From Polymorphobacter multimanifer (lineage in GTDB: Bacteria; Pseudomonadota; Alphaproteobacteria; Sphingomonadales; Sphingomonadaceae), in contig NZ_JACIIV010000010.1 of NCBI RefSeq assembly GCF_014205635.1, forward strand, positions 62,001 through 126,000: a DNA stretch of 64,000 nucleotides. The letters are read 5' to 3'. The notes beneath the pieces were generated by a model, which saw only the letters and a program-made list of their open reading frames with translations, ran no database searches and was not told the origin of the DNA. Of the stretch, positions 1 to 64,000 are shown one piece after another. Every line of letters begins with the position of its first letter. The stretch's first letter is position 1. A program made the position numbers and the translations under genes.

Positions 1-1877
1 ACGCCCGATGGCCCGCAAAGCATGAACACGCCCACGGGCTTGTTCGGATTGTCCAGCTTCGCGCGGCTGGTCTGCAGCCGCTTGGCGATCGCCTCCATCG
101 CATGGTCTTGGCCGATCACCCGCTTCTTCAGTTGCTCGGCAATCGCCAGCACGCCGGCAATCTCGTTCTTCACCATCCGGCCAACCGGGACACCGGTCCA
201 GTCGCCCACCACGGCGGCGACCGCATTGGCGTCCACCTGCGCAAATACCATCGGCGCATCGCCTTGTGCTGCCGCCATCTCCGCCATGCCGGCGTGCAGC
301 GTCTCGTCGTGGGTGGCCGTGTCCTCGCCGTTCCCATTTGCTTCGGCGCGCGCACTGCGCGCTGCAATCACCGCGGCGACAGCGGTCTTCTCTGCCTCCC
401 ATTTCGCATTGGCTTCGGCCAGCACCGCGCGCGCCTCCACCAGCGCCTCGTCGACCTCATCGATGCGCTTGGGGCTGGCCATGCCACTGCCAGCTTCGCG
501 CACTGCAATTTCGCGCTCGACCTCAAGCAGTTCCACCCGGCGCAGCCGGTCCTCCACCGGCGCCGGCGTGGCATGCTGGCTCACCGATACGCGCGCACAC
601 GCCGTATCGAGCAGGCTCACCGCCTTGTCGGGCAGCTGCCGCGCCGGAATATAGCGCTGGGATAGTTTCACCGCCGCCTCCAGCGCCTCATCCAGCACGA
701 TCACCTGATGATGCTTCACCATCGCGTCGGCAACGCTGCGCAACATCGCGATCGCCTTGTCGGTCTCCGGCTCGCCCACGTTCACGGTCTGGAACCGCCG
801 GGTCAGTGCCGGGTCCTTTTCAAAATACTGCCGATATTCCGCCCAGGTGGTGGCCGCGATGGTCCGCAGCTTGCCCCGTGCCAGTGCCGGCTTGAGCAGA
901 TTGGCCGCATCGCCTGTACCGGCCGAGCCACCGGCGCCGATCAGCGTGTGCGCCTCGTCGATAAACAGGATCACCGGGCTGGCCGACGCTTCGACTTCGT
1001 CGATCACCTGCCGCAGCCGCTTCTCGAATTCGCCCTTCACACTTGCACCGGCCTGCAACAACCCGATGTCGAGCGAGCGCAGAGTCACATTCTTCAGTTG
1101 GGGCGGCACATCGCCATCGGCAATCCGCCGCGCAAAGCCTTCCACGACTGCGGTCTTGCCCACGCCGGCCTCCCCGGTGAGAATCGGGTTGTTCTGCCGC
1201 CGTCGCAGCAGGATATCCACGACCTGCCTGATCTCGGCATCGCGCCCCACAATCTTGTCGATCTCGCCAGATCGCGCCCGCGCCGTCAGATCGACACTGA
1301 ACTTTGCCAACGCAGATCCTTCCTGCGCTGGCTCGAGCCCCGGCTCACCGTCACCGCCGCCGCTGCCGGCTCCACTGCCAAGCCCCCCTGCCTCGCTCGC
1401 CTCACCGCTGCCGGCGGTTATGCTTCCAAAACCGTCCGCGAGCTTGTCGGCATCGACCTTGCGATACTCGTTGGACACGCTGGTCAGCACATTCTTCAGG
1501 TTCGGAGTCTTCAGCATGGCAAAAAGCAGATGCCCGCTGCGGACCTTGCCGGCATTGAACATCAAGCTGGCGTAGAGCCAGCCCTTCTCAACCGCCTCCT
1601 CGACATGTGCGGACAGGTCGGACACGCTGGACGCACCACGCGGCAGCTTGTCGAGCGCAGCCACTGTATCCCGCCCCAACTGTCCCTCATCGAGACCGAA
1701 ATGCGCCCGGATCAGCGCGAAATCACCCTTAGGGTCGGCATTCAGCGTGTGAAGCCAATGAACCAGCTCCACATAGGGGTTGCCCCGCAGCTTGCAAAAG
1801 CCGAACGCGGTTTCGACTGCTTTCAGGCTGCTGGGAGCAAGCCTGCCAAACAGGGCTGCCCGGCTGATTTCAGTCAT
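1..1877 (-). CDS. clpV: T6SS sheath-disassembly ATPase ClpV (TssH), partial
   Basis: AAA+ unfoldase that disassembles the contracted TssB/TssC sheath in the cytoplasm. The ATG lies at 1875-1877 and the frame stays open to the left edge, giving about 625 residues of a protein that is usually about 850-900 long. The N-terminal region matches a Clp_N repeat domain. The first Walker A is visible as GEAGVGKT near 1155-1185. The window ends inside the second Walker A (GPSGV at positions 1-20), so the second ATPase domain is missing here only because of the window edge. Its start overlaps the tssG stop (ATGA), so translation is probably coupled. ClpB is the main alternative identity; the T6SS neighbours decide for ClpV. 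Confidence 0.93.
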   Translation of the reverse strand, partial: MTEISRAALFGRLAPSSLKAVETAFGFCKLRGNPYVELVHWLHTLNADPKGDFALIRAHFGLDEGQLGRDTVAALDKLPRGASSVSDLSAHVEEAVEKGWLYASLMFNAGKVRSGHLLFAMLKTPNLKNVLTSVSNEYRKVDADKLADGFGSITAGSGEASEAGGLGSGAGSGGGDGEPGLEPAQEGSALAKFSVDLTARARSGEIDKIVGRDAEIRQVVDILLRRRQNNPILTGEAGVGKTAVVEGFARRIADGDVPPQLKNVTLRSLDIGLLQAGASVKGEFEKRLRQVIDEVEASASPVILFIDEAHTLIGAGGSAGTGDAANLLKPALARGKLRTIAATTWAEYRQYFEKDPALTRRFQTVNVGEPETDKAIAMLRSVADAMVKHHQVIVLDEALEAAVKLSQRYIPARQLPDKAVSLLDTACARVSVSQHATPAPVEDRLRRVELLEVEREIAVREAGSGMASPKRIDEVDEALVEARAVLAEANAKWEAEKTAVAAVIAARSARAEANGNGEDTATHDETLHAGMAEMAAAQGDAPMVFAQVDANAVAAVVGDWTGVPVGRMVKNEIAGVLAIAEQLKKRVIGQDHAMEAIAKRLQTSRAKLDNPNKPVGVFMLCGPSG

Positions 1878-2956
1878 GCTGCTTCCTCCAAATTGCCGGC
1901 AGCGGCTGGTGCCGGCGCCGCACGTTCATGAATGGTCAAATCCTTGCGCAGCCGCGCCCGGCCACGTGGCGCCATCCAGCTGGTCCAGCCCAGCCGTGTC
2001 GGCACGCCGCCGCGACCACCCAGCCGCGCCGGCTCGATCAGATGTTCTGCAATCGCCACATGCGCCCGCCAGTTGACATGGTGTGGCAACGCCGAACGCG
2101 CGGCCTCGGCCATCAGCTGGTGGCCATGGCCACCGGGAAGCAGATCATCGAGGTCTGCCATCGAACGGGCACGGATCGAGAAGGCAACGTCATACTCCAC
2201 GCTCCAGAACCGCCCGCCCAATGAGGCACCTTTCCCGAGCGCCACATCATGCTGTCCCAACTGGCTGCGCTGATCGACGGGCGCTTCATGCCACCGTCCT
2301 ACTGCTTCGCGCACGGTCACCCGCCGCCCCAGCATGTGGGAGAGCATCGATCCGATTGCCGTTGGAGACCGGAGCGCCGCAAGATGGCCGCCGTAAGGCA
2401 GCCGCCGCCAATCATCGAATGATGCCGGATCACCCATCGCCGGCCTGGAACCGGGCGCCAGAAATGCCAGTTCGGTAGTTCCCGCAACAGCGGCCAGATA
2501 GCCTGCAAATCGGTCATCGGCCGGTCGGCTGGCATTGGCCGCTGGGCGCGCATCAGCCCAGGCCCGGTAAAAGAACTGCAAGGACCGTGACCCCAGCATA
2601 CCGAGAAATTCGTTGAACGGCCGTGGACCGCGGCGTTGTCGTTCGTACACGGCAATCTCGGTCAGATGGCTGGGCAACGGTCCCATCGGCCCGGTCAGTC
2701 CAAGATGCCGGGATTCCAGGACCGGGCGCCGGCCATCGGTTTGCCAGGCGGCAATGGTGGATGCCGGAAAATTGAAATCCGCCACGTGCGCCAGGTTCAC
2801 GACCTCGCGGGAAGGCTCGAGCGCCTCGCCCACGCGCGGACTGGCCGGAGTTGCCACTTCCAGCGCGTTCACAGCCGCAAAAAAGTCCCATCGCTCCGGA
2901 GAGGCCGCCAACGCTTCGAACAGGCGGGTCAGATCGTCGGTCGTCGACCGGTCCAT
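1874..2956 (-). CDS. tssG: T6SS baseplate protein TssG
   Basis: Baseplate wedge subunit that works with TssE, TssF and TssK; cytoplasmic, docked on the membrane complex. The product is 360 residues. I chose the ATG at 2954-2956 (MDRSTTDD) because GGGGAGGGG lies just upstream; a longer frame reaching 3031 runs deep into tssF and has no comparable ribosome site. The gene overlaps the end of tssF by about 28 bases and its TGA overlaps the clpV ATG. The family call rests on residues such as the GLTGPMGPLPSHLTE stretch, typical of the TssG/ImpH/VasB family, and on position between tssF and clpV. Confidence 0.93.
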   Translation of the reverse strand: MDRSTTDDLTRLFEALAASPERWDFFAAVNALEVATPASPRVGEALEPSREVVNLAHVADFNFPASTIAAWQTDGRRPVLESRHLGLTGPMGPLPSHLTEIAVYERQRRGPRPFNEFLGMLGSRSLQFFYRAWADARPAANASRPADDRFAGYLAAVAGTTELAFLAPGSRPAMGDPASFDDWRRLPYGGHLAALRSPTAIGSMLSHMLGRRVTVREAVGRWHEAPVDQRSQLGQHDVALGKGASLGGRFWSVEYDVAFSIRARSMADLDDLLPGGHGHQLMAEAARSALPHHVNWRAHVAIAEHLIEPARLGGRGGVPTRLGWTSWMAPRGRARLRKDLTIHERAAPAPAAAGNLEEAA

Positions 2957-4821
2957 AGCCCCTCCCCGTCCACATCCCTCGCGAGATGTCGCCAATGCCA
3001 CGACAATCCATTGTCGGCTTTCACTTCGCATTCCGCAAAGCTGTTGATGGTTGCGAAATCGGCCAGAAATCGCGCAACAACCGTCGAGAACAGATAGGCT
3101 GTCCCGGCTTCGTAACTGTTCCAGGCGAGTTCCAGCGTCAGACGCTGGCCGCGCAGAAACGCCAGTCGGCTGCTGCCATTGGCACGCCGCGTCACCAGCC
3201 GCGATGTCAGCCCCGAGAGACCCTGGATCTCGCGACGCATCACCGGCGACTGATCCCGCAGATACAGGCTCAAATGATCTGCCAGCGCATCAGGCGCACC
3301 GTCGGCACGAACAAATCCGTCACGTCCTGGCGCCAGATGGCTGATGATCCGCCAACCCGAATCCACCATGCCCATCGGTGGCTGCGGACGCGTGGGTCCG
3401 ATCAGCATTTCGATACCTCCGGTCGCCTTCATGTCCATCATCGTCAGCTCGAGCAGCGCTGCGCCGGGCCGCAACCGCGTCGATAGTGCACGATTGGTCA
3501 CCAGCCCCCGCGCGCCAAGCTCGATGATGCCGCCAGCCAGCGCCGGGTTGCCGGGCGAGGACAGGCTGATCCATGCCTCGGTGCCTATATAATCGCCTTC
3601 ACGGCGCCGACGTGTCTCCGCTTCGGTCAACCGCCGCAGTCGTCGGCGCAACGTATAGTAAAGCGGCTTGGCACCGCGCTCGACCCGCCGCGCATAAAGC
3701 GGCAGCGCTGGCGTGCCCACCATGTCCTCGGTTGCAAAGCCGGTCACGCTGTCCAGCCTGTACACTTCGAAATCGAGAGCAGCCGTCCGGTCGGGCAGCA
3801 CGATGTGTTCCGACTGGCGCTGGTCGACCAGAACGCGGTCGAAGCGCTTCTCGAACAGATTGATCACAGGGGTTACGAACGGCAGCAGCGAATCATCAGC
3901 CACTGCCGAAGCCAGTTGCGGCACTGCCCGCTTGAGTGGGATCACGATATCGAGCGCCCGGTCGGCCCGTGCAAAGCCTGCCGCCAACCCCGTAAGGCAG
4001 ATGAAGCGAAACTTCTGCGGCATGGCAAAATATTCGGCCAGCAGCCGATATCCACCAAAGCTGCGCTGCTCATCGGGAAGCAAGGCCTCCTCCGGCCCGA
4101 AACCATGAGGCACAACAGCGCCAGCCCGCTCGATCCACGATTGCTTGCGGCCCCGTTCGGGAGCGGCCAGCCGAACGCCCAGGCTGTCATCCAGCAGCTG
4201 CTGATACAAAAGCCCCGGCACATCGCCGCTGCCGCCCAGGAACAGCGGCAGCCTGTCGATCGTCAAAGCCGACAGGGGTGCGGCTGATGTCGCTTCGATC
4301 CGGAAGCGCAGGCCGGCTTCACCCAGCGCCTCCCCACAGGCTGCAGCAATGGCCGCTCGGGTCGGCAGATACTCCACCGCCATCACCGTCAGCGGCAGCA
4401 AGGTGACGTCCTGGCCGGTGGTGAACTGGACCGGCTGTGTCATATCACCTGACAGACTGGCCATCAGGGTCGAGCCGCGCTCGTGCAAAACACCCTTTGG
4501 CGGCGTGGCGTCTCCCTTCATCGGCTTGAGCGCCACGATCGCCATCGCCGGCGTGGGCGCCAGATAATGGGGATACAGCGCCTCCAGCAACGATTGCGTG
4601 AAGCGGGGGAACTCCTCCTCCATCTTCACCCGCACGCGCGCGTTCAGAAAGGCCACACCTTCCATCAGCCGTTCGACATGCGGGTCCGGGTCGGTGGGGG
4701 CGTCAAGCCCGAGCAATCCCGCGACCTGCCGGTTATCCTCCGCAAATTCTGCCGATCGCCGGCGCAAGTACAGCAATTCGCGATTGTAGGCCGAGAGCAG
4801 GCGCGGATCAGTGGCGCTCAT
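2929..4821 (-). CDS. tssF: T6SS baseplate protein TssF
   Basis: Baseplate wedge component (VasA/ImpG family), 630 residues, the usual size. The N-terminus (LLSAYNRELLYLRRRSAEFA, then DPHVERLMEGVAFLNARV) is characteristic of the family. The ATG at 4819-4821 overlaps the tssE stop at 4818-4820, so the two are probably translationally coupled. The order tssE-tssF-tssG-clpV is conserved in many T6SS loci. No frameshift or missing segment was seen. Confidence 0.95.
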   Translation of the reverse strand: MSATDPRLLSAYNRELLYLRRRSAEFAEDNRQVAGLLGLDAPTDPDPHVERLMEGVAFLNARVRVKMEEEFPRFTQSLLEALYPHYLAPTPAMAIVALKPMKGDATPPKGVLHERGSTLMASLSGDMTQPVQFTTGQDVTLLPLTVMAVEYLPTRAAIAAACGEALGEAGLRFRIEATSAAPLSALTIDRLPLFLGGSGDVPGLLYQQLLDDSLGVRLAAPERGRKQSWIERAGAVVPHGFGPEEALLPDEQRSFGGYRLLAEYFAMPQKFRFICLTGLAAGFARADRALDIVIPLKRAVPQLASAVADDSLLPFVTPVINLFEKRFDRVLVDQRQSEHIVLPDRTAALDFEVYRLDSVTGFATEDMVGTPALPLYARRVERGAKPLYYTLRRRLRRLTEAETRRRREGDYIGTEAWISLSSPGNPALAGGIIELGARGLVTNRALSTRLRPGAALLELTMMDMKATGGIEMLIGPTRPQPPMGMVDSGWRIISHLAPGRDGFVRADGAPDALADHLSLYLRDQSPVMRREIQGLSGLTSRLVTRRANGSSRLAFLRGQRLTLELAWNSYEAGTAYLFSTVVARFLADFATINSFAECEVKADNGLSWHWRHLARDVDGEGLWTGRRPTI

Positions 4822-5324
4822 GTCGTCACCTCGACCTCGCCGGAATCCAGTGACACAGCTGTCTTCAGCTCGATGTAGCGTTCGTCGATCGCGCCGCGAA
4901 GCTCCCCCTGAATGGTGAACCTGACCTTGTTCTCATTGTCGATGTCACCGCTGAAGGTCACCTTCACGGTATCGGCAACGAGCCGCGGCTCGAAGGCCAG
5001 CAACGCCTTGACGATATCGTGCGCCCGCCGCTCGAGGCTGCCACGAGACATTTGCAGCGCGGTGAGATCGGAAATGCCCTGGTTCAGAACAGATGTCGCA
5101 ATCTCGGGATAATCCCCAATCGGCACTGCAGTGGCGAAGCTGATATCGTTCATGAGCCAGGCGACATCGCGGATGACAACCTGGCGCAGTTCTCGCTCGC
5201 CGAACTGTTCGGTCGGGGCGATGAAACATGGCAGAAGGTCGCGGCTCCCATCGCCCTTTACACGGCCGAGGTGGCCGATCAGCTTGTCGACGACCGATGG
5301 CTTGAGCGGCCGTTCATCATGCAT
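4818..5324 (-). CDS. tssE: T6SS baseplate protein TssE (gp25-like)
   Basis: Homologue of phage T4 gp25 that nucleates sheath assembly on the baseplate; cytoplasmic. It is 168 residues with the typical run of a lysozyme-like GPW/gp25 domain: REL near residue 38, then DVAWLMNDISF and the conserved YPEIATSVLNQGISDLT around residues 65-85. The start ATG at 5322-5324 has GGGGGC upstream. It follows tagJ by 18 bases and overlaps tssF. A standard T6SS core gene with no oddities. Confidence 0.94.
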   Translation of the reverse strand: MHDERPLKPSVVDKLIGHLGRVKGDGSRDLLPCFIAPTEQFGERELRQVVIRDVAWLMNDISFATAVPIGDYPEIATSVLNQGISDLTALQMSRGSLERRAHDIVKALLAFEPRLVADTVKVTFSGDIDNENKVRFTIQGELRGAIDERYIELKTAVSLDSGEVEVTT

Positions 5325-5342
5325 CGGCTGCCCCCGGGTCGG

Positions 5343-6122
5343 TCATGCGATAATCAATTGGCGCAGTTCGAGAATGCCAGCCTCCGGGCCGTCAGTGGTC
5401 AGCAGGTGTTGGCCAACACCCACCTCCAGCCCCCCCTGATCACGCCAATCGGTCGCACGCGCCAACATGAGGGCCGCTGACCCGCTGCCGCCTGTGCCGG
5501 GGTAAGTGACCGGCAACATTGCAGCAGAGGTCTGGCCGGATCGAAGCTCGATGTCCCCCGGGAGCCAGATCAGGTCCCTGAGGTCGTTTGGACCCTGGCA
5601 AACCACTCTCTTGATCGCCGCAATTGGCAGAAAGCCATAATTGTCGCCGACGATGACCTCAAGCATCGGACCAAACCGTTGGTCGGCGTCTGCTATCCAC
5701 TCGAATTGTTGGCCATTGATGCTCCCTGCACTGGCAGGAGCAGCCTCAAGCGCCGCCGCCGAACGGGATTCGGCATCAGGGGCCTGCACCGCACTCGCAT
5801 GAACTGCGTCGAGCAATCCATCCACCCAGGGCTCGGCACCAACGATCGACTGCGGCCGCTCGCGTCCGCTCCAAACAGCATCGCGCGTCAACATCGCCGC
5901 AAGTGCTTGATTATAGACGCCCGCCATCATCATTGCCTTGGGCTCGGCTGTCGCAAGGGCTTGCAGTTGCGTCCTTGCCTTCTCCCATTCACCGTGCAAT
6001 GAAATCAATTGCCAAAAGAACTGCCGAGCGTCGGCGTCTCCCGGCACCATCCGCAAGGTCGCCGCCAACGCCGCACGCGAACCAGCAAGGTCACCGCTTT
6101 TCAGCAGTGTTTCGGCGTCCAT
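5343..6122 (-). CDS. tagJ: T6SS accessory protein TagJ (ImpE/SciE family)
   Basis: TagJ proteins bind the TssB N-terminus and are thought to modulate sheath handling by ClpV. The product is 259 residues. I chose ATG 6120-6122 (MDAETLLKSGDL), which has GGAGAC upstream; the family usually begins with such a TPR-like helix pair. Later residues (VGDNYGFLPIAAIKRV and DLIWLPGDIEL) match ImpE proteins. It lies between hcp and tssE as in the P. aeruginosa H1 cluster. A strong hairpin separates it from hcp, so its expression may be lower than that of hcp. Confidence 0.9.
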   Translation of the reverse strand: MDAETLLKSGDLAGSRAALAATLRMVPGDADARQFFWQLISLHGEWEKARTQLQALATAEPKAMMMAGVYNQALAAMLTRDAVWSGRERPQSIVGAEPWVDGLLDAVHASAVQAPDAESRSAAALEAAPASAGSINGQQFEWIADADQRFGPMLEVIVGDNYGFLPIAAIKRVVCQGPNDLRDLIWLPGDIELRSGQTSAAMLPVTYPGTGGSGSAALMLARATDWRDQGGLEVGVGQHLLTTDGPEAGILELRQLIIA

Positions 6123-6207
6123 GTCCGTCTCCAGCCGACCTAACGCCGGGATGAGTGAGGCGCGGCGAGGAGGATGGCGCTCGCTTCGCCGCCAAACCAA
6201 ATAATGA

Positions 6208-6237
6208 GGCGGGCACCGGCAAAGGCCGGCGCCCGCC
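6208..6237 (-). terminator. Strong hairpin directly after hcp
   Basis: Arms 6208-6220 and 6225-6237 form a 13-bp stem (one G-U wobble on the minus-strand RNA) closed by a 4-base loop, starting 8 bases past the hcp stop. No clean T-run follows, only TCATTATTTGG. It may be a partial terminator, an attenuator or an mRNA-stabilising 3' end that raises hcp transcript over tagJ and the downstream genes. Confidence 0.6.
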
Positions 6238-6244
6238 AAATTCA

Positions 6245-6736
6245 TCAGGATGCAGCATTGCCTTCTACGTCGAACGTGAAATCGCCAGCAGCGCTCACTG
6301 CGCCAGTGTCGCCCTGCTCGAAATACTCGACTTTGACCTTGGCAAAGTTGAGGCTGACATTCTCGGTGAGCCGGTCCTCACCACCCGAGCCCCCGGTCGA
6401 AACCGACGAGATCAGACACTTGGTCATGGTGATCTTCAGATAGACATATGGTTGATCGCCGGCCTTGCGCACGTTCAGCACGCACTCGGTGATGTGCGTA
6501 CCCTTGAGGCAAGCCAACTGCATCTTCGGCGAAGCCTTGTCGATCCACTTGGTCAGCGAAATGTCCTGCACGTTCGCCTTGCCAGCGCCACCCCCGCCGC
6601 CTTGGTGGAACGTGCCGGACTGGCTGGCCCCCCAGGACCAGGCAAGCACATCGATGTCGCCGACAGTCGCCTTGTCCTTGTCCTTCGACTCGCCAGTAAT
6701 TCCGTTGCTAACCTTGAGAAACATGTCGAGAGCCAT
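6245..6736 (-). CDS. hcp: T6SS tube protein Hcp (TssD)
   Basis: Hcp hexamers stack into the inner tube expelled by the sheath, and Hcp also chaperones small effectors. The product is 163 residues, the canonical Hcp1 length. It begins MALDMFLKVSNGITGES, has the GDIDVLAWSWG strand, the glycine-rich loop near residues 45-52 and the KWIDKASPKMQ helix, all typical of the family. The ribosome site AAGGAGA is 7-8 bases from the ATG and is one of the strongest in the cluster, fitting a high-copy structural protein. A stable hairpin follows the stop. Confidence 0.97.
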   Translation of the reverse strand: MALDMFLKVSNGITGESKDKDKATVGDIDVLAWSWGASQSGTFHQGGGGGAGKANVQDISLTKWIDKASPKMQLACLKGTHITECVLNVRKAGDQPYVYLKITMTKCLISSVSTGGSGGEDRLTENVSLNFAKVKVEYFEQGDTGAVSAAGDFTFDVEGNAAS

Positions 6737-6778
6737 GGTAAGTCTCCTTCTACAAATAAGCCGTTGTCAGATACGCGC

Positions 6779-8272
6779 TCAGTTACCTGCCTGACGCAGC
6801 GCAGACGTCATTCCCAATGTAATATCCATGCCTTCCATCTGGAAATGCGGCACGAACTCGAACTTTGCCCGGTAGTAACCAGGGTTTTCCTCATCTTCGA
6901 GAATCTTGATTCCAGCCGCTTTCAAAGGCTTGCGCGCCTTTTGCTCCTCGGACGACATCTCGGGCATCTGGTCCACATACATCGAAATCCAGCTGGTCAG
7001 CCGGTTTTCCATCTGCGTTGCCGTGGGCGTGCCACCAACCCAATCCCGCACCATGCACTTCAGATAATGCGCAAAGCGGCAACTGGTGAACAGATAAGGC
7101 AGTCGCGCCGAAAGTCGTGCATTTGCAGTTGCGCCCTTGTCGGCAAACTCCTTGGGCTGATGTAGCGTCTGCGCACCGATAAAGGTCGCCTGGTCGGTAT
7201 TCTTGCGGTGGATCAACCCGATCAACCCGGCGGCAGACAGTTCACCCTCGCGCCGATCCGAAATGGCGATCTCGGTCGGACATTTAACCGCCGTATCACC
7301 ATCCTCGGTCGGGAACATCGCAACTGGCAGCCCCTCAACCGTACCACCTGACTGCACGCCACGAATTCGCGTGCACCAACCATATTCCTTGAAAGCCGAA
7401 TTCACCCGCACTGCCATGGCATAGGCCGAATTCATCCATGCATATTTCCCATGGTCGCCGGCCGTATCTTCCTCGAAGCCGAACTGCTCCACCGGATCGG
7501 ACGACGCGCCATAAGGCCGCCGCGCCAGAACGCGCGGCGCGGTGAGCGCGATGTACCGGCTGTCGTCCTTCGCACGGAGAGACCGCCAAGCCGCATACTC
7601 CGGCGTGTCGAAAATCTTTCCAAGATCCCGAGGCTTGGCAAGATCCTGCCAGCTTTCCATGCCGAAAAGCGCGGACGATGTTCCAGAAATGAACGGCGCA
7701 TGCGCAGCACTGGAGATTTTTGCCATACCTTCAAGAACTTCCACATCGGTCGGCATATGTGCAAACTGATAGTCGCCGACAAGGCAACCATAGGGATGAC
7801 CGCCAAGCTGACCGAATTCCGCCTCGTAAACCCGCTTGAACAGGGGAGACTGATCCCAGGCCGCACCACGGTAGCTGGAGAACATCTTGCGAAGTTCATC
7901 CTTGCCGACGTTCATCACCTTGATCTTCAGATCGCTTGCTGTCTCCGAGTTCATCACCAGATAGTTGAGGCCGCGCCACGCGCTCTCCAGAGCCTGATAC
8001 TCAGGATGATGGATGATCAGGTTCACCTGTTCTGTCAGTTTGCGGTCGAGCGCCGAGATCATGCTCTCGATCGTACCGATGACGTCACCTGGCACCAGGT
8101 TGCTTCCCGCAAGCGCCTGCTCCGCAAGCGTGCGCACTGCCGACTCGACACGGTTCTTGGCTTCATCGGTCGCTGGCTTGAATTGTTTCTGCAAAAGGCT
8201 CGAAAAATCGTCGATAGTGACTTCAGTCGCAGCAGCAGAAGCGCCTTGCGCGACATTCGGATCACTCGCCAT
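6779..8272 (-). CDS. tssC: T6SS sheath large subunit TssC
   Basis: Large subunit of the contractile sheath (VipB/ImpD), 497 residues, cytoplasmic. I chose the ATG at 8270-8272 (MASDPN) because AGGAGATC sits 8 bases upstream. An ATG at 8326 lies inside tssB without a ribosome site. Family features include the WRGLNYLV segment near residue 90, the SSYRGAAWDQSPLFKRVYE region and the C-terminal GYYRAKFEFVPHFQMEGM that forms sheath contacts. It follows tssB by 37 bases. Confidence 0.97.
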   Translation of the reverse strand: MASDPNVAQGASAAATEVTIDDFSSLLQKQFKPATDEAKNRVESAVRTLAEQALAGSNLVPGDVIGTIESMISALDRKLTEQVNLIIHHPEYQALESAWRGLNYLVMNSETASDLKIKVMNVGKDELRKMFSSYRGAAWDQSPLFKRVYEAEFGQLGGHPYGCLVGDYQFAHMPTDVEVLEGMAKISSAAHAPFISGTSSALFGMESWQDLAKPRDLGKIFDTPEYAAWRSLRAKDDSRYIALTAPRVLARRPYGASSDPVEQFGFEEDTAGDHGKYAWMNSAYAMAVRVNSAFKEYGWCTRIRGVQSGGTVEGLPVAMFPTEDGDTAVKCPTEIAISDRREGELSAAGLIGLIHRKNTDQATFIGAQTLHQPKEFADKGATANARLSARLPYLFTSCRFAHYLKCMVRDWVGGTPTATQMENRLTSWISMYVDQMPEMSSEEQKARKPLKAAGIKILEDEENPGYYRAKFEFVPHFQMEGMDITLGMTSALRQAGN

Positions 8273-8309
8273 GGCCTGATCTCCTGAATCTAAAGTTGTT
8301 GCGCCAGAA

Positions 8310-8822
8310 TCAGGCGTCGTTCCCATCCGAGCGCGCCTTGGATTCGGCGGCGAGGGTACCCAGCAAGTCCGGGTTCTTCAGCAATTGATCGATGACGTCC
8401 TGAGCCTTGTCCTTGCCGTCCATATACGCCAGCAAATCGGACAATTGCCTGCGCGCCTCGAGCAACTTGGCCGTCGCGGGCACTTGCTCGGCCACACGAC
8501 CCGGCGAAAAATCATCCATCGACTTGAAGGTCAGATCGACCGACAACTTGCCCTCACCGGTGAGCGAATTGTCTACCATGAACGCAGCACGCGGCGAAAT
8601 GGAGTTCTGAAACTCACCGAAATTGTCCATGTCGACATTGACGAAGTCGCGCTCGGCCATTTCCTTTTTGGGCTTTTCAGACTTTCCCGAAAGATCGGAC
8701 ATCACACCCATCACGAACGGCAGAGAAATCTTCTCGACCGATCCGTAGGTTTCGACTTCATACTCGATATGCACACGCGGACTGCGATTCCGCTTGATGA
8801 ACTTCTGGCCGTCTTGCGCCAT
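8310..8822 (-). CDS. tssB: T6SS sheath small subunit TssB
   Basis: Small sheath subunit (VipA/ImpC-type), 170 residues, forming the sheath with TssC. The start ATG 8820-8822 (MAQDGQKFI) is preceded by GGGGGGGAT. The conserved early strand RVHIEYEVETYGSVEKISLP and the LPFVMGVMSDLSG motif are diagnostic. The C-terminal helix (AQDVIDQLLKNPDLLGTLA) is the part ClpV recognises in studied systems. The gene follows tssA by 69 bases. Confidence 0.97.
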   Translation of the reverse strand: MAQDGQKFIKRNRSPRVHIEYEVETYGSVEKISLPFVMGVMSDLSGKSEKPKKEMAERDFVNVDMDNFGEFQNSISPRAAFMVDNSLTGEGKLSVDLTFKSMDDFSPGRVAEQVPATAKLLEARRQLSDLLAYMDGKDKAQDVIDQLLKNPDLLGTLAAESKARSDGNDA

Positions 8823-8891
8823 GGAATCCCCCCCTTGCACGCTCAGCCACGACATTGCTCGCGGCCGCTCTTTGTCTAGACACAGTGTGCA

Positions 8892-10079
8892 TCACTCATT
8901 GCGAATTGCCAAGAGCCGACGTATCTCATCAACGCTGTTCGGCGAAATTTCTTCGACCAACCGATAAAAATCCATCTCGACCCAGTTTCGAACGCGCTTC
9001 AACATCAACGGAACGGGGCTTGTCGGCTCATTGTCTGAATAATAACGTACGATTGCATCAATTGCGACGAGGACATCGCTTCGAGAGCGCGGGGTATCAC
9101 CGGAAAATCGCTTTGCAGGTTGAGTGCCGCCCGGAGCCGAAACGCCGGCAACATCTGCCGCTGTTTCAGCGTCCTCTGTCGGCGCGATGTCCTCCAGGGC
9201 CGCCGGATCGGGAAACCGCTCCATAAAGGCTTCGGAAACGCCGATCATCGCCTTCAACTGATTGAGAATAGGCCCCATGCTCGGCGAATCGCTCATCCGT
9301 CGCTCAAACGCTTCCACGAGCGAATGAATTTCGTCCGAGAGGCCTCGCAGGCCGACCAGCCGCGCCTCGACGGCCGAGCGAAGTTGCAAAGCCAGCGGCC
9401 GAACGGCATCGGCATCAAAACTTGGTATCAGACACTCCGCTGCCGCATCACGCCCGCGCTCGGTGTCAGAAATTGCGATCATGATTCCGCGGAGCTGCCG
9501 CGCGGCATCCTGGTTCGGCCGCGCCAATCTCGCGGCCACCGCCGTGACGGCACCGCTGGCAACCCGCGCGTTCAACTTCTCCTGGTCGTCAGACGTCCAC
9601 TCAGGCACAGGCTCAAGCGCCATCTCGACAACGGCGGCCGTAAACTCCGTCGTGGAAGGCGCCGGCAGGCCGACGATACCAAGGCGCTGCAAAGGCAGCA
9701 GCATGGCAGCCGGTCGCGCGAGCGCCGACAGTTCGTTGATCCGACCGATCGCCATGTCTTCGGCAGGACCGGGATGATAATCATCCCAATATTCCTCTGC
9801 CAGCTTTCTGACATAACACAGCAGCGCAGTTGTCGCCTCGATATCGCCGGCACGCACCGCCGCCTGTGTCGCCACGATCGCCGGCATCTGGTCCTTGGTC
9901 CGCATCAGCATGTCGGTGCAGCGGCGCACAACTTTCATCAGTTCCGGCGGCTTCAGGCTGGAAAATTCGCCCGGCGCATCCTCGAGATCCCGGAATTCGG
10001 GCTCCCCGCGCAGGTCAGGGCCACATGGATTGTCCCCATCCAGGGAAGCCAGCAATCCGTCAAGATCGATGCTGCTCAT
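8892..10079 (-). CDS. tssA: T6SS assembly protein TssA (ImpA N-terminal family)
   Basis: TssA primes sheath and tube polymerisation at the baseplate or stays at the distal end. The product is 395 residues. The N-terminal ImpA_N domain is recognisable from NPCGPDLRGEPEFRDLE near residues 16-32. The C-terminus (SRSDVLVAIDAIVRYY, then EPTSPVPLMLKRVRNWV) is typical of the short TssA class. The ATG at 10077-10079 overlaps the TGA of the upstream CHAT gene (ATGA), so translation of the T6SS block appears coupled to the CHAT gene. Confidence 0.93.
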   Translation of the reverse strand: MSSIDLDGLLASLDGDNPCGPDLRGEPEFRDLEDAPGEFSSLKPPELMKVVRRCTDMLMRTKDQMPAIVATQAAVRAGDIEATTALLCYVRKLAEEYWDDYHPGPAEDMAIGRINELSALARPAAMLLPLQRLGIVGLPAPSTTEFTAAVVEMALEPVPEWTSDDQEKLNARVASGAVTAVAARLARPNQDAARQLRGIMIAISDTERGRDAAAECLIPSFDADAVRPLALQLRSAVEARLVGLRGLSDEIHSLVEAFERRMSDSPSMGPILNQLKAMIGVSEAFMERFPDPAALEDIAPTEDAETAADVAGVSAPGGTQPAKRFSGDTPRSRSDVLVAIDAIVRYYSDNEPTSPVPLMLKRVRNWVEMDFYRLVEEISPNSVDEIRRLLAIRNE

Positions 10080-13000
10080 CTTCCGGCCTCCACGGTGGTA
10101 CCCAACATCGGCCGTGCGCCATCGCCCACCAGCATGAAGGCGCCCCAGTAATAAGGATGAGACGTGTCGATTCCACTCATCATCCCCATTTGCGCCTGGC
10201 GCAAAGCGCCCCCCATGGACCCCGTGCGGCCAGCCTGGAACATCTGGGAAATCAACCGTGTGGAGGCTTCGATCGTTCGCCCGTCCTGAGCGCGGAAACT
10301 GTCCGGAATCGCCCAATGGGTCGTGAGCACTGCGCGGCTGCCTGCAACCAGAAATGCGCGTGCAAGGCCGTTGAGCGTGGCAGCCTGCCCCAGCTCACTG
10401 CGAAAACCGCTCTGCCGCGCGCGCGCGCTGCTGGCAGATGCCGCAGTGTTGCACGCCGAGAGCACAACAAGATTGGCATCCAGCGAAAGGCCGGCGATCT
10501 CTTCGAAGCTCAACAATCCATCGCTCGCTTCATCCTCCGCAATCGAGGTCACGAGTGCCGGTGGGCTGTCGCAATCGAGCTCATTCTCTTTCAGGCCATG
10601 GGTAGCAAAGTGCAGAACTGCAAAATTCTTCAGCGTTCCGCCAAGCGTCGTCTCGTCACCGAGCCGGACATCGGTGAACGCGCCCTTCTCCACTGATTCC
10701 GCACCAACACCCATGGCCTCCCGTGCAGCCATGATTTCGGCCGCACCCACCGGGCGCAAAGCTGCAAAACCGGCGCGCAGCGTGTCGCCACGAGCCGCAC
10801 ATTGGCCGCGAAATGCGCCCCGCTGCGGCAGGTCTGCCAAGGCCGCCTGTTGCGGCACGGCATGGTTGCCAAGTCCGAGATAGGGCTGCGAGGCTCGCGA
10901 GGCTGCCAAGGTGCGGCTGATCAGGAACGAGCGCGGCGACACCGCCGAATCGATCCTGCGGTCGCGCACCAGAAAGCGCACTTTCGTATAGTCACGACTG
11001 TTGCGTTTCACGCTGTCGTCGAAGGCTGCCACGCTTGCCTCGTCCTCGACGAGAACTGCATAAGGTAATTGTGTCATCGGGCCATTGGGCTCGGTGATCA
11101 AAGTCGTCACACCGTCCAGTGCCGGACCCGCGCCACCGAAAATCGCCTCCTTGAGCTTGTGCGCTCCCTCTACGTCGAAGACCAGGACAATGGTTCGGCC
11201 ATCACGCGCCAAAGTACCATCGATCGACCGCCGGACCTTCTGGGAAAGTTCTGCAAGGCTCGCAGTGTCGATCCCGGTTCGATAGATGACCGCATCATCG
11301 GATTTGACCAACATTGCGTAGCTGCGACCGTCCAGCGTCACAAGCTTCAGATATGCTTCGCCCGGTCGCAGTGCGCGCTGAAGCTCCGCGAGCGTCGCGA
11401 CAGTTTCGTTGGCCTGTTGATATTGCTGATCACCTTCGAGTTCGGCACGCACGGCCGCCGTCTGCGCGTTCATCGCCGCCAGATCCGCTTCAAGGTCAGT
11501 CCGCTGGGCTGCATCGGCCGGCAGCAATGTCAGCCTGGTCGATAGCGCCCGAACTTCCCGGTCCAGAAATTGCAGGGTCTTCGCGCGCACCGCGCCATCG
11601 CTGCTGCCGCTCTCGAAGATCTTCTGCAGTTGCGCGATCTGGCTCGCCACTGCAGGCGGGCTCACAAGCTGCGCCGCCTCGAAAAACTTCGCACGTGCCG
11701 ATACCGCTCCCTGGCCGCCAGCCGCAGCGTCGGCAGCCAAAAGATCAAACCAGGCATCCAGCCCGCCAACTGTCGCCGCGGTCGACGGCCCGAGAGTCCG
11801 CAGTATTTCGAACCCGTTGTCAAAACTCGTCCTTGCCGCTGCCGGATCGCCCGCGGCAAGGGCAGCGGTTGCCAGCTCGATGTGTCGTTGTCCAAGCAAC
11901 GGCGTTCCCGCATAGATTGAAGATTGTTCGAGCGAGGCAACTGCACGGGCAAAGGCCGCGCGGGCGGCGGCCAGATCTCCCCCCGTTCTTGCTGCGCGAC
12001 CCTGCTCGCCAGCCACTGCGCTGCGCAACCACTGGAGACGCGACGTATCCAGCCCACTGTTGTCGAAGCGGGTGAGCAAACGGTCTGCGGCCGACAGTGC
12101 TTCCATGGCATCAGCCGCTCGCCTTTGACTGCGCAGTGACACCGCCCTTACATACTGGGATTGCGTTTCCAGAATGGTTGGCGCCACCCAGCTCTGGTCG
12201 CGCCGCGCCAGCGCCGATCGCGTGCTCCCCGCATTCAACTGCCCCAGCACGACCGGATCTGCCAAAGGTGAGTTCGAAGAACTGCCCATTTCACGGCTTG
12301 CCTGCAGCGCTGCATCTGCCTGTACAAGCGCGGTCGCATAGTCCCGCCGATTGAGTGCGTCGAGAGCACGATAAACAAGGAGCTTGCGGTTGAGCGTCTG
12401 ACCAGGGGCGCCCCCCAAGGCACCGATCAATGCGGCGGCCTGCGACAGACCGACCTCAGCAGCCTCGGCATAGCCGAGATTCGATGATGATAGTGCCTGT
12501 TCGAGCATGAAATCGGCCCGGTCGGCTGGCAACGCGGTGGCAGACAGTTGCGCAAGATAGCGTGTCGCGAGCTCGCGGGCCTCACCATGCTGACCGCTGA
12601 GGCTGTACTCGATCACTTCCGAACGTTGCGACATCAGCCCGGCGGCATCGGTGCCGGCCAGCGCCAGGCGGGAGCCGGTGGCAGCCGCCTGAAGGCGCGA
12701 CAGATCAGGAGCAGTGCCAGGCTCGGCCGCAAGCTGCACGTCGTCTGCAACAAGCGCGCGCGCAACACCGGTCAGATTGGCGGCAAAACGCTCAAGGCCA
12801 TCGATGGCCAGAAGGTCCTTCCTCTGCGGTACAGTCACGGCGAATGCGCCATAGCCACCTTCGCCATTGCGGCAGCGTGACGCCTCTCCTGCCTCGAAGC
12901 CGGCAAGCGTCAACGCCGCAGGCGCAGCACAGATCATGCGCTTCGCCACGGCGGCTCGAATTTGCGCCAGTGCATCCTTCCCACTTCTGAATACACCGAC

Positions 13001-13219
13001 GCGTCCCACGCTCGCCGTATCTGTCCAACCGCGGCAGCGCACACTATAGACCACATCGAACAGGTTGCTGGACGCAGCATCATTCCACACGCGTTCTGCC
13101 TGGCACAATTCACCCTGCGGCCCGCGGCCGGCATCAAACCTGTCGGGAAGCGATTGTGCCGCGGCCGGCATCGCCAGTGTTGATGCCGTCAGCAAAAGCA
13201 GAGAATGTCTCATGGTCAT
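10076..13219 (-). CDS. Exported TPR/CHAT-domain (caspase-like) protein
   Basis: The product is 1047 residues. It starts with a Sec signal peptide (SLLLLTASTLAMPAAAQ). An alpha-helical TPR-like region spans roughly residues 200-560, with many A/L-rich helix pairs, followed by a heptad-like segment near 560-640. The C-terminal third is a CHAT domain with the expected His in HFATHG (about residue 871, near 10600) and Cys in VVLSACNT (about residue 920, near 10457), so the clan-CD peptidase dyad looks intact. Known CHAT proteins include separase relatives and gasdermin- or TPR-linked proteases. Here it lies 9 bases after tpsA and overlaps tssA by 4 bases. A role in processing TpsA or signalling between the two systems is inference. 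The start could also be the ATG at 13213. Confidence 0.85.
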   Translation of the reverse strand: MTMRHSLLLLTASTLAMPAAAQSLPDRFDAGRGPQGELCQAERVWNDAASSNLFDVVYSVRCRGWTDTASVGRVGVFRSGKDALAQIRAAVAKRMICAAPAALTLAGFEAGEASRCRNGEGGYGAFAVTVPQRKDLLAIDGLERFAANLTGVARALVADDVQLAAEPGTAPDLSRLQAAATGSRLALAGTDAAGLMSQRSEVIEYSLSGQHGEARELATRYLAQLSATALPADRADFMLEQALSSSNLGYAEAAEVGLSQAAALIGALGGAPGQTLNRKLLVYRALDALNRRDYATALVQADAALQASREMGSSSNSPLADPVVLGQLNAGSTRSALARRDQSWVAPTILETQSQYVRAVSLRSQRRAADAMEALSAADRLLTRFDNSGLDTSRLQWLRSAVAGEQGRAARTGGDLAAARAAFARAVASLEQSSIYAGTPLLGQRHIELATAALAAGDPAAARTSFDNGFEILRTLGPSTAATVGGLDAWFDLLAADAAAGGQGAVSARAKFFEAAQLVSPPAVASQIAQLQKIFESGSSDGAVRAKTLQFLDREVRALSTRLTLLPADAAQRTDLEADLAAMNAQTAAVRAELEGDQQYQQANETVATLAELQRALRPGEAYLKLVTLDGRSYAMLVKSDDAVIYRTGIDTASLAELSQKVRRSIDGTLARDGRTIVLVFDVEGAHKLKEAIFGGAGPALDGVTTLITEPNGPMTQLPYAVLVEDEASVAAFDDSVKRNSRDYTKVRFLVRDRRIDSAVSPRSFLISRTLAASRASQPYLGLGNHAVPQQAALADLPQRGAFRGQCAARGDTLRAGFAALRPVGAAEIMAAREAMGVGAESVEKGAFTDVRLGDETTLGGTLKNFAVLHFATHGLKENELDCDSPPALVTSIAEDEASDGLLSFEEIAGLSLDANLVVLSACNTAASASSARARQSGFRSELGQAATLNGLARAFLVAGSRAVLTTHWAIPDSFRAQDGRTIEASTRLISQMFQAGRTGSMGGALRQAQMGMMSGIDTSHPYYWGAFMLVGDGARPMLGTTVEAGR

Positions 13220-13227
13220 GTTTCCCC

Positions 13228-16200
13228 TCATGGCCGTGCCCCATCAGCCGGGGTCGTTGCAGCCGGCACCGGCGTGACCACCGGCTCCAGCTCGTCGTCG
13301 CGCCATAGCGCCTCGTTGGTTGTTCCCGAGATGAGGTCCAGGGGAAGGACAAGATCGGGCGTGCTGCGAATGAGCAGCGCCTGCCCTGGGTCATTCAGCT
13401 GCACCAGTGGCAACGGGAGGCCGGTCACGATGCATCCAGCCGTGGTCAAGGCAACACAGCCGTTGATACGCACATTATTGGGGCTGATGCCGCCTAGCTG
13501 GTCTATCGTCACGCGTAGCGCTGCGGCGATGCCTTCCTGTCCGCCAAGCGAGCCAAAGAAGCCCACCACCGGTCCACCCTGCACAGCGCCGCCGTTAAGC
13601 AGCTGCACGCTACCCAACCGCACACCACCGCCGGGTTGCGCCGAGGTGTCGGTGTTCTGCAACAGACCCCATTGCTCAACCCGCACCACAAGCCGTTCCG
13701 CCGTCAAGACATTGTACCGCGGCGGCTGGAATGGAGGATTGGCGATATAGAAGCGTGAGGTCGGCTGTTCCGTAAAGGATCGCCGAACGGTTGCCGGGTC
13801 CGGCGGACTGTCTGTCAGCAGCGTATCGAGGAACTGGGTGCGCAAACCGACCGCCAGATATCGCCCATTCAGCCGCACTGCCGACCCATCGGCAACAATC
13901 TGGCCACCGCCGGCTGTCGCGCCGGCAGCTTCGACCACACGCACTGCCACGCTCCGCGCAGCATTGGCCAGCCCCTCGTTGCTGGTCGCACTGCCGCTAT
14001 CCGCCACCGCGAGACCACCCAAAGTCAAGGTACGCCGAGCGGCACTTCCTGTGGACCGGAATGTCAGGACGCCGGTCACATCGATGTCGTTGCTGGTCAG
14101 AACGCCGACATTGACAGTGTTTGGAAACAGGTCGGTCGTACCAATCTTCACCGCCCGGCCCTTGCCATCAATTTGCACCGATGGCGCAAACACGCGTGGC
14201 ATGTCGGCATTGTCGAACAGGCTCATGCCACCGTTGGCAACATTCACCACACCGCCCGCAGTATTTGCAGTCAGACGTAGCAAGCCGTCCGTCCGGAGTT
14301 CAGCCGCCGGTACCAGATCGATCCGATCAGTTGTCAGATCGGCTGTTCCAGCAACCCGGACCGAGCCATTCAACAAAATCGAACGGCCAGATGTCAGCGC
14401 CAGCCTTGATGAGCGGTCAACGCCCGCCAAGGTAATATCCGATGTGATGCCTGTCGCCTCGGCCACGATCTCGCCGCCCGCCAGAGTACCTGCGGCAATG
14501 CTCCCTGCGGTCGACCGCAGGTCGATCCGCGCCGACGTTGCATTCACCGTGCCAGCTCGCAGGTTGCCACTGGTCGCAACGTTGCCGACCTGCCCGGCCC
14601 GCAGCGTCACCGCGCCGCTCGAGATCACGTTGCCGAGCGTGGCGTCACCAGATGCCTGCGCCAGCACCGAGTTGGAACCGGTAATTCCCGCGATAGTCAC
14701 TGTTCCCCGCGTTGCCCGCACATCGATCGCGCCGGCGCGCAGCCCTCCGGTATTTACCGAAGTCAAACCCGCCATGCTGATGGAACCTGCGGTCATGGCC
14801 TCGGATGCGATGACGTCGGCACCAACCGTGACAGCGCCGGTCACCGTCACATCGCCGAGCGCAGCTGTGTCAGCTGCTGTGACTGCAAGGGTGCCTGACT
14901 CCGCAATACTGGCGATGTCCACACTTCCGGCGGATGCAGAAACTGCAATCCCCGCAGCCTGAAGCGCCCCGGTCGTGACCGAAGACACACCGGCAAGATC
15001 GATCGTTCCTGCCGTCATTGCCTGGACGCCGATCGTGTCCGCTGCGATCGTGACTGCATCCGTCACTGCCACATTGCCCAGCGTCACGATGTCCGATGCC
15101 GTGACCGTCAGCGAGCCCGAGTCTGCGACAGTGGCGAGGTCCACGGTCCCCGCGGATGCCGAAACTTCGATACTGGCGCCCCGAAGCGCTCCCGTCGTGA
15201 CCGAAGACACGCCGGTCAATTCGATCGTTCCTGCCGTCATTGCCTGGGCGCCAATCGTGTCCGCTGTGACCGTCACTGCATCTGTCACTGTCACATTGCC
15301 CAGCATCACGATGTCGGATGCCATAACTGTCAGCGAACCGGACTCAGCGACGCTGGCAATGTCGACACTGCCGGCGGAAGCAGAAGCCGTGATGCTCGCG
15401 GCTTGCAGCGCCGCCGTCGTCACCGACGACACGCCAGTGAGATCAATGGAACCCGCAGTCATCAATTGCGCCGCAATGGCATCTGCAGCAACCGTAGCCG
15501 CGCCCGACACCGCCACATTGCCCAGCGTCGCCACGTCAGATGCCGTGACTGTCAGCTCGCCCGAATCCTGGACATTCGAGATCACAACACTGCCAGCGGA
15601 AGCCGAAGCCGCGATGCTCGCGGCCTGCAGCGTTTCGGTTGTCACCGAAGACACGCCTGTCAGGTCTATCGAACCCGCAGTCATTGTCTGCGCAGCGACG
15701 ACATCTGCTGCAACCAAGACCGAGCCCGTCACCGTCACATCGCCCAACGTCGCCACTTCAGATGCTGTGACCGCAAGCGCGCCTGAGTCCGCGACTGTTG
15801 CAATGTCCACGCTGCCAGCAGAGGCAGAAGCCGTGATAGTCTCGGCCTGCAACGCCCCGGTCGCCACCGACGTCAAGCCCGCCAGTTTGACCGTACCTGC
15901 CGTGATCGCCTGCGTAACGATGACATTGGCGCTGAACTCAGCAGCTTCTGTCACGACTGCAGTGCCCAACGTGGCGGTGCCAGATGCCGTGAGCGCCAGC
16001 GACTTCGCACGTGGCACCCCGCCGATGGTTGCATTGCCAGCGCTTGCGGCCAACGTCAGCACGCCACCTGAAACGTCACCCATTTCAAGATCGCCCGCCA
16101 GCGCACGTGCGGTCACCGAGCTGTTAATGCGGCTGTCCACATCCACCGTGCTCAGCCCGTTCCCGGCTTCGAGGTCGATCGACCTGGCAACGCTGATGGC

Positions 16201-19200
16201 ATCATTGGCGACCAGAACACCTCCTGCCATTGCCGCAAGAGCTCCATCGGCAGCAACTGCCTGCACGGTCATGGCGCGCCCCGCAGCGAGATTGATCGAG
16301 CCAATGCTTGTTGCATTGCCGGCCAGAAACAGATCGCGCCCTGCACTCGCTGCAAATTGGCTGGACCGCAAGATTGTCTGCAACAAGACATCGCCGCTCG
16401 CCCCGGTCGCATCTGCCTGGATCACGCCACCAGCCAGGGTTCCGGATGCGATACTGCCGTTTGTCGCACTGAGCGTGATTGCGCCCGCCCCGGAGTCGAC
16501 CGAGCCCACAAATAGGTCACCACGACCGGCGGTAGCACCCACCTGCCCGGCCCGCGCCGTCACCGCGCCGCTGGTCCCGACGCCACCCAGGGTCACATCG
16601 CCAAACGCCTGCACCAGCACCGTGCCCGACTGCGCGATCCCCGCGATATTGACCGTCCCGGCCGTCGCGCGTGCATCGATCCGGCCAGCCTGCAAATCGG
16701 CGGTGGTCACTGACGATACGCCAGTCAGTTCAATCGATTCTCCGGTCATCGACTCTGCAGCGATGACATCTGCGGCAATTTCGATGGCATCCGACACTGC
16801 CACACGTCCTAGCGTCGCGGTATCGGACGCCGAGACCGCAACCGAACCTGAATTGGCGACGCTCGCGATATGAACACTGCCGTCCGAGGCCGAAGCGGTG
16901 ATGCTGTCCGCCTCAAGCGCGCCCGTCGTGACCGACGAAACGCCTGCAAGTGCGATCGTACCGGCAGTGACGGACTGTGTTGTGATCGTGTCTGCATCAA
17001 CCGTCACAGCGTCGGTGACGCTCACGATACCGATCGTGGCCGCATCGGATGCCATGACCGTGAGGTTGCCCGAGTTATCGACGCTCGCAATTTCAACATC
17101 GCCGCCAGATGCCGACACGGTGATGTTGCCCGCCTCAAGTGCGCCTGTTGACACCGACGATACGCCTGCCAGCTCAATGGAACTGGCGGAAATCATTTGC
17201 GTGGCGATGCTGTCCGCGCCGACCCTCACGGCTCCAGCAACCGAAACAGGCCCCAGCGTCGCCGCTTCCGACGCCTCGACCGACAACGAACCCGAATCCG
17301 CAACGCCCGCAATGGCCACGCTGCCGTCCGAGGCCGAAGCGGTGATGCTTTCCGCCTCAAGCGCGCCCGTCGTGACCGAGGAAACGCCTGTAAGTGCGAT
17401 CGTACCGGCGGTGACGGACTGTGTTGTGATCGTGTCTGCATCAACTGTCACAGCGTCGGTGACGCTCACGATACCGAGCGTGGCCGCATCGGATGCCATG
17501 ACCGCGAGATTGCCCGAGTTCTCGACGCTCGCAATTTCAACATCGCCGCCAGATGCCGACACGGTGATGTTGCTCGCCTCAAGCCCGCCGGTGGTCACCG
17601 AAGACACGCCAGCAAGGTTTATGGAATCAGCGGCAATCACCTGCGTGCCGATGATGTCCGCATCGACTGCCACGGCGCCCGAGACCGAGACAGGGCCAAG
17701 GGTCACAGAATCCGATGCCGAGACCGCCAACGAACCGGAGTTAGCAATGCTCGCGATGTTGACGCTACCGGCCGATGCCAAGGCGCTGATGCTCACCGCC
17801 TCAAGTGCGCCGGTCGTCACCATCGACACGCCCGACAATTCGATCGTGCTTGCAGTAATGGGCTGCGCGGAAATGATACCGCCGCCAACAACCACAGCGC
17901 CGGTGACTGTGACGGCTCCCAAAGTCGCCGTATCGGACGCCATGACCGTCAACGAACCCGAATCCGCAACGCTCGCGATGGCCACGCTGCCATCAGACGC
18001 CGAAGCGGTGATGCTGTCCGCCGCAAGCGCGCCCGTCGTGACCGACGAAATGCCCGTAAGCGCTATTGTGCCCGCCGTAATGTCTTGAGTGATGATGCTG
18101 CCGGCGCCAACCGTCAAAGCGCCATTGATTGTAACTACGCCGAAAGTCGCGGTGTCCGATGCCGTGACCGTCAACGATCCCGAATCCGCAACGCTCGCAA
18201 TGGCCACGCTGCCGTCCGAGGCCGAAGCGGTGATGCTGTCCGCCTCAAGCGCGCCCGTCGTGACCGAGGAAACGCCTGCAAGTGCGATCGAACCGGCGGT
18301 GATGGACTGTGTTGTGATCGTGTCTGCCTCAACAATTACAGCGTCGGTGACGCTCACGATTCCGATCGTGGCCGCATCGGATGCCATGACCGTGAGGTTG
18401 CCCGAGTTATCTACGCTCGCAATTTCAACATCGCCGCCAGATGCCGACACGGTGATGTTGCTCGCCTCAAGTGCGCCTGTTGACACCGAAGATACGCCTG
18501 CCAGCTCAATGGAATCAGCAGCAATCACCTGCGTGGCAATGATGTCGGCATCGACTGCCACGGCGCCCGAGACCGAGACAGGGCCAAGGGTCACAGAATC
18601 CGATGCCGAGACCGCCAACGAACCGGAGTTAGCAATGCTCGCGATGTTGACGCTGCCGGCCGATGCCAAGGCGCTGATGCTCACCGCCTCAAGTGCGCCG
18701 GTTGTCACCAACGACACGCCCGACAATTCGATCGTGCTTGCAGTAATGGGCTGCGCGGAAATGATGCCGCCGCCAACAACCACAGCGCCGGTGACTGTGA
18801 CGGCTCCCGAAGTCACCGTGTCCGATGCCGTGACCGTCAACGATCCCGAATCCGCAACGCTCGCAATGGCCACGCTGCCGGCCGAAGCGGACGCGGTGAT
18901 GCTGTCCGCCTCAAGCGCGCCCGTCGTGACCGACGAAACGCCTGCAAGTGCGATCGTACCGGCAGTGACGGACTGTGTTGTGATCGTGTCTGCATCAACC
19001 GTCACAGCGTCGGTGACGCTCACGATACCGAGCGTGGCCGCATCGGATGCCATGACCGTGAGATTGCCCGAGTTCTCGACGCTCGCAATTTCAACATCGC
19101 CGCCAGATGCCGACACGGTGATGTTGCTCGCCTCAAGTGCGCCTGTTGACACCGACGATACTCCTGCCAGCTCAATGGAACTAGCGGAAATCATTTGCGT

Positions 19201-22200
19201 GGCGATGCTGTCCGCGCCGACCCTCACGGCTCCAGCAACCGAAACAGGCCCAAGCGTCGCCGCTTCCGACGCCTCGACCGTCAACGAACCCGAATCCGCA
19301 ACGCCCGCGATGTTCACATTGCCGTCCGAAGCCGAAGCGGTGATGCTGTCCGCCTCAAGCGCGCCGGTCACGACCGAGGAAACGCCTGTAAGTGCGATCG
19401 TACCGGCGGTGACGGACTGTGTTGTGATCGTGTCTGCATCAACTGTCACAGCGTCGGTGACGCTCACGATACCGATCGTGGCCGCATCGGATGCCGTGAC
19501 CGTGAGGTTGCCCGAGTTCTCGACGCTCGCAATTTCAACATCGCCGCCAGATGCCGACACGGTAATGTTGCCCGCCGCAAGTGCGCCTGTTGACACCGAC
19601 GATACGCCTGCCAGCTCAATGAAACTGGCGGACATCATCTGCGTTGCGATGCTGTCGGCTCCGACAGTCACGGCTCCAGCAACCGCGACAGGCCCGAGTG
19701 TCGCCGCTTCCGACGCCTCGACCGTCAAAGAGCCAGAATTCGCAACGCCCGCGAGGTTCACATCGCCGTCCGAAGCCGATGCGGTGATGCTGTCCGCCTC
19801 AAGCGCGCCGGTCACGACCGACGCCACACCGGAGAGCAGGATGTTTCCGGCAGTCATTGTCTGCGTCGAAATCTCGGCTGCAGTCACTTCAGCTGCACCG
19901 GTCACGGTTACGGGAGCGGACAGAGTGGCCATGCTGCCTGCCATCACATCGAGCGATGCCGAATTCACCGCGCCTGCCAGTGTGACATCACCCAGCGTCG
20001 CGCCCAGCGTCACCACGCCGCCCGAAATTGACTGCATCTGAAGATTGCCGGCTTCGGCAAGCGCAAACACTGCGCCATCGCCAGTGGACTCGAGAGCAGC
20101 AGCGGTCAGGTTGCGTGCTGCCTGAAAGTCCACGCTACCCGTGACCTGCGTTGCGCCGGCAATGGCGAGATCGCGCCCGGCGCGCACCAGGACATTGCTA
20201 CCTGTAGCTATGGCGGCGACTGTCACATCGCCTTCTGTTCCAGTAGCGCCAGGGCCTCGTCCCGCATTGAGAGCGATCGTGCCTCCAGCAAGTGTATCGG
20301 TACGGGTAAAGCCATTGCTCGCAACGATGTCGATATCGGCTGCAGTCAGTGCCCCGGTTGTCGCATTGCTGCCGGCTTGCACATCCACCGTACCAATCAG
20401 CAGCGCCGGACCGACAATGCTCGCGGAACCGCCTGTCGCCATCAGCAATGACAAAGCGGTCACCCCGTCGATCGTCGCGTCGCCCGCTGTCGACTCGATT
20501 TCCACCACGGACGCACTGGAAAGTGCTCCCATGTTCAGGTCGCCCGCCACCGCAACCGCTGTCAGTTGGCCGTTGCCACTGTCCACATCTGCCGTCTGAA
20601 GGCTGCGTTGCGCCTGAAGCTCCACGCCCGCCGTGATGACAACATCGCCGTTAAGCGTAAGGTCCCGGGTGGCCAAACCGCTCAAGGCGCTGCCTGAAAT
20701 CTCGCCATTTACAAGCAGGTCGGAGCCGGCAAGCAATATGACCCCGCCGGTCAACGCACCAGTTTCCACATTGCCCAAAAGTGCTTCGAGCGCGATCGTG
20801 CTGCCCGACACCGCGCCCGTTGTCACTGCTGTGCCGGTAATATCGGCAGTTCCTGAAACACGTGTGGGACCAACAAGCGAAACTGCTCCCGCTGCCGATA
20901 CCAACAGAGTTGATGCGCCGGGCGTGCCGCCAGCGCCCTCGACACGCGCAATTATCACGTCGCCACCGGTGCCTGGCGATGTCTGCACAAGCAAATCAGA
21001 GCCAGTGAGGTTGCCGAGAGTCACATCGCCAAGATTGCTCGTCACGGTCACACTTCCGGCACCCCCGGCAATATCGCCGGCCAGCACGTTGCGCTCGCTG
21101 CTCAGCACCACCCCACTGCCGGCAGACACATTTGCCATGTCCACGCCAATCGGCGAGACTGGCGCCATGGCCATCAAGTCCGTGCCACCAGCCACCGTCA
21201 CGGTGCTGCCGGCTGTCGTCCGGGCATCAACAAGCACGCGACGCCCACCTGCCAGCGTCACGATGTTGCCGGCCGCCACGGCCAACTGCCCGGCACCGAG
21301 CGCTTCAGCCAGCCGGAGGTCCCGCGTGGCTGCCATGCTGATCGAGCCCAATGGTGCCGCACTGCCGCGGTCCACGACAATGTCGAGTGCAGAGTTGAGA
21401 ATGATATCTCCGTTGCTCGACGTGAGACTGCCGACATAAATGCCATCGGGGCTCGGCCCGCCAGCATTCTCACCTGTCGCTGTCAGGATGATACCGAGGT
21501 TGGCCGAGATGGTGCCGCCGACAATCCGCCTTCCAGTGACATCAAGCAGGCCGGGATCGCTCACATCGCCAAGATTGACCGAGTCGCCTGCCAAGGTCGC
21601 ACCATCGGCACCGAAGACATCGATGCCGATCAGGTCACCGCCGGCCAACGCCACAACCCGTTTTCCGGGCAGCGGTCCGATGGCTGTCCCGGTAACCGGG
21701 TCGAAAATGTCGTTGCCGGATGCGTCCACCGGCGCATCACTGTTGTCGTTGTCGGGGCTCGAGATCCTGAAATCAGCGCCGGTCAGATCGCCCATCCTCG
21801 CGACTGCCACGATGTCGTTGCGGCTAGTCACATCCCCCAGTGCGATCTCGTCGGCCAGTGCCACAACCCGACCGCCGGACGAGATGGCACCAGCTACATC
21901 CAGTGTCGGTCCCGCGTCCAACGTAAGGAAACTGCCTGTCGTCGTCACATCACCAACAATGGCGACTGCACCAGGGCTTTGCACAAGCAGAGCCCCGCCG
22001 GCTGCCAACGAGCCGCTTCGCGCAAGTGACAACCCATTGACCAAAGGCGCGGTCGTTACGTCGATGGTCGTGCCAAACAGGCTGATCGGCCCGTTGCTGG
22101 CCGAAGCCTGGCCGAGCACGAGCGCGTTTCCGGCGGTCAGCGTGATTCCCGCTGCATTGCTGGTGCTGGCCGTGCCGATAGCCATGCGGCCAGTGTTGGC

Positions 22201-25200
22201 CAGACTGATTCCCGAGTTCGAGGTTGTCAGCGTGGCAATGTCCACATCACCATTGATCACGGTCGCGGCACCCAGGAGACTTGCTGCCGTGACATTGGCA
22301 AAAGCGAGGCCGTCAAACGCTGCCCCCTGCACCAACGTCACATTGCCGGCGCCGGCGGTGATCGTCGTCCCCGCCATCGATATGCTGCGCACACCGGCTG
22401 CCGGTGCCACGGATCCTGCAGTCAGTGTGGTCGCGACTGAGTCGAGTGTCACGCCACCAAGGCTGCCGATGCTGCGCGCGGCCGACACCGCCACGCTGCT
22501 CGCCTCGATCGTCGCGCTGCTGCCGGTCCGGCCGAGCACAACATCAATCCCGGCCGTGATGGAAACCGCGCCTCCACCCGCATCAATGCCGGCCCGCACG
22601 ATGGCGTCGCCGGTCACGCTCGTCAGCGTCACCGGTCCGTTGCTTTCGATCCGCCCCGGTTGGGCGACATCACGCCCGACCGTCAATGTGCCGGCGTCGG
22701 CCCTCACCGTTACGGCGTTGTCGCTTGAAACCGTGCCGACGATCACATTGCCGCTGGTCGAGCGGATTAGCGCGTCTGCCGTCAGGACGACATCGCCGGT
22801 GGTAATCGCGGCGTCGGTCAAAAGCCCTGCCGCCGATGGCCCATATGCCGCCGGCGTGAACGGCGAGGCCGCCGGTGCCACCCCAATGCCCAATGAACCC
22901 GCTGTAACCGAGCCCAAAGTCAATGCTGTTCCAGCGCCACGCACCAGCAAAACGGCGCCGCCATTGTTGGACAGGTTTGCACCGCCGCCGATCGCCCCGG
23001 CCGCATCCAGAACGAGGTTGCCGGCAGTCGCCGCAAGCGTTGTCGTACCCTCGCTCAGGATGTCGCCCGTCGCGGCACGCAGCAGCAGGCCACCGCTGGA
23101 GGTTTGCATTCGGACCTGACCATCCGCGCCGACCACGATACTGTTGGCGAGCACGATATAGTCCTCGCCCGTCCCGCTACTTACATCGCCGGCCACGCGC
23201 GCAGCCCCGCTCGCGGTCACCAGCACTGCCCCGCGGGATGCCAGGCCAGCAGTGGCCACATCCCCGCTCGTCGCCGTGACGGAAACATCGCCATTGCCGG
23301 CACCCGACCCGCCGATCCGCGCCAGCACATCCCCGATCGTGATGCTGCTACCCTGCACTGAAAGGGCGTTGTTGGCGCTGGTCGTGCCGACAATCGTGAC
23401 GGCACCGTCTGCCTCAAACGCAGTCACGCCCGAGGTCACGATCTGTCCGCCTGCCGCGGACAGTGCCAAGGTCGACAATGATCGCGCATTTCCGATCACA
23501 AGATCGCCATTCTGCGCGGTCAGGTTTATCGCACCCGATCCGGGCTGCCCGGTCACCCCCGCCAGCGACAAGCTTTCTGCCACAAGGACCAGCCCACCAT
23601 TGACGCTGGTGTCGTCTACAAATCGAATTTCGCCATCGGTGGCAGCCAAGCTCAGATCGCCAGTGGTTGTCACCGGCCCGGTCACGACCAAGTCGCCGCC
23701 CGTCGCATAGTTTGCCGTGTCGGCCAAAGTCACGCCACTGGCACTTGCCAGCCGCAAACTCCCGCCAGCGGTCAGCGTCAGGCCGCTGGTGTCGAGCGTG
23801 CCATTCGTGCGTGTCAGCGAGAGATCGCCCGTCGCACGCACCCCGTCGGTCGCAAGACTTCCCGCCAGCGCACCAGCGCTGACGGAGACATTCGCTGCCG
23901 GCGCCGCCGCCCCATCAAAAGCTGTCATGTTCGCATTCAGCGCCAATGCGCGCGTTGCGAGCCCATCGTCGATATTGATCGTCAACGTGCCGGGTGTCAC
24001 GATGTCGACCGCACCCGTTGCCTCGATACTGTCCGCCGTCACGTTCGACGCACCGCCGCCGATGACAACACCTCCGCCGGCCCGCACGGTCGAGAGTGCA
24101 AGATCCGATGGGGTTGTCAGCGTCACCACCCCGCGAGCAGCAAGGCTACCGACTGCAATCGTCCCGGCATCAACCGAGACCGCACCCGTGAATGCCCTTA
24201 CACCACCCAAAGTGACCGCTGTGATACTCTGGCCGCCCGTCGGCGTCACAACCAGGCTGCCGCCGATCACCTCGCCGAGCGACACATTGGCTGTGTCGCC
24301 TGGCCGCACAGTGATCGAAAGGCCACTCGTTTGGGTACTACCGGCCGTGATCGTGAGCACGCCACCGGTGCCAATGTCTCCGTCGGCGATAAGGCTTACC
24401 GTTCGATCGGCACTTGCCGTGTTTCCACTGTTGCCTACAAGGCCAACGCCGCCGACGCCCACCGCAATTGCTGCATCGGAAACAACGGACAGGCCGTCAG
24501 AAGCGCTCACCAAAGTCGCCAATGCACCGCCCAGCACCACGCCGTCACCACCGAGGCTGATACTGCCGCCGGTCGCGGACAAATCGCCCGTTATCGTCAG
24601 TGTGTCACCTGCCATGAGGGTCAGATCACCCGCAGTTGCGGTCACGAGATCGACAGCCAGGCTGTTCGCGTCGAGCACTTCAACGCTCGCGCCGCGCAGC
24701 ACGACTGTCCCGGCGGCGTTGTCGATGCTGCCTGTCACGAGCGCCCCACCGGCATCGAGATCCACGTTGCTCGCCGTGGTCAGGCTGCCGGTTCGGATGT
24801 CCCCTGATACTTCAAGCAACAGCCCCGTTGTCAGGTTGACGTCCCCAAGTCGCACATCGTCCAAACCTGCTGGCGTCAAGACGAGATTTGCCGCGGTCAC
24901 ATCGCCAAAGATAACGTCAGCGTCGACCCCCGCCGTCACACTGACATCGCCGCGGTTTGCATCACCCGTCACCAGCGCTGCCGCATTTGCGCCCGGTGAT
25001 CCAACCCCGGCCGTCGACGTGAGCGCGATGCCACGAAGATCGAGATTGGTATCGGCGTCGCCACTGTTGGAGCGCAATGTGCCGCCACTGGTCACGATCG
25101 CGCCATTGGTTGCCGTCACTGCAATGCCTCGCGTTGCAGTGAGTCCGGCTGCCGCAAGCGTGACAGTGGCGCCGCTCAGGCGGATATCTGCTCCAGCCGT

Positions 25201-26379
25201 CAGCCCCGCAGCAAGCGTGACTGCACCATTGCCGGCTACAGAAATCCCGCTAGCGGCCGCGGAAAGCACGGCATTTTCTCCGATCTCTATGCCCCGCGAT
25301 ATGTTCAGTGGTCCGGCATCCGGCATCTCGACCGGCACCGGTCCATCTGCATCCGCCACGCCGGCGCGCAGAATGATGCCATTTTCCCCGATCGCGGCAT
25401 GGCTCGCCGTAATGCTGCCACCGACATTGAGGAGGGTTTCGTTTAGGCTGCTGCGGCTTGCCACGGCGGCAAACACGCGATCGCCGTTCACTTCGCCCGA
25501 TGCCACCAGCGCCGCACCCGTGAGCACAGTGCCCTCGCCGATCGCGATTCGCATCAAGCTCGTCGGCGTCAATTGCACACTGGCATCTTGCGCCACCACA
25601 AGACCAACATCCCCGCCTGCAGACAGTTGCGCAGGGTTATCACCACCCGCCATCACAATGCGCGGCGCAACCAGCAGAACGACGCCATCAGCATTGATGC
25701 TGGCGCCCGAACCGCCGCCCGAATCCAGCCGGATTTCGGCCCGCGCATCCGCATTCCCGCCCTCGGTGCGTGCTCCAAGGAAGTTCACTGCATTCGCTGT
25801 TCCGAAATTTGCAAACTCGGCATCAGTTACCGCCAGCGTCGAGGCCACGAAGCTCGACATGTTTGTTACCGAGCTTTCGGGACCAAACAAAACTCCATTG
25901 GGGTTGACCAGCCAGATACTGCCCCTGTTGCCGGCCGAGGCGGTCGGATCACCCCGCAATATGCCATCGATCACCGATTGCGGCACGCTGTTGCCGTCCC
26001 CGACAACACGGTTGAGAATAGCAAACGGCATGTTTGCCATGGGCAATCCGTTGCGAAACTCTACAGTGGCAGCACCATTTTCGTCACGACCGATGGAAAA
26101 GCTCTCCCAGTTGATGATCGCATTCGGGCTTTGCACATTTATGGTCAGCTGGTTGATGTCCGGCATTGCATCCGGCAGACTAATGACACCTTCAGGCGGA
26201 GGCGTGAACGCCCCAGGAGCCCCGACGCTGTAACTGAATTCGAGTACACCGCTTTGGACAGTGCCATTGTTCGGGAGCGCCAACTGCGCCGCAACCGGCG
26301 AAGCCACCGAAACCAGTGCAAGCGAGGCCGCTCCAGCCAGCAACTGCTGACGGCGGATGATACGACGATCCATCATCAT
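13228..26379 (-). CDS. Giant TpsA-type filamentous haemagglutinin-like adhesin
   Basis: Exoprotein of a two-partner secretion system, about 4383 residues. It has an N-terminal signal (RRIIRRQQLLAG to SPVAAQ), then a TPS/haemagglutination domain recognisable from IINWESFSIG and the VNPNGVLFG motif near residues 80-170. A very long Ser/Thr/Ala/Gly/Val-rich beta-helix follows, with 21 copies of a 74-residue repeat towards the C-terminal third. The only two cysteines I found form a CX7C pair near residues 4308-4316, about 70 residues from the end. I saw no CdiA VENN motif or toxin domain and no YadA anchor. Several ATGs cluster at 26371-26385; I prefer 26379 because GGGGGA lies 7 bases upstream. 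It follows tpsB by 14 bases. Probable role: surface adhesin or biofilm filament. Confidence 0.93.
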   Translation of the reverse strand: MMMDRRIIRRQQLLAGAASLALVSVASPVAAQLALPNNGTVQSGVLEFSYSVGAPGAFTPPPEGVISLPDAMPDINQLTINVQSPNAIINWESFSIGRDENGAATVEFRNGLPMANMPFAILNRVVGDGNSVPQSVIDGILRGDPTASAGNRGSIWLVNPNGVLFGPESSVTNMSSFVASTLAVTDAEFANFGTANAVNFLGARTEGGNADARAEIRLDSGGGSGASINADGVVLLVAPRIVMAGGDNPAQLSAGGDVGLVVAQDASVQLTPTSLMRIAIGEGTVLTGAALVASGEVNGDRVFAAVASRSSLNETLLNVGGSITASHAAIGENGIILRAGVADADGPVPVEMPDAGPLNISRGIEIGENAVLSAAASGISVAGNGAVTLAAGLTAGADIRLSGATVTLAAAGLTATRGIAVTATNGAIVTSGGTLRSNSGDADTNLDLRGIALTSTAGVGSPGANAAALVTGDANRGDVSVTAGVDADVIFGDVTAANLVLTPAGLDDVRLGDVNLTTGLLLEVSGDIRTGSLTTASNVDLDAGGALVTGSIDNAAGTVVLRGASVEVLDANSLAVDLVTATAGDLTLMAGDTLTITGDLSATGGSISLGGDGVVLGGALATLVSASDGLSVVSDAAIAVGVGGVGLVGNSGNTASADRTVSLIADGDIGTGGVLTITAGSTQTSGLSITVRPGDTANVSLGEVIGGSLVVTPTGGQSITAVTLGGVRAFTGAVSVDAGTIAVGSLAARGVVTLTTPSDLALSTVRAGGGVVIGGGASNVTADSIEATGAVDIVTPGTLTINIDDGLATRALALNANMTAFDGAAAPAANVSVSAGALAGSLATDGVRATGDLSLTRTNGTLDTSGLTLTAGGSLRLASASGVTLADTANYATGGDLVVTGPVTTTGDLSLAATDGEIRFVDDTSVNGGLVLVAESLSLAGVTGQPGSGAINLTAQNGDLVIGNARSLSTLALSAAGGQIVTSGVTAFEADGAVTIVGTTSANNALSVQGSSITIGDVLARIGGSGAGNGDVSVTATSGDVATAGLASRGAVLVTASGAARVAGDVSSGTGEDYIVLANSIVVGADGQVRMQTSSGGLLLRAATGDILSEGTTTLAATAGNLVLDAAGAIGGGANLSNNGGAVLLVRGAGTALTLGSVTAGSLGIGVAPAASPFTPAAYGPSAAGLLTDAAITTGDVVLTADALIRSTSGNVIVGTVSSDNAVTVRADAGTLTVGRDVAQPGRIESNGPVTLTSVTGDAIVRAGIDAGGGAVSITAGIDVVLGRTGSSATIEASSVAVSAARSIGSLGGVTLDSVATTLTAGSVAPAAGVRSISMAGTTITAGAGNVTLVQGAAFDGLAFANVTAASLLGAATVINGDVDIATLTTSNSGISLANTGRMAIGTASTSNAAGITLTAGNALVLGQASASNGPISLFGTTIDVTTAPLVNGLSLARSGSLAAGGALLVQSPGAVAIVGDVTTTGSFLTLDAGPTLDVAGAISSGGRVVALADEIALGDVTSRNDIVAVARMGDLTGADFRISSPDNDNSDAPVDASGNDIFDPVTGTAIGPLPGKRVVALAGGDLIGIDVFGADGATLAGDSVNLGDVSDPGLLDVTGRRIVGGTISANLGIILTATGENAGGPSPDGIYVGSLTSSNGDIILNSALDIVVDRGSAAPLGSISMAATRDLRLAEALGAGQLAVAAGNIVTLAGGRRVLVDARTTAGSTVTVAGGTDLMAMAPVSPIGVDMANVSAGSGVVLSSERNVLAGDIAGGAGSVTVTSNLGDVTLGNLTGSDLLVQTSPGTGGDVIIARVEGAGGTPGASTLLVSAAGAVSLVGPTRVSGTADITGTAVTTGAVSGSTIALEALLGNVETGALTGGVILLAGSDLLVNGEISGSALSGLATRDLTLNGDVVITAGVELQAQRSLQTADVDSGNGQLTAVAVAGDLNMGALSSASVVEIESTAGDATIDGVTALSLLMATGGSASIVGPALLIGTVDVQAGSNATTGALTAADIDIVASNGFTRTDTLAGGTIALNAGRGPGATGTEGDVTVAAIATGSNVLVRAGRDLAIAGATQVTGSVDFQAARNLTAAALESTGDGAVFALAEAGNLQMQSISGGVVTLGATLGDVTLAGAVNSASLDVMAGSMATLSAPVTVTGAAEVTAAEISTQTMTAGNILLSGVASVVTGALEADSITASASDGDVNLAGVANSGSLTVEASEAATLGPVAVAGAVTVGADSIATQMMSASFIELAGVSSVSTGALAAGNITVSASGGDVEIASVENSGNLTVTASDAATIGIVSVTDAVTVDADTITTQSVTAGTIALTGVSSVVTGALEADSITASASDGNVNIAGVADSGSLTVEASEAATLGPVSVAGAVRVGADSIATQMISASSIELAGVSSVSTGALEASNITVSASGGDVEIASVENSGNLTVMASDAATLGIVSVTDAVTVDADTITTQSVTAGTIALAGVSSVTTGALEADSITASASAGSVAIASVADSGSLTVTASDTVTSGAVTVTGAVVVGGGIISAQPITASTIELSGVSLVTTGALEAVSISALASAGSVNIASIANSGSLAVSASDSVTLGPVSVSGAVAVDADIIATQVIAADSIELAGVSSVSTGALEASNITVSASGGDVEIASVDNSGNLTVMASDAATIGIVSVTDAVIVEADTITTQSITAGSIALAGVSSVTTGALEADSITASASDGSVAIASVADSGSLTVTASDTATFGVVTINGALTVGAGSIITQDITAGTIALTGISSVTTGALAADSITASASDGSVAIASVADSGSLTVMASDTATLGAVTVTGAVVVGGGIISAQPITASTIELSGVSMVTTGALEAVSISALASAGSVNIASIANSGSLAVSASDSVTLGPVSVSGAVAVDADIIGTQVIAADSINLAGVSSVTTGGLEASNITVSASGGDVEIASVENSGNLAVMASDAATLGIVSVTDAVTVDADTITTQSVTAGTIALTGVSSVTTGALEAESITASASDGSVAIAGVADSGSLSVEASEAATLGPVSVAGAVRVGADSIATQMISASSIELAGVSSVSTGALEAGNITVSASGGDVEIASVDNSGNLTVMASDAATIGIVSVTDAVTVDADTITTQSVTAGTIALAGVSSVTTGALEADSITASASDGSVHIASVANSGSVAVSASDTATLGRVAVSDAIEIAADVIAAESMTGESIELTGVSSVTTADLQAGRIDARATAGTVNIAGIAQSGTVLVQAFGDVTLGGVGTSGAVTARAGQVGATAGRGDLFVGSVDSGAGAITLSATNGSIASGTLAGGVIQADATGASGDVLLQTILRSSQFAASAGRDLFLAGNATSIGSINLAAGRAMTVQAVAADGALAAMAGGVLVANDAISVARSIDLEAGNGLSTVDVDSRINSSVTARALAGDLEMGDVSGGVLTLAASAGNATIGGVPRAKSLALTASGTATLGTAVVTEAAEFSANVIVTQAITAGTVKLAGLTSVATGALQAETITASASAGSVDIATVADSGALAVTASEVATLGDVTVTGSVLVAADVVAAQTMTAGSIDLTGVSSVTTETLQAASIAASASAGSVVISNVQDSGELTVTASDVATLGNVAVSGAATVAADAIAAQLMTAGSIDLTGVSSVTTAALQAASITASASAGSVDIASVAESGSLTVMASDIVMLGNVTVTDAVTVTADTIGAQAMTAGTIELTGVSSVTTGALRGASIEVSASAGTVDLATVADSGSLTVTASDIVTLGNVAVTDAVTIAADTIGVQAMTAGTIDLAGVSSVTTGALQAAGIAVSASAGSVDIASIAESGTLAVTAADTAALGDVTVTGAVTVGADVIASEAMTAGSISMAGLTSVNTGGLRAGAIDVRATRGTVTIAGITGSNSVLAQASGDATLGNVISSGAVTLRAGQVGNVATSGNLRAGTVNATSARIDLRSTAGSIAAGTLAGGEIVAEATGITSDITLAGVDRSSRLALTSGRSILLNGSVRVAGTADLTTDRIDLVPAAELRTDGLLRLTANTAGGVVNVANGGMSLFDNADMPRVFAPSVQIDGKGRAVKIGTTDLFPNTVNVGVLTSNDIDVTGVLTFRSTGSAARRTLTLGGLAVADSGSATSNEGLANAARSVAVRVVEAAGATAGGGQIVADGSAVRLNGRYLAVGLRTQFLDTLLTDSPPDPATVRRSFTEQPTSRFYIANPPFQPPRYNVLTAERLVVRVEQWGLLQNTDTSAQPGGGVRLGSVQLLNGGAVQGGPVVGFFGSLGGQEGIAAALRVTIDQLGGISPNNVRINGCVALTTAGCIVTGLPLPLVQLNDPGQALLIRSTPDLVLPLDLISGTTNEALWRDDELEPVVTPVPAATTPADGARP
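14554..15885 (-). repeat. 222-bp coding repeats, block B (6 copies) in tpsA
   Basis: Six consecutive 74-codon units, the first beginning at 15885 and the sixth at 14775, exactly 1110 bases (5 x 222) apart, so no insertion or deletion has occurred. Each unit carries a (L/M)(T/A)G(V/L)(S/T)SV.T core and a SASAGSV-type turn. The last copy diverges and runs into a tail (AGQVG, then AGSIAAGTLAGGEI) paralogous to the tail after block A. Confidence 0.9.
16507..19836 (-). repeat. 222-bp coding repeats, block A (15 copies) in tpsA
   Basis: Fifteen 74-codon units. Leucine anchors at 19836 (unit 1) and 16728 (unit 15) are exactly 14 x 222 bases apart. Several copies are almost identical in DNA, and a higher-order period of 888 bases (4 units) is visible: the stretch at 17833-17925 recurs at 18721-18813. 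This points to recent unequal exchange or gene conversion. The last unit degenerates into a tail (AGQVGATAG, then NGSIASGTLAGGVI). Confidence 0.93.
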
Positions 26380-26393
26380 GCCCATATCCCCCG

Positions 26394-28238
26394 TCAGCGC
26401 CAAGGCAGCGCGCGCACCGTGAGAGAAAGCAGCAGGCGCGCGCCCGGCTTCTCAACATCGATGGCCAGATTTCTGTCGAGCGGCTTCGCGTACACGAGAT
26501 CGAGCCGCATATGGTTGCCAAAAGTCGCCCGCACGCCCCCGCCGATCGATCGCAGCGTCCGCCTTCGCTCGAAATTGTTGCTGTCGAGATTCCAGAGCTC
26601 GACATGGTCGTAGAAGCCAAGCGCCTCGAACGCGATGTCATTTGTGGAAAGAGGCACCGGCTTGCCCAGCCGCACTTCAGTACTGGCGCCAACCACGCGA
26701 TCGCCGGCTGTGGCACCTGGGTCGTAGCCGCGGCCGAGCGTCAGGTTGCCAACTGCGAATTCGTCAAAAGCCAGCAGCGGATCCGGCGTCCACTGGCCGC
26801 GGATATCGGTCGCGAGTGTGGCTGCATAGGGTGAATTGGGACCAAACCGCACCCGCGCCTCGCCGTTCAGTCCGGCACGGAAAACAAATGCCTGGCTGTT
26901 GCCTTCGAAGCGCGTCGGCAGCGCCGAATTGCCGCCGCCACCAACCGGGGTAGCGCCGAGAACCCCGAGCCCCTGCCGCAATTCGGCATAGGCACCCAGG
27001 CGCCACGCAGGTGCCAGAACCGAAAGCCGCCGCGCTACAACATCGCCATCAAGTCGAAGCCATGCCGCGCGGACTTGATCAAGGTTGATCAACTGGCCAA
27101 GTGCGCGCGTGCGCTGGTCAATCAGGTCGAATCCGCCACCAACCCGAACATTGGCAGTGGTCGATCGCACCAATGGGTAACTGGCCGACAGCGAAGCAAG
27201 GATCGATTCTGAGGTCAGCGCGAAATTGGCGGCCGCGTTGGGAAGTGTCGGTCGTGTCTTTGCATAGGTCATGTTTGCAGCGAACCGAAGTCCATCATTT
27301 CCGGCGGCAAAATCATGTCCGCCTTGCACGACCACGAGCTCGCGCACATCGCTGGTTGAAAACACCGATAGATAGGTCCGGTCAGCCAGGCCGGTGATCC
27401 CGTACAATTCACCCCGGATAACGCCGCTCCAACGCCCGATCTGCGTAGAACCATAGTTCTGAACGTTGGTCACAACACTGCCGATGTCACGCTGAAGCAG
27501 AATCTCTCCGATCACCTCGCCGGCTTGGCCCGATGGCGCAGGACGCAGTTCAAGCGTAACCTGCGTGCCTGGAATGTCGTTGGCGAGCAGCAGTATGCGT
27601 TCTGCTTCTTGCTCGTTCAGCGGATCGAGCGCTCGCAGACGTTCGAGCAATTTCTCGAGCCGCGCCTGCCCCTTGCCGGCATCGCCGCGAACCCGAAGCT
27701 CCACAATTCTGGCGGTCGTCACCCGAAGCCGCAGGACACCGTCAGCAAGCTCCTGCTCCGGCACTTGAACAGCGGCCACAAATCGTGCCCTTTGCAATGC
27801 CGCGCTGGCTTCGTCGCGCAACCTGCAAATTTCGGCCAGCGGCTGGGCCCGGCCATCAAGCCCGGCACCAACGTCTGCGAGCACGGTCTGCACTTCAGCC
27901 GGCAATGCGATGTCACCAGGCCCAACAAAAACAACCTTGCTCAGCGGCGCCGTCAGCGCGCTGTTGGCCAGAGCCTCAGGACACGGGCCCGGCACAAAAC
28001 CCCGCGACCTCACGGTCGCTCGTGGCTGCGTCAGGTCAGCCGATGGCGGTGCCCTATCCAGTTCTTGCGCTGTCGGCGGCCGTCCTGGCGCGCCAGGTGT
28101 GATTTGTGCCGCTACAGGCTCCGCTGCTCCCACAGCGAGTGCCGCCGCGCCCATGAACAGCGAGGCCCTTGAACAGATTTCAAAGCGTCCGGAGCCTCGA
28201 CTCCGTCGATACGCGCCACTGCGTTCAACACGCACCAT
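26394..28238 (-). CDS. TpsB outer-membrane transporter (ShlB/FhaC family)
   Basis: Omp85-superfamily pore that secretes its partner TpsA across the outer membrane. The product is about 614 residues. It has a signal-like segment (LFMGAAALAVGAAEPVAAQ), a proline-rich linker, POTRA domains around residues 75-230 (for example VVFVGPGDIALPAEVQ), then a 16-strand barrel. NLTLGRGYDPGATAGD near residue 500 corresponds to the conserved VRGY-type loop-6 motif. The ATG at 28236-28238 has GGGGTGG upstream; other starts 18 bases earlier or later at the hydrophobic stretch are possible. It ends 14 bases before tpsA, the standard TPS arrangement. Confidence 0.92.
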   Translation of the reverse strand: MVRVERSGAYRRSRGSGRFEICSRASLFMGAAALAVGAAEPVAAQITPGAPGRPPTAQELDRAPPSADLTQPRATVRSRGFVPGPCPEALANSALTAPLSKVVFVGPGDIALPAEVQTVLADVGAGLDGRAQPLAEICRLRDEASAALQRARFVAAVQVPEQELADGVLRLRVTTARIVELRVRGDAGKGQARLEKLLERLRALDPLNEQEAERILLLANDIPGTQVTLELRPAPSGQAGEVIGEILLQRDIGSVVTNVQNYGSTQIGRWSGVIRGELYGITGLADRTYLSVFSTSDVRELVVVQGGHDFAAGNDGLRFAANMTYAKTRPTLPNAAANFALTSESILASLSASYPLVRSTTANVRVGGGFDLIDQRTRALGQLINLDQVRAAWLRLDGDVVARRLSVLAPAWRLGAYAELRQGLGVLGATPVGGGGNSALPTRFEGNSQAFVFRAGLNGEARVRFGPNSPYAATLATDIRGQWTPDPLLAFDEFAVGNLTLGRGYDPGATAGDRVVGASTEVRLGKPVPLSTNDIAFEALGFYDHVELWNLDSNNFERRRTLRSIGGGVRATFGNHMRLDLVYAKPLDRNLAIDVEKPGARLLLSLTVRALPWR

Positions 28239-28344
28239 TCGGCCACCCCGCCCCATTCGCCCCAACCCCCTGCCGGCTTCCACCGGCCCCCCGCACCGCA
28301 GCGACACCAACAACTGCCCGAAGCTGGCAAGCACCCGGCAGGGA

Positions 28345-28893
28345 TCAGCGTGCAACAACCTCCACGCGACGATTTCTCGGATCGCTCGCTGTCCGCCCCT
28401 CAAGCGGTTGTTGATACCCCAACCCACGTGCTGTCAGTCGCGCGGAGTCAACACCTTTGCCAGCAAGGTAATCGACAACAGCCTGCGCCCGCGCCCGGCT
28501 CAACGCAGCGTTCAACTCTCGCCCACCGCTGCTGTCAGTGTGCCCCTCAACGGCAAATGGCCGAAACGCTCCAATTTTCAGAAGTCCTGCTGCAAAACGA
28601 TCCAGTGTTGCTTTGGCTTGGCCGGTCAAGGCTGCAGAGCCAAGTTCGAAACTCATTCGAATGTCTTGACGAACAACCTTGCCTTTCACCCATTGGCGCG
28701 TGCAGGGCACGTCGGGCCTGGTGCCGTCTGGATTGCTCTGCGCCACTTCAACCGGGGGGCAATCGGACAACGCTTCCGCGAGCTTGTCGATGTCCGCGAT
28801 CTCAGATGGCCGCCCTGCCTCTTGCGCCGCGACCCCGGACGCGCTCGCCGCCATCATTGAAGCCAGCACTGCGAATCTTCTAGCTGTTTTCAT
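28345..28893 (-). CDS. OmpA-domain periplasmic protein (copy 1)
   Basis: The 182-residue product has a Sec signal (MKTARRFAVLASMMAASASG, cleavage near VAAQ) and a C-terminal OmpA-like peptidoglycan-binding domain. The domain core is visible as FAVEGHTDSSGGRELN and LSRARAQAVVDYLAGKGV, with the RNRR ending. There is no beta-barrel. It is a close paralogue of the gene immediately upstream, 29 bases away, so the pair is probably a tandem duplication. The position just before tpsB suggests it may anchor or support the secretion machinery at the cell wall; this is inference. Confidence 0.85.
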   Translation of the reverse strand: MKTARRFAVLASMMAASASGVAAQEAGRPSEIADIDKLAEALSDCPPVEVAQSNPDGTRPDVPCTRQWVKGKVVRQDIRMSFELGSAALTGQAKATLDRFAAGLLKIGAFRPFAVEGHTDSSGGRELNAALSRARAQAVVDYLAGKGVDSARLTARGLGYQQPLEGRTASDPRNRRVEVVAR

Positions 28894-28922
28894 CAGATGT
28901 GTCCCCACACGTCCGATCCGCC

Positions 28923-29486
28923 TCAGCGTGCCACGACTTCGACACGGCGATTGGCAGGATCGCCGGCGGAACGGCCCGACAAAGGCTTGTCATAGCCAAA
29001 ACCTTGCGCAACCAACCGTGCCCGGTCAATGCCCTTGGCGGCAAGGTAATTCACGACGGCCTCTGCACGGGCCTGGCTGAGCGCCATGTTGGTCGCACGG
29101 TCACCACTGCTGTCCGTGTGACCCTCGATCACAAAGGGGCGATAGCGGCCAATCCGCACGAGCTCGGCCGCAAACCGATCCAGCGTTGACCGGGCACGAT
29201 CGGTGAGATCGGCAGAGCCAAGCAGAAAGCTCATCTGGATGTCCTTGCGGATCACCTGCACGGTGCGCGCCGCAGCCTGCGCAGGACGGCCGAGGACCAT
29301 TTGCCGGGTCTCGGGAAGATCTGCACAGCTGCCATCGGGCAATCGCGCCTCGCACGCTGTAGCCGGCGCTTGCGGCTCCGCCAGCATACGCGCGAGTTCT
29401 TCCACATTCTGTGCCTGTACCGGTGCAGTCAACGCCGCGACCCCGCCGACGAGGATGATTTTCGACACCGTAAGAATACGAATCAC
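28923..29486 (-). CDS. OmpA-domain periplasmic protein (copy 2)
   Basis: The 187-residue paralogue has a signal peptide (VIRILTVSKIILVGGVAAL, cleavage near PVQAQ) and an OmpA C-terminal domain (FVIEGHTDSSGDRATN, then SQARAEAVVNYLAAKGI). I chose the GTG at 29484-29486 because AGGAG lies 8 bases upstream; a TTG at 29516 has no such site. It is the first gene of the long minus-strand string that runs through TPS, CHAT and T6SS. OmpA-type domains bind diaminopimelate in peptidoglycan, and T6SS clusters often use one in TagL or TssL, which are not present in this window. Confidence 0.83.
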   Translation of the reverse strand: MIRILTVSKIILVGGVAALTAPVQAQNVEELARMLAEPQAPATACEARLPDGSCADLPETRQMVLGRPAQAAARTVQVIRKDIQMSFLLGSADLTDRARSTLDRFAAELVRIGRYRPFVIEGHTDSSGDRATNMALSQARAEAVVNYLAAKGIDRARLVAQGFGYDKPLSGRSAGDPANRRVEVVAR

Positions 29487-29821
29487 TGCCCCAACTCCTG
29501 CCGATAAGGTCTCCAACTAGGCTGAATCTACAAGTTGTCAATGAATTCACCAGTCCTAAACGCCTAAAGGACCGTTTCCCTTTCCGTAATGTTGCTTTGC
29601 ACAAAAGCGACCAGACCGATGATGGAGTCGCCTTGTCGGACGTTGTGGCTTATGGTCGTGCAACTGGCCCAAAGTGATATCAGGGCCGCCGCGGAAGGAA
29701 GTCGGCCTGTGCTTCGTTGACACGTCTGAGCGATGCTGTAGCCTTTCCACCAAGCGAACAGTTGGGGTGCGGGGAGCATGATTTTTCAGCACGATGCTTC
29801 GCGTGGTCATTGCGCGAAGCG
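29487..29821. promoter_or_regulatory. Divergent control region between the TPS/T6SS string and the lipase pair
   Basis: This 335-bp gap holds no gene. Rightward, TTGACA at 29717-29722 is followed after 16 bases by TAGCCT (29739-29744), a plausible sigma-70-like promoter for the lipoprotein/lipase pair. Leftward, a TTGACA box lies on the minus strand at 29541-29536, but I see no convincing -10. A direct repeat CCTAAA occurs at 29555-29560 and 29563-29568 and could be a regulator site. All of these are visual matches only. Confidence 0.35.
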
Positions 29822-30340
29822 ATGTTGAAAACTTGGCTGGCGATAAGTCCGGTGTCATGCATGGCTTTCGCTGCGCTGACACTGACGACGGCGTGCGGCG
29901 CGGGGGAGGCGGCAGTGGATCAGGCAGTTCTGTTTTCGGCACTCGACGGCAAGCTTGTTCGCGAAGGAAAGCCTGTCGCGGGCGCGACGATCATCCGGGA
30001 GTGGGATTTTGCCGAGGATCGAGTGCACGGCATCGACCGGGCAACAACCGACATGCAGGGCCGATTTCAGTTTCCCCCAGTACTGCACAGCTATCAGAAG
30101 GCTCGCTTCCTGCCGCAACAAGCTGTTGTCACGCAGTTGATCAAGGTGCAGCTCGGGGATGCCGAGTGGCGTGTGTGGGCGGCCTCCAAGCACGATCTCA
30201 AAGCGGGGACGGAAGCGGTTGCCGGTCCCGCTGACGGAACGGACCCCGGTGTGCCGCTCGACATTGTGGTCGATCTTGATTCGCCCATGGCGCTGCGCGG
30301 CCAGGTTGCCGGACATACGATCTTTGGAACGGCGCCATGA
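29822..30340 (+). CDS. DUF6795-like lipoprotein, candidate immunity protein
   Basis: The 172-residue product has a hydrophobic N-terminus ending in a lipobox-like LTTAC (residues about 20-24), so it is probably a periplasmic lipoprotein. The body starts VLFSALDGKLVREGKPVAGA and continues with a TDMQGRFQFP turn, the pattern of DUF6795 / carboxypeptidase-regulatory-like beta sandwiches. Its TGA overlaps the ATG of the lipase gene (ATGA). Small periplasmic proteins coupled to lipase genes beside T6SS loci are commonly immunity proteins, hence the call. No direct evidence of binding exists in the sequence. The start is uncertain because no strong ribosome site precedes it. Confidence 0.6.
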   Translation: MLKTWLAISPVSCMAFAALTLTTACGAGEAAVDQAVLFSALDGKLVREGKPVAGATIIREWDFAEDRVHGIDRATTDMQGRFQFPPVLHSYQKARFLPQQAVVTQLIKVQLGDAEWRVWAASKHDLKAGTEAVAGPADGTDPGVPLDIVVDLDSPMALRGQVAGHTIFGTAP

Positions 30341-31581
30341 GCCTTCTGACGCCGGACTTTGCTGCAGCTCTCGCCGACGGCGTTTATGGTGTGAACGCCA
30401 ATCCTCTTCTCAACGTGCAGGAGCGCAGCCTGCTACTGCGGTGCGAGCCCCTTTTCTCGATTGGGCGGCCGGATGGTGAGAGCAGTCACCCCTTCGCACG
30501 CAGCACATCCGGCGTGGCTCCTGGCGGCTTCAGCTTATTGAACAATGTCCCAGGTGGCCGCCGGGTAACGGGACTGTTCGCGCCGGTGGAAAGCGATTTT
30601 GGCTATGTCGCTACGGGCAACGGCGACTGGCGAGGCCATATGGTGGTTGTGACCCGGGGCACCATGGGACCGAAAGGTGTTTCCGCCGATTGGCTAAGCA
30701 ACTTCAACGTCGGTCTTCAACCGGGGCCCGGCGGCTTTCCGGTGCATGCAGGCTTCAACCGCATCTGGAGCGGTTTCAACGGTTTCGTGAACCGCGCCAT
30801 CGAGCATTATCGGCCGGAGCATATTCACTGCGTCGGCCACAGCCTTGGCGGTGCATTGGCAAATCTCAATGCGCTCATGCTCGCCCGTGCGGGTGAACGC
30901 GTGTCCCTGTACACCTTCGGTGCGCCCCGCGTCGGCACGGCAGCATTCGTAGCGGATCTGTCACGTCGGCTTTCGGACCGAGTGAAGCGTGTCTATCATC
31001 CGGCTGATCCAGTCCCCATGATCCCGCTTTTGCCGTTCCTGCACGCACCCATGACCGGCGGAATTCGACTGGCCGGTCCGGCCGGCGCGCTGGTCGATGC
31101 CAGCGCACATGACATGAACGCGAGTTACGCCAGGCTCGTGGCGAACCAGAGCTGGCTCAGCCTCGAGCGCGCCAACACCATGCTGGGGGACTTTCAGATC
31201 GACAGTTGGCTACAACAGTCAGCCCAGCGTCGAGGCGGCTTCGTCATGCGATCTGCAGCACTGCTGGAGCGCATTGCCAAGGGCTTGGCCAGGCTCGTGG
31301 CAAAGGCCAGCGTGTATGTGATTGGCTCCGGCTTGAGCGCAGCGGCGACCGCCACCCTGACCACCCTGGATTTTGTATCCTGGTTGCTGGCGCGCGCCTC
31401 GGCAATGCAGGCAGCCATCCGCGAAGAAATAATGGGTCTGGTCAATGCCATCTTCGGTTTCATGGGGCGGGTAGCCAACAGCATGGTTTCATTGACACAG
31501 TCCGCGCTGCGTTGGGTGCTTGATCTGCTGTTCGACTTTCTGTCGAACATGGCTCGCTTGGCCATCGACCGTCTTCGCTGA
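30337..31581 (+). CDS. Class-3 lipase, candidate T6SS phospholipase effector (Tle2-like)
   Basis: The 414-residue product has no signal peptide. A Lipase_3 fold spans about residues 85-270: the nucleophile elbow is GHSLGG (Ser near residue 168), the acid probably Asp in HPADPVP (near 223) and the His in DASAHDM (near 257). The region after residue 300 is rich in hydrophobic and amphipathic helices that could insert into membranes. The upstream overlapping lipoprotein gene and the nearby T6SS suggest a phospholipase effector like Vibrio TseL, which also has a class-3 lipase domain. There is no MIX, PAAR or VgrG fusion, so delivery would need Hcp or a separate VgrG. A housekeeping lipase is the alternative. 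Confidence 0.7.
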   Translation: MSLLTPDFAAALADGVYGVNANPLLNVQERSLLLRCEPLFSIGRPDGESSHPFARSTSGVAPGGFSLLNNVPGGRRVTGLFAPVESDFGYVATGNGDWRGHMVVVTRGTMGPKGVSADWLSNFNVGLQPGPGGFPVHAGFNRIWSGFNGFVNRAIEHYRPEHIHCVGHSLGGALANLNALMLARAGERVSLYTFGAPRVGTAAFVADLSRRLSDRVKRVYHPADPVPMIPLLPFLHAPMTGGIRLAGPAGALVDASAHDMNASYARLVANQSWLSLERANTMLGDFQIDSWLQQSAQRRGGFVMRSAALLERIAKGLARLVAKASVYVIGSGLSAAATATLTTLDFVSWLLARASAMQAAIREEIMGLVNAIFGFMGRVANSMVSLTQSALRWVLDLLFDFLSNMARLAIDRLR

Positions 31582-31954
31582 GGTTGGAATGCAATCGGCT
31601 GGTCCTTGCAACCGGTGCGCCCTGGTGAAGTTTTGTCCTGCCGCAAGTTTGCCGCCACATTGCTGACCGCCGGCAGTTCTGTCTGTTGTCGAGCGAAGCG
31701 GCGCGAAGGGGGATGACGCGTTCTCCGGCATCGTCTTCCGTCAAGACGACGGCAATGTTTGTGCATCCGCTTGTTTGAGCATTGATCCGATCAAGCTAGC
31801 GCAGGCCGCGAGACCAAGAGCCGGGCTCACCCACTCGCGGCACCTCGGTTCTGAGCGGTCCTGCGAAGGCGCTCGGCCCGCTTGCCTACGTCGCCGCTTT
31901 AGCGGTCCGTCAGCGTCACACTGGCACCGGCCGGTATGACGCTGACGGACAGGC
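31582..31954. other. Gene-free interval after the lipase
   Basis: About 370 bases separate two convergent genes. I see no credible coding frame. The only clear structure is the inverted repeat at 31905-31950 described separately. Confidence 0.5.
31905..31950 (-). terminator. Perfect 14-bp inverted repeat downstream of the PEP-CTERM gene
   Basis: Arms 31905-31918 and 31937-31950 are perfect reverse complements (GTCCGTCAGCGTCA and its complement) with an 18-base loop containing CCGGCCGG. It lies 4 bases beyond the stop of the PEP-CTERM gene and may end transcription from either side. There is no T-run, so protein binding is also possible. Confidence 0.55.
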
Positions 31955-32590
31955 TCAAGCTGCGACCGCCGCGCGGCGACGCATTGCGGCGCCGGTCAGG
32001 CCGAAACCGGCGATCAGCATCCCCCAGGTCATCGGCTCTGGAACGATGCCATTGAAGCGGACTTCTGAAAGGCCGGCGTTCCAGCTGGCTTCGGCATAGG
32101 TGCCTTGGCCATAGTTATTGAGGATGTCGAAGCGGACATAGCGCGCATCGCCGGTGAAGGCCGCAGCCTGCCCGGCCAGCGGCTCGCCGGTGCCGAGCGT
32201 GAGCGTGCCACTGTAGGCTTCGCTGAACGCAACGCCGTCAGTCGACGTGAATAGCTGGAAGTCCTTCACGCCGCGCAGAATCGTCGACTGGAACTGCGCT
32301 GGGTTGACGAAATTATAGTTCCAGAATGTCGCGCCCTTCAGCGTATAGGTCGCCCCCAGATCGAACACCAGCGTCGCCTGGTTTACACCAAGGTCGGTCA
32401 TCCACATGTCGGTGTATTCGGGGCTGTGCAGGCCCCCGACAAGGCCGCTGCCGTTGATCAGGTTCACGTCCCGATACTCCCCGAAGAACGGAAAGGTGTT
32501 GGAGGCGACGACGCTAACCGGGGTGATCGTTGCCGCCGAAAGCGGCGCGGCAACAATAATAGCCGCAGCAAAAAAATACACGTTACGCAT
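31955..32590 (-). CDS. PEP-CTERM sorting-domain secreted protein
   Basis: The 211-residue exported protein has a Sec signal (FFAAAIIVAAPLSAATI) and a C-terminal sorting tail: PEPMTWGMLIAGFGL followed by a basic RRR. Such tails are processed by exosortase, typically linked to exopolysaccharide export. The mature part resembles a discoidin/F5-8C-like beta sandwich (for example RGVKDFQLFTSTDGVAFSEA and ARYVRFDIL). The ATG at 32588-32590 has AAGGATC upstream. The AT-rich promoter zone holds a perfect palindrome GACATATGTC at 32634-32643 and 7-bp inverted arms at 32602-32608 and 32660-32666. The gene stands alone. Confidence 0.87.
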   Translation of the reverse strand: MRNVYFFAAAIIVAAPLSAATITPVSVVASNTFPFFGEYRDVNLINGSGLVGGLHSPEYTDMWMTDLGVNQATLVFDLGATYTLKGATFWNYNFVNPAQFQSTILRGVKDFQLFTSTDGVAFSEAYSGTLTLGTGEPLAGQAAAFTGDARYVRFDILNNYGQGTYAEASWNAGLSEVRFNGIVPEPMTWGMLIAGFGLTGAAMRRRAAVAA

Positions 32591-32695
32591 ATCACTAGAT
32601 CCTTCACATGGTTACTATGACGTTGATAGAATAGACATATGTCAGCTTTATAGAAATTTTGTGAAGAGTCTGGGTCGGCCTATTCGGGTCGCTCG

Positions 32696-33482
32696 TTGTC
32701 GAGCGCAGCTTGGGTCTCCTTCCTTGCCTCAAGGCGCGACACGTTCGACGACAGGGTACAGGGGCCTTGGCTCGACCCTCTGCTGGCGGCATTGCTGCTT
32801 GAATCCATGTTCGGCTATGCCACTGCGGGGCTGCGACTGTTGCGTCGCCATCGTGCATGGCTGCTGTCGCGGCGTTTGGATCTTGCGGCAGCAGACAGGG
32901 TAGGCTCGGTCCTCCTGGCCTTCATCGGTATCGTGGTTGCCCGAAACAGGCTATCTGTCCGCCGATGCGCTGGTGCGACCATTGTCGCACTTCGACATGA
33001 TCGGCATTTATGTGTTGCTGGCGATCATTGGCAACTATCTCGCGATTGAGAGCTGAAGACACACCGGGGCGCGAACGCAGCCGATTTCCGAACGCGCGGA
33101 GCGGGTCTTTGCCACCATCGCTGCCGAGTGGATGAAACGCGTCGAACAACAGAATTGGTGGCGGGATGCGGAACTCGATCTGGCGAGCCTCGCCCAACGT
33201 TTTGGGACGAACACAGCCTATCTCTCCCGCGGATTGAACGAAGGGCTGGGAACCGGTTTCAGCGAGGCGATCAACGGGCTGCGGGTGCAGCATGTCGCCG
33301 CCGAATTGCGCAGGGGCTGCAGCTAGGACATCTTGTCGATCGCGATCGATGCGGGGTTCGGATCGAAAGCGACATTCAACCGCGTATTCAAGGAGCGGTT
33401 CGGCATGACGCCGTCAGCATTCCGCCGGGTCTCAAAGAACAAAAAAGATCATGCAAAGGACAAGTTTCAGCGCATCGCCTGA
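32696..33482 (+). pseudogene. Decayed AraC-family regulator with membrane sensor domain
   Basis: Translation in pieces gives a polytopic N-terminal region (LDPLLAALLLESMFGYATAG, then HFDMIGIYVLLAIIGNYLAI) joined to a C-terminal AraC helix-turn-helix (DLASLAQRFGTNTAYLSR and DAGFGSKATFNRVFKERFG). The gene is broken three ways: a frameshift near 32925, an in-frame TGA at 33054-33056 and an in-frame TAG at 33324-33326. The second helix-turn-helix half after the TAG is still conserved, so decay looks recent. The true start is unclear and may lie up to 50 bases upstream. Confidence 0.8.
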
Positions 33483-33525
33483 ACGAGACGCCATCATTGA
33501 CGCGACCACCCTATGACGGAGTTCA

Positions 33526-33654
33526 ATGATGTTCGATCTGAATCGCCGCCTCTTGCTGGCCGGCGCGCCGGGCTTTGCCCTGACGACGCTTTTGCCGGTG
33601 TCGGCGCGCGCATCGGGACCTTCCCGACGACCGCTGAGCCTGACGCGGGACTGA
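33526..33654 (+). pseudogene. Truncated remnant of an exported protein gene
   Basis: A well-formed start (CGGAG, then ATGATG) encodes a 42-residue peptide with a signal-like segment (MMFDLNRRLLLAGAPGFALT) and then stops. Nothing recognisable follows, so it looks like the 5' stub of a secreted enzyme that lost its body next to the decayed regulator. It could be a genuine short peptide, but nothing supports that. Confidence 0.45.
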
Positions 33655-34071
33655 TCCCGGACTTGATCGTGTTCAGTACCGCCGCGTCATTATTCAGCGG
33701 AACAGACATTCAAATGGAAGCAGCCCTTCACGCGCTTACGAAAATATAGTTCGTCCACTTGAGGTCGACAGCTGCAGATGCCGCACTGGAGACATTCAGG
33801 CGCGTTATCGCCTTTGGGCAGCAGGCCTTCCGCACCGTGCGGAACGCCGCAAGTGCTCCGCCGAGGCAAATGAAGACCGCACCGGCTGCCAGCCATAGCC
33901 TTGCCGACCATAGTCTGGCCCAAGATGGCAATGTGCTGATACCATTGTCCGGCAGGTCCGCAGCTTCACGGCCAGAGGATCAGGTTCGCTGGTCGGGCCA
34001 AGACTGCAAACCCCCAAAAACGACAGAGGAAATGTGGCCCGGCTTGAATGAGACATAGCCATTGAAGAAGA
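33655..34071. other. Gene-poor interval before tRNA-Ser
   Basis: About 415 bases without a convincing gene. A minus-strand frame at 33728-33931 has one hydrophobic stretch but only a TTG start and no ribosome site. The interval is probably leftover DNA from a deletion. Confidence 0.4.
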
Positions 34072-34162
34072 TGGCGGATCGGGAGGGATTCGAACCCTCG
34101 AGGAGCTTTAGACCCCTACACACTTTCCAGGCGTGCGCCTTCGACCACTCGGCCACCGATCC
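34072..34162 (-). tRNA. tRNA-Ser (anticodon GGA)
   Basis: Read on the minus strand, a 7-bp acceptor stem (GGATCGG with CCGATCC) encloses a D arm (GGCCGAGTGGTCGAAGGC), an anticodon loop CTGGAAA with anticodon GGA, a long variable arm typical of serine tRNAs, and the T arm GGTTCGAATCC. The discriminator is G and CCA is encoded at 34072-34074. The 3' end faces the gene-poor and T6SS side of the window. Confidence 0.96.
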
Positions 34163-34253
34163 GTTCGCCCGTGCCCGAAAGCCCTGCGAGTGACGCGCGA
34201 TAGACATTGCCGGCGCGGAGCGCAAGCTTAAGGCCGACGAAACGCGAGCCAAA

Positions 34254-34281
34254 GGGCGGCGCCGGTCTCCCGGCGCCGCCC
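34254..34281 (-). terminator. Flagellin terminator hairpin
   Basis: Perfect 12-bp GC-rich stem (arms 34254-34265 and 34270-34281) with a TCTC loop, starting about 20 bases past the flagellin stop. On the minus strand it is followed by TTTGG, a weak T-tract. It also separates flagellin from the co-directional tRNA-Ser. Confidence 0.75.
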
Positions 34282-34303
34282 TCGGACCGCTTGCGGTGGG
34301 CGA

Positions 34304-36472
34304 TTATCGCAACAGCTGCAGCACCTGCTGGCCAGCCTGGTTGGCCTGTGCCAGCATCGCCTGCGCCGCCTGCCCCAGCACCTGCGAGCGCGACAGCTCG
34401 GTCGTTTCGCTGGCGAAATCGGCATCGGTGATGCGCGACCGCGAGGCGACCAGATTGTTCGCGTTCGATTCGATGTTGAGCAGGGTCGCCTCGAGCCGGT
34501 TCTGGGCCGCACCAAGATTGGCGCGGTCGAGGTTGACCGACTTCAACGCCTCGTCGATTGCGTCGAGCGCCAGGCTGGCACCGGCCTGGGTGCTGATGTC
34601 GAGATCCTGCACCTTCAGTCCGCCCTTGTCGGTACCATAGGTGTTCTCCTCGAAGCCCAGGTTCGTGAAGTTCGACGCAGTGCCGAAGCCGAGGCTGCCG
34701 GCATCAACCTCGATTGCCCGCGATGATTCCAGGCGCACGGTCGAATAGGCGGTGTTCGCCGCCGCGGCCGTGGCCGCAACGGTGTAGCTGGTGCTCGTGC
34801 CCTTGATCGTCATGCCGCCGAGCCCCAGTTCGGCGCTGGTCGCGGTCCCGGTGTTGGCGAGGCTGATGTTGCGGCCATCGGCTGCGGTCAGGTCGAGGCC
34901 ACCCAGGCCATTGTCCTTCGCGGTCACGCCGGTAAGACCAGCAAAGTCGTTGATGGCTTCGGCCACCTTGTCGCGACGATCTTGTGCGCTTTCACTGGCG
35001 GCAAGGTCAGTGATGCTGATCGACACGCCGTTGATGTCGATCGTTGCAGCGCCCGCCAGCGTGACAGCCGTTGTGCTTGAGGAGAGGGTCAGCTCGTTCG
35101 CGGTTGCCGTCACCCCGGTTTCCGCCGAACTGGCGTTGATTGCAGCAGCAATGGCGATACCGCTGCCGGCCTTGACCGAGGCTGCGCTCACCGTGGATGA
35201 CACGGTGTCATCGGCCGAAACCGCACCACGGATCGCCACGCCGTTGATGCTGAGATCGCCGTTGTTGAGCGTGCGGGCGTCGGCCGCGCCGGTGGCAACT
35301 GCACGGGCATCGCTCGACACGGTGGAGACACCGCGCTCGAAGCTCCCTGCCGAAAAGCCCGAGCGGCTGATCCGTGCGGCCGAACTGTCCGACGTGCCGA
35401 TGCTGATCGGCTCGCCGTTGAGCGAGACCAGCGACACGGTTCCCGACTGCGCGCCGGTCTTGATGCCGGTCTGCGCCGAGGTCAGCGTACCGAGGCTGAC
35501 GATGACGTTGCGACCATCGGCAGCTTCGAGACGGATACCGCCGTTGTTGTCCGACGTGTCGATGGCGGTCACTCCGGTCTGGCCGGCGATCGCGTTGATC
35601 GCCGCCACCACCAGCTCGCGGCTCTCCGCAGCATTGGCGGTGGTGGTGATCGAGGCAGTGGTGATACCGTTGATTGTCACAGTGCCGGTCGCGACACCCG
35701 CCGTCATCGCAGCGCCCGTCAGCACCGTCTTGCCGACTTCGGCTCGTACGCCGGTCTCGGCGGTCGCGCGGTTGATGGCAGCGGCGCGTGCCACCGCCGA
35801 GCCCGACTTTTCGGCCGAGGACACATTGTCGTCGCGCACCGAGCTCGAGCCGATGGTCACACCGTTGATGACGAGGTCGCCAGCCTGCATCGCCTGGTTG
35901 GCGGTGAGGTTGGTGGACGTGGCCTCGAAGGCGCCGGTGCCGGTCAGCGCCGGCGTGCGGCCGGTGCCGAGCGAACCGGCGCGTGCCGAGCCGATATCGA
36001 GCTTCACAGTCTCGCCGGCACGGCTGCCGGTCTGCAGCAGCAGGCTCTTGGCCGAGCCGTCGAGCAGCTTGATGCCGTTGAAGTTGGTGCGGCTGGCGAC
36101 CGTGTCGATCTCGTCGATCAGCTGCTTCACTTCCACCTGCAGGGCGGCGCGGTCGGTGGCGCTGTAGATGCCGTTGGCGGACTGCACCGAAAGTTCGCGC
36201 ATCCGCTGCAGCGAGTTCGACACCGAGGACATTGCACTTTCCGCCGTCTGCGCCAGGCTGATGCCGTCCTGGGCGTTGCGCGATGCCACTTTGAGGCCTC
36301 GCAGTTCGGCGGTCATGCGCTGCGAAATGGCGAGACCGGCGGCATCGTCCTTCGCCGAGTTGATGCGCAGGCCGGTCGACAGCCTTTCCATCGCCATCAT
36401 CAGGCCCTTGCCAGCAATTCGCTGGCCCGACTGGGCCGTCAGTGCAGAAATATTGGTATTGATCACCGTCAT
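34304..36472 (-). CDS. fliC: Flagellin
   Basis: The 722-residue flagellar filament subunit has conserved D0/D1 ends: N-terminal INTNISALTAQSGQRIAGKG with ERLSTGLRINSAKDDAAGLA, and C-terminal RITDADFASETTELSR ending QVLQLLR. The variable middle is large, with two related flagellin IN-type motifs (AGDLVINGVTI near residue 200 and NGDLSINGVAI near residue 420), each followed by an AAAIN..SAETGV or RATAETGV-like segment. The ATG at 36470-36472 has GGGAGC upstream; longer frames run antisense into the next gene and are rejected. No other flagellar genes are in the window. Confidence 0.95.
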   Translation of the reverse strand: MTVINTNISALTAQSGQRIAGKGLMMAMERLSTGLRINSAKDDAAGLAISQRMTAELRGLKVASRNAQDGISLAQTAESAMSSVSNSLQRMRELSVQSANGIYSATDRAALQVEVKQLIDEIDTVASRTNFNGIKLLDGSAKSLLLQTGSRAGETVKLDIGSARAGSLGTGRTPALTGTGAFEATSTNLTANQAMQAGDLVINGVTIGSSSVRDDNVSSAEKSGSAVARAAAINRATAETGVRAEVGKTVLTGAAMTAGVATGTVTINGITTASITTTANAAESRELVVAAINAIAGQTGVTAIDTSDNNGGIRLEAADGRNVIVSLGTLTSAQTGIKTGAQSGTVSLVSLNGEPISIGTSDSSAARISRSGFSAGSFERGVSTVSSDARAVATGAADARTLNNGDLSINGVAIRGAVSADDTVSSTVSAASVKAGSGIAIAAAINASSAETGVTATANELTLSSSTTAVTLAGAATIDINGVSISITDLAASESAQDRRDKVAEAINDFAGLTGVTAKDNGLGGLDLTAADGRNISLANTGTATSAELGLGGMTIKGTSTSYTVAATAAAANTAYSTVRLESSRAIEVDAGSLGFGTASNFTNLGFEENTYGTDKGGLKVQDLDISTQAGASLALDAIDEALKSVNLDRANLGAAQNRLEATLLNIESNANNLVASRSRITDADFASETTELSRSQVLGQAAQAMLAQANQAGQQVLQLLR

Positions 36473-36534
36473 GATAAATGCTCCCGCTTCGGTTCCCCGG
36501 GCTCCGTGGACAGCCACGAGGCGCCGTGCCCCAA

Positions 36535-36561
36535 GATACGGGCGCGGTGAAGTTTGCTTAA
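36535..36561 (-). promoter_or_regulatory. Possible sigma-28-like flagellin promoter
   Basis: On the minus strand TTAAG is followed after 15 bases by CCGTATC, resembling the flagellar TAAA-N15-GCCGATAA promoter. It sits about 65 bases upstream of the flagellin ATG. The match is by eye and imperfect. Confidence 0.3.
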
Positions 36562-36589
36562 TTCTGGCTGTTGGCCGACAGGATCCGAT

Positions 36590-37291
36590 GTGAGCAACGA
36601 TCGAAAAACTCCTGATCCGGGCTCGCTTCCCTTCACCATCCTTCATCTTGGCGCGGACTGGCTGGCGATCGACAAGCCTGCGGGGCTGGCAGTGCATCCC
36701 GGCCCCCGCACGCCGCACAGCCTGGAAGACCATTTGCCTGCACTCGCCCGGCTGCTCGGCCAGCGGCGGCCGCCGGTACTGATGCACCGGCTTGACCGGG
36801 ACACATCCGGCTGCCTGCTGCTGGCGCGCACCGTCGGCGGCCGCAGATGGCTGGCGCAGGCCTTCGAAGCTCGGCAGGTGGAAAAGACGTATCTCGCGCA
36901 GCTCGATGCGTTGCCCGAAGCCGATGCCGGGGAGATCGATGCGCCGCTCGCCAAGATCTCGACGGTCGAAGCCGGCTGGCGGATGGTTGTCGATACCGTG
37001 CGGGGCAAGGCAGCACGCACACGCTGGCGGGTGCTCGACAGGGACACACGCCTGGTGGCGATGATGCCCGCCACCGGCCGCACCCACCAGCTTCGGGTGC
37101 ATGCGACGCTGATCGGCGGTGCGATCATCGGGGACAGTGTTTATGGCCGCGCGGCTGCCGGAGGGCTCCGGCTCCATGCACGCAGCCTGATGGTGCCGCA
37201 GCCATCGGCACCACCGGTGCGGATCGACGCTGCCCTGCCGGCGCGTTGGGGGCTTCCGGAAGGGCTGATGTCGGCCTGGGGACTCGGCTGA
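36590..37291 (+). CDS. RluA-family RNA pseudouridine synthase
   Basis: The 233-residue product carries the catalytic aspartate motif HRLDRDTSG (Asp near residue 70), preceded by the early IDKPAGLAVHPG motif, and the later GRTHQLRVH motif, all diagnostic of the RluA/RluC/RluD family. There is no S4 domain at the N-terminus, like RluA. The start is a GTG at 36590-36592 with AGGAT 6 bases upstream. The target RNA cannot be told from sequence alone. It is divergent from flagellin and shows no functional link to it. Confidence 0.9.
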   Translation: MSNDRKTPDPGSLPFTILHLGADWLAIDKPAGLAVHPGPRTPHSLEDHLPALARLLGQRRPPVLMHRLDRDTSGCLLLARTVGGRRWLAQAFEARQVEKTYLAQLDALPEADAGEIDAPLAKISTVEAGWRMVVDTVRGKAARTRWRVLDRDTRLVAMMPATGRTHQLRVHATLIGGAIIGDSVYGRAAAGGLRLHARSLMVPQPSAPPVRIDAALPARWGLPEGLMSAWGLG

Positions 37292-37446
37292 ACATCCGAC
37301 TTTGCAAAATGTGCAAGACGAGGCGCGCTGGCGATGCGAGGCTCGATCGGCAGTATCCGCGAGACGAAGGCCGCGAAAGACGGCGTCGAGCCGGCGGATG
37401 CACTGTTCTGGCGGCCCAGCCTTCTGCTTGATAGGTCCTGAGGCGG

Positions 37447-38286
37447 TCAGTTCCCGCCGGTGCCACCGGGTTGAAAGCCGATGAACTCGGCATAATGGCC
37501 CGACACCCTCGCGAGTCGTTCATGCACCCGCTCTGCGCCGATGGCGCGTACCACATCGTCGACAAGCAGGTTGAGCAGGCTGGCAAGTGCAGTGTTCATG
37601 TCCCAGAAGTGGCCGAGGCTGACTTCGGCGGCGAGGATGTGCGGGGTAAGGTCCCGGGCCCAGGGGCAGTAGGGATCGGTCACGACGATGAGCGGAATGC
37701 CGGCCGTGACAGCGCGCTCCCCGAGCACCCGGAAGTGGCGCGAGTATCGGCGGATGTCGACGAGCACCAGCGCATCCTCCGGCCCGGCTTCCGAAAGCAG
37801 TGCGGGAAAGCGCCCTGCCCCGCTTTCATGGCTGCGCACGCCGCCCCGCACATGGCTGAGATGATCGGCAAAGGCTGCCGCCAGCCCGCGTTCGGTCTGG
37901 AAGCCGGCCACGTGCACGGTGCCGGCATTGGCGAGCAGCCGCACGACATCGGACCAGCCGGGGGTGGATGCCAGCGCATAGACATCGGCGATGGCAGCGA
38001 GCTCGGCCTGCAGCCGGGCATCGGGACTTTGCGGCCGGGCCAGCAGCCAGGGGGCATCGCGGTCTCCCCGCAGTTCCTCCTTGAGCGCTGTCAGCCCGTT
38101 CCAGCCGCGGGCTTTCAGGAAGCGGCCCACGGTCATCGCCGAGACGCCGACGCGGGCGCCGACCGAGGCGGCGGTCTCGAAGGGCACGCGGTCGAGATTG
38201 TCGATCAGCCAGCCGGCGATCATCCGCTCGGCGACGGTGTAATCCTCATAGCCGGCCTGCAGCCGATCCCTGACACGTGCACCCAT
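37447..38286 (-). CDS. RpiR/MurR-family transcriptional regulator
   Basis: The 279-residue product has an N-terminal HTH_6 domain (AASVGARVGVSAMTVGRFLKA, residues about 40-60) and a C-terminal SIS sugar-phosphate-binding domain (residues about 110-240). The SIS glycine/serine loop is degenerate: VHVAGFQTERGLA replaces the usual GxGxSxxxA pattern. RpiR members usually sense phosphosugars. It lies 51 bases after the S9 peptidase gene in the same direction and may be the last gene of that operon. It could regulate the operon or an unlinked target. Confidence 0.85.
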   Translation of the reverse strand: MGARVRDRLQAGYEDYTVAERMIAGWLIDNLDRVPFETAASVGARVGVSAMTVGRFLKARGWNGLTALKEELRGDRDAPWLLARPQSPDARLQAELAAIADVYALASTPGWSDVVRLLANAGTVHVAGFQTERGLAAAFADHLSHVRGGVRSHESGAGRFPALLSEAGPEDALVLVDIRRYSRHFRVLGERAVTAGIPLIVVTDPYCPWARDLTPHILAAEVSLGHFWDMNTALASLLNLLVDDVVRAIGAERVHERLARVSGHYAEFIGFQPGGTGGN

Positions 38287-38336
38287 GTTCGGTGGCTAAC
38301 ATGTCGCAGCGATTGCGGAAAGCGGCAAACAACAGC

Positions 38337-40313
38337 TCAGCGCAACGCTGCTTCAAGCCAGGCGGCCGAATGGGTGAGCAAGTCGATTCGGGCCGTGCTG
38401 TCATCGAGGCTGTGGGCCAGTTTCGGATAGACGACCAGTTCGTGTTTCTTGCCGGCCTTGGCAAGCGCTGTCGCCATCACCTTTCCCTGCATCACATCGA
38501 CATTGAGATCATGATCGCCATGGAAGATGAGCGTTGGCGCGCCGATGCGTTCGGCCTGCCTGGCCGGCGAGCCTGCAAGGATATGCGGGCCCTCGCCGAA
38601 GAAGCGATTGATGATCGTGCCATAGGTGTTGAAGCGCGCCGATGCCTTCATCAGCCCGAGATCGGTGACCGGCGCCACCGCGATCACGGCCTTGTACAGG
38701 GTCGGGTCGAGCACATTGGCCTGGAGCGCCGCATAGCCGCCATAGCTCCAGCCGAAGATCGCCATCCGGTTCTTGTCGGCGATGCCCTGCCCAAGCAGCC
38801 AGCGGGCGCCGGCGTTGACATCGCCGATCGCGATTTCCCAGCTCTTGAAGCCGTTGGTGGCGTACCAGGCTTCGCCATAGCCCGACGAACCGCGGAAATT
38901 GGGCTGCAGCACGGCATAGCCGGCCTGCGCAAAGAATTGCGCCAGCCAATCGAAACCCAAGGCATCGCGCGATGCCGGACCGCCGTGCGGCATCACGATG
39001 GCGGGCAGGCCCCTGGCGTCTTCCTTGCCGGGCGGCAGGGTAAGATAGCCCGGGATCATCGTGCCATCGGCAGCGGGGAAGCGCACCGCCCGTTGCGGCG
39101 CCACGGGAATTTCTGCCACTTGCGGACGCACCGGCAGCACTTCGGTCAGCTCGCGACCCTGGGTGTCGAAGCGATAGTAGCGACCGGGGTCGGTGACGCC
39201 GCCGGCAAAGACCAGCTGGTAGCGACCATCCCAGCTTTCATCGATGATCGACACCGGCGGCTTGCCCGGCAGAGCCCGGGTAAGGGCTTCGGCGCGCTTC
39301 TTCAGGGCCTCGTCGAAAAAGGCGAGTTCGAGCGCGTCCACGGTATAGGCGACCGCCACCGGCCGGCGATGCTTGCCGATGCGCCAGACGAAATCGGCGT
39401 CGACGATGGGATGGGCGAAGATGAGCTCGGCGGGCGCGCCGCTGGCAAGCGGCTGGCGATAGAGCGCGGCACGGCCATCGAGAGTGCGCGTGACCAGTGC
39501 CGCATCGCCGCTCTCGTCGAAACCCTGGAACGCGGGGCCGCCGCTTTCGCTCAGGCTGGCCGAATCGAGTTCCTGCCAGTCCCGCGATCCCTTTGGCCGC
39601 ACCGACATCGTCTCGCGGTCCCGCACATAGCCATTGGGATCGTAGTTTACCATCGACCGGAACCGGACATTGCCATGCCCGTCGCTGCGATAGTCGCTGA
39701 TATTGCGGTTGCCAGGCTCGACGATCGTTGCCCTGTTGTTGAGGACATTGACCTTCTGGACCGAAAGGCCCGGCCTGGCGCCGGGGATGTTGGTGTTGAT
39801 CGTGATCGAATCGACGACATTCACCTCCATCAGGACATGTTCGGGATCGTCCGGAAGCCAGTCGATGACCCGGGCGCCGCCATAGTCCCGGCCGATCGAG
39901 CGGGAATTGGCACGTGGGCCCAAGAGGAGCGAGCCGGCGCCATCGGCCGCCACCGAAAAGGTGCGCTGGAACGCCACCAGGGTGCCTACCTGCTCGCGAT
40001 CAAGGGCGTAGACCCGGCAGAGCAGCCGGGTGCTGCTTTTCCAGCCGCAATCGATCGGCTGCACCACGGCGCTATCCAGCACCAGGGCGATGCGCGACTC
40101 GCCGGTTTCGATGTCGCCGACCTTGACCGCGGTTCCGGCGCTGCCGGCAGCCACGAAATACAGCACCTGCTTGCCATCGGGCGAAATGCGCATGCTCGAT
40201 GCGGCTTCGCGGGTACCATAGGCAGTGGCAAGCGCCTTGATGTCCGGGACTGCCGCGACCGGTGCAGCCGACAACAACAGGGGCACGACAATGCCCCGCA
40301 ACAACATCTGCAT
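38337..40313 (-). CDS. Secreted S9 prolyl-oligopeptidase-family peptidase
   Basis: The 658-residue product has a signal peptide (MLLRGIVVPLLLSAAPVAA), an N-terminal beta-propeller (opening SSMRISPDGKQVLYFVA) and a C-terminal alpha/beta hydrolase. The triad is visible as Ser in FGWSYGGYAAL (about residue 523), Asp in HGDHDLNVDV (about 603) and His in LAHSLDDS (about 634). It resembles acylaminoacyl peptidases and dipeptidyl peptidases. It starts 11 bases after the acylase-family gene, suggesting joint action on acylated or oligopeptide substrates. ATG 40307 is an alternative start. Confidence 0.9.
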   Translation of the reverse strand: MQMLLRGIVVPLLLSAAPVAAVPDIKALATAYGTREAASSMRISPDGKQVLYFVAAGSAGTAVKVGDIETGESRIALVLDSAVVQPIDCGWKSSTRLLCRVYALDREQVGTLVAFQRTFSVAADGAGSLLLGPRANSRSIGRDYGGARVIDWLPDDPEHVLMEVNVVDSITINTNIPGARPGLSVQKVNVLNNRATIVEPGNRNISDYRSDGHGNVRFRSMVNYDPNGYVRDRETMSVRPKGSRDWQELDSASLSESGGPAFQGFDESGDAALVTRTLDGRAALYRQPLASGAPAELIFAHPIVDADFVWRIGKHRRPVAVAYTVDALELAFFDEALKKRAEALTRALPGKPPVSIIDESWDGRYQLVFAGGVTDPGRYYRFDTQGRELTEVLPVRPQVAEIPVAPQRAVRFPAADGTMIPGYLTLPPGKEDARGLPAIVMPHGGPASRDALGFDWLAQFFAQAGYAVLQPNFRGSSGYGEAWYATNGFKSWEIAIGDVNAGARWLLGQGIADKNRMAIFGWSYGGYAALQANVLDPTLYKAVIAVAPVTDLGLMKASARFNTYGTIINRFFGEGPHILAGSPARQAERIGAPTLIFHGDHDLNVDVMQGKVMATALAKAGKKHELVVYPKLAHSLDDSTARIDLLTHSAAWLEAALR

Positions 40314-40324
40314 CCTGCCCCCGA

Positions 40325-42388
40325 TCAATTTGCCCCGACGATGTCCCTATCAAACAGCACAGGCTTCCACTTTTCAACGACAAACAAGGCGACCTGATCA
40401 TTGTAATGCGGCGACTTTGTCCTGATCGTCGCCGCGCCGAACTGGTGGATGCTTTCCGAGCGCACAGCGCCGTCCTTCGGCCATTCGACGACCATCATGA
40501 AGCCATCGCCATTGTTGCCGACGCGGCGGCCGTCCTCGGCGACCGGGGCATAGATGGCGCGCAGGGCATCGGGACCGCCCATCACCGGCAAATCGACGTC
40601 GCCGCGCCGTACCCGCTGATAGTCGCCGAGGCTGGGCGTCAGCGTGCCGAAGGTGGCCATCAGCTCATCGACCGCGGCGCGAAGCTCGGGCGCTGCATCG
40701 GGGAGTGCCACACCGCCATAGCCGGCCCGAACGCCCTTCCCCAGGACGTTGGCGGCGAGCGCATCGGCAGCACCCTCCCCGTCCTGCGTCCAGTCCCAGC
40801 TGCGCAGCAGCGCCTGCGCTTCGGCGAGTGCCGGATCTTCGACGGCAAGCACTGCAGCCATCCAGCGGCCGGCCCAGCTGCGCTTGTCATAGCCCTTGTC
40901 GAACTTGATGCGCAGCAGCGCCTCGCGGCTGATGGGGCCGTTCACCGCGGCAAACAGGTCGTAATAGCGCCAGGTCCGGTTTGTGATGTAGGTCTCGATC
41001 CCCATCTCTTCCGGGAAGCTCTTCGGATCGAGCTCGTCGGTGGCGGCGGTCGACATGAAGGGGGTGTTGTTGGCATTGCCCACCCAGCCGCTGGCCGGAT
41101 CGACGACCTTGGGATAGGCGGTGTACGGCTCATATCCCGTCCACAGCGCCTTCGAGGTGTTGCCCGGAAGCACGCCCTTCCAGTCGAACCCCTTGGGTCG
41201 CTTGGGGAACTTGGCGTTGTAGATCATCGCGACATGGCCCTGCGCATCGGCATAGACGAAGTTGGTGCCGGCGACGCCCTGGGTGGCCATGGCGTCGCTC
41301 CATTCGGCGAAATCCCTGGCCTTGTTGAGCCGGTAATATTGGTCGATCTGGCCGGGCTCGCCAATGCCGGCGTAGCGGATTGCGAAAAAGCCCTGGTCGT
41401 TCTTGATGACCGGCCCATGGACCGAGCGATAGACGGTACGCGGCACCGGCAGCACAAACGGCCCCATCTTGACGCGCAACCATATGCGGCGTGCCTCGAG
41501 GGGCCGCCATGCGCCATCGAAGCGGTAATTCTCGCCCGCCGCATCGACTTCGAGCTTGTAGACGTCGACGAGATCGGGACGGTTGACGGTGTTGGCCCAG
41601 CCCAACGTCTTGTTGTGGCCGACCAGCGGGAACGGGCTGCCGGGGAAGAGCGCGCCGGCAAAATCCCAGCCTTCGTCCGAATGCACCACCAGCTCCCACC
41701 AGGCCACGCCACCTTCCCAGGGCTGGTGCGAGTTGACGATGAGGCGGGTGACGCCGTCATCGGACCGGGCGGCACTCACCGCAAAGGCGTTGGAGCCGCG
41801 CTCGTCGGCGGGGCCGGAATCGCGCGGCACCGGCGTGCCGGCAACCAGCGCGCCGAGTGGCTTGTCGAGCCCGATGAAGAAGGGCGAGCGCAGCATGAAG
41901 CCAGCCAATATGTCTTCGCCATTGACCGGGAACAGGCCGCGCACCCGGGGCGCGGAGGGGTGTGTCCTGACCCACTCATTGAGGCCGCGGGCATAGCCTT
42001 CGAGCACCAGGCGCGAGGCAGCGGACAACCTGGGATATCCGACCTTTGCCGCTTCGTTCGGCTGGAGCAGGCCGCGCGCGAAATCGATCTTGGCCCCCTC
42101 CTCCCCGGTGATGGCGCCGGCACGGCCACGGACGGCGGCGACAACGTCTTCGATGTTGGCGAAATCATCCTGGGCGTGGGCCATTGCCACGCCATAGCCG
42201 ACATCGGCATCGGTCTTGCCGATGATGTGCGGCACGCCATAGCCATCGCGGACGATGCGGACTTCGTGCCGGACCGGAGCGTCGGGTATCGAGGCTTCGG
42301 CGGTGAGGCCATCCCAGCTCATTAGCCCGACCAGCACGGTTGCCACCGCTGCGAGCAGGCCGATCAGCCCGCGCATCCACTTCGACAT
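40325..42388 (-). CDS. Penicillin-acylase-family Ntn hydrolase (S45)
   Basis: The 687-residue enzyme has an N-terminal hydrophobic signal or anchor (LIGLLAAVATVLVGLMSW). It is made as an alpha-spacer-beta precursor that is cut autocatalytically. The beta-chain start is visible in ERGSNAFAV, with the nucleophilic Ser near residue 199, and the alpha-chain motif DGYGVPHIIG precedes it. Relatives include penicillin G acylase and acyl-homoserine-lactone acylases. The substrate cannot be assigned here; a quorum-quenching or amide-scavenging role is possible. The ATG 42386-42388 follows GGACG. It is the first gene of an apparent operon with the S9 peptidase and the RpiR-family regulator. Confidence 0.9.
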   Translation of the reverse strand: MSKWMRGLIGLLAAVATVLVGLMSWDGLTAEASIPDAPVRHEVRIVRDGYGVPHIIGKTDADVGYGVAMAHAQDDFANIEDVVAAVRGRAGAITGEEGAKIDFARGLLQPNEAAKVGYPRLSAASRLVLEGYARGLNEWVRTHPSAPRVRGLFPVNGEDILAGFMLRSPFFIGLDKPLGALVAGTPVPRDSGPADERGSNAFAVSAARSDDGVTRLIVNSHQPWEGGVAWWELVVHSDEGWDFAGALFPGSPFPLVGHNKTLGWANTVNRPDLVDVYKLEVDAAGENYRFDGAWRPLEARRIWLRVKMGPFVLPVPRTVYRSVHGPVIKNDQGFFAIRYAGIGEPGQIDQYYRLNKARDFAEWSDAMATQGVAGTNFVYADAQGHVAMIYNAKFPKRPKGFDWKGVLPGNTSKALWTGYEPYTAYPKVVDPASGWVGNANNTPFMSTAATDELDPKSFPEEMGIETYITNRTWRYYDLFAAVNGPISREALLRIKFDKGYDKRSWAGRWMAAVLAVEDPALAEAQALLRSWDWTQDGEGAADALAANVLGKGVRAGYGGVALPDAAPELRAAVDELMATFGTLTPSLGDYQRVRRGDVDLPVMGGPDALRAIYAPVAEDGRRVGNNGDGFMMVVEWPKDGAVRSESIHQFGAATIRTKSPHYNDQVALFVVEKWKPVLFDRDIVGAN

Positions 42389-42567
42389 CAAGCGTCCGTC
42401 CCCTTGTTCTGCACGCTGAGTGGTAGTGACCGGCCGGTGTCAAGGGAAGTGGACGAAGTTGACAAAAAAGACGCGAAACGCAGTTTTTTCGCGGCCTGGG
42501 AGGGTGAAGTGTCCATTGCCGGACCATGACCGGAAATGACGATGTAGGACAGCGCCTTATGCGCTTT

Positions 42568-43647
42568 TTAGGCCGCCAGCGCTTCGGGCGGCGCCTCGGT
42601 GTCGGTTAGGCTGGCGAGGAACTGGTCGCAGGCATGGTCCCAGCTGAACCGGGCGCCGAAGGCGGCGCATTCGTCTCGGTCGGCGTCGAGAGCGGCGTGC
42701 ATGGCGGTCGCGAGAACTTCGTCCACCGCCCCGACCGGCCGGCCCGACAGCGCACCCGAGACGCCATAGCCGATACGGCCGAGGCCATCGGCCCCGAGAA
42801 TATCGAGCGGGCCCGGCACCGGATAGCCCGCCACCGGGGTGCCGCAGGCGAGTGCCTCGATGATCACGAGCCCGAAGGTATCGGTGCGGCTGGGGAAGGC
42901 GAGGACATCGGCGCCGGCATAGGCGCTGGCCAGCGCATCGCCGTGGAGGGCGCCGAGGAACAGCGCGTCCGGATAGCGTGCAGCGAGGGATGCGCGGGCG
43001 GGGCCATCGCCGACGATGACCTTGGCGCCGGGCCAATCGGCGGCGAGGAACGCCTCGATGTTCTTCTCGACGGCAACGCGGCCGACGTGGAGCGCGATCG
43101 GCCGTTCGAGCGATGCGAAGGCCGAATGCGGGGTGCGGGCCGGGGAGAACTGCAGCAGATCGACCCCGCGCGTCCAGGGGCGGGTGTGAGGGAGGCCGTG
43201 CCCAGCAAGCTCCTCGGCGAGGCGCGGCGTCGCGACAAGGATGCTCTTGGCGGGCTGGTGGAAGCGCTTGATAATGCGCCAGATGAGCGCCGGGGACATG
43301 CCGGTGCGCGCCGCGACATAATCGGGAAAGCGGGTGTGGAAGCTGGTGGTGAAGGCGACACCATGCGCGGTGCAAAGGCTGCGCGCCAGCCAGCCGAGCG
43401 GACCTTCGGTGGCGATGTGGACGGCATCGGGCGCGAAATCGGCGATGGTGCGCGCCACGGTGCGCCGCGTGGTGAGCGCCAGCCGGATTTCGCCATAGCC
43501 GGGCATCGGCAGCGAACGGAAGCGATCGGGGCTTATGACCTGGACATGGTGACCGCGCGCCGTGGCGATATCCATGACGGTGGAGAGGGTGCGCACCACG
43601 CCGTTGACCTGTGGCGCCCAGGCGTCGGTGACGAGGGTGACCCGCAT
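42568..43647 (-). CDS. GT4-family glycosyltransferase
   Basis: The 359-residue GT-B enzyme has an N-terminal glycine loop region (DAWAPQVNGVVRTL), a central GVDLLQF segment, and the nucleotide-sugar site with EX7E spacing in DTFGLVIIEALACGTPVAG. It resembles alpha-mannosyltransferases that act on phospholipid or diacylglycerol anchors. Its ATG shares one base with the TGA of the upstream LpxH-like gene (TGATG), so the pair is coupled, pointing to glycolipid synthesis. The donor sugar cannot be deduced. Confidence 0.88.
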   Translation of the reverse strand: MRVTLVTDAWAPQVNGVVRTLSTVMDIATARGHHVQVISPDRFRSLPMPGYGEIRLALTTRRTVARTIADFAPDAVHIATEGPLGWLARSLCTAHGVAFTTSFHTRFPDYVAARTGMSPALIWRIIKRFHQPAKSILVATPRLAEELAGHGLPHTRPWTRGVDLLQFSPARTPHSAFASLERPIALHVGRVAVEKNIEAFLAADWPGAKVIVGDGPARASLAARYPDALFLGALHGDALASAYAGADVLAFPSRTDTFGLVIIEALACGTPVAGYPVPGPLDILGADGLGRIGYGVSGALSGRPVGAVDEVLATAMHAALDADRDECAAFGARFSWDHACDQFLASLTDTEAPPEALAA

Positions 43648-44555
43648 CAGGCTGTTGCCGGCAGTGCTGCGATCCGGTGGAGGGCGGCGGCGCGCTTGGC
43701 CCAGTCGAGGATCTCGATGCGGCCATCGTGATACTCGACGAGGGCGGTGCAGCTTTCCACCCAATCGCCGTCGTTCATGTAGGTGATGCCGTCGAAATCG
43801 CGGATTTCCGCCGAGTGGATATGGCCGCAGACGACCCCATCGACCCCGCGCTCGCGCGCTGCCCGCGCCACGGTTTCCTCGAAGCGGCTGATAAAGGAGA
43901 CGGCGTTCTTGACGCGCTTCTTCACGTGCGCCGACATCGACCAATACGGCAGCCCGAACTGGCGGCGGACGCGGTTGACCCAGACATTGGCGCGTAGCAG
44001 CAGCGAATAGCCGATGTCTCCCAGGAAGGCGAGCCAGCGGGCGTAGAGGACGACGCCGTCGAACTCGTCCCCGTGCAGCACGAGGAAGCGGCGGCCATCG
44101 AGCGTCTCGTGGATGGCTTCGGGCATCACTTCGACCCCACCGAAGGCAAGCTGGGTGAAATCCCGCAGCGCCTCGTCATGGTTGCCGGGGATGTAGACGA
44201 CGCGGGTGCCCTTGTTTGCGAGCTTGAGGACGCGGCGGACGATATCGTTGTGGCGCTGCGGCCAGTACCAGCCGCGCTTGAGGCGCCAGCCGTCGATGAT
44301 GTCCCCGACCAGATAGAGAGTATCGGGCTTGATCGAGCAGAGGAAATCATGGAGCAGCTCGGCGTTGCAGCCGGCAGTGCCGAGATGGGTGTCGGAGATC
44401 CAGACGGTGCGGAGCTTGAGCTTGCCGCGCGGAGTGAACTCGTCTTCCTCCTGCCAGTGGCGGTTGAAGGCTGCCGGGCGGAGCGGTGGTGGCGGGCTTT
44501 CGCGCAGCAGCGCGTCCAACAGCGCTTCCGGTGGCTCCAACGGGAGACTTGCCAT
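43647..44555 (-). CDS. LpxH-like calcineurin-type phosphoesterase
   Basis: The 302-residue metallophosphoesterase has all five motifs: WISDTHLG, VGDIIDG, PGNHDE, LHGDEFD and CGHIHSAE. It is annotated in relatives as UDP-2,3-diacylglucosamine diphosphatase, but the enzyme is longer than classical LpxH (about 240 residues), with an extra about 45-residue N-terminus. It is probably part of a paralogous clade paired with GT4 glycosyltransferases, as here, so the lipid A role is uncertain. It overlaps the downstream glycosyltransferase by one base. Confidence 0.82.
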   Translation of the reverse strand: MASLPLEPPEALLDALLRESPPPPLRPAAFNRHWQEEDEFTPRGKLKLRTVWISDTHLGTAGCNAELLHDFLCSIKPDTLYLVGDIIDGWRLKRGWYWPQRHNDIVRRVLKLANKGTRVVYIPGNHDEALRDFTQLAFGGVEVMPEAIHETLDGRRFLVLHGDEFDGVVLYARWLAFLGDIGYSLLLRANVWVNRVRRQFGLPYWSMSAHVKKRVKNAVSFISRFEETVARAARERGVDGVVCGHIHSAEIRDFDGITYMNDGDWVESCTALVEYHDGRIEILDWAKRAAALHRIAALPATA

Positions 44556-44624
44556 GCCCTTGGCCCTTCACAGCCTCGATGCAGCCCCCTCTACATCTGG
44601 TATGTGACAATCAAGCGACGCGCA

Positions 44625-46331
44625 TCATATCGGTTCCGGCGCGCTGCGGCCAAGGCGGGCGCGTTCGAGCCACCAGAGCAGGGCGGCGACGGCGACGAAG
44701 GCCAGCCACCAGGGCCAGGCGGGGCCGGGCAGGCTGCGGTCGGCGGTGGTGTTTGCAGCGGCGGGGCGGCTGCGGGCGAGGAGCAGCGTGGCCTCGCGGC
44801 GGGCGGCGGCGCGGATGTTCGGATGGGCATCGGCGGGCAGGATGCGGAGCGGCGTTTCCGTGACGGGGTCGCCGGAGCGCAGCCGGTGCCAGCCGGGGGT
44901 GATGGGCCAGTAACCGGCGCAGCTGCGTGCACTGGGGTCCGGATGGAGGGGGATGGCGGTGCCGCCGGGGGTAAGCATTTGTGCAGGGCTCGAGAGGCCG
45001 CAGATCGAGACGCGTTCGCCGCTGTATCCCCAGGCGGGAAGATCGGGTCGGGTGGTGGCGGTGGACCTTGCAACAGCGCTGAACATGTTGCTCCAAAGCC
45101 CTGCAAAGGCTGTGGACTTTCCCGTGAGGACAAGGGCGTAGCTGTCCAGCACCGGCCAAAGCCCGATGCGGCCGCGGCCATAGCTGCGCCAGGCGGCAAC
45201 GGGCCTCCCGGTGGTGTCGCGGAGCCAGGGAATGGCGTCCGTGCCGAGTGGGGCGAGCGGCAGAGATTGCACGGTGGTGCCGCCGGCGAGGCGGGTTTCG
45301 CGGGGGGTGTCCCCGGTCGCCAGACGGAGGCCGAGGGTGCTCCAGGCGGTCCGTACAGGGGCGGGAACGGGGCCGCTGGTGCGCAGCACAAGGCCCATGC
45401 CGCTGCGGACTGCGGACAGCACGGCAGCGCGGGCGCTTGCCGAGAGGCCGGCCCAGCTGCGCTCGTCGAGGACCAGCACGTCGAGGCGCGCGAGGGTGGC
45501 GGCAGTCATTGCCAGGGGAGAATCGCCCATGGTCACGCCGCCGCCCAGCGTCACGTCGCTGCCGAAATCGAGGCCGGCGTCGGCGGCCCAGCGGGCAAGA
45601 TATTTGAGCTCGGGGCCGGGCGCGCCGGCGCGGACCCAGAGACGCGGCGGGGGTGATTCAAGGGCGGTGATCGGTATGTCGGCGGTATCCGAAGGGGTGC
45701 CGGCGGTATCGCGAAGGACGATCTTCCAGTCGGCGGCACCCGCTGCGCGGACCTGGCCGGCGAGGGTGAAGCTGCCGTCCGGGGCAAGCTCGGCAAGTGC
45801 CGCGCGCTTGCCGGCGGGATCGAGCAGTTCGACACTGCCGCCGTCGATCCCGGCAGCGGCGCCCGAGATTTGCAACCGGCCCCCTGCCCCGACCGGCGGC
45901 GGCGGATCGAGGCGGATGAGGCCCGTCGGCGAGGGAGGCGGTGCGAACTGGACCGACACGGTGCGGGCCATGGCCCGGTCGCGGGGCTCCAGCCCCTCCC
46001 CCACCACGCGGACGGTGGTGGCGGGGCGCTGGCGCAGGGCAGTTGCGAGATCGGGGGCGAGATCGGAGGCACTCGCGGGGGCTTCGGGGAGGCGGATATC
46101 ATAAGCGCCGGGCGGGGCGCCGCGTGTGGCGACGACGAGGGTGCTGCCCGGCACGGTGACGGCGGGGGGGTGGAGGGCCAGCCAGAGCAGGCCGGCGGCG
46201 AGCGGTTGCAGCGCCAGCAGCGCCCAGAAGCGAGGGCCGCGTGGCTGTGCAGCCTGCCAGCGCCAGAGCCGCAGCCAGCCGAGCAGCACGGCGAGCACCA
46301 GGATGGCGCCGGTGGCGAGCGCGAAGGTCAT
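44625..46331 (-). CDS. Membrane protein with glutamine-amidotransferase-like core (Bat-type operon)
   Basis: The 568-residue product has two N-terminal membrane helices (TFALATGAILVLAVLLGW and FWALLALQPLAAGLLWLA), a central periplasmic part and a C-terminal helix (WPWWLAFVAVAALLWWLER). A Rossmann-like class-I amidotransferase-type segment is visible (RLDVLVLDERSWAGLS, then SGMGLVLRTSGPV), without an obvious catalytic Cys. The start overlaps the stop of the DUF4175 gene (ATGA). It closes the MoxR operon. No precise function known. Confidence 0.8.
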   Translation of the reverse strand: MTFALATGAILVLAVLLGWLRLWRWQAAQPRGPRFWALLALQPLAAGLLWLALHPPAVTVPGSTLVVATRGAPPGAYDIRLPEAPASASDLAPDLATALRQRPATTVRVVGEGLEPRDRAMARTVSVQFAPPPSPTGLIRLDPPPPVGAGGRLQISGAAAGIDGGSVELLDPAGKRAALAELAPDGSFTLAGQVRAAGAADWKIVLRDTAGTPSDTADIPITALESPPPRLWVRAGAPGPELKYLARWAADAGLDFGSDVTLGGGVTMGDSPLAMTAATLARLDVLVLDERSWAGLSASARAAVLSAVRSGMGLVLRTSGPVPAPVRTAWSTLGLRLATGDTPRETRLAGGTTVQSLPLAPLGTDAIPWLRDTTGRPVAAWRSYGRGRIGLWPVLDSYALVLTGKSTAFAGLWSNMFSAVARSTATTRPDLPAWGYSGERVSICGLSSPAQMLTPGGTAIPLHPDPSARSCAGYWPITPGWHRLRSGDPVTETPLRILPADAHPNIRAAARREATLLLARSRPAAANTTADRSLPGPAWPWWLAFVAVAALLWWLERARLGRSAPEPI

Positions 46332-48493
46332 CGTGTGGCCAGCGCGTCGAGATAGCGGCGGCCTGCTGCATCGCCGGCGGGGCGGCGGAGGACGGCGGCG
46401 GGGGGCGTGGCGATGGCGGCCCAGATGGCGCCGCGCAGCGTGGTTCGGCACGGGGCGCAGTCGGGATCGGAGCGGACCGCGTCGATGGCGGCGACGACCG
46501 AGAGCTTGTCGGCCACTTCGGCCTGCGCCAGCCAGCGTTCGAGGCGCTGGAGATCGGCTTCGCTCGGGCTGGACGTGGCGAGGCTGGCGAAAAGCGCGGC
46601 GGGCACGGCGTCGGGATAGTCCTGACCGTCAAGCGACCTGCGGCCGGGGGCAATGCCCTCGCGCTTGCCGGTGAGGCGGCGCGCCATGTCGATGGGGGGC
46701 AGGTTGGTGCCGGTGCGTTGGAGGAAGATGCGCGTCGCCTGCTGGACGTCCTTGATGAAATTGAGGGCGGCATAGGCTTGCGGCAGGGCGGCGGCGGGCT
46801 CGGCCTGGCGGAGCGAACGTTCGGCCTGCCACATGGCGTCGAGCGCCTTGCCGAGAGTGGCGCGGGTTTCCGGATCGAACAGCGTGGCGGTTTCGGAATC
46901 GCCGTGCGCATGGCCATATCCGGCGAGTTCACCATTGTCCGACCCGAAGACCGGGGGTGCCCGGTCACCGGCGCCATGGTTGTGGCCGTCATAGGCATCA
47001 TGGCCTTCGGGGAGGACGAGCTTGGGTGCGGGCTTGTCGGCTGGCGCAACCTTGTCGGGGGCGCCGCCGTCACTGGTGAGAAGGTCGGCCATCGTCGGCG
47101 CCTTGGGCTGGCCTTCGGACTCCTCGCCAAGGAACTGGCCGTAGCGCAGGCGCAGGATGCGCTGATCGGCACCGATGTTGTTCGACCTTGCCGTGAAGGT
47201 GGCGGCCGGGAGGCGGCGCCGCTCCTTGAGCAAGGCTTCGATGTCGATGATGATCTGGCGCTGGCTGCGGAAATAGGCGGGCATCACGCGCTGCACCATG
47301 CCTTCGAGCCCGGCGGCCTCGGCCATTTTTTCGGATGGCACGCGCAGGATGAGGCTGGGGCTTTGCGCGGTCTGCGCGGTGCCGGGCTTGTTGTCGGCGA
47401 CGCTGAGCTGCGCCACCAGCTCGCCGCCGGGGGTGAGGCCCAGCGCGTTCAAGTCGAGCGACACGCTGAAGCGGCGCGCCTTGGGCGAGCCGGTGCCGGA
47501 GAGGACCATGGCGGATTCGCGGAAGCGTACATTCTCGCCGGACCCTTCGGCGCGGATGAGGCGGAGGCGGGCGGTGGCACGCACGCCATGATCGTCGCGG
47601 GCTTCGAAGCTGAGCGCCCAGCGGGATTGGCCGGGGGTGGCGGAGGTGAGGGTGGTGGCGGGGACGAGGACGCGGACGACCGGCGGGGCATCGGCGATGG
47701 CATCGAGGCGGTGAAGCGGGCCTTGCCTGGCTTCGCCTGTCGCGACGACGCGGTAGAGCGCCGAGCGATCGAGCCGGGCGGTGCCGACGAAATCTTCGTT
47801 CTGCTTGGTCAATGATACGCGGCGGCCGTCGAGGAAGACCAGCGTGGCGGATTCGGGGACGGGGGCGAAGCGGAGGCGCCAAATCAGCGTGCTGCCTGCG
47901 GGGGCCTTGGCGGACAGGCCTTCGGCATTGCGGGCGGGCAAGCCGGTGTAGCCCGGCGGCGTGATGCGCAAGGTGCGTGCCACCAGCACCGGCGGCGGCT
48001 GATCGGCCTCGCCGCGAATGAGGGCTTCGACTTCGGCGGAGCCTCCGCGCGGCCAGAAGATAGCGTCGGCGATGGTGACGAGCGCGAGGCCCCAGATGGG
48101 GACAAGACGTTTTGGCTGCCAATCGGGCTGGGTGGCGATAGCGGGGCCGGTTTCGAGGCGGGTGATGAGCCGGTCGCGCTGGAGGCGTTGCAGCAGGCCA
48201 AGGGTGGCGGGCTCGGCGAGGAGGAGATCGGCGCTGTCTTCGACATCGGGTCGCTCGGCATCAAGGCGACGGAGCAGCCAGCGCTGATCATAGCGGGCGG
48301 AGGCGCGGAGCGCGAGGAAGGCCGTGGCGGCAAGGCCGAGGGCAGCGACGGCCGCCGCGGCACCGGGACCGGCGAGGCGCCATGCGATGGCGGCGGCGGC
48401 GAGGACGAGCGGCAGGGCGGCGGCGGCGGTCTGGGCGCGCACGCGCCAGACGATGGGGCGCAGCCAGGCGGCGAAATCGGGGGCGACGCTCAT
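46328..48493 (-). CDS. DUF4175-family membrane protein
   Basis: The 721-residue product has two or three N-terminal membrane helices (residues about 20-65 and around 145-160), then a large periplasmic part with a beta-sandwich region (RTLRITPPGYTGLPAR near residue 190) and a long helical C-terminal half (RSQRQIIIDIEALLKERRRL). It contains a His/Gly-rich loop (HDAYDGHNHGAG, then GYGHAHGD) that could bind metal. DUF4175 proteins typically accompany MoxR, DUF58 and BatA genes. It overlaps its neighbours on both sides (ATGA). Function unknown. Confidence 0.85.
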   Translation of the reverse strand: MSVAPDFAAWLRPIVWRVRAQTAAAALPLVLAAAAIAWRLAGPGAAAAVAALGLAATAFLALRASARYDQRWLLRRLDAERPDVEDSADLLLAEPATLGLLQRLQRDRLITRLETGPAIATQPDWQPKRLVPIWGLALVTIADAIFWPRGGSAEVEALIRGEADQPPPVLVARTLRITPPGYTGLPARNAEGLSAKAPAGSTLIWRLRFAPVPESATLVFLDGRRVSLTKQNEDFVGTARLDRSALYRVVATGEARQGPLHRLDAIADAPPVVRVLVPATTLTSATPGQSRWALSFEARDDHGVRATARLRLIRAEGSGENVRFRESAMVLSGTGSPKARRFSVSLDLNALGLTPGGELVAQLSVADNKPGTAQTAQSPSLILRVPSEKMAEAAGLEGMVQRVMPAYFRSQRQIIIDIEALLKERRRLPAATFTARSNNIGADQRILRLRYGQFLGEESEGQPKAPTMADLLTSDGGAPDKVAPADKPAPKLVLPEGHDAYDGHNHGAGDRAPPVFGSDNGELAGYGHAHGDSETATLFDPETRATLGKALDAMWQAERSLRQAEPAAALPQAYAALNFIKDVQQATRIFLQRTGTNLPPIDMARRLTGKREGIAPGRRSLDGQDYPDAVPAALFASLATSSPSEADLQRLERWLAQAEVADKLSVVAAIDAVRSDPDCAPCRTTLRGAIWAAIATPPAAVLRRPAGDAAGRRYLDALATR

Positions 48494-49611
48494 GGCCGGG
48501 CTGCGCGCCGGCTGCGGGTGGCGACCCAGCGCTCGATGAGCCAGCCGAGTGCGATGGCGAGGCCCAGCCAGCCGGAGAGATCGAGCCCGGCGAGCACGGG
48601 GGCGGGGCCGCCGGTGCGCGGCTGCCAGCCTTCGGCGCTGACGCGCGCCGGCTCGGGCGGGGGTTGCAGCAGGGCGGCGAGAGCTTGGGGGAAATCGGGT
48701 TCTAGCAGCGCCGGAAGGGCGGCGGGGGTGAGCGGGCGCACGAAGCGGATGAGCCTTCCGCGCCCAAGCGGGCTGGCCTCGGCGATCGGGCCCTGGGCAT
48801 CGCGCCAGACGGTGGTGCCGGCGGGGATTTGGGTTTGCGCCATCACCAGCGCGGTGCCGCCGGAGGCGACCCAGTTTGTGATTGGGTCGGGCGGGGTGCC
48901 GGACCCAAGCCACAGGAGGATGCTGCTTTGGGGCGGCATGGGTGCGTCGGCGGGCTGGAGATCGAAGCCGGCGCCGAGGCCGGTGGCGGCAGCGCGGAGC
49001 CAGCGGAGGCCCGGGTCGGTGGCAGGGCCGCGTGCGGCGAAGGCCAGCTTTTCGACAGGTGCTGCCAGTGCCGGCATGGCGCCTTCAAGAATGCGGACTT
49101 GCACCGGGCGGGAGAGTCTCGGGAGTTCGGCGTCGACGCCTTGCAGGACGCCGGGGACGAGGATGGTGAGCGGGACTTGCGCGGCGAGGGTGGAATCAAG
49201 CTCGCGGACAAGGCTGGAGACTGGGCCGGCGGGCGGGGCGATCTCGCCGAAATCGGGGAAGCCGGGGGTGAGCCAGAGCGCCCGGGCGTCCCCGGCCGAA
49301 GCGAGGGCGGCGCGGGCTTCCACCAGATCGGCGCCGGGGAACACCACAAGCACCGGGCGGCGGTCGGTCCAGCCGCGCCAGATGGGCTGGGCGAGGAGAA
49401 GTGCGAGCAGCACGACGAGCAGCAGCCGCAGCAGCAGCAGCGGCACTTCATCGAAGCGGATCTGCGCGCGCGGGCGCGGGGCGGCGCGGAGCCAGCGGAG
49501 GGCGGCAAAGTCGATGATATCGGCGTCGCTGCGGCGCGCGAGATGGATCGCCAGCGGCAGCACCACGGCAAGCAGGCCGAGCAGGCCGAGGGGGAAGAGG
49601 AAGCCTGGCAT
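48490..49611 (-). CDS. BatA-domain (aerotolerance-regulator N-terminal) membrane protein
   Basis: The 373-residue product has the BatA N-terminal signature: a first helix (FLFPLGLLGLLAVVLPLAIHLA), then FDEVPLLLLRLLLVVLLALLLAQP, and a C-terminal helix (LSGWLGLAIALGWLIERW). The middle is soluble, with a VWA- or amidotransferase-like fold but no MIDAS motif. The ATG shares one base with the DUF58 stop. BatA-type proteins sit in the membrane and act with MoxR ATPases in envelope stress tolerance in some bacteria. Confidence 0.87.
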   Translation of the reverse strand: MPGFLFPLGLLGLLAVVLPLAIHLARRSDADIIDFAALRWLRAAPRPRAQIRFDEVPLLLLRLLLVVLLALLLAQPIWRGWTDRRPVLVVFPGADLVEARAALASAGDARALWLTPGFPDFGEIAPPAGPVSSLVRELDSTLAAQVPLTILVPGVLQGVDAELPRLSRPVQVRILEGAMPALAAPVEKLAFAARGPATDPGLRWLRAAATGLGAGFDLQPADAPMPPQSSILLWLGSGTPPDPITNWVASGGTALVMAQTQIPAGTTVWRDAQGPIAEASPLGRGRLIRFVRPLTPAALPALLEPDFPQALAALLQPPPEPARVSAEGWQPRTGGPAPVLAGLDLSGWLGLAIALGWLIERWVATRSRRAARP

Positions 49612-50507
49612 CAGCTGTATTCGTCGGCGTGGCCGCTGCCGAACAGGCGGCGGAGCGGCACGTCGAGCGCTTCGTCGAGGACCAGCCGGGCGTGGCGGAT
49701 GCCGTCATGCTCGAGCCGCGCGGCGAGTTCGGTCTGTGCTGCGGCAAAGCGGCTGAGGAATTCGTCGCGGAGCACCTTGCCGTCGCCGAGCAGCTCTTCG
49801 CCGGTTTCGGGATCGCGGAAGCGATGGCCTTGCGCGAAGGGGAAGTCGCGCTCCTCGACGCTGAGGATCTGGATGGCCAGCACTTCGCGGCCTGCCGCTG
49901 CCAGTCGTTCGGCAAGGGTGACGGTGCCCTCGTCGAAGAAATCCGACAGCAGCACGACGAGATCGCTGGGGCCGACACGGTCCCACAGCGGCCCCAATTG
50001 GGCGAGTGCGGGGAAGCCGCCGCGGGGCTCGACCGCGCGGAGGGCCAGCGCCAGCCGATCGCGCTGGCGGACGCCATCGGCGGCGTCGATGACGTTCAGC
50101 CCGGCATCCGAAAGCACCACGAGGCCGAAGCGATCGCCCTGGTTCATGGCAAGCTGGCCGAGGCAGGCGGCGAGGCCCATGGCGGCATCGAGGCGGCTGC
50201 GGGTCGGTTGCGCCCGGTCGGCCTGGCCCATCGACGCCGAGGCATCGAGCAGTATCCAGAGCCGCAGCGGGCTTTCGCGCTCGGATTCGCGGACGAAGAA
50301 CTTGCCCGAGCGGGCGTAGAGCTTCCAGTCGATCATCCGCGGTTCGTCGCCGCGCTCATAGCCGCGATATTGCGCGAATTCGAGGCCGGCACCGCGCGCG
50401 CGGCTATGGTGGAGGCCGAGGCCCTGCAGATCGGCGGCGCGGCGCGCGGTGAGGCGCAGCGTGCGCAGCCGCCCGCGCACGTCCGGGGGGATCAGGTCCG
50501 GCCCCAC
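49611..50507 (-). CDS. DUF58 (VWA-like) protein
   Basis: The 298-residue soluble protein has the DUF58 core motif YRGYERGDEPRMIDWKLYARSG around residues 47-68, shown here in two parts as YRGYERGDEPRM and IDWKLYARSG, followed by a MIDAS-like DASASM and later LLSDFFDEG. DUF58 proteins are substrates or adaptors of MoxR ATPases. It follows moxR by 5 bases. Confidence 0.92.
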   Translation of the reverse strand: MGPDLIPPDVRGRLRTLRLTARRAADLQGLGLHHSRARGAGLEFAQYRGYERGDEPRMIDWKLYARSGKFFVRESERESPLRLWILLDASASMGQADRAQPTRSRLDAAMGLAACLGQLAMNQGDRFGLVVLSDAGLNVIDAADGVRQRDRLALALRAVEPRGGFPALAQLGPLWDRVGPSDLVVLLSDFFDEGTVTLAERLAAAGREVLAIQILSVEERDFPFAQGHRFRDPETGEELLGDGKVLRDEFLSRFAAAQTELAARLEHDGIRHARLVLDEALDVPLRRLFGSGHADEYS

Positions 50508-50512
50508 GCCTC

Positions 50513-51508
50513 TCAGCCGGGGAACGGCACGGCGCGGAGCAGCGCCGCGACCACATCGTCGGCGGTGCAGCCTTCGGCTTCGGCGGCGAAGCTCAGGAGC
50601 AGGCGGTGGCGCATGACGGGGGCGGCGAGCGCCATCACGTCCTCGCGGGTGGCGGCGAGGCGGCCCTGCAGCAGGGCGCGGGCCTTGGCGGTGAGCACCA
50701 GCGCCTGGCCGGCGCGCGGGCCGGCACCCCAGCGGACATATTTGGCGATGGTTTCGGGAGCGTTTTCGGCCGGGCGGCTGGCGCGGACGAGGCGGGTGAT
50801 CCAGAGCAGCAGATCTTCGCTCAGATGCACTTCGCGCACGAGGCGCTGCAGGGCAAGCACATCGGCCTCCCCCATCACCGCTGGCACGACGCCGGGCTTG
50901 CCGCCGGTGGTGGCGGCGAGAATGTCATGCTCTTCGGCCTCGGAGGGATAATCGACGCGGATGAGCAGCAGGAAACGATCGAGCTGGGCTTCGGGGAGCG
51001 GATAGGTGCCGGCCTGTTCAAGCGGGTTTTGCGTTGCCAGCACGAAGAAGGGTTTCGGCAGCACATGGGTGACGCCGCCATAGCTGACGGTCTTTTCCTG
51101 CATCGCTTCGAGGAGAGCGGCCTGGGTTTTCGGCGGGGTGCGGTTGAGTTCGTCGGCGAGGAGCAGGTTGGTGAACACCGGGCCGGGCTGGAAGCGGAAA
51201 TGGCGCTTGCCGGTGCCGTGATCCTCTTCGAGCAGCTCGGTGCCGAGAATGTCCGACGGCATGAGATCGGGGGTGAACTGGACGCGGCGGAATTCGAGCT
51301 TGAGCGCTTCGCCGAGGCTCTTCACCAGCAGTGTCTTGCCCAGACCGGGGACGCCTTCGAGCAGGCAATGGCCGCCGGCGAACAGGCCGATGAGCAGCTG
51401 CTCGACGACCTCGGTCTGGCCGACAATGGCCTGTCCGACAGCGGCGCGCAGGCCGCCGAGCTTGTCGAGCAGTGCTGCTACGGAGGCTTCGTCGATGGTG
51501 TCGGTCAT
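50513..51508 (-). CDS. MoxR-family AAA+ ATPase
   Basis: The 331-residue chaperone-like ATPase has Walker A GVPGLGKT (residues about 46-53), Walker B LLLADELNRTPPK, the sensor region ATQNPLEQAGTYPLPEAQLD and a C-terminal lid. MoxR proteins insert cofactors or mature VWA-type partners; DUF58 and BatA genes directly downstream fit this. It follows DUF4159 by 12 bases. Confidence 0.94.
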   Translation of the reverse strand: MTDTIDEASVAALLDKLGGLRAAVGQAIVGQTEVVEQLLIGLFAGGHCLLEGVPGLGKTLLVKSLGEALKLEFRRVQFTPDLMPSDILGTELLEEDHGTGKRHFRFQPGPVFTNLLLADELNRTPPKTQAALLEAMQEKTVSYGGVTHVLPKPFFVLATQNPLEQAGTYPLPEAQLDRFLLLIRVDYPSEAEEHDILAATTGGKPGVVPAVMGEADVLALQRLVREVHLSEDLLLWITRLVRASRPAENAPETIAKYVRWGAGPRAGQALVLTAKARALLQGRLAATREDVMALAAPVMRHRLLLSFAAEAEGCTADDVVAALLRAVPFPG

Positions 51509-51520
51509 GGGGAATCCGGC

Positions 51521-52234
51521 TCAGGCTGAAAGGGCGTAGACGATGATGTTGACGGCGAACTTGGTGTTGTCTTCGGCGAGGAAGCGCTTGTTGCGCCAGT
51601 CGTAGTCCCACTCGCAGCCATAGTCCTTGTTGCTGTAGAGGACGCCCAATCTCCCCTTTCCGGCCCGACCATTGATCTCGATGCCCTTGAGGTAATCGTG
51701 GATCAGGTCATCGCCCCAGCCGTTGAGCTCGAAGCTGGTGGCGGGCGGGCCTTCGAACTTGAAGAAGCTCGAATAGACGGGGTGGGTGTTGGGCAGCTTC
51801 TTCATCGCGCTGCTGCCGAAGATCTTTGCCATTTCGGCTTCGAAGGATTTGGCGAACAGGCCGTCGATATCGTGGTTGCAATCATCGACGAACACGAAGC
51901 CGCCGTTTTCGACATAGCGCTTGAAGTTGGCGCGCTCGGCGGTGTCGAACTCGACGAGGCGGTGGCCGGCGAGATAGCAGAAGGGGGCGCGCAGCATCGC
52001 CGGGTCCGACAGGGCGATGACATGTTCCTTGGGGTCGACGCGCAGGCTGGTGTAATCGACGAGCGAGGTGAGGATGTTGTTCGGCATCCGCTGGTCGACG
52101 TCCCAATCCCCGCTGCTGTACTTCAGCCGGGTGAACCAGAAGTCGTAGGCCGCGGCGCGGGCCGGGATGGCGGTGGCTGCCATGGCGCCCGCCAGCAGTC
52201 GCAGGAAGCTCTTGCGGCTGATGGCGGGCTGCAC
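51521..52234 (-). CDS. DUF4159 protein with Tat-like signal
   Basis: The 237-residue product starts with SRKSFLRLLAGAMAATAIPARA, a Tat/Sec-type signal, then a DUF4159 domain (FTRLKYSSGDWDVDQRMPNN near residue 35 and VDDCNHDIDGLF near 120). Many DUF4159 proteins are linked to the MoxR/Bat operons. The start is a GTG at 52232-52234, 2 bases after the tldE stop. No function has been established. Confidence 0.85.
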   Translation of the reverse strand: MQPAISRKSFLRLLAGAMAATAIPARAAAYDFWFTRLKYSSGDWDVDQRMPNNILTSLVDYTSLRVDPKEHVIALSDPAMLRAPFCYLAGHRLVEFDTAERANFKRYVENGGFVFVDDCNHDIDGLFAKSFEAEMAKIFGSSAMKKLPNTHPVYSSFFKFEGPPATSFELNGWGDDLIHDYLKGIEINGRAGKGRLGVLYSNKDYGCEWDYDWRNKRFLAEDNTKFAVNIIVYALSA

Positions 52235-52236
52235 GA

Positions 52237-53571
52237 TCAGACGGCGTCCGACAGCGAGGTGAAGGTGAAGTCCCGCAGCTTCATCGGCGGGATCATCATC
52301 ACCAGCGAGCTTTCGTCACTGGCGACGCGCACCGGGCGGCCGAGCTCATCGATGTTGTTGAGCATGATGACCGGGCTCTCGTTGAAGCGGAAGTTCTTGA
52401 GCGGGTATTTGATCTCGCCATTCTCGATGTAGAAGGTGCCATCGCGGGTGAGGCCGGTGAGCAGCACCGTCTGCGGATCGACCATGCGGATGTACCAGGT
52501 GCGGGTGACGAGGATGCCGCGCTCGGTGGTGCGGACAAGATCGGCGGTGGACTTGGTGCCGCCCATCATCAGCAGGTTGCCGGGCTGGCCAACGGCGGTC
52601 TTGCCGGTCTTTTGTGCCCAGAAGCGCGAATAGTTGAGGTTGGCGATCTTGCCGTCCTGCACCAGCGCCTGCCTTTCGCGGGCGAGGCCGGTGTTGTCCC
52701 AGGGCATCACCGCGGCTTCGGGGTTCCAGGGGTCGGCGATCATCGTCACGCGCGGATCATAGACCTGCTCGCCGAGCTTGTTGCCGCCGCCCTTTTTGGA
52801 GAGGAAGCTGCGGCCTTCATCGGCCTGGCGGGCATCGAAGAAGCGGATCATGAAGCTGACGAGGCCGGCGGCCGCGGCGGGCTCGAGGATGACGGTGTAT
52901 TTGCCGGGCTCGAGTGCCCGTGCTTCGGCCGAAGCGGCGGCCTTGCGCATGGCGACGCGGACTTCGGTATCCGCATTGAGCTGGGTGACATCCTGCACAT
53001 CCTTGCCGACCCAGCCCGAACCGCGGCCATCGGTCGTGCGCACGGTGCAGGTGTAGTTGGCGCGGGTGGCGGTCTGATAGCCATAGTTGCCGTTGCTGTT
53101 GGCGGTGGCCGAGAAGTTGCTGGTGTCGCTGAGGAAGCCGGCGGCGATCAGCTTTTCGGCCTTGCACGCCGCGATCGACTTGGCGGCGACATCGGCGCGC
53201 AGATCGGGGGTGATCGCGGCGGTGGCGGCGTCGAAGGTCGGGCTGGCGCGATAGGCCTGCTTGGCGACCGCCGGCACGAACTCGGGGTTTTCGGGCGCCA
53301 GCATTGCCAGCTCCTCGGCGCGCTTGACGACGCGGGCGAGCGAGGCATCGTCGAAGGCGTTGATCGTGGCGGAGCCGACGCGCTTGCCATAGGCGACAGT
53401 GACCGCCAGCTCGGTATCGTTGACGATGCCGCTGGTCGACACGTTGTTGAGGGCGAAGCGGATGTTGCCGTCGGTGGAGCCCGCCATCACGGCGGTGCAC
53501 TCATCGGCCTTGGAGAGCTTGACGACCTTTTCGAGGATCGCCTTCACCTGATCTTGTGTGGGAAAAGCCAT
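52237..53571 (-). CDS. tldE: TldE/PmbA-family metalloprotease partner
   Basis: The 444-residue product belongs to the TldE (PmbA) side of the TldD/TldE heterodimer, which trims or clears unfolded and RiPP-type peptides. There is no HExxxH metal motif, as expected for TldE, and no signal peptide ([20 protein letters not shown]). Family features include [20 protein letters not shown] and [19 protein letters not shown] near the C-terminus. It starts 11 bases after the TldD gene stop. Because the TldD partners carry Tat signals, the complex may be exported as a folded unit; this is inference. Confidence 0.88.
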
Positions 53572-53582
53572 GTGTAAACCCC

Positions 53583-55217
53583 TTAGCCCAGCGAGCGGGC
53601 GGTGTTGATGACGTTGATGCCGTCGAAGCGCGCGGTGGACGAACCATGGCTGACCGCCGACGATTGCGAGGGCTGGCCCTTGCCGTCGTTGAAGGCGCCG
53701 CCGAGGCGATAATCGCGATCGTCGCAGATGGCCGAACAGGCGTTCCAGAATTCCGGGGTGCGGATCTGATAGGCCACGTCCTCGATCATCTGGGTGACCT
53801 TGCCGTTCTTGATTTCGTAGAACAACTGGCCGCCGAACTGGGCGTTGTAACGCTGCTGGTCGATCGAGAAGGAGCCATCGCCGATGATGTAGATGCCGTC
53901 CTCGACCTTGGAGATCATGTCGGCCACGGTCATCGGGGTCTTGCCGGGGGCGAGGCTGACATTGGCCATGCGCTGGAACTGCACGCTCGACCAGCTGTCG
54001 GCATAGCAGCAACCGTCGCTCTCGGTCTTGCCGACGATGTGCGCCTGGTCGCGGATGGTCTGGTAATCGACGAGCTTGCCGTCCTTGACGAGATCCCAGC
54101 GCTTGGTCTTCACGCCCTCATCGTCATAGGGCACCTGGCCGAGGCTGCCGGGCTGGACCTTGTCGGCGAAGAAATTCACCTTGTCCGAGCCATACTGGAA
54201 GCCCGAATTGCGCTTGTCCATCGTGGCGAAGCTGGTGCCGGCGAAGTTGGCTTCATAGCCGAGCACGCGGTCGAGTTCGAGCGGATGGCCGACACTTTCG
54301 TGGATCGTCAGCCAGGTGTGCGACGGATCGAGCACCAGATCATATTTGCCGGGCTTGACCGTGGGCGCCTTGAGCTTTTCGCGGGCGTGGCGGGCCGCGG
54401 CCTGCGCATCCTCGAGCGGATCATAGCTCTTGTTGTAGACGGTGACGCCGGCGGGGGTGACCACCTTCTGGCTGGCATCGCCATCAAGATATTCATAGCC
54501 CTGCTGCGACGGGGCCGAAAGCTGCGCGCGGGTGCGGAACTTGCCGGTCTGGCGGTCGATCGCGGTGGCCTGCATCGGGATGTGGATGCGGTGAATGTCC
54601 TGATCGATGTACGAGCCGTCGGTCGAGGCGAAATACTTCTGTTCGTTGACGAGGAACAGGACCGAATTGAAGAAGTCCGCCCCGGCAGCCTGTGCGGCGG
54701 CGTTGATGGCGAGCAGCATGTCGACCTTTTCCTTGATCGGCACTTCCATCGCGTTCTTCTTGATCGGCGTGCGCCATTTGATTTCGCCCACACCCGGCGT
54801 GGGGGCCAGCCGCACCGGCTCGGTCTGCTGCCGGGCATTGGCCTTGGCGATGGCGAGTGCCAGCCGCGCGGTTTCAGCGACGCCATCGTCGGTCATGTCG
54901 TTGGTGGCGGCAAAGCCCCAGGCGCCATCGGCGATGACGCGGATGCCCACACCGACGGACTCGGTGTTGATGACATTCTGCACGGTCTTTTCACGCGTGA
55001 CGGTGAACTGGCGCAGATAGCGCCCCACCCGCACGTCGCAATAGGTCGCCCCGCCGCTCGTTGCGGCACCCAGGCCCACATCGGCGAGGCGGCGCTTCAG
55101 CGCATCGGGGATCGCATCGCCGAGCGCTTCCTGTGCGATGACCTTGCCGAAAGCGGCCGGCAGCACGAGGCCGCCGCCGAAGAGGCCGGTAAGCCCCATG
55201 AATTCACGTCTGCGCAC
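53583..55217 (-). CDS. tldD: TldD-family metallopeptidase with Tat-like signal (copy 1)
   Basis: The 544-residue metalloprotease has the HESVGHPLELDR zinc motif (HExxxH, about residue 305) and the DLVLDP lead-in, and it starts RRREFMGLTGLFGGGLVLP, a twin-arginine signal. Enterobacterial TldD is cytosolic, so export is unusual. The start is GTG 55215-55217, with GGGAGGGA upstream. It is a close paralogue of the next gene upstream (170 bases apart). TldE follows 11 bases downstream. Confidence 0.9.
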   Translation of the reverse strand: MRRREFMGLTGLFGGGLVLPAAFGKVIAQEALGDAIPDALKRRLADVGLGAATSGGATYCDVRVGRYLRQFTVTREKTVQNVINTESVGVGIRVIADGAWGFAATNDMTDDGVAETARLALAIAKANARQQTEPVRLAPTPGVGEIKWRTPIKKNAMEVPIKEKVDMLLAINAAAQAAGADFFNSVLFLVNEQKYFASTDGSYIDQDIHRIHIPMQATAIDRQTGKFRTRAQLSAPSQQGYEYLDGDASQKVVTPAGVTVYNKSYDPLEDAQAAARHAREKLKAPTVKPGKYDLVLDPSHTWLTIHESVGHPLELDRVLGYEANFAGTSFATMDKRNSGFQYGSDKVNFFADKVQPGSLGQVPYDDEGVKTKRWDLVKDGKLVDYQTIRDQAHIVGKTESDGCCYADSWSSVQFQRMANVSLAPGKTPMTVADMISKVEDGIYIIGDGSFSIDQQRYNAQFGGQLFYEIKNGKVTQMIEDVAYQIRTPEFWNACSAICDDRDYRLGGAFNDGKGQPSQSSAVSHGSSTARFDGINVINTARSLG

Positions 55218-55387
55218 TTAGTCCCTCCCGGATGACCAAGCCTCGCCCAGGCCCGGCAAATGTCATGTTGTTTCATCGGCATATCGACCGCCCCCCAGCG
55301 ACATGCCCGATGCGCCCGTCTTTGCGCCAAACGGACGAAAGGTCAAATGCCCGATGCTGCCCGTTCGACGAACGACCGCAGCGGCCA

Positions 55388-57013
55388 TTACCCCAGCGAG
55401 CGCGCCGTGTTGATGACGTTGACGCCGTCGAAGCGCGCGGTCGCCGAGCCGTGGCTGACGGCCGACACCTGGCTGGGCTGGCCCTTGCCGTCGAAGAAGG
55501 AGCCGCCCATCCGCCAATCCCGCTTGTCGCAGATGGCCGAGCAGGCGCCCCAGAATTCCGGGGTGCGCATCTGATAGGCGACGTCTTCGAGCATGCGGGT
55601 GATCTTGCCATTCTTGATCTCGTAGAAGAGCTGGCCGCCGAACTGGGCGTTGTAGCGCTGCTGGTCGATCGAATAGGAGCCGCGGCCGAACATGTAGACG
55701 CCGTTTTCGACCTGGGAGACCATGTCGGCGACGCTCAGGGGGGCGGTGCCGGGCATGAGGCTGACATTGGGCATGCGCTGGAACTGCACGTCGCTCCAGC
55801 TGGCGGCATAGCTGCAGCCATCGGATTCGTTCTTGCCGACGATGTGCGCCTGATCGCGGATCGTCTGGTAATCGACGAGCTTGCCGTCCTTCACCAGATC
55901 CCAGCGCTTGGCGCGCACGCCCTCATCGTCCCAGCCGATGGCGCCGAGGCTGTTCGGCTCGGTGCGATCGGCGACGAAATTGACGAGCTTGGAGCCATAC
56001 ATGAGGCCCGCATCGCGCTTGTCGATGGTGGCGAAGCTGGTGCCGGCGTAATTGGCTTCATAGCCAAGCACGCGATCGAGTTCGAGCGGATGGCCGACGC
56101 TCTCGTGGATGGTGAGGAAAGTGTGGGTCGGATCGAGCACCAGATCATATTTGCCGGCCTGCACGCTGGGGGCGGCGAGCTTTTCGCGCGCCTGTTTGGC
56201 GGCCGCCACGGCATCCTCGATCATGTCGTAGGAGGCGCCATAGGTGATGACGCCGTTGGGGGCGGTGAACTTGTCCTGCGGCTTGCTGTCGAGGAACTCA
56301 TACCCCATCCCCATCGGCGAGGAGAGGCCGTCACGGGTGCGGAACTTGCCCGACTGGCGATCGATGGCGGTGACGGTGAACGGCGCCCAGATGCGGTGGA
56401 CATCCTGATCCACGTAAGTGCCATCGGTGGAAGCGAAGTATTTCTGCTCGTTGACGAGGAAGAGCGTCGATTGCGCGAAATCGGCACCCGCAGCCTGGGC
56501 GGCGGCGTTGACGCTGAGGAGCAGGTCGACCTTTTCCTTGATCGGCACCGCCATGGCGTTGGTGCGGATGGGGGTGGCCCATGTGACCTCGCCCTGTGCG
56601 GGCGCTGGGGCAAGGCGAACGGGCTCGGTCTGCTGACGGGCGTTGGCGCGGGCGATGGCAGCGGCGGAGCGGGCGGCCGCAGCGACGCCATCGGGCGTCA
56701 TGTCGTTGGTGGCGGCAAAACCCCAGGCGCCATCGACGATGACGCGAACGCCGACGCCGAGCGACTCGGCGTTGACGACATTCTGCACGGTCTTTTCGCG
56801 GGTGAGCACCGACTGGCGGAGGTAGCGGCCGACGCGGACGTCGCAATAGCTGGCCCCTGCCCCCTTGGCGATGTTGAGGGCCGCATCGGCGAGCCGCTTC
56901 TTGGCGGCGACATCCATTGTCGTCACCAGCTCCTCGGCGGCAATCAGCCGCCCGAAGGCCATCGGCAGCACGACACCGCCACCGACCACACCCAGAAAAT
57001 CACGCCGCCGCAC
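55388..57013 (-). CDS. tldD: TldD-family metallopeptidase with Tat-like signal (copy 2)
   Basis: The 541-residue paralogue of the previous gene has the same HESVGHPLELDR zinc motif (about residue 302) and a Tat-like start RRRDFLGVVGGGVVLPMAFG. I chose the GTG at 57011-57013 because GGGAGA lies 7 bases upstream. It is the first gene of the TldD/MoxR operon. The two TldD copies are alike over their full length, indicating tandem duplication. Both keep the active-site motif, so neither looks like a decoy. Confidence 0.9.
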   Translation of the reverse strand: MRRRDFLGVVGGGVVLPMAFGRLIAAEELVTTMDVAAKKRLADAALNIAKGAGASYCDVRVGRYLRQSVLTREKTVQNVVNAESLGVGVRVIVDGAWGFAATNDMTPDGVAAAARSAAAIARANARQQTEPVRLAPAPAQGEVTWATPIRTNAMAVPIKEKVDLLLSVNAAAQAAGADFAQSTLFLVNEQKYFASTDGTYVDQDVHRIWAPFTVTAIDRQSGKFRTRDGLSSPMGMGYEFLDSKPQDKFTAPNGVITYGASYDMIEDAVAAAKQAREKLAAPSVQAGKYDLVLDPTHTFLTIHESVGHPLELDRVLGYEANYAGTSFATIDKRDAGLMYGSKLVNFVADRTEPNSLGAIGWDDEGVRAKRWDLVKDGKLVDYQTIRDQAHIVGKNESDGCSYAASWSDVQFQRMPNVSLMPGTAPLSVADMVSQVENGVYMFGRGSYSIDQQRYNAQFGGQLFYEIKNGKITRMLEDVAYQMRTPEFWGACSAICDKRDWRMGGSFFDGKGQPSQVSAVSHGSATARFDGVNVINTARSLG

Positions 57014-57129
57014 AGGCTTCTCCCATCCCAGAACTCGTGCCGGGTCTAACGTCTGCGTCCGACTTTGCAAACGCTCTTGCCCAATGCGGCGCGCACTGGT
57101 CTGTTGTGCGCACAGCAACCGGGGGTTCC

Positions 57130-59016
57130 ATGATCCGCACATTTCTCATCGCCAGCCTGCTCGCCACCACACCGGCGATGGCGCAGACAAAGGCACATGC
57201 ACTGACCGACCCGATGACGCCTGATACCGTGGCGGTCTATGATCCGGTGCGGGCGGAGGCCGATTACATCCGCCGCGAAGTGATGGTGCCGATGCGCGAT
57301 GGGGTGAAGCTGTTCACCGTGGTGGTGATGCGCAAGGGCACAAAGGATGGCCCGATGCTGCTGACGCGCACGCCGTATAATGCCGGGGGTGCGACGACCC
57401 GCAACCGTGCCCAAAAGATCGAGGAAATCTTGCCGGTGATGGACGCGGAATTCGTCAATGACGGGTATATCCGCGTGTATCAGGACGTGCGCGGGCTGTA
57501 CAAATCCGAAGGCGATTATGTGATGAACCGGCCGCTGCGGGGGCCGATCAACACCACCAGGGTCGACCATGCGACTGACGCCTATGACACGATCGACTGG
57601 CTGGTGAAGAATGTGCCCGAGAGCAATGGCCGGGTGGGCATCACCGGAAGCTCCTACCCCGGCTTCACGGCGCTGATGGCGTTGATCGACCCGCACCCTG
57701 CCCTCAAGGCGAGCGTGCCGCAGAGCCCGATGGTCGATGGCTGGATGGGGGATGACTGGTTCCACAATGGCGCGTTCCGCACCTTCGCCTTCGATTATAT
57801 CGTCGGCCAGACGGCGAAGAAGGGTGGCGGCCGCGTGCCCTATTCGGATGCCGACCAATATGAGGTTTTCCTCAAGGCCGGCTCGACCGGGGATTTCGTG
57901 CGCAAATGGGGGCTGGATGACTTTCCGGCGGTGCGCAAGTTCATGGAGCATCCGGATTACGACCAATATTGGCAGGAGCAGGCGCTCGACAAGCTGCTGG
58001 CCAAGCGCAAGCTGACCGTGCCGACGATGCTGGTGGTGGGGCAATGGGACCAGGAGGACAGCTATGGTGCGCCCGCGGTGTACAAGGCGCTCGAGCCGCA
58101 GGATGTGAACAACGACATGGTGCATCTGGTGATCGGGCCATGGCGGCACAGCCAGGTGAATTACGAAGCGGCGAGCCTGGGGGCGCTCGATTTCGAGGGT
58201 GATACCGGGCTGCAGTTCAGGAAGACGGTGATGAAGCCGTTCCTCGACCAGCATCTGAAGGGCGGACCCAAGGCGGATACGCCGCCGGTGATGACCTATG
58301 CGACGGGTGCGAACCGCTGGGAGCGCAGCGACCGCTGGCCGGTGGGGCCGGGCAAGCCGCTCTATCTGCAGCCGGGCAAGGCGCTGGCGTTCACCCCTGC
58401 CCCGGCTGCGGGCATGACCAGCTATGTGTCCGACCCCGCCGCTCCAGTGCCGTTCGTGCCGCCGCCCTACAATGGCCGCGACCGTGCGGTGTGGACGACC
58501 TGGCTGGTGACCGACCAGCGGTTCGTGGCGACGCGGCCCGATGTGATCAGCTACACGACCGAGGTGCTGACGCAAGAGGTGCATATCGCCGGGCAGCCGA
58601 TGGTCGATCTGTTTGCTGCCACCAGCGGCACAGACTCGGACTGGGTGGTGAAACTGATCGACGTTCACCCGGGCGAGGACAGCCTGCACCCGAAAACCGC
58701 GGGCATGCAGCTGCCGATCGGCATCGAGATCTTTCGCGGGCGCTATGCGGGGAGCTTCGAGACGCCGGCGGCGCTGGTCCCGGGCAAGGTGACCAACTTC
58801 AAGTTCGGGCTGCCGCATGTGAACCATGTGTTCAAGCCGGGCCACCGGATCATGGTGCAAGTGCAATCGAGCCTGTTCCCGCTCTACGATCGCAACCCGC
58901 AGACGTTCGTGCCCAACATCTTCAATGCCAAGGCGGGCGACTATGCGGCGGCCACGCAATCGGTGGCGCATGGGCCGGGCCAGGCGAGCGCGATCTGGCT
59001 GCCGATCGTGCCCTGA
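57130..59016 (+). CDS. CocE/NonD-family alpha/beta hydrolase, secreted
   Basis: The 628-residue product has a Sec signal (MIRTFLIASLLATTPAMAQ) and a CocE/NonD fold: a catalytic Ser in GSSYPGF (about residue 173), a likely Asp in VVGQWDQED (about 303) and His in GPWRHSQ (about 337), followed by a beta-sandwich X-Pro-dipeptidyl-peptidase-like C-terminal domain. Relatives include glutaryl-7-ACA acylase and alpha-amino acid ester hydrolase. It is divergent from the TldD operon; the 116-base gap must hold both promoters. A palindrome TGTGCGCACA at 57105-57114 lies just upstream of the start. Confidence 0.9.
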   Translation: MIRTFLIASLLATTPAMAQTKAHALTDPMTPDTVAVYDPVRAEADYIRREVMVPMRDGVKLFTVVVMRKGTKDGPMLLTRTPYNAGGATTRNRAQKIEEILPVMDAEFVNDGYIRVYQDVRGLYKSEGDYVMNRPLRGPINTTRVDHATDAYDTIDWLVKNVPESNGRVGITGSSYPGFTALMALIDPHPALKASVPQSPMVDGWMGDDWFHNGAFRTFAFDYIVGQTAKKGGGRVPYSDADQYEVFLKAGSTGDFVRKWGLDDFPAVRKFMEHPDYDQYWQEQALDKLLAKRKLTVPTMLVVGQWDQEDSYGAPAVYKALEPQDVNNDMVHLVIGPWRHSQVNYEAASLGALDFEGDTGLQFRKTVMKPFLDQHLKGGPKADTPPVMTYATGANRWERSDRWPVGPGKPLYLQPGKALAFTPAPAAGMTSYVSDPAAPVPFVPPPYNGRDRAVWTTWLVTDQRFVATRPDVISYTTEVLTQEVHIAGQPMVDLFAATSGTDSDWVVKLIDVHPGEDSLHPKTAGMQLPIGIEIFRGRYAGSFETPAALVPGKVTNFKFGLPHVNHVFKPGHRIMVQVQSSLFPLYDRNPQTFVPNIFNAKAGDYAAATQSVAHGPGQASAIWLPIVP

Positions 59017-59085
59017 ACGGGTTCGGGTGGCACCGACGGCGCGCCTCTGCTACCCAAATGGCTGAAGAAGCGATGGGAAAATGGC

Positions 59086-59580
59086 GTGACGGCGACAGGA
59101 ACGACGCTTTGGTGGCGGTCCCCCGGCTCGGTCGATTGGGCGATCCTGATCCGGCTGAGCCTGGCGTTTGTGTTCGGGTTCGAAGGCTATCAGAAGCTGG
59201 TGTACCCGGACATTCTGGGCGCCGGGCGCTTTGCCGGAATCGGCATTCCTGCACCCGAGCTGATGGGGCCGTTCGTGGGATGGGTCGAGCTGGTGTGCGG
59301 CTTGCTGATGCTGCTGGGGCTGTTCGCGCGGTTGGCGGCGGCGCCGCTCATCATCACGATGGTGGTGGCGATCATCAGCACCAAGGTGCCGATCCTGCTG
59401 GGGCAGGAATGGATGGGCTTCTCGCTGCGCCCGCTCGATCGCTATGGCTTTCTGAGCATGACGCATGAAACCCGTACCGACTGGGCGATGCTGATGGAGG
59501 CCGGATTCATCCTGCTTGCAGGTGCGGGCCGCTGGTCGCTCGATGGCTGGCTGGCGAGAAACCGTCGCGTTGCGCAGTAG
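59086..59580 (+). CDS. DoxX-family membrane protein
   Basis: The 164-residue protein has four predicted membrane segments (ILIRLSLAFVFGFEGYQKL, FVGWVELVCGLLMLLGLF, AAAPLIITMVVAIISTKVPI and DWAMLMEAGFILLAGAG). The GYQKL and MLLGLFARLAAAPL segments fit DoxX. The start is a GTG at 59086 with GGGAAAA upstream. It follows the hydrolase gene by 69 bases. DoxX relatives have been linked to redox or thiosulfate metabolism; no specific role is visible here. Confidence 0.82.
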   Translation: MTATGTTLWWRSPGSVDWAILIRLSLAFVFGFEGYQKLVYPDILGAGRFAGIGIPAPELMGPFVGWVELVCGLLMLLGLFARLAAAPLIITMVVAIISTKVPILLGQEWMGFSLRPLDRYGFLSMTHETRTDWAMLMEAGFILLAGAGRWSLDGWLARNRRVAQ

Positions 59581-60769
59581 CGCCGCGCCCTCGGCGGGCG
59601 AGGTTTTCCGCGCCTTTTTGAAGCTCGGGCTGACGTCTTTTGGTGGGCCGGTGGCGCATATCGGCTATTTCCGCACCGAACTGGTGCTGCGCCGGGGCTG
59701 GGTGGACGAGGCCGAATTCGCCGATCTGCTGGCGCTCTGCCAGTTTCTGCCGGGCCCGGCATCGAGCCAGCTCGGCTTTGCGCTCGGACTGCGGCGGGCC
59801 GGCGGGCTGGGCGCGCTGGCGGCCTGGGTGGCATTCACCTTGCCGTCGGCGCTGTTCATGCTGCTTGTCGCACTGGGTGCGGGCGTGCTCGGCGGGCCGT
59901 TGGGGCTGGCGGTGGTGCATGGGCTCAAGCTGGTCGCGGTGGCGATCGTGGCGCAGGCGGTTTGGGGCATGGCACAAACGCTGACGCCCGATGGGCGGCG
60001 CCGGGCGATTGCCCTGGTGGCGGGTGTGCTGGTGGTGCTGGTCGGCGGGGCGCTTGCCCAGATTGCGGCGATCCTGGCCGGGGCGTTGCTGGGCTGGCTG
60101 CTGTGCAAGGGGGCTGCGGTGACCGGCGCGGGCGGGCGTTGGCCGCAAAGGCTGGCGCCGGCATATCTGATCGGCTTCTTCACGCTGCTGCTGGGCCTGC
60201 CGGTGCTGGTGGAGGTGACTGGCTGGCAGGGGCTGGCGCTGTTCGATGCCTTTTATCGCGCCGGGGCGCTGGTGTTCGGTGGCGGCCATGTGGTGCAGCC
60301 GCTGCTCGAGGCCGAGATCGTGGGTGCCGGCTGGATGAGCGCCGATGCGTTTCTCACCGGCTATGGTGCCGCTCAGGCGGTGCCGGGGCCGTTGTTCACC
60401 TTTGCCGCCTATCTCGGTGCCGGCGTTGGCCCGGCGCCCAATGGCGTTGCCGGTGCGGCGATTGCGCTGTTGGCGGTGTTTTTGCCCGGCTTTCTGCTGC
60501 TGCTCGGCGTGCTGCCGTTCTGGGCCCGGGTGCGCGGCTGGCCGGCGGCGCAGGCGGCGTTGCAGGGCACCAACGCTGCCGTTGTGGGGATATTGGCGAT
60601 GGCGCTCCATGATCCGGTGTGGACGGGTGCAGTGGCCGGGCCGGTGGATGTCGCGATCATCGGGTTCGGGATATTGGCGCTGTTGCGCTGGGCGGCGCCG
60701 CCCTGGGCGGTCGTGCTCGCGATGGTCGGGCTGCAGCTGGTCGTGAGCGCCGGGGGTCTGGCAGGCTGA
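59543..60769 (+). CDS. chrA: Chromate-transporter family (ChrA) protein
   Basis: The 408-residue membrane protein has the duplicated ChrA domain pair. The first half begins FLKLGLTSFGGPVAHIGYF and contains QFLPGPASSQLGFALG; the second half has YRAGALVFGGGHVVQPLLEAE and GYGAAQAVPGPLFTFAAYLG. Each CHR half has about six helices. ATG 59543 overlaps the doxX end by 38 bases; a TTG downstream near 59570 is an alternative start. It could export chromate or sulfate-like anions. Confidence 0.88.
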   Translation: MAGWRETVALRSSAAPSAGEVFRAFLKLGLTSFGGPVAHIGYFRTELVLRRGWVDEAEFADLLALCQFLPGPASSQLGFALGLRRAGGLGALAAWVAFTLPSALFMLLVALGAGVLGGPLGLAVVHGLKLVAVAIVAQAVWGMAQTLTPDGRRRAIALVAGVLVVLVGGALAQIAAILAGALLGWLLCKGAAVTGAGGRWPQRLAPAYLIGFFTLLLGLPVLVEVTGWQGLALFDAFYRAGALVFGGGHVVQPLLEAEIVGAGWMSADAFLTGYGAAQAVPGPLFTFAAYLGAGVGPAPNGVAGAAIALLAVFLPGFLLLLGVLPFWARVRGWPAAQAALQGTNAAVVGILAMALHDPVWTGAVAGPVDVAIIGFGILALLRWAAPPWAVVLAMVGLQLVVSAGGLAG

Positions 60770-60772
60770 TGC

Positions 60773-60798
60773 CCCGGGCGCTGGCAACAGCGCCCGGG
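60773..60798. terminator. Bidirectional terminator between chrA and clpX
   Basis: Perfect 10-bp stem (arms 60773-60782 and 60789-60798, CCCGGGCGCT and its complement) with a 6-base loop, set in the 38-base gap between two convergent genes. Confidence 0.8.
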
Positions 60799-60807
60799 AG
60801 CATGCGT

Positions 60808-62058
60808 TTATGCAGCCTTGTCCTGCTTCATCAGGCGGATCGGCTCCTTGAGGCCGGCAACGACCTCCTTGTCGACCTGCACCTCTTCGAGGCCTTCCAT
60901 GCCGGGCAACTCGAACATCGATTCGAGCAGGATCGACTCCATGATCGAGCGAAGCCCGCGGGCACCGGTGCGGCGCTCGATGGCGCGCTTGGCGATGGCC
61001 GAGAGCGCATCGGCGTTGAAGGTGAGCTTGACGCCTTCCATCTCGAACAGCCGGGCATATTGCTTGCTCAGCGCGTTCTTGGGCTCGGTGAGGATCTTGA
61101 TCAGCGCATCCTCGTCGAGATCCTCGAGGGTGGCGATGACCGGCAGGCGGCCGATGAACTCGGGGATAAGCCCGAAGCGCAAAAGATCCTCGGGCTCGCA
61201 CTGGCGGAGCAGCTTGCCGACGCGGCGCTCGTCGGGCGCTGCCACATGCGCGCCGAAGCCGATCGACTTGCCCTGCAGACGGTCCCCGATGATCCGGTCG
61301 AGGCCCGAGAAGGCGCCGCCGCAGATGAAGAGGATGTTGGTCGTGTCGACCTGCAGGAACTCCTGCTGCGGATGCTTGCGCCCGCCCTGCGGCGGCACCG
61401 AGGCGGTGGTGCCCTCCATGATCTTGAGCAGCGCCTGCTGGACGCCCTCGCCCGACACGTCACGGGTGATCGACGGATTGTCCGACTTGCGGCTGATCTT
61501 GTCGATCTCGTCGATGTAGACGATGCCGCGCTGGGCGCGCTCGACGTTGTAGTCGCTCGCCTGCAGCAGCTTCAGGATGATGTTCTCGACATCCTCGCCG
61601 ACATAGCCGGCTTCGGTGAGAGTGGTCGCATCGGCCATGGTGAAGGGCACATCGAGGATGCGCGCGAGCGTCTGTGCGAGCAGCGTCTTGCCGCAGCCGG
61701 TGGGGCCAACCAGGAGAATGTTCGACTTGGCGAGTTCGACCTCGGCGCCCTTGCCGCCATGGTTGAGGCGCTTGTAGTGATTGTGCACCGCCACCGAGAG
61801 CACGCGCTTGGCGTGCATCTGGCCGATGACATAATCATCGAGCACCTTGCAGATCTCGCGCGGAGGCGGGACGTCGCCGGACTTCTTGACGAGCGCCGTC
61901 TTGGTCTCCTCGCGGATGATGTCGTTGCAAAGCTCGACGCACTCATCACAGATGAACACGGTCGGCCCGGCGATGAGCTTGCGCACCTCGTGCTGACTCT
62001 TGCCGCAGAAGCTGCAGTAGAGCGTGCTCTTTGAATCGCCGCCACTCAATTTGGTCAT
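60808..62058 (-). CDS. clpX: ATP-dependent Clp protease ATPase subunit ClpX
   Basis: The 416-residue AAA+ unfoldase has an N-terminal C4 zinc-binding domain ([12 protein letters not shown], then [10 protein letters not shown]), Walker A GPTGCGKT near residue 120, Walker [11 protein letters not shown] and the substrate-contact GYVGEDV (pore loop 1) and [12 protein letters not shown] regions. It feeds ClpP. The start ATG at 62056-62058 has GAGAGG upstream. The order tig-clpP-clpX is standard for alphaproteobacteria. Confidence 0.98.
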
Positions 62059-62137
62059 GGCATTCCTCTCTCGCGTCGCGCGAGTTTAGCGTTGCTTTGC
62101 GTCACCCTGCAAGGGCAGCAACGCACGCAAATCTTAC

Positions 62138-62160
62138 ATCGCGGCGATGAACGCCGCGAT
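62138..62160 (-). terminator. Hairpin after clpP
   Basis: 9-bp perfect stem (arms 62138-62146 and 62152-62160, ATCGCGGCG and its complement) with a 5-base loop, 8 bases past the clpP stop and about 80 bases before clpX. There is no T-run. It may limit read-through into clpX. Confidence 0.5.
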
Positions 62161-62167
62161 AACGGGC

Positions 62168-62839
62168 TCAAGCTGCGGCCCGTGTCTCTTCCTCGGTCGG
62201 CAGCGGACGCCTTTCGACGACCTCGTCGACGAGCCCGAAAACCTTGGCTTCATCGGCCGACAGGAACTTGTCGCGCTCCATCGCCCGCTCGATCGTGTCG
62301 ATGTCCTGGCCGGTGTGCTTGACGTAAAGCTCGTTGAGCGTGGCACGGATGCGCAGGATCTCGCGCGCCTGGATCTCGATGTCGGTCGCCTGGCCCTGGG
62401 CACCGCCCGAGGGCTGGTGGACCATGATGCGGGCATGCTTCAGCGCGACGCGCATCCCGGGCTCACCGGCGGCGAGCAGGAAGCTGCCCATCGATGCCGC
62501 CTGGCCAACGCAGACGGTGGCGACCTTGGGGCGGATGTACTGCATCGTGTCGTAGATCGCCATGCCCGCCGTCACCACCCCGCCCGGCGAGTTGATGTAC
62601 ATGAAGATGTCCTTCTTCGGATTTTCCGATTCGAGGAACAGCAGCTGTGCGACGATGACCGAGGCCATGTGATCCTCGACCTGGCCGGTGACGAACACGA
62701 TGCGCTCGCGCAGCAGGCGTGAATAGATGTCGAACGAGCGTTCCCCGCGGTTCGATGTCTCGATGACCATGGGGATAAGACCCGCATGCGCGGGGGGCGG
62801 GATGAGGCCAGCATGCGTTTGGGGAAGCAGGTCGTGCAT
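62168..62839 (-). CDS. clpP: ATP-dependent Clp protease proteolytic subunit ClpP
   Basis: The 223-residue serine peptidase has a catalytic Ser in GQAASMGSF (about residue 124) and His in MVHQPSGG (about 149), and the Asp in GLVDEV follows. The ATG at 62837-62839 has GGAG 6 bases upstream. The N-terminal axial-loop region is longer than usual, because a HAGLIP unit occurs twice before [17 protein letters not shown]. The trigger factor gene lies 101 bases upstream in the same direction. Confidence 0.98.
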
Positions 62840-62940
62840 ATTGAACTCCGATTGCCCGTCCAACGTCGGACGTTTCCGCATGCTTTTCAAGGGGCGATAC
62901 CGCGCTGTCCACAGCTGCGGCATCGCGCCGATGAAAAAGG

Positions 62941-64000
62941 TCAGGCTTTCCTGGCGGCGGCCTTCTTGGGCGGAGCCTTTTTCTCGGGCTCCTTGATGGC
63001 CGGCGCCTCTTCGGCGGGCGGCGCTTCGACCGGGATTTCTTCGGCGCCAGGCTCTTCGGCAGCCTTGGCGGGCTTGGCCTTGGCCTTCTTTGCCGGCTTA
63101 GCGGGCGCGTGGTCGTGATCATGGTCGCAATCGGGGCCATGGACGTGGCCGCCGGCGGCCGGCGACTCGTCTTCGTCCTCGATCGCGGCTTCGAGATCGG
63201 CGCGGCTGACGGCACGCTCGGTCACCTCGGCCTTGCCGACCAGATAATCGACGACCTTGTCCTCATAGAGCGGGGCGCGCAGCTGGGCGGCGGCCATCGC
63301 ATTCTCCTGGAAGAACTTGACGACCTTCTGCTGCTCGGCCGGCGCATAGCGCGTGGCCTCCTGGCCGATGAGGCGGTTCATCTCGGCATTGCTGACGGTG
63401 ATGCCGCCGCGGTTGCCGATTTCGGAGAGCAGCAGCCCGAGGCGGACGCGGCGTTCGGCGATGCGGCGATAGTCGGCGCGTTCGGCCTCGATCTCGGCCT
63501 TGGCGGCTTCCGGATCCTCGGCGCGCGAAGCTTCCTGCTCGAGCTGCGCCCAGATCTGCTCGAACTCGCCTTCGACCATCGTCTCGGGCACTTCGAAATC
63601 ATGGCGTGCTGCGAGCGTGTCGAGAAGCTTGCGCTTCATGTGGGTGCGGGTGAGCTGGCTCGTCTCGGCTTCGATCTGGTCCTTGAGGATATCCTTCAGC
63701 GCATCGAGCGAATCGATGCCGAGGCCCTTGGCGAACTCGTCGTCGATCGGCGTTTCCACCGGCGTCTCGACGCCCTGCACCATGATCTTGAACTGCGCCG
63801 GCTTGCCCGCCAGCGCCTCCGAACCATAATCTTCCGGGAATTTGACGTCGATCGTCAGCTCCTGGTTGGCCTTGGTGCCGACCAGCTGGTCCTCGAAGCC
63901 AGGGATGAGCATGCCCGACCCGATGGTCACGCGCATGCCTTCGCCCTTGCCGCCTTCGAACAGCTCGCCGTCCACCGAGCCTTCGAAATCGATCACCACC
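62941..64000 (-). CDS. tig: Trigger factor, 3' part
   Basis: The C-terminal portion of the ribosome-bound chaperone and peptidyl-prolyl isomerase is present; the N-terminal ribosome-binding domain lies beyond the right edge. Within the window are the FKBP core ([16 protein letters not shown], then [15 protein letters not shown] and [13 protein letters not shown]) and the long helical C-domain. The end is unusual: a His/Asp-rich stretch ([14 protein letters not shown]) followed by a Lys/Pro/Ala/Glu-rich low-complexity tail. The tig-clpP-clpX order supports the call. Confidence 0.97.

Follow-up and report, generated by a model that had tools for sequence, protein, structure and literature searches.

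What brings the genes of a very large two-partner secretion (TPS) exoprotein, its transporter and a CHAT protein into the same run of genes as a type VI secretion system (T6SS)? The question is raised by the window, a 64,000-nucleotide stretch of Polymorphobacter multimanifer DNA, and it bears on how T6SS-bearing cells make sure of contact with a target, and detect it, before they fire. The favored answer, held with about even confidence, is that the three genes form a dedicated T6SS accessory cassette whose product is a surface adhesin, TpsA, matured by an envelope CHAT protease. The arrangement suggests that the adhesin's grip on a neighbor and T6SS stabbing run as one program.

The cassette belongs to a one-strand gene run of about 40 kb, with mostly short gaps and several ATGA overlaps. 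It starts at ompA2 (near 29,500) and reaches some 10.8 kb beyond the left edge of the window, where ppkA lies. Its order is the ompA pair, tpsB, tpsA, the TPR-CHAT gene, tssA-B-C, hcp, tagJ, tssE-F-G, clpV, tssK-L-M, tagF, pppA and ppkA, where the genes from tssK onward lie beyond the left edge. All named genes from the OmpA pair to clpV are on the minus strand, in the order that an earlier note on this DNA had proposed. The apparent operon begins with ompA2 (28923..29516, its start being uncertain between TTG 29516 and GTG 29486), which encodes a peptidoglycan-binding OmpA-C protein, and ompA1 (28345..28908, likely start 28893), which encodes a second one. These are followed by tpsB (26394..28427), for a ShlB/FhaC-type outer-membrane transporter, tpsA (13228..26403), for a 4391-aa TPS exoprotein, and the gene for the 1051-aa TPR-CHAT protein (10076..13231), which overlaps each of its neighbors by 4 nt. 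The T6SS genes then comprise tssA (8892..10079), tssB for the small sheath subunit (8310..8855, likely start 8822; named from its place beside tssC and its relatives), tssC for the large sheath subunit (PF05943; 6779..8326), hcp (6245..6736), tagJ (5343..6245, likely start 6122), tssE (4818..5324), tssF (2929..4821), tssG (1874..2956) and the N-terminal part of clpV/tssH (1..1877), a gene that runs left past the window edge to about -777. Pfam and NCBIfam matches identify TssG, TssF, TssE (gp25), ImpE/TagJ, Hcp, TssA (ImpA_N), CHAT, ShlB and OmpA.

To the left of the window, the earlier note had predicted an immediate vgrG and had proposed looking for the missing tssJ, tssK, tssL and tssM. Instead of vgrG, clpV continues, followed on the minus strand by a 196-aa ORF, tssK, tssL-OmpA, tssM, tagF, pppA and ppkA; vgrG is found some 13-15 kb to the left (about -15,049 to -13,052), on the strand opposite to the run, with tagH and PAAR. 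For tssJ (PF12790) there is no match anywhere in the genome at E<=1, which could be explained by divergence of TssJ or by a gap in the assembly. Some working T6SS lack tssJ. The 196-aa ORF between clpV and tssK was considered as TssJ and rejected, having neither Pfam/NCBIfam support nor relatives in the loci read. The core set of tssA, B, C, E, F, G, H, K, L and M, hcp, vgrG and PAAR is contained in this single locus, where tssB is counted by place and relatives. With the H1-type T6SS of Pseudomonas aeruginosa the locus shares the kinase, phosphatase and TagF (PpkA/PppA/TagF), TagJ, an FHA protein, ClpV and the core genes; it differs in that vgrG, PAAR and tagH are on the opposite strand, tssJ was not found and TPS-CHAT is inserted. 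Two candidate effectors, a class-3 lipase at 30337 and an ORF at 29855, have no relatives in the loci read.

At the joints, direct reading bears out the ATGA overlaps proposed earlier for CHAT/tssA, tssE/tssF and tssG/clpV, and adds one at tpsA/CHAT. The CHAT/tssA joint is a 4-nt overlap in which the tssA start codon overlaps the CHAT stop. The same overlap occurs in one close relative, Sandarakinorhabdus oryzae (G339). At the four other loci arranged in this way, 11-15 nt separate the two genes (with start codons inferred in three), so that it is the tight packing of CHAT and tssA that is conserved and not the strict overlap. A consensus scan of positions 9800-13600 returned 0 promoter-like sites, against a shuffle mean of 0.4, and 2 terminator-like sites, against 2.9 in shuffles. 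Between 26000 and 30400, the scan returned one promoter-like site (26384-26357, at the tpsA start; 0.5 in shuffles) and 9 terminator-like sites (4.1 in shuffles). The tpsB ORF overlaps ompA1 by virtue of its first GTG, which probably does not initiate translation; the likely start is near 28160, where the signal peptide begins, and this leaves about 185 nt between ompA1 and tpsB. Since two weak, overlapping terminator-like sites lie directly after ompA1 (28314-28333) and a promoter-like site lies at tpsA, either the ompA1/tpsB boundary or a promoter at tpsA may give rise to more than one transcript.

A chance insertion in one strain, one of the outcomes that the earlier note had named as fatal to its proposal, is excluded because the TPS-CHAT/T6SS join is both recurrent and lineage-specific. 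Among 397 Sphingomonadaceae genomes, the synteny search that had been suggested finds the cassette beside T6SS genes in 13 of 24 T6SS loci; these 13 show three arrangements and fall on two deeply separated T6SS lineages. The genome sets used are samples of larger collections: 149 and 397 genomes for the family, 385 for the class and 299 for the phylum. Three linked loci (G339, G190 and G317) are split over contigs, so that linkage was judged by the T6SS genes on the CHAT contig; the G317 contig was assigned to the double-tssC system of that genome by inference. In G084, and to some extent at other loci of arrangements B and C, opposite-strand genes separate CHAT from the T6SS genes, so that the unbroken same-strand run is not conserved at these loci. 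Counting against the favored explanation, the cassette is absent from 11 of the 24 T6SS loci, among them that of G286, a related locus from the same genus; most of these were read over 20 kb, and CHAT searches were genome-wide. In the binomial calculation, p=0.015 is a rough estimate, the share that about 52 kb makes up in a genome of 3.5 Mb.

Phylogeny sharpens the association. The T6SS-linked CHATs form one exclusive lineage in the CHAT tree (13 of 69 rows), as do the T6SS-linked TpsBs in the TpsB tree (10 of 31 rows, the 31 being the loci for which the retrieved sequence included tpsB). Linked and non-linked sets were assigned by position before the trees, and the fair hold-outs are G287, G320, G367 and a plasmid. 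A lineage profile, scored on the top two candidates of each genome, found at least three further members, two by T6SS remnants and one solitary. Since the 60 kb read for the G287 member, whose tpsA and CHAT are convergent, contain no T6SS gene, and two other members are accompanied by no more than T6SS remnants or a PpkA-like kinase, the persistence of the cassette does not depend on a working T6SS. A contig scan with six query sequences yielded four loci, of which three are lineage members; with a single query sequence it gave no match.

The same distribution could be read as neutral, the cassette and the T6SS loci travelling together on mobile DNA that they share, with no functional tie between them. 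One lineage member lies between tssH and tssK on an 853-kb plasmid of Sphingomonas parapaucimobilis, linkage to T6SS was gained or lost at least four times, and TssC is absent for three of at least 16 lineage members in the 397 genomes. CHAT matches occur in 92 plasmid records, of which 3 were examined. Non-lineage CHAT relatives are also common without T6SS, a point against the favored explanation, and tpsB adjoins only 12 of the 24 CHAT loci read with longer flanks outside the lineage. Hitch-hiking, however, does not predict that an exclusive lineage should stay near T6SS genes across three arrangements and two T6SS types. Moreover, all eight full-length non-lineage CHATs of TssC-positive genomes lie away from T6SS in the DNA read (the one in G317 is near a contig end, and the partial pieces G000 C26 and C50, G338 C2 and G339 C96 are outside this count). 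A neutral association is distinctly unlikely.

Turning to the exoprotein, TpsA has a TPS domain within residues 1-300 (PF05860, TIGR01901); the whole protein matches no Pfam family and its first 300 residues match the TPS domain only. TpsB carries PF03865 and a weak POTRA_2 match and adjoins TpsA, as two-partner secretion (type Vb) requires. At the other end of TpsA are two Cys, 68 and 76 residues from the C-terminal end, and a tail motif, GTTNEAL. Across 13 linked and 10 non-linked rows the Cys pair is conserved, 6-9 residues apart and 62-154 residues from the end; twelve more non-linked rows (G142, G084C6, G074, G094y, G081C25, G122, G107, G090, G057, G120, G071 and G119) were dropped because the frame before CHAT, of 137-866 aa, was not recognizable as tpsA. 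In HMW1-type surface retention, two C-terminal Cys hold the exoprotein in its transporter. A large TPS exoprotein adjoining a contact weapon also calls to mind CDI-like toxin delivery, in which TpsA would be a second weapon co-expressed with the T6SS. Here the C-terminus shows conservation between species in place of polymorphism, and tpsA is followed by CHAT where an immunity gene would be expected; a CdiBAI identity was rejected on these two points, and toxin delivery of this kind is very improbable.

The CHAT domain (PF12770) scores 126.6 bits against a cut-off of 24, and H878 and C927 are invariant in the 33 aligned rows. The layout consists of an export signal, an N-terminal alpha/beta domain, TPR-like helices and the CHAT domain, and the protein models as a TPR-CHAT protease fold. 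Csx29 (type III-E CRISPR, Craspase) and separase, which have His/Cys catalytic pairs, resemble it in the predicted combination of TPR, caspase-like CHAT fold and His/Cys pair; it differs from them in its export signal, the lack of an adjoining Cas partner and its substrate, presumably TpsA. By its signal peptide, and by a lipobox in three relatives (both judged by eye), CHAT looks exported, and by its fold it looks protease-like. Such features would also suit defense or self-protection, in which a TpsA coat, or CHAT degrading incoming effectors, shields T6SS users from counter-attack. Yet length and domains are constant within the CHAT lineage, without effector-like diversity, and nothing points positively to defense, which makes this role quite improbable. 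A precedent for maturation may be Bordetella FhaB, described as a large TpsA whose maturation is set by the envelope proteases SphB1 and DegP. TpsA shares the large size and the proposed envelope-protease maturation, whereas SphB1 is subtilisin-type and not CHAT, and the openings of the abstracts mention no T6SS gene for the FhaB system.

As a T6SS accessory cassette, the genes may work as follows. TpsB would export TpsA, a very large adhesin that probably remains attached to the cell surface. Once exported to the periplasm or the outer membrane, the TPR-CHAT cysteine protease would trim or release TpsA, its putative substrate, at the conserved C-terminal region, and the OmpA pair could anchor the assembly to peptidoglycan. 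With the cassette presumably co-transcribed with the T6SS genes, or nearly always located in their locus, cells building the T6SS would also display the adhesin, matching target contact to firing. Alternatively, TpsA or CHAT could report envelope contact or attack to PpkA, whose tail is probably periplasmic, so that CHAT cleavage triggers the PpkA/PppA/TagF switch and hence firing. Such a contact sensor is rather unlikely: ppkA or pppA also occurs at cassette-less T6SS loci (G286, G123 and G335), and a kinase found among T6SS remnants may simply survive from a decaying locus. Also unlikely is an outside-in proteolytic relay, in which TpsA senses contact, CHAT cuts the TpsA tail, and the T6SS phosphorylation switch receives the signal by way of OmpA and PpkA's periplasmic portion.

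An adhesion factor genetically tied to a T6SS has a precedent in TasL of Vibrio fischeri, which is described as a T6SS-associated large lipoprotein that promotes target contact for T6SS killing (PMC9040878). Both TasL and TpsA are very large surface proteins encoded with a T6SS, in the case of TasL within a T6SS island. TasL is a lipoprotein with fibronectin-like repeats, whereas TpsA is a two-partner exoprotein with its own transporter and CHAT protease in one run with the core machine. No description of a TPS-CHAT cassette in T6SS loci was found in the literature searched, a search that lay mostly outside subscription papers. A defined TPS-protease lineage tied to sphingomonad T6SS loci by synteny and phylogeny offers named genes and a candidate catalytic pair and, if the favored explanation is true, would show that TPR-CHAT proteases of bacteria also act in the envelope and not in CRISPR alone. 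In other settings, excerpts from a small set of papers (PMC10778856, PMC5422565, PMC6722718, PMC11854122) include a CHAT protein in a Pseudomonas mobile element and, in a different context from the present one, CHAT proteins near effectors in a variable region of a Bacteroides T6SS as possible immunity proteins.

TPS, CHAT proteases and T6SS are each already known; what appears to be new is a T6SS locus carrying a dedicated TPS/TPR-CHAT cassette, which consists of tpsB (transporter), tpsA (giant TPS exoprotein) and CHAT (TPR-CHAT protease-like protein). No description of the three joined together was found in the open-access literature. The work on TasL shows that a T6SS can possess its own contact factor (PMC9040878), and a review of T5SS-T6SS relations describes regulation common to both systems and contact killing by the two in parallel.

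In the 3.9 Mb genome (72 contigs; window at C10, 62001-126000), the minus strand carries, from about 29,516 downward, ompA2, ompA1, tpsB, tpsA (product of 4391 aa), CHAT (1051 aa), tssA, tssB, tssC, hcp, tagJ, tssE, tssF, tssG and clpV, in that order. Direct reading of the sequence bears out the three ATGA overlaps named in the earlier note (CHAT/tssA, tssE/tssF and tssG/clpV) and shows a fourth at tpsA/CHAT. After clpV, the run continues left of the window to about -10,802 with an ORF, tssK, tssL with an OmpA domain, tssM, tagF, pppA and ppkA. The core genes expected on this side are present as regards tssK, tssL and tssM, and tssJ was not found in a search of the genome. The vgrG predicted directly left of the window is instead located further left, past the end of the run, where PAAR, tagH and vgrG occupy the strand opposite to the T6SS genes. 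The ORF between clpV and tssK (L002:18636-19226) is hydrophobic, 196 aa long and without relatives in the loci read; since a different ORF of 203 aa occupies this position in genome G038, the gap has the look of a site for variable cargo. A class-3 lipase gene (PF01764; window 30337-31581) diverges from the ompA pair, and no relatives of it were found in the loci read. Lipases are frequent among T6SS effectors.

Within the family, CHAT is matched in 68 of 149 genomes, with full-length matches at 53-58% identity in only three others, all of which have CHAT directly before tssA, preceded by an ompA, tpsB and tpsA. An enlarged sample of 397 family genomes contains TssC in 21 and 24 T6SS loci; 13 of these loci, when read, have the cassette adjoining T6SS genes. 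The synteny sought by the earlier note, CHAT directly before tssA (arrangement A), recurs beyond this genome (G000) in G038, G063, G134, G339 and G190, the last two having contig breaks inside the cassette or tssA. In arrangement B (G047, G338, G395, G084), tpsB-tpsA-CHAT adjoins the tssK-L-M part, with PAAR in between in three of four, and in arrangement C (G081, G103, G317, the last spread over two contigs) the cassette lies beside loci with two tssC genes. Opposite-strand genes separate CHAT from T6SS genes in some B and C loci. The cassette is absent from 11 loci (G286, G335, G262, G043, G123, G029, G057, G094, the second loci of G134 and G190, and one of two in G084). Since an OmpA gene adjoins tssA in B but the cassette separates them in A, the gene order suggests insertion between OmpA and tssA in A. 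Between CHAT and tssA in G081 (L020; G081:C1:520993-523286) are a PAAR gene and ORFs in both directions, possibly effector cargo.

The linked CHATs, those beside T6SS genes, form one exclusive lineage. A maximum-likelihood tree built on 38 rows sets them apart by a branch supported at 100/100, with the second piece of the split G339 gene on their side; the 13 linked rows are again an exclusive clade among 69, as are 10 linked rows in a 31-row TpsB tree. Since mapping linkage onto the TssB-TssC tree (24 loci) takes at least four changes, and arrangement C CHATs nest among those of B, a single TPS-CHAT lineage has switched T6SS machines yet stayed with T6SS loci.

A profile of the 13 linked CHATs (A3) was run on the 397 genomes, with the two best candidates per genome scored; among the matches listed, 16 members reach at least 1094 bits and the next match 616. 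The three new members (G320, G367, G287) come from genomes without TssC, and all three CHATs fall within the linked clade, the position that secondary loss of the T6SS would predict. A remnant flanks TPS-CHAT in G320 (L133; G320:C4:20874-26179), comprising truncated tssL (267 aa), truncated tssM (502 aa), tagF, pppA and ppkA; G367 retains a ppkA-like kinase and ompA, and G287 has no T6SS gene within the 60 kb read. The cassette is thus able to persist alone. Across 385 genomes of the class, A3 exceeds 1200 only in G000 and G103, and nothing outside the family exceeds 344. A Sphingomonas parapaucimobilis plasmid CHAT, absent from the profile, scores 1227 and falls in the lineage. Its annotated surroundings read tssF, tssG, one peptidoglycan-binding and four hypothetical proteins, tssH, a hypothetical protein, TpsB (annotated hypothetical; 41% identical to the window TpsB), hemagglutinin, CHAT, CPBP protease, M23 peptidase (other strand), tssK, tssL, tssM, tagF, PP2C and kinase. 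Two further plasmid CHATs (A3 578 and 586) have no T6SS-annotated gene within 15 and 10 kb.

Among the matches listed, TssC occurs in 13 of 16 lineage genomes versus 8 of 381 others (Fisher 1.3e-16, uncorrected for shared ancestry and with the linked set picked by position). Within TssC-positive genomes, 13/13 lineage CHATs but 0/8 other full-length CHATs lie beside T6SS genes, a comparison in which the linked set was picked by position, kinship is ignored, and one of the eight is near a contig end and another about 45 kb from its own T6SS.

The best reading, to which we give an even chance, is that TpsA would be displayed as an adhesin and matured by the CHAT protease, and that placing the cassette in the T6SS locus would match gripping with firing. 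The main rival, a sensor relay to PpkA, draws on PpkA itself, which carries a single hydrophobic segment outside the kinase domain and has 247 residues following that segment, and on two TssC-negative genomes in which the cassette still has a ppkA or ppkA-like gene as neighbour; we consider such a relay unlikely.

A second, additional Cys pair is present at the extreme TpsA C-terminus in 8 of 13 linked proteins (G047, G084, G338, G081, G103, G317, G063, G134) versus none of the 10 non-linked proteins compared. Elsewhere in the P. multimanifer genome, another giant TPS exoprotein frame, 6574 aa long and preceded by a TpsB end, fills nearly all of contig C39 (L121). Contigs C26 and C50 have CHAT pieces at their ends, and these pieces may be part of a further TPS-CHAT locus broken by assembly. 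The window also encodes a flagellin (34304-37177), the true start of which is probably later than that of the longest ORF, since its N-terminal flagellin domain begins only at residue 239.
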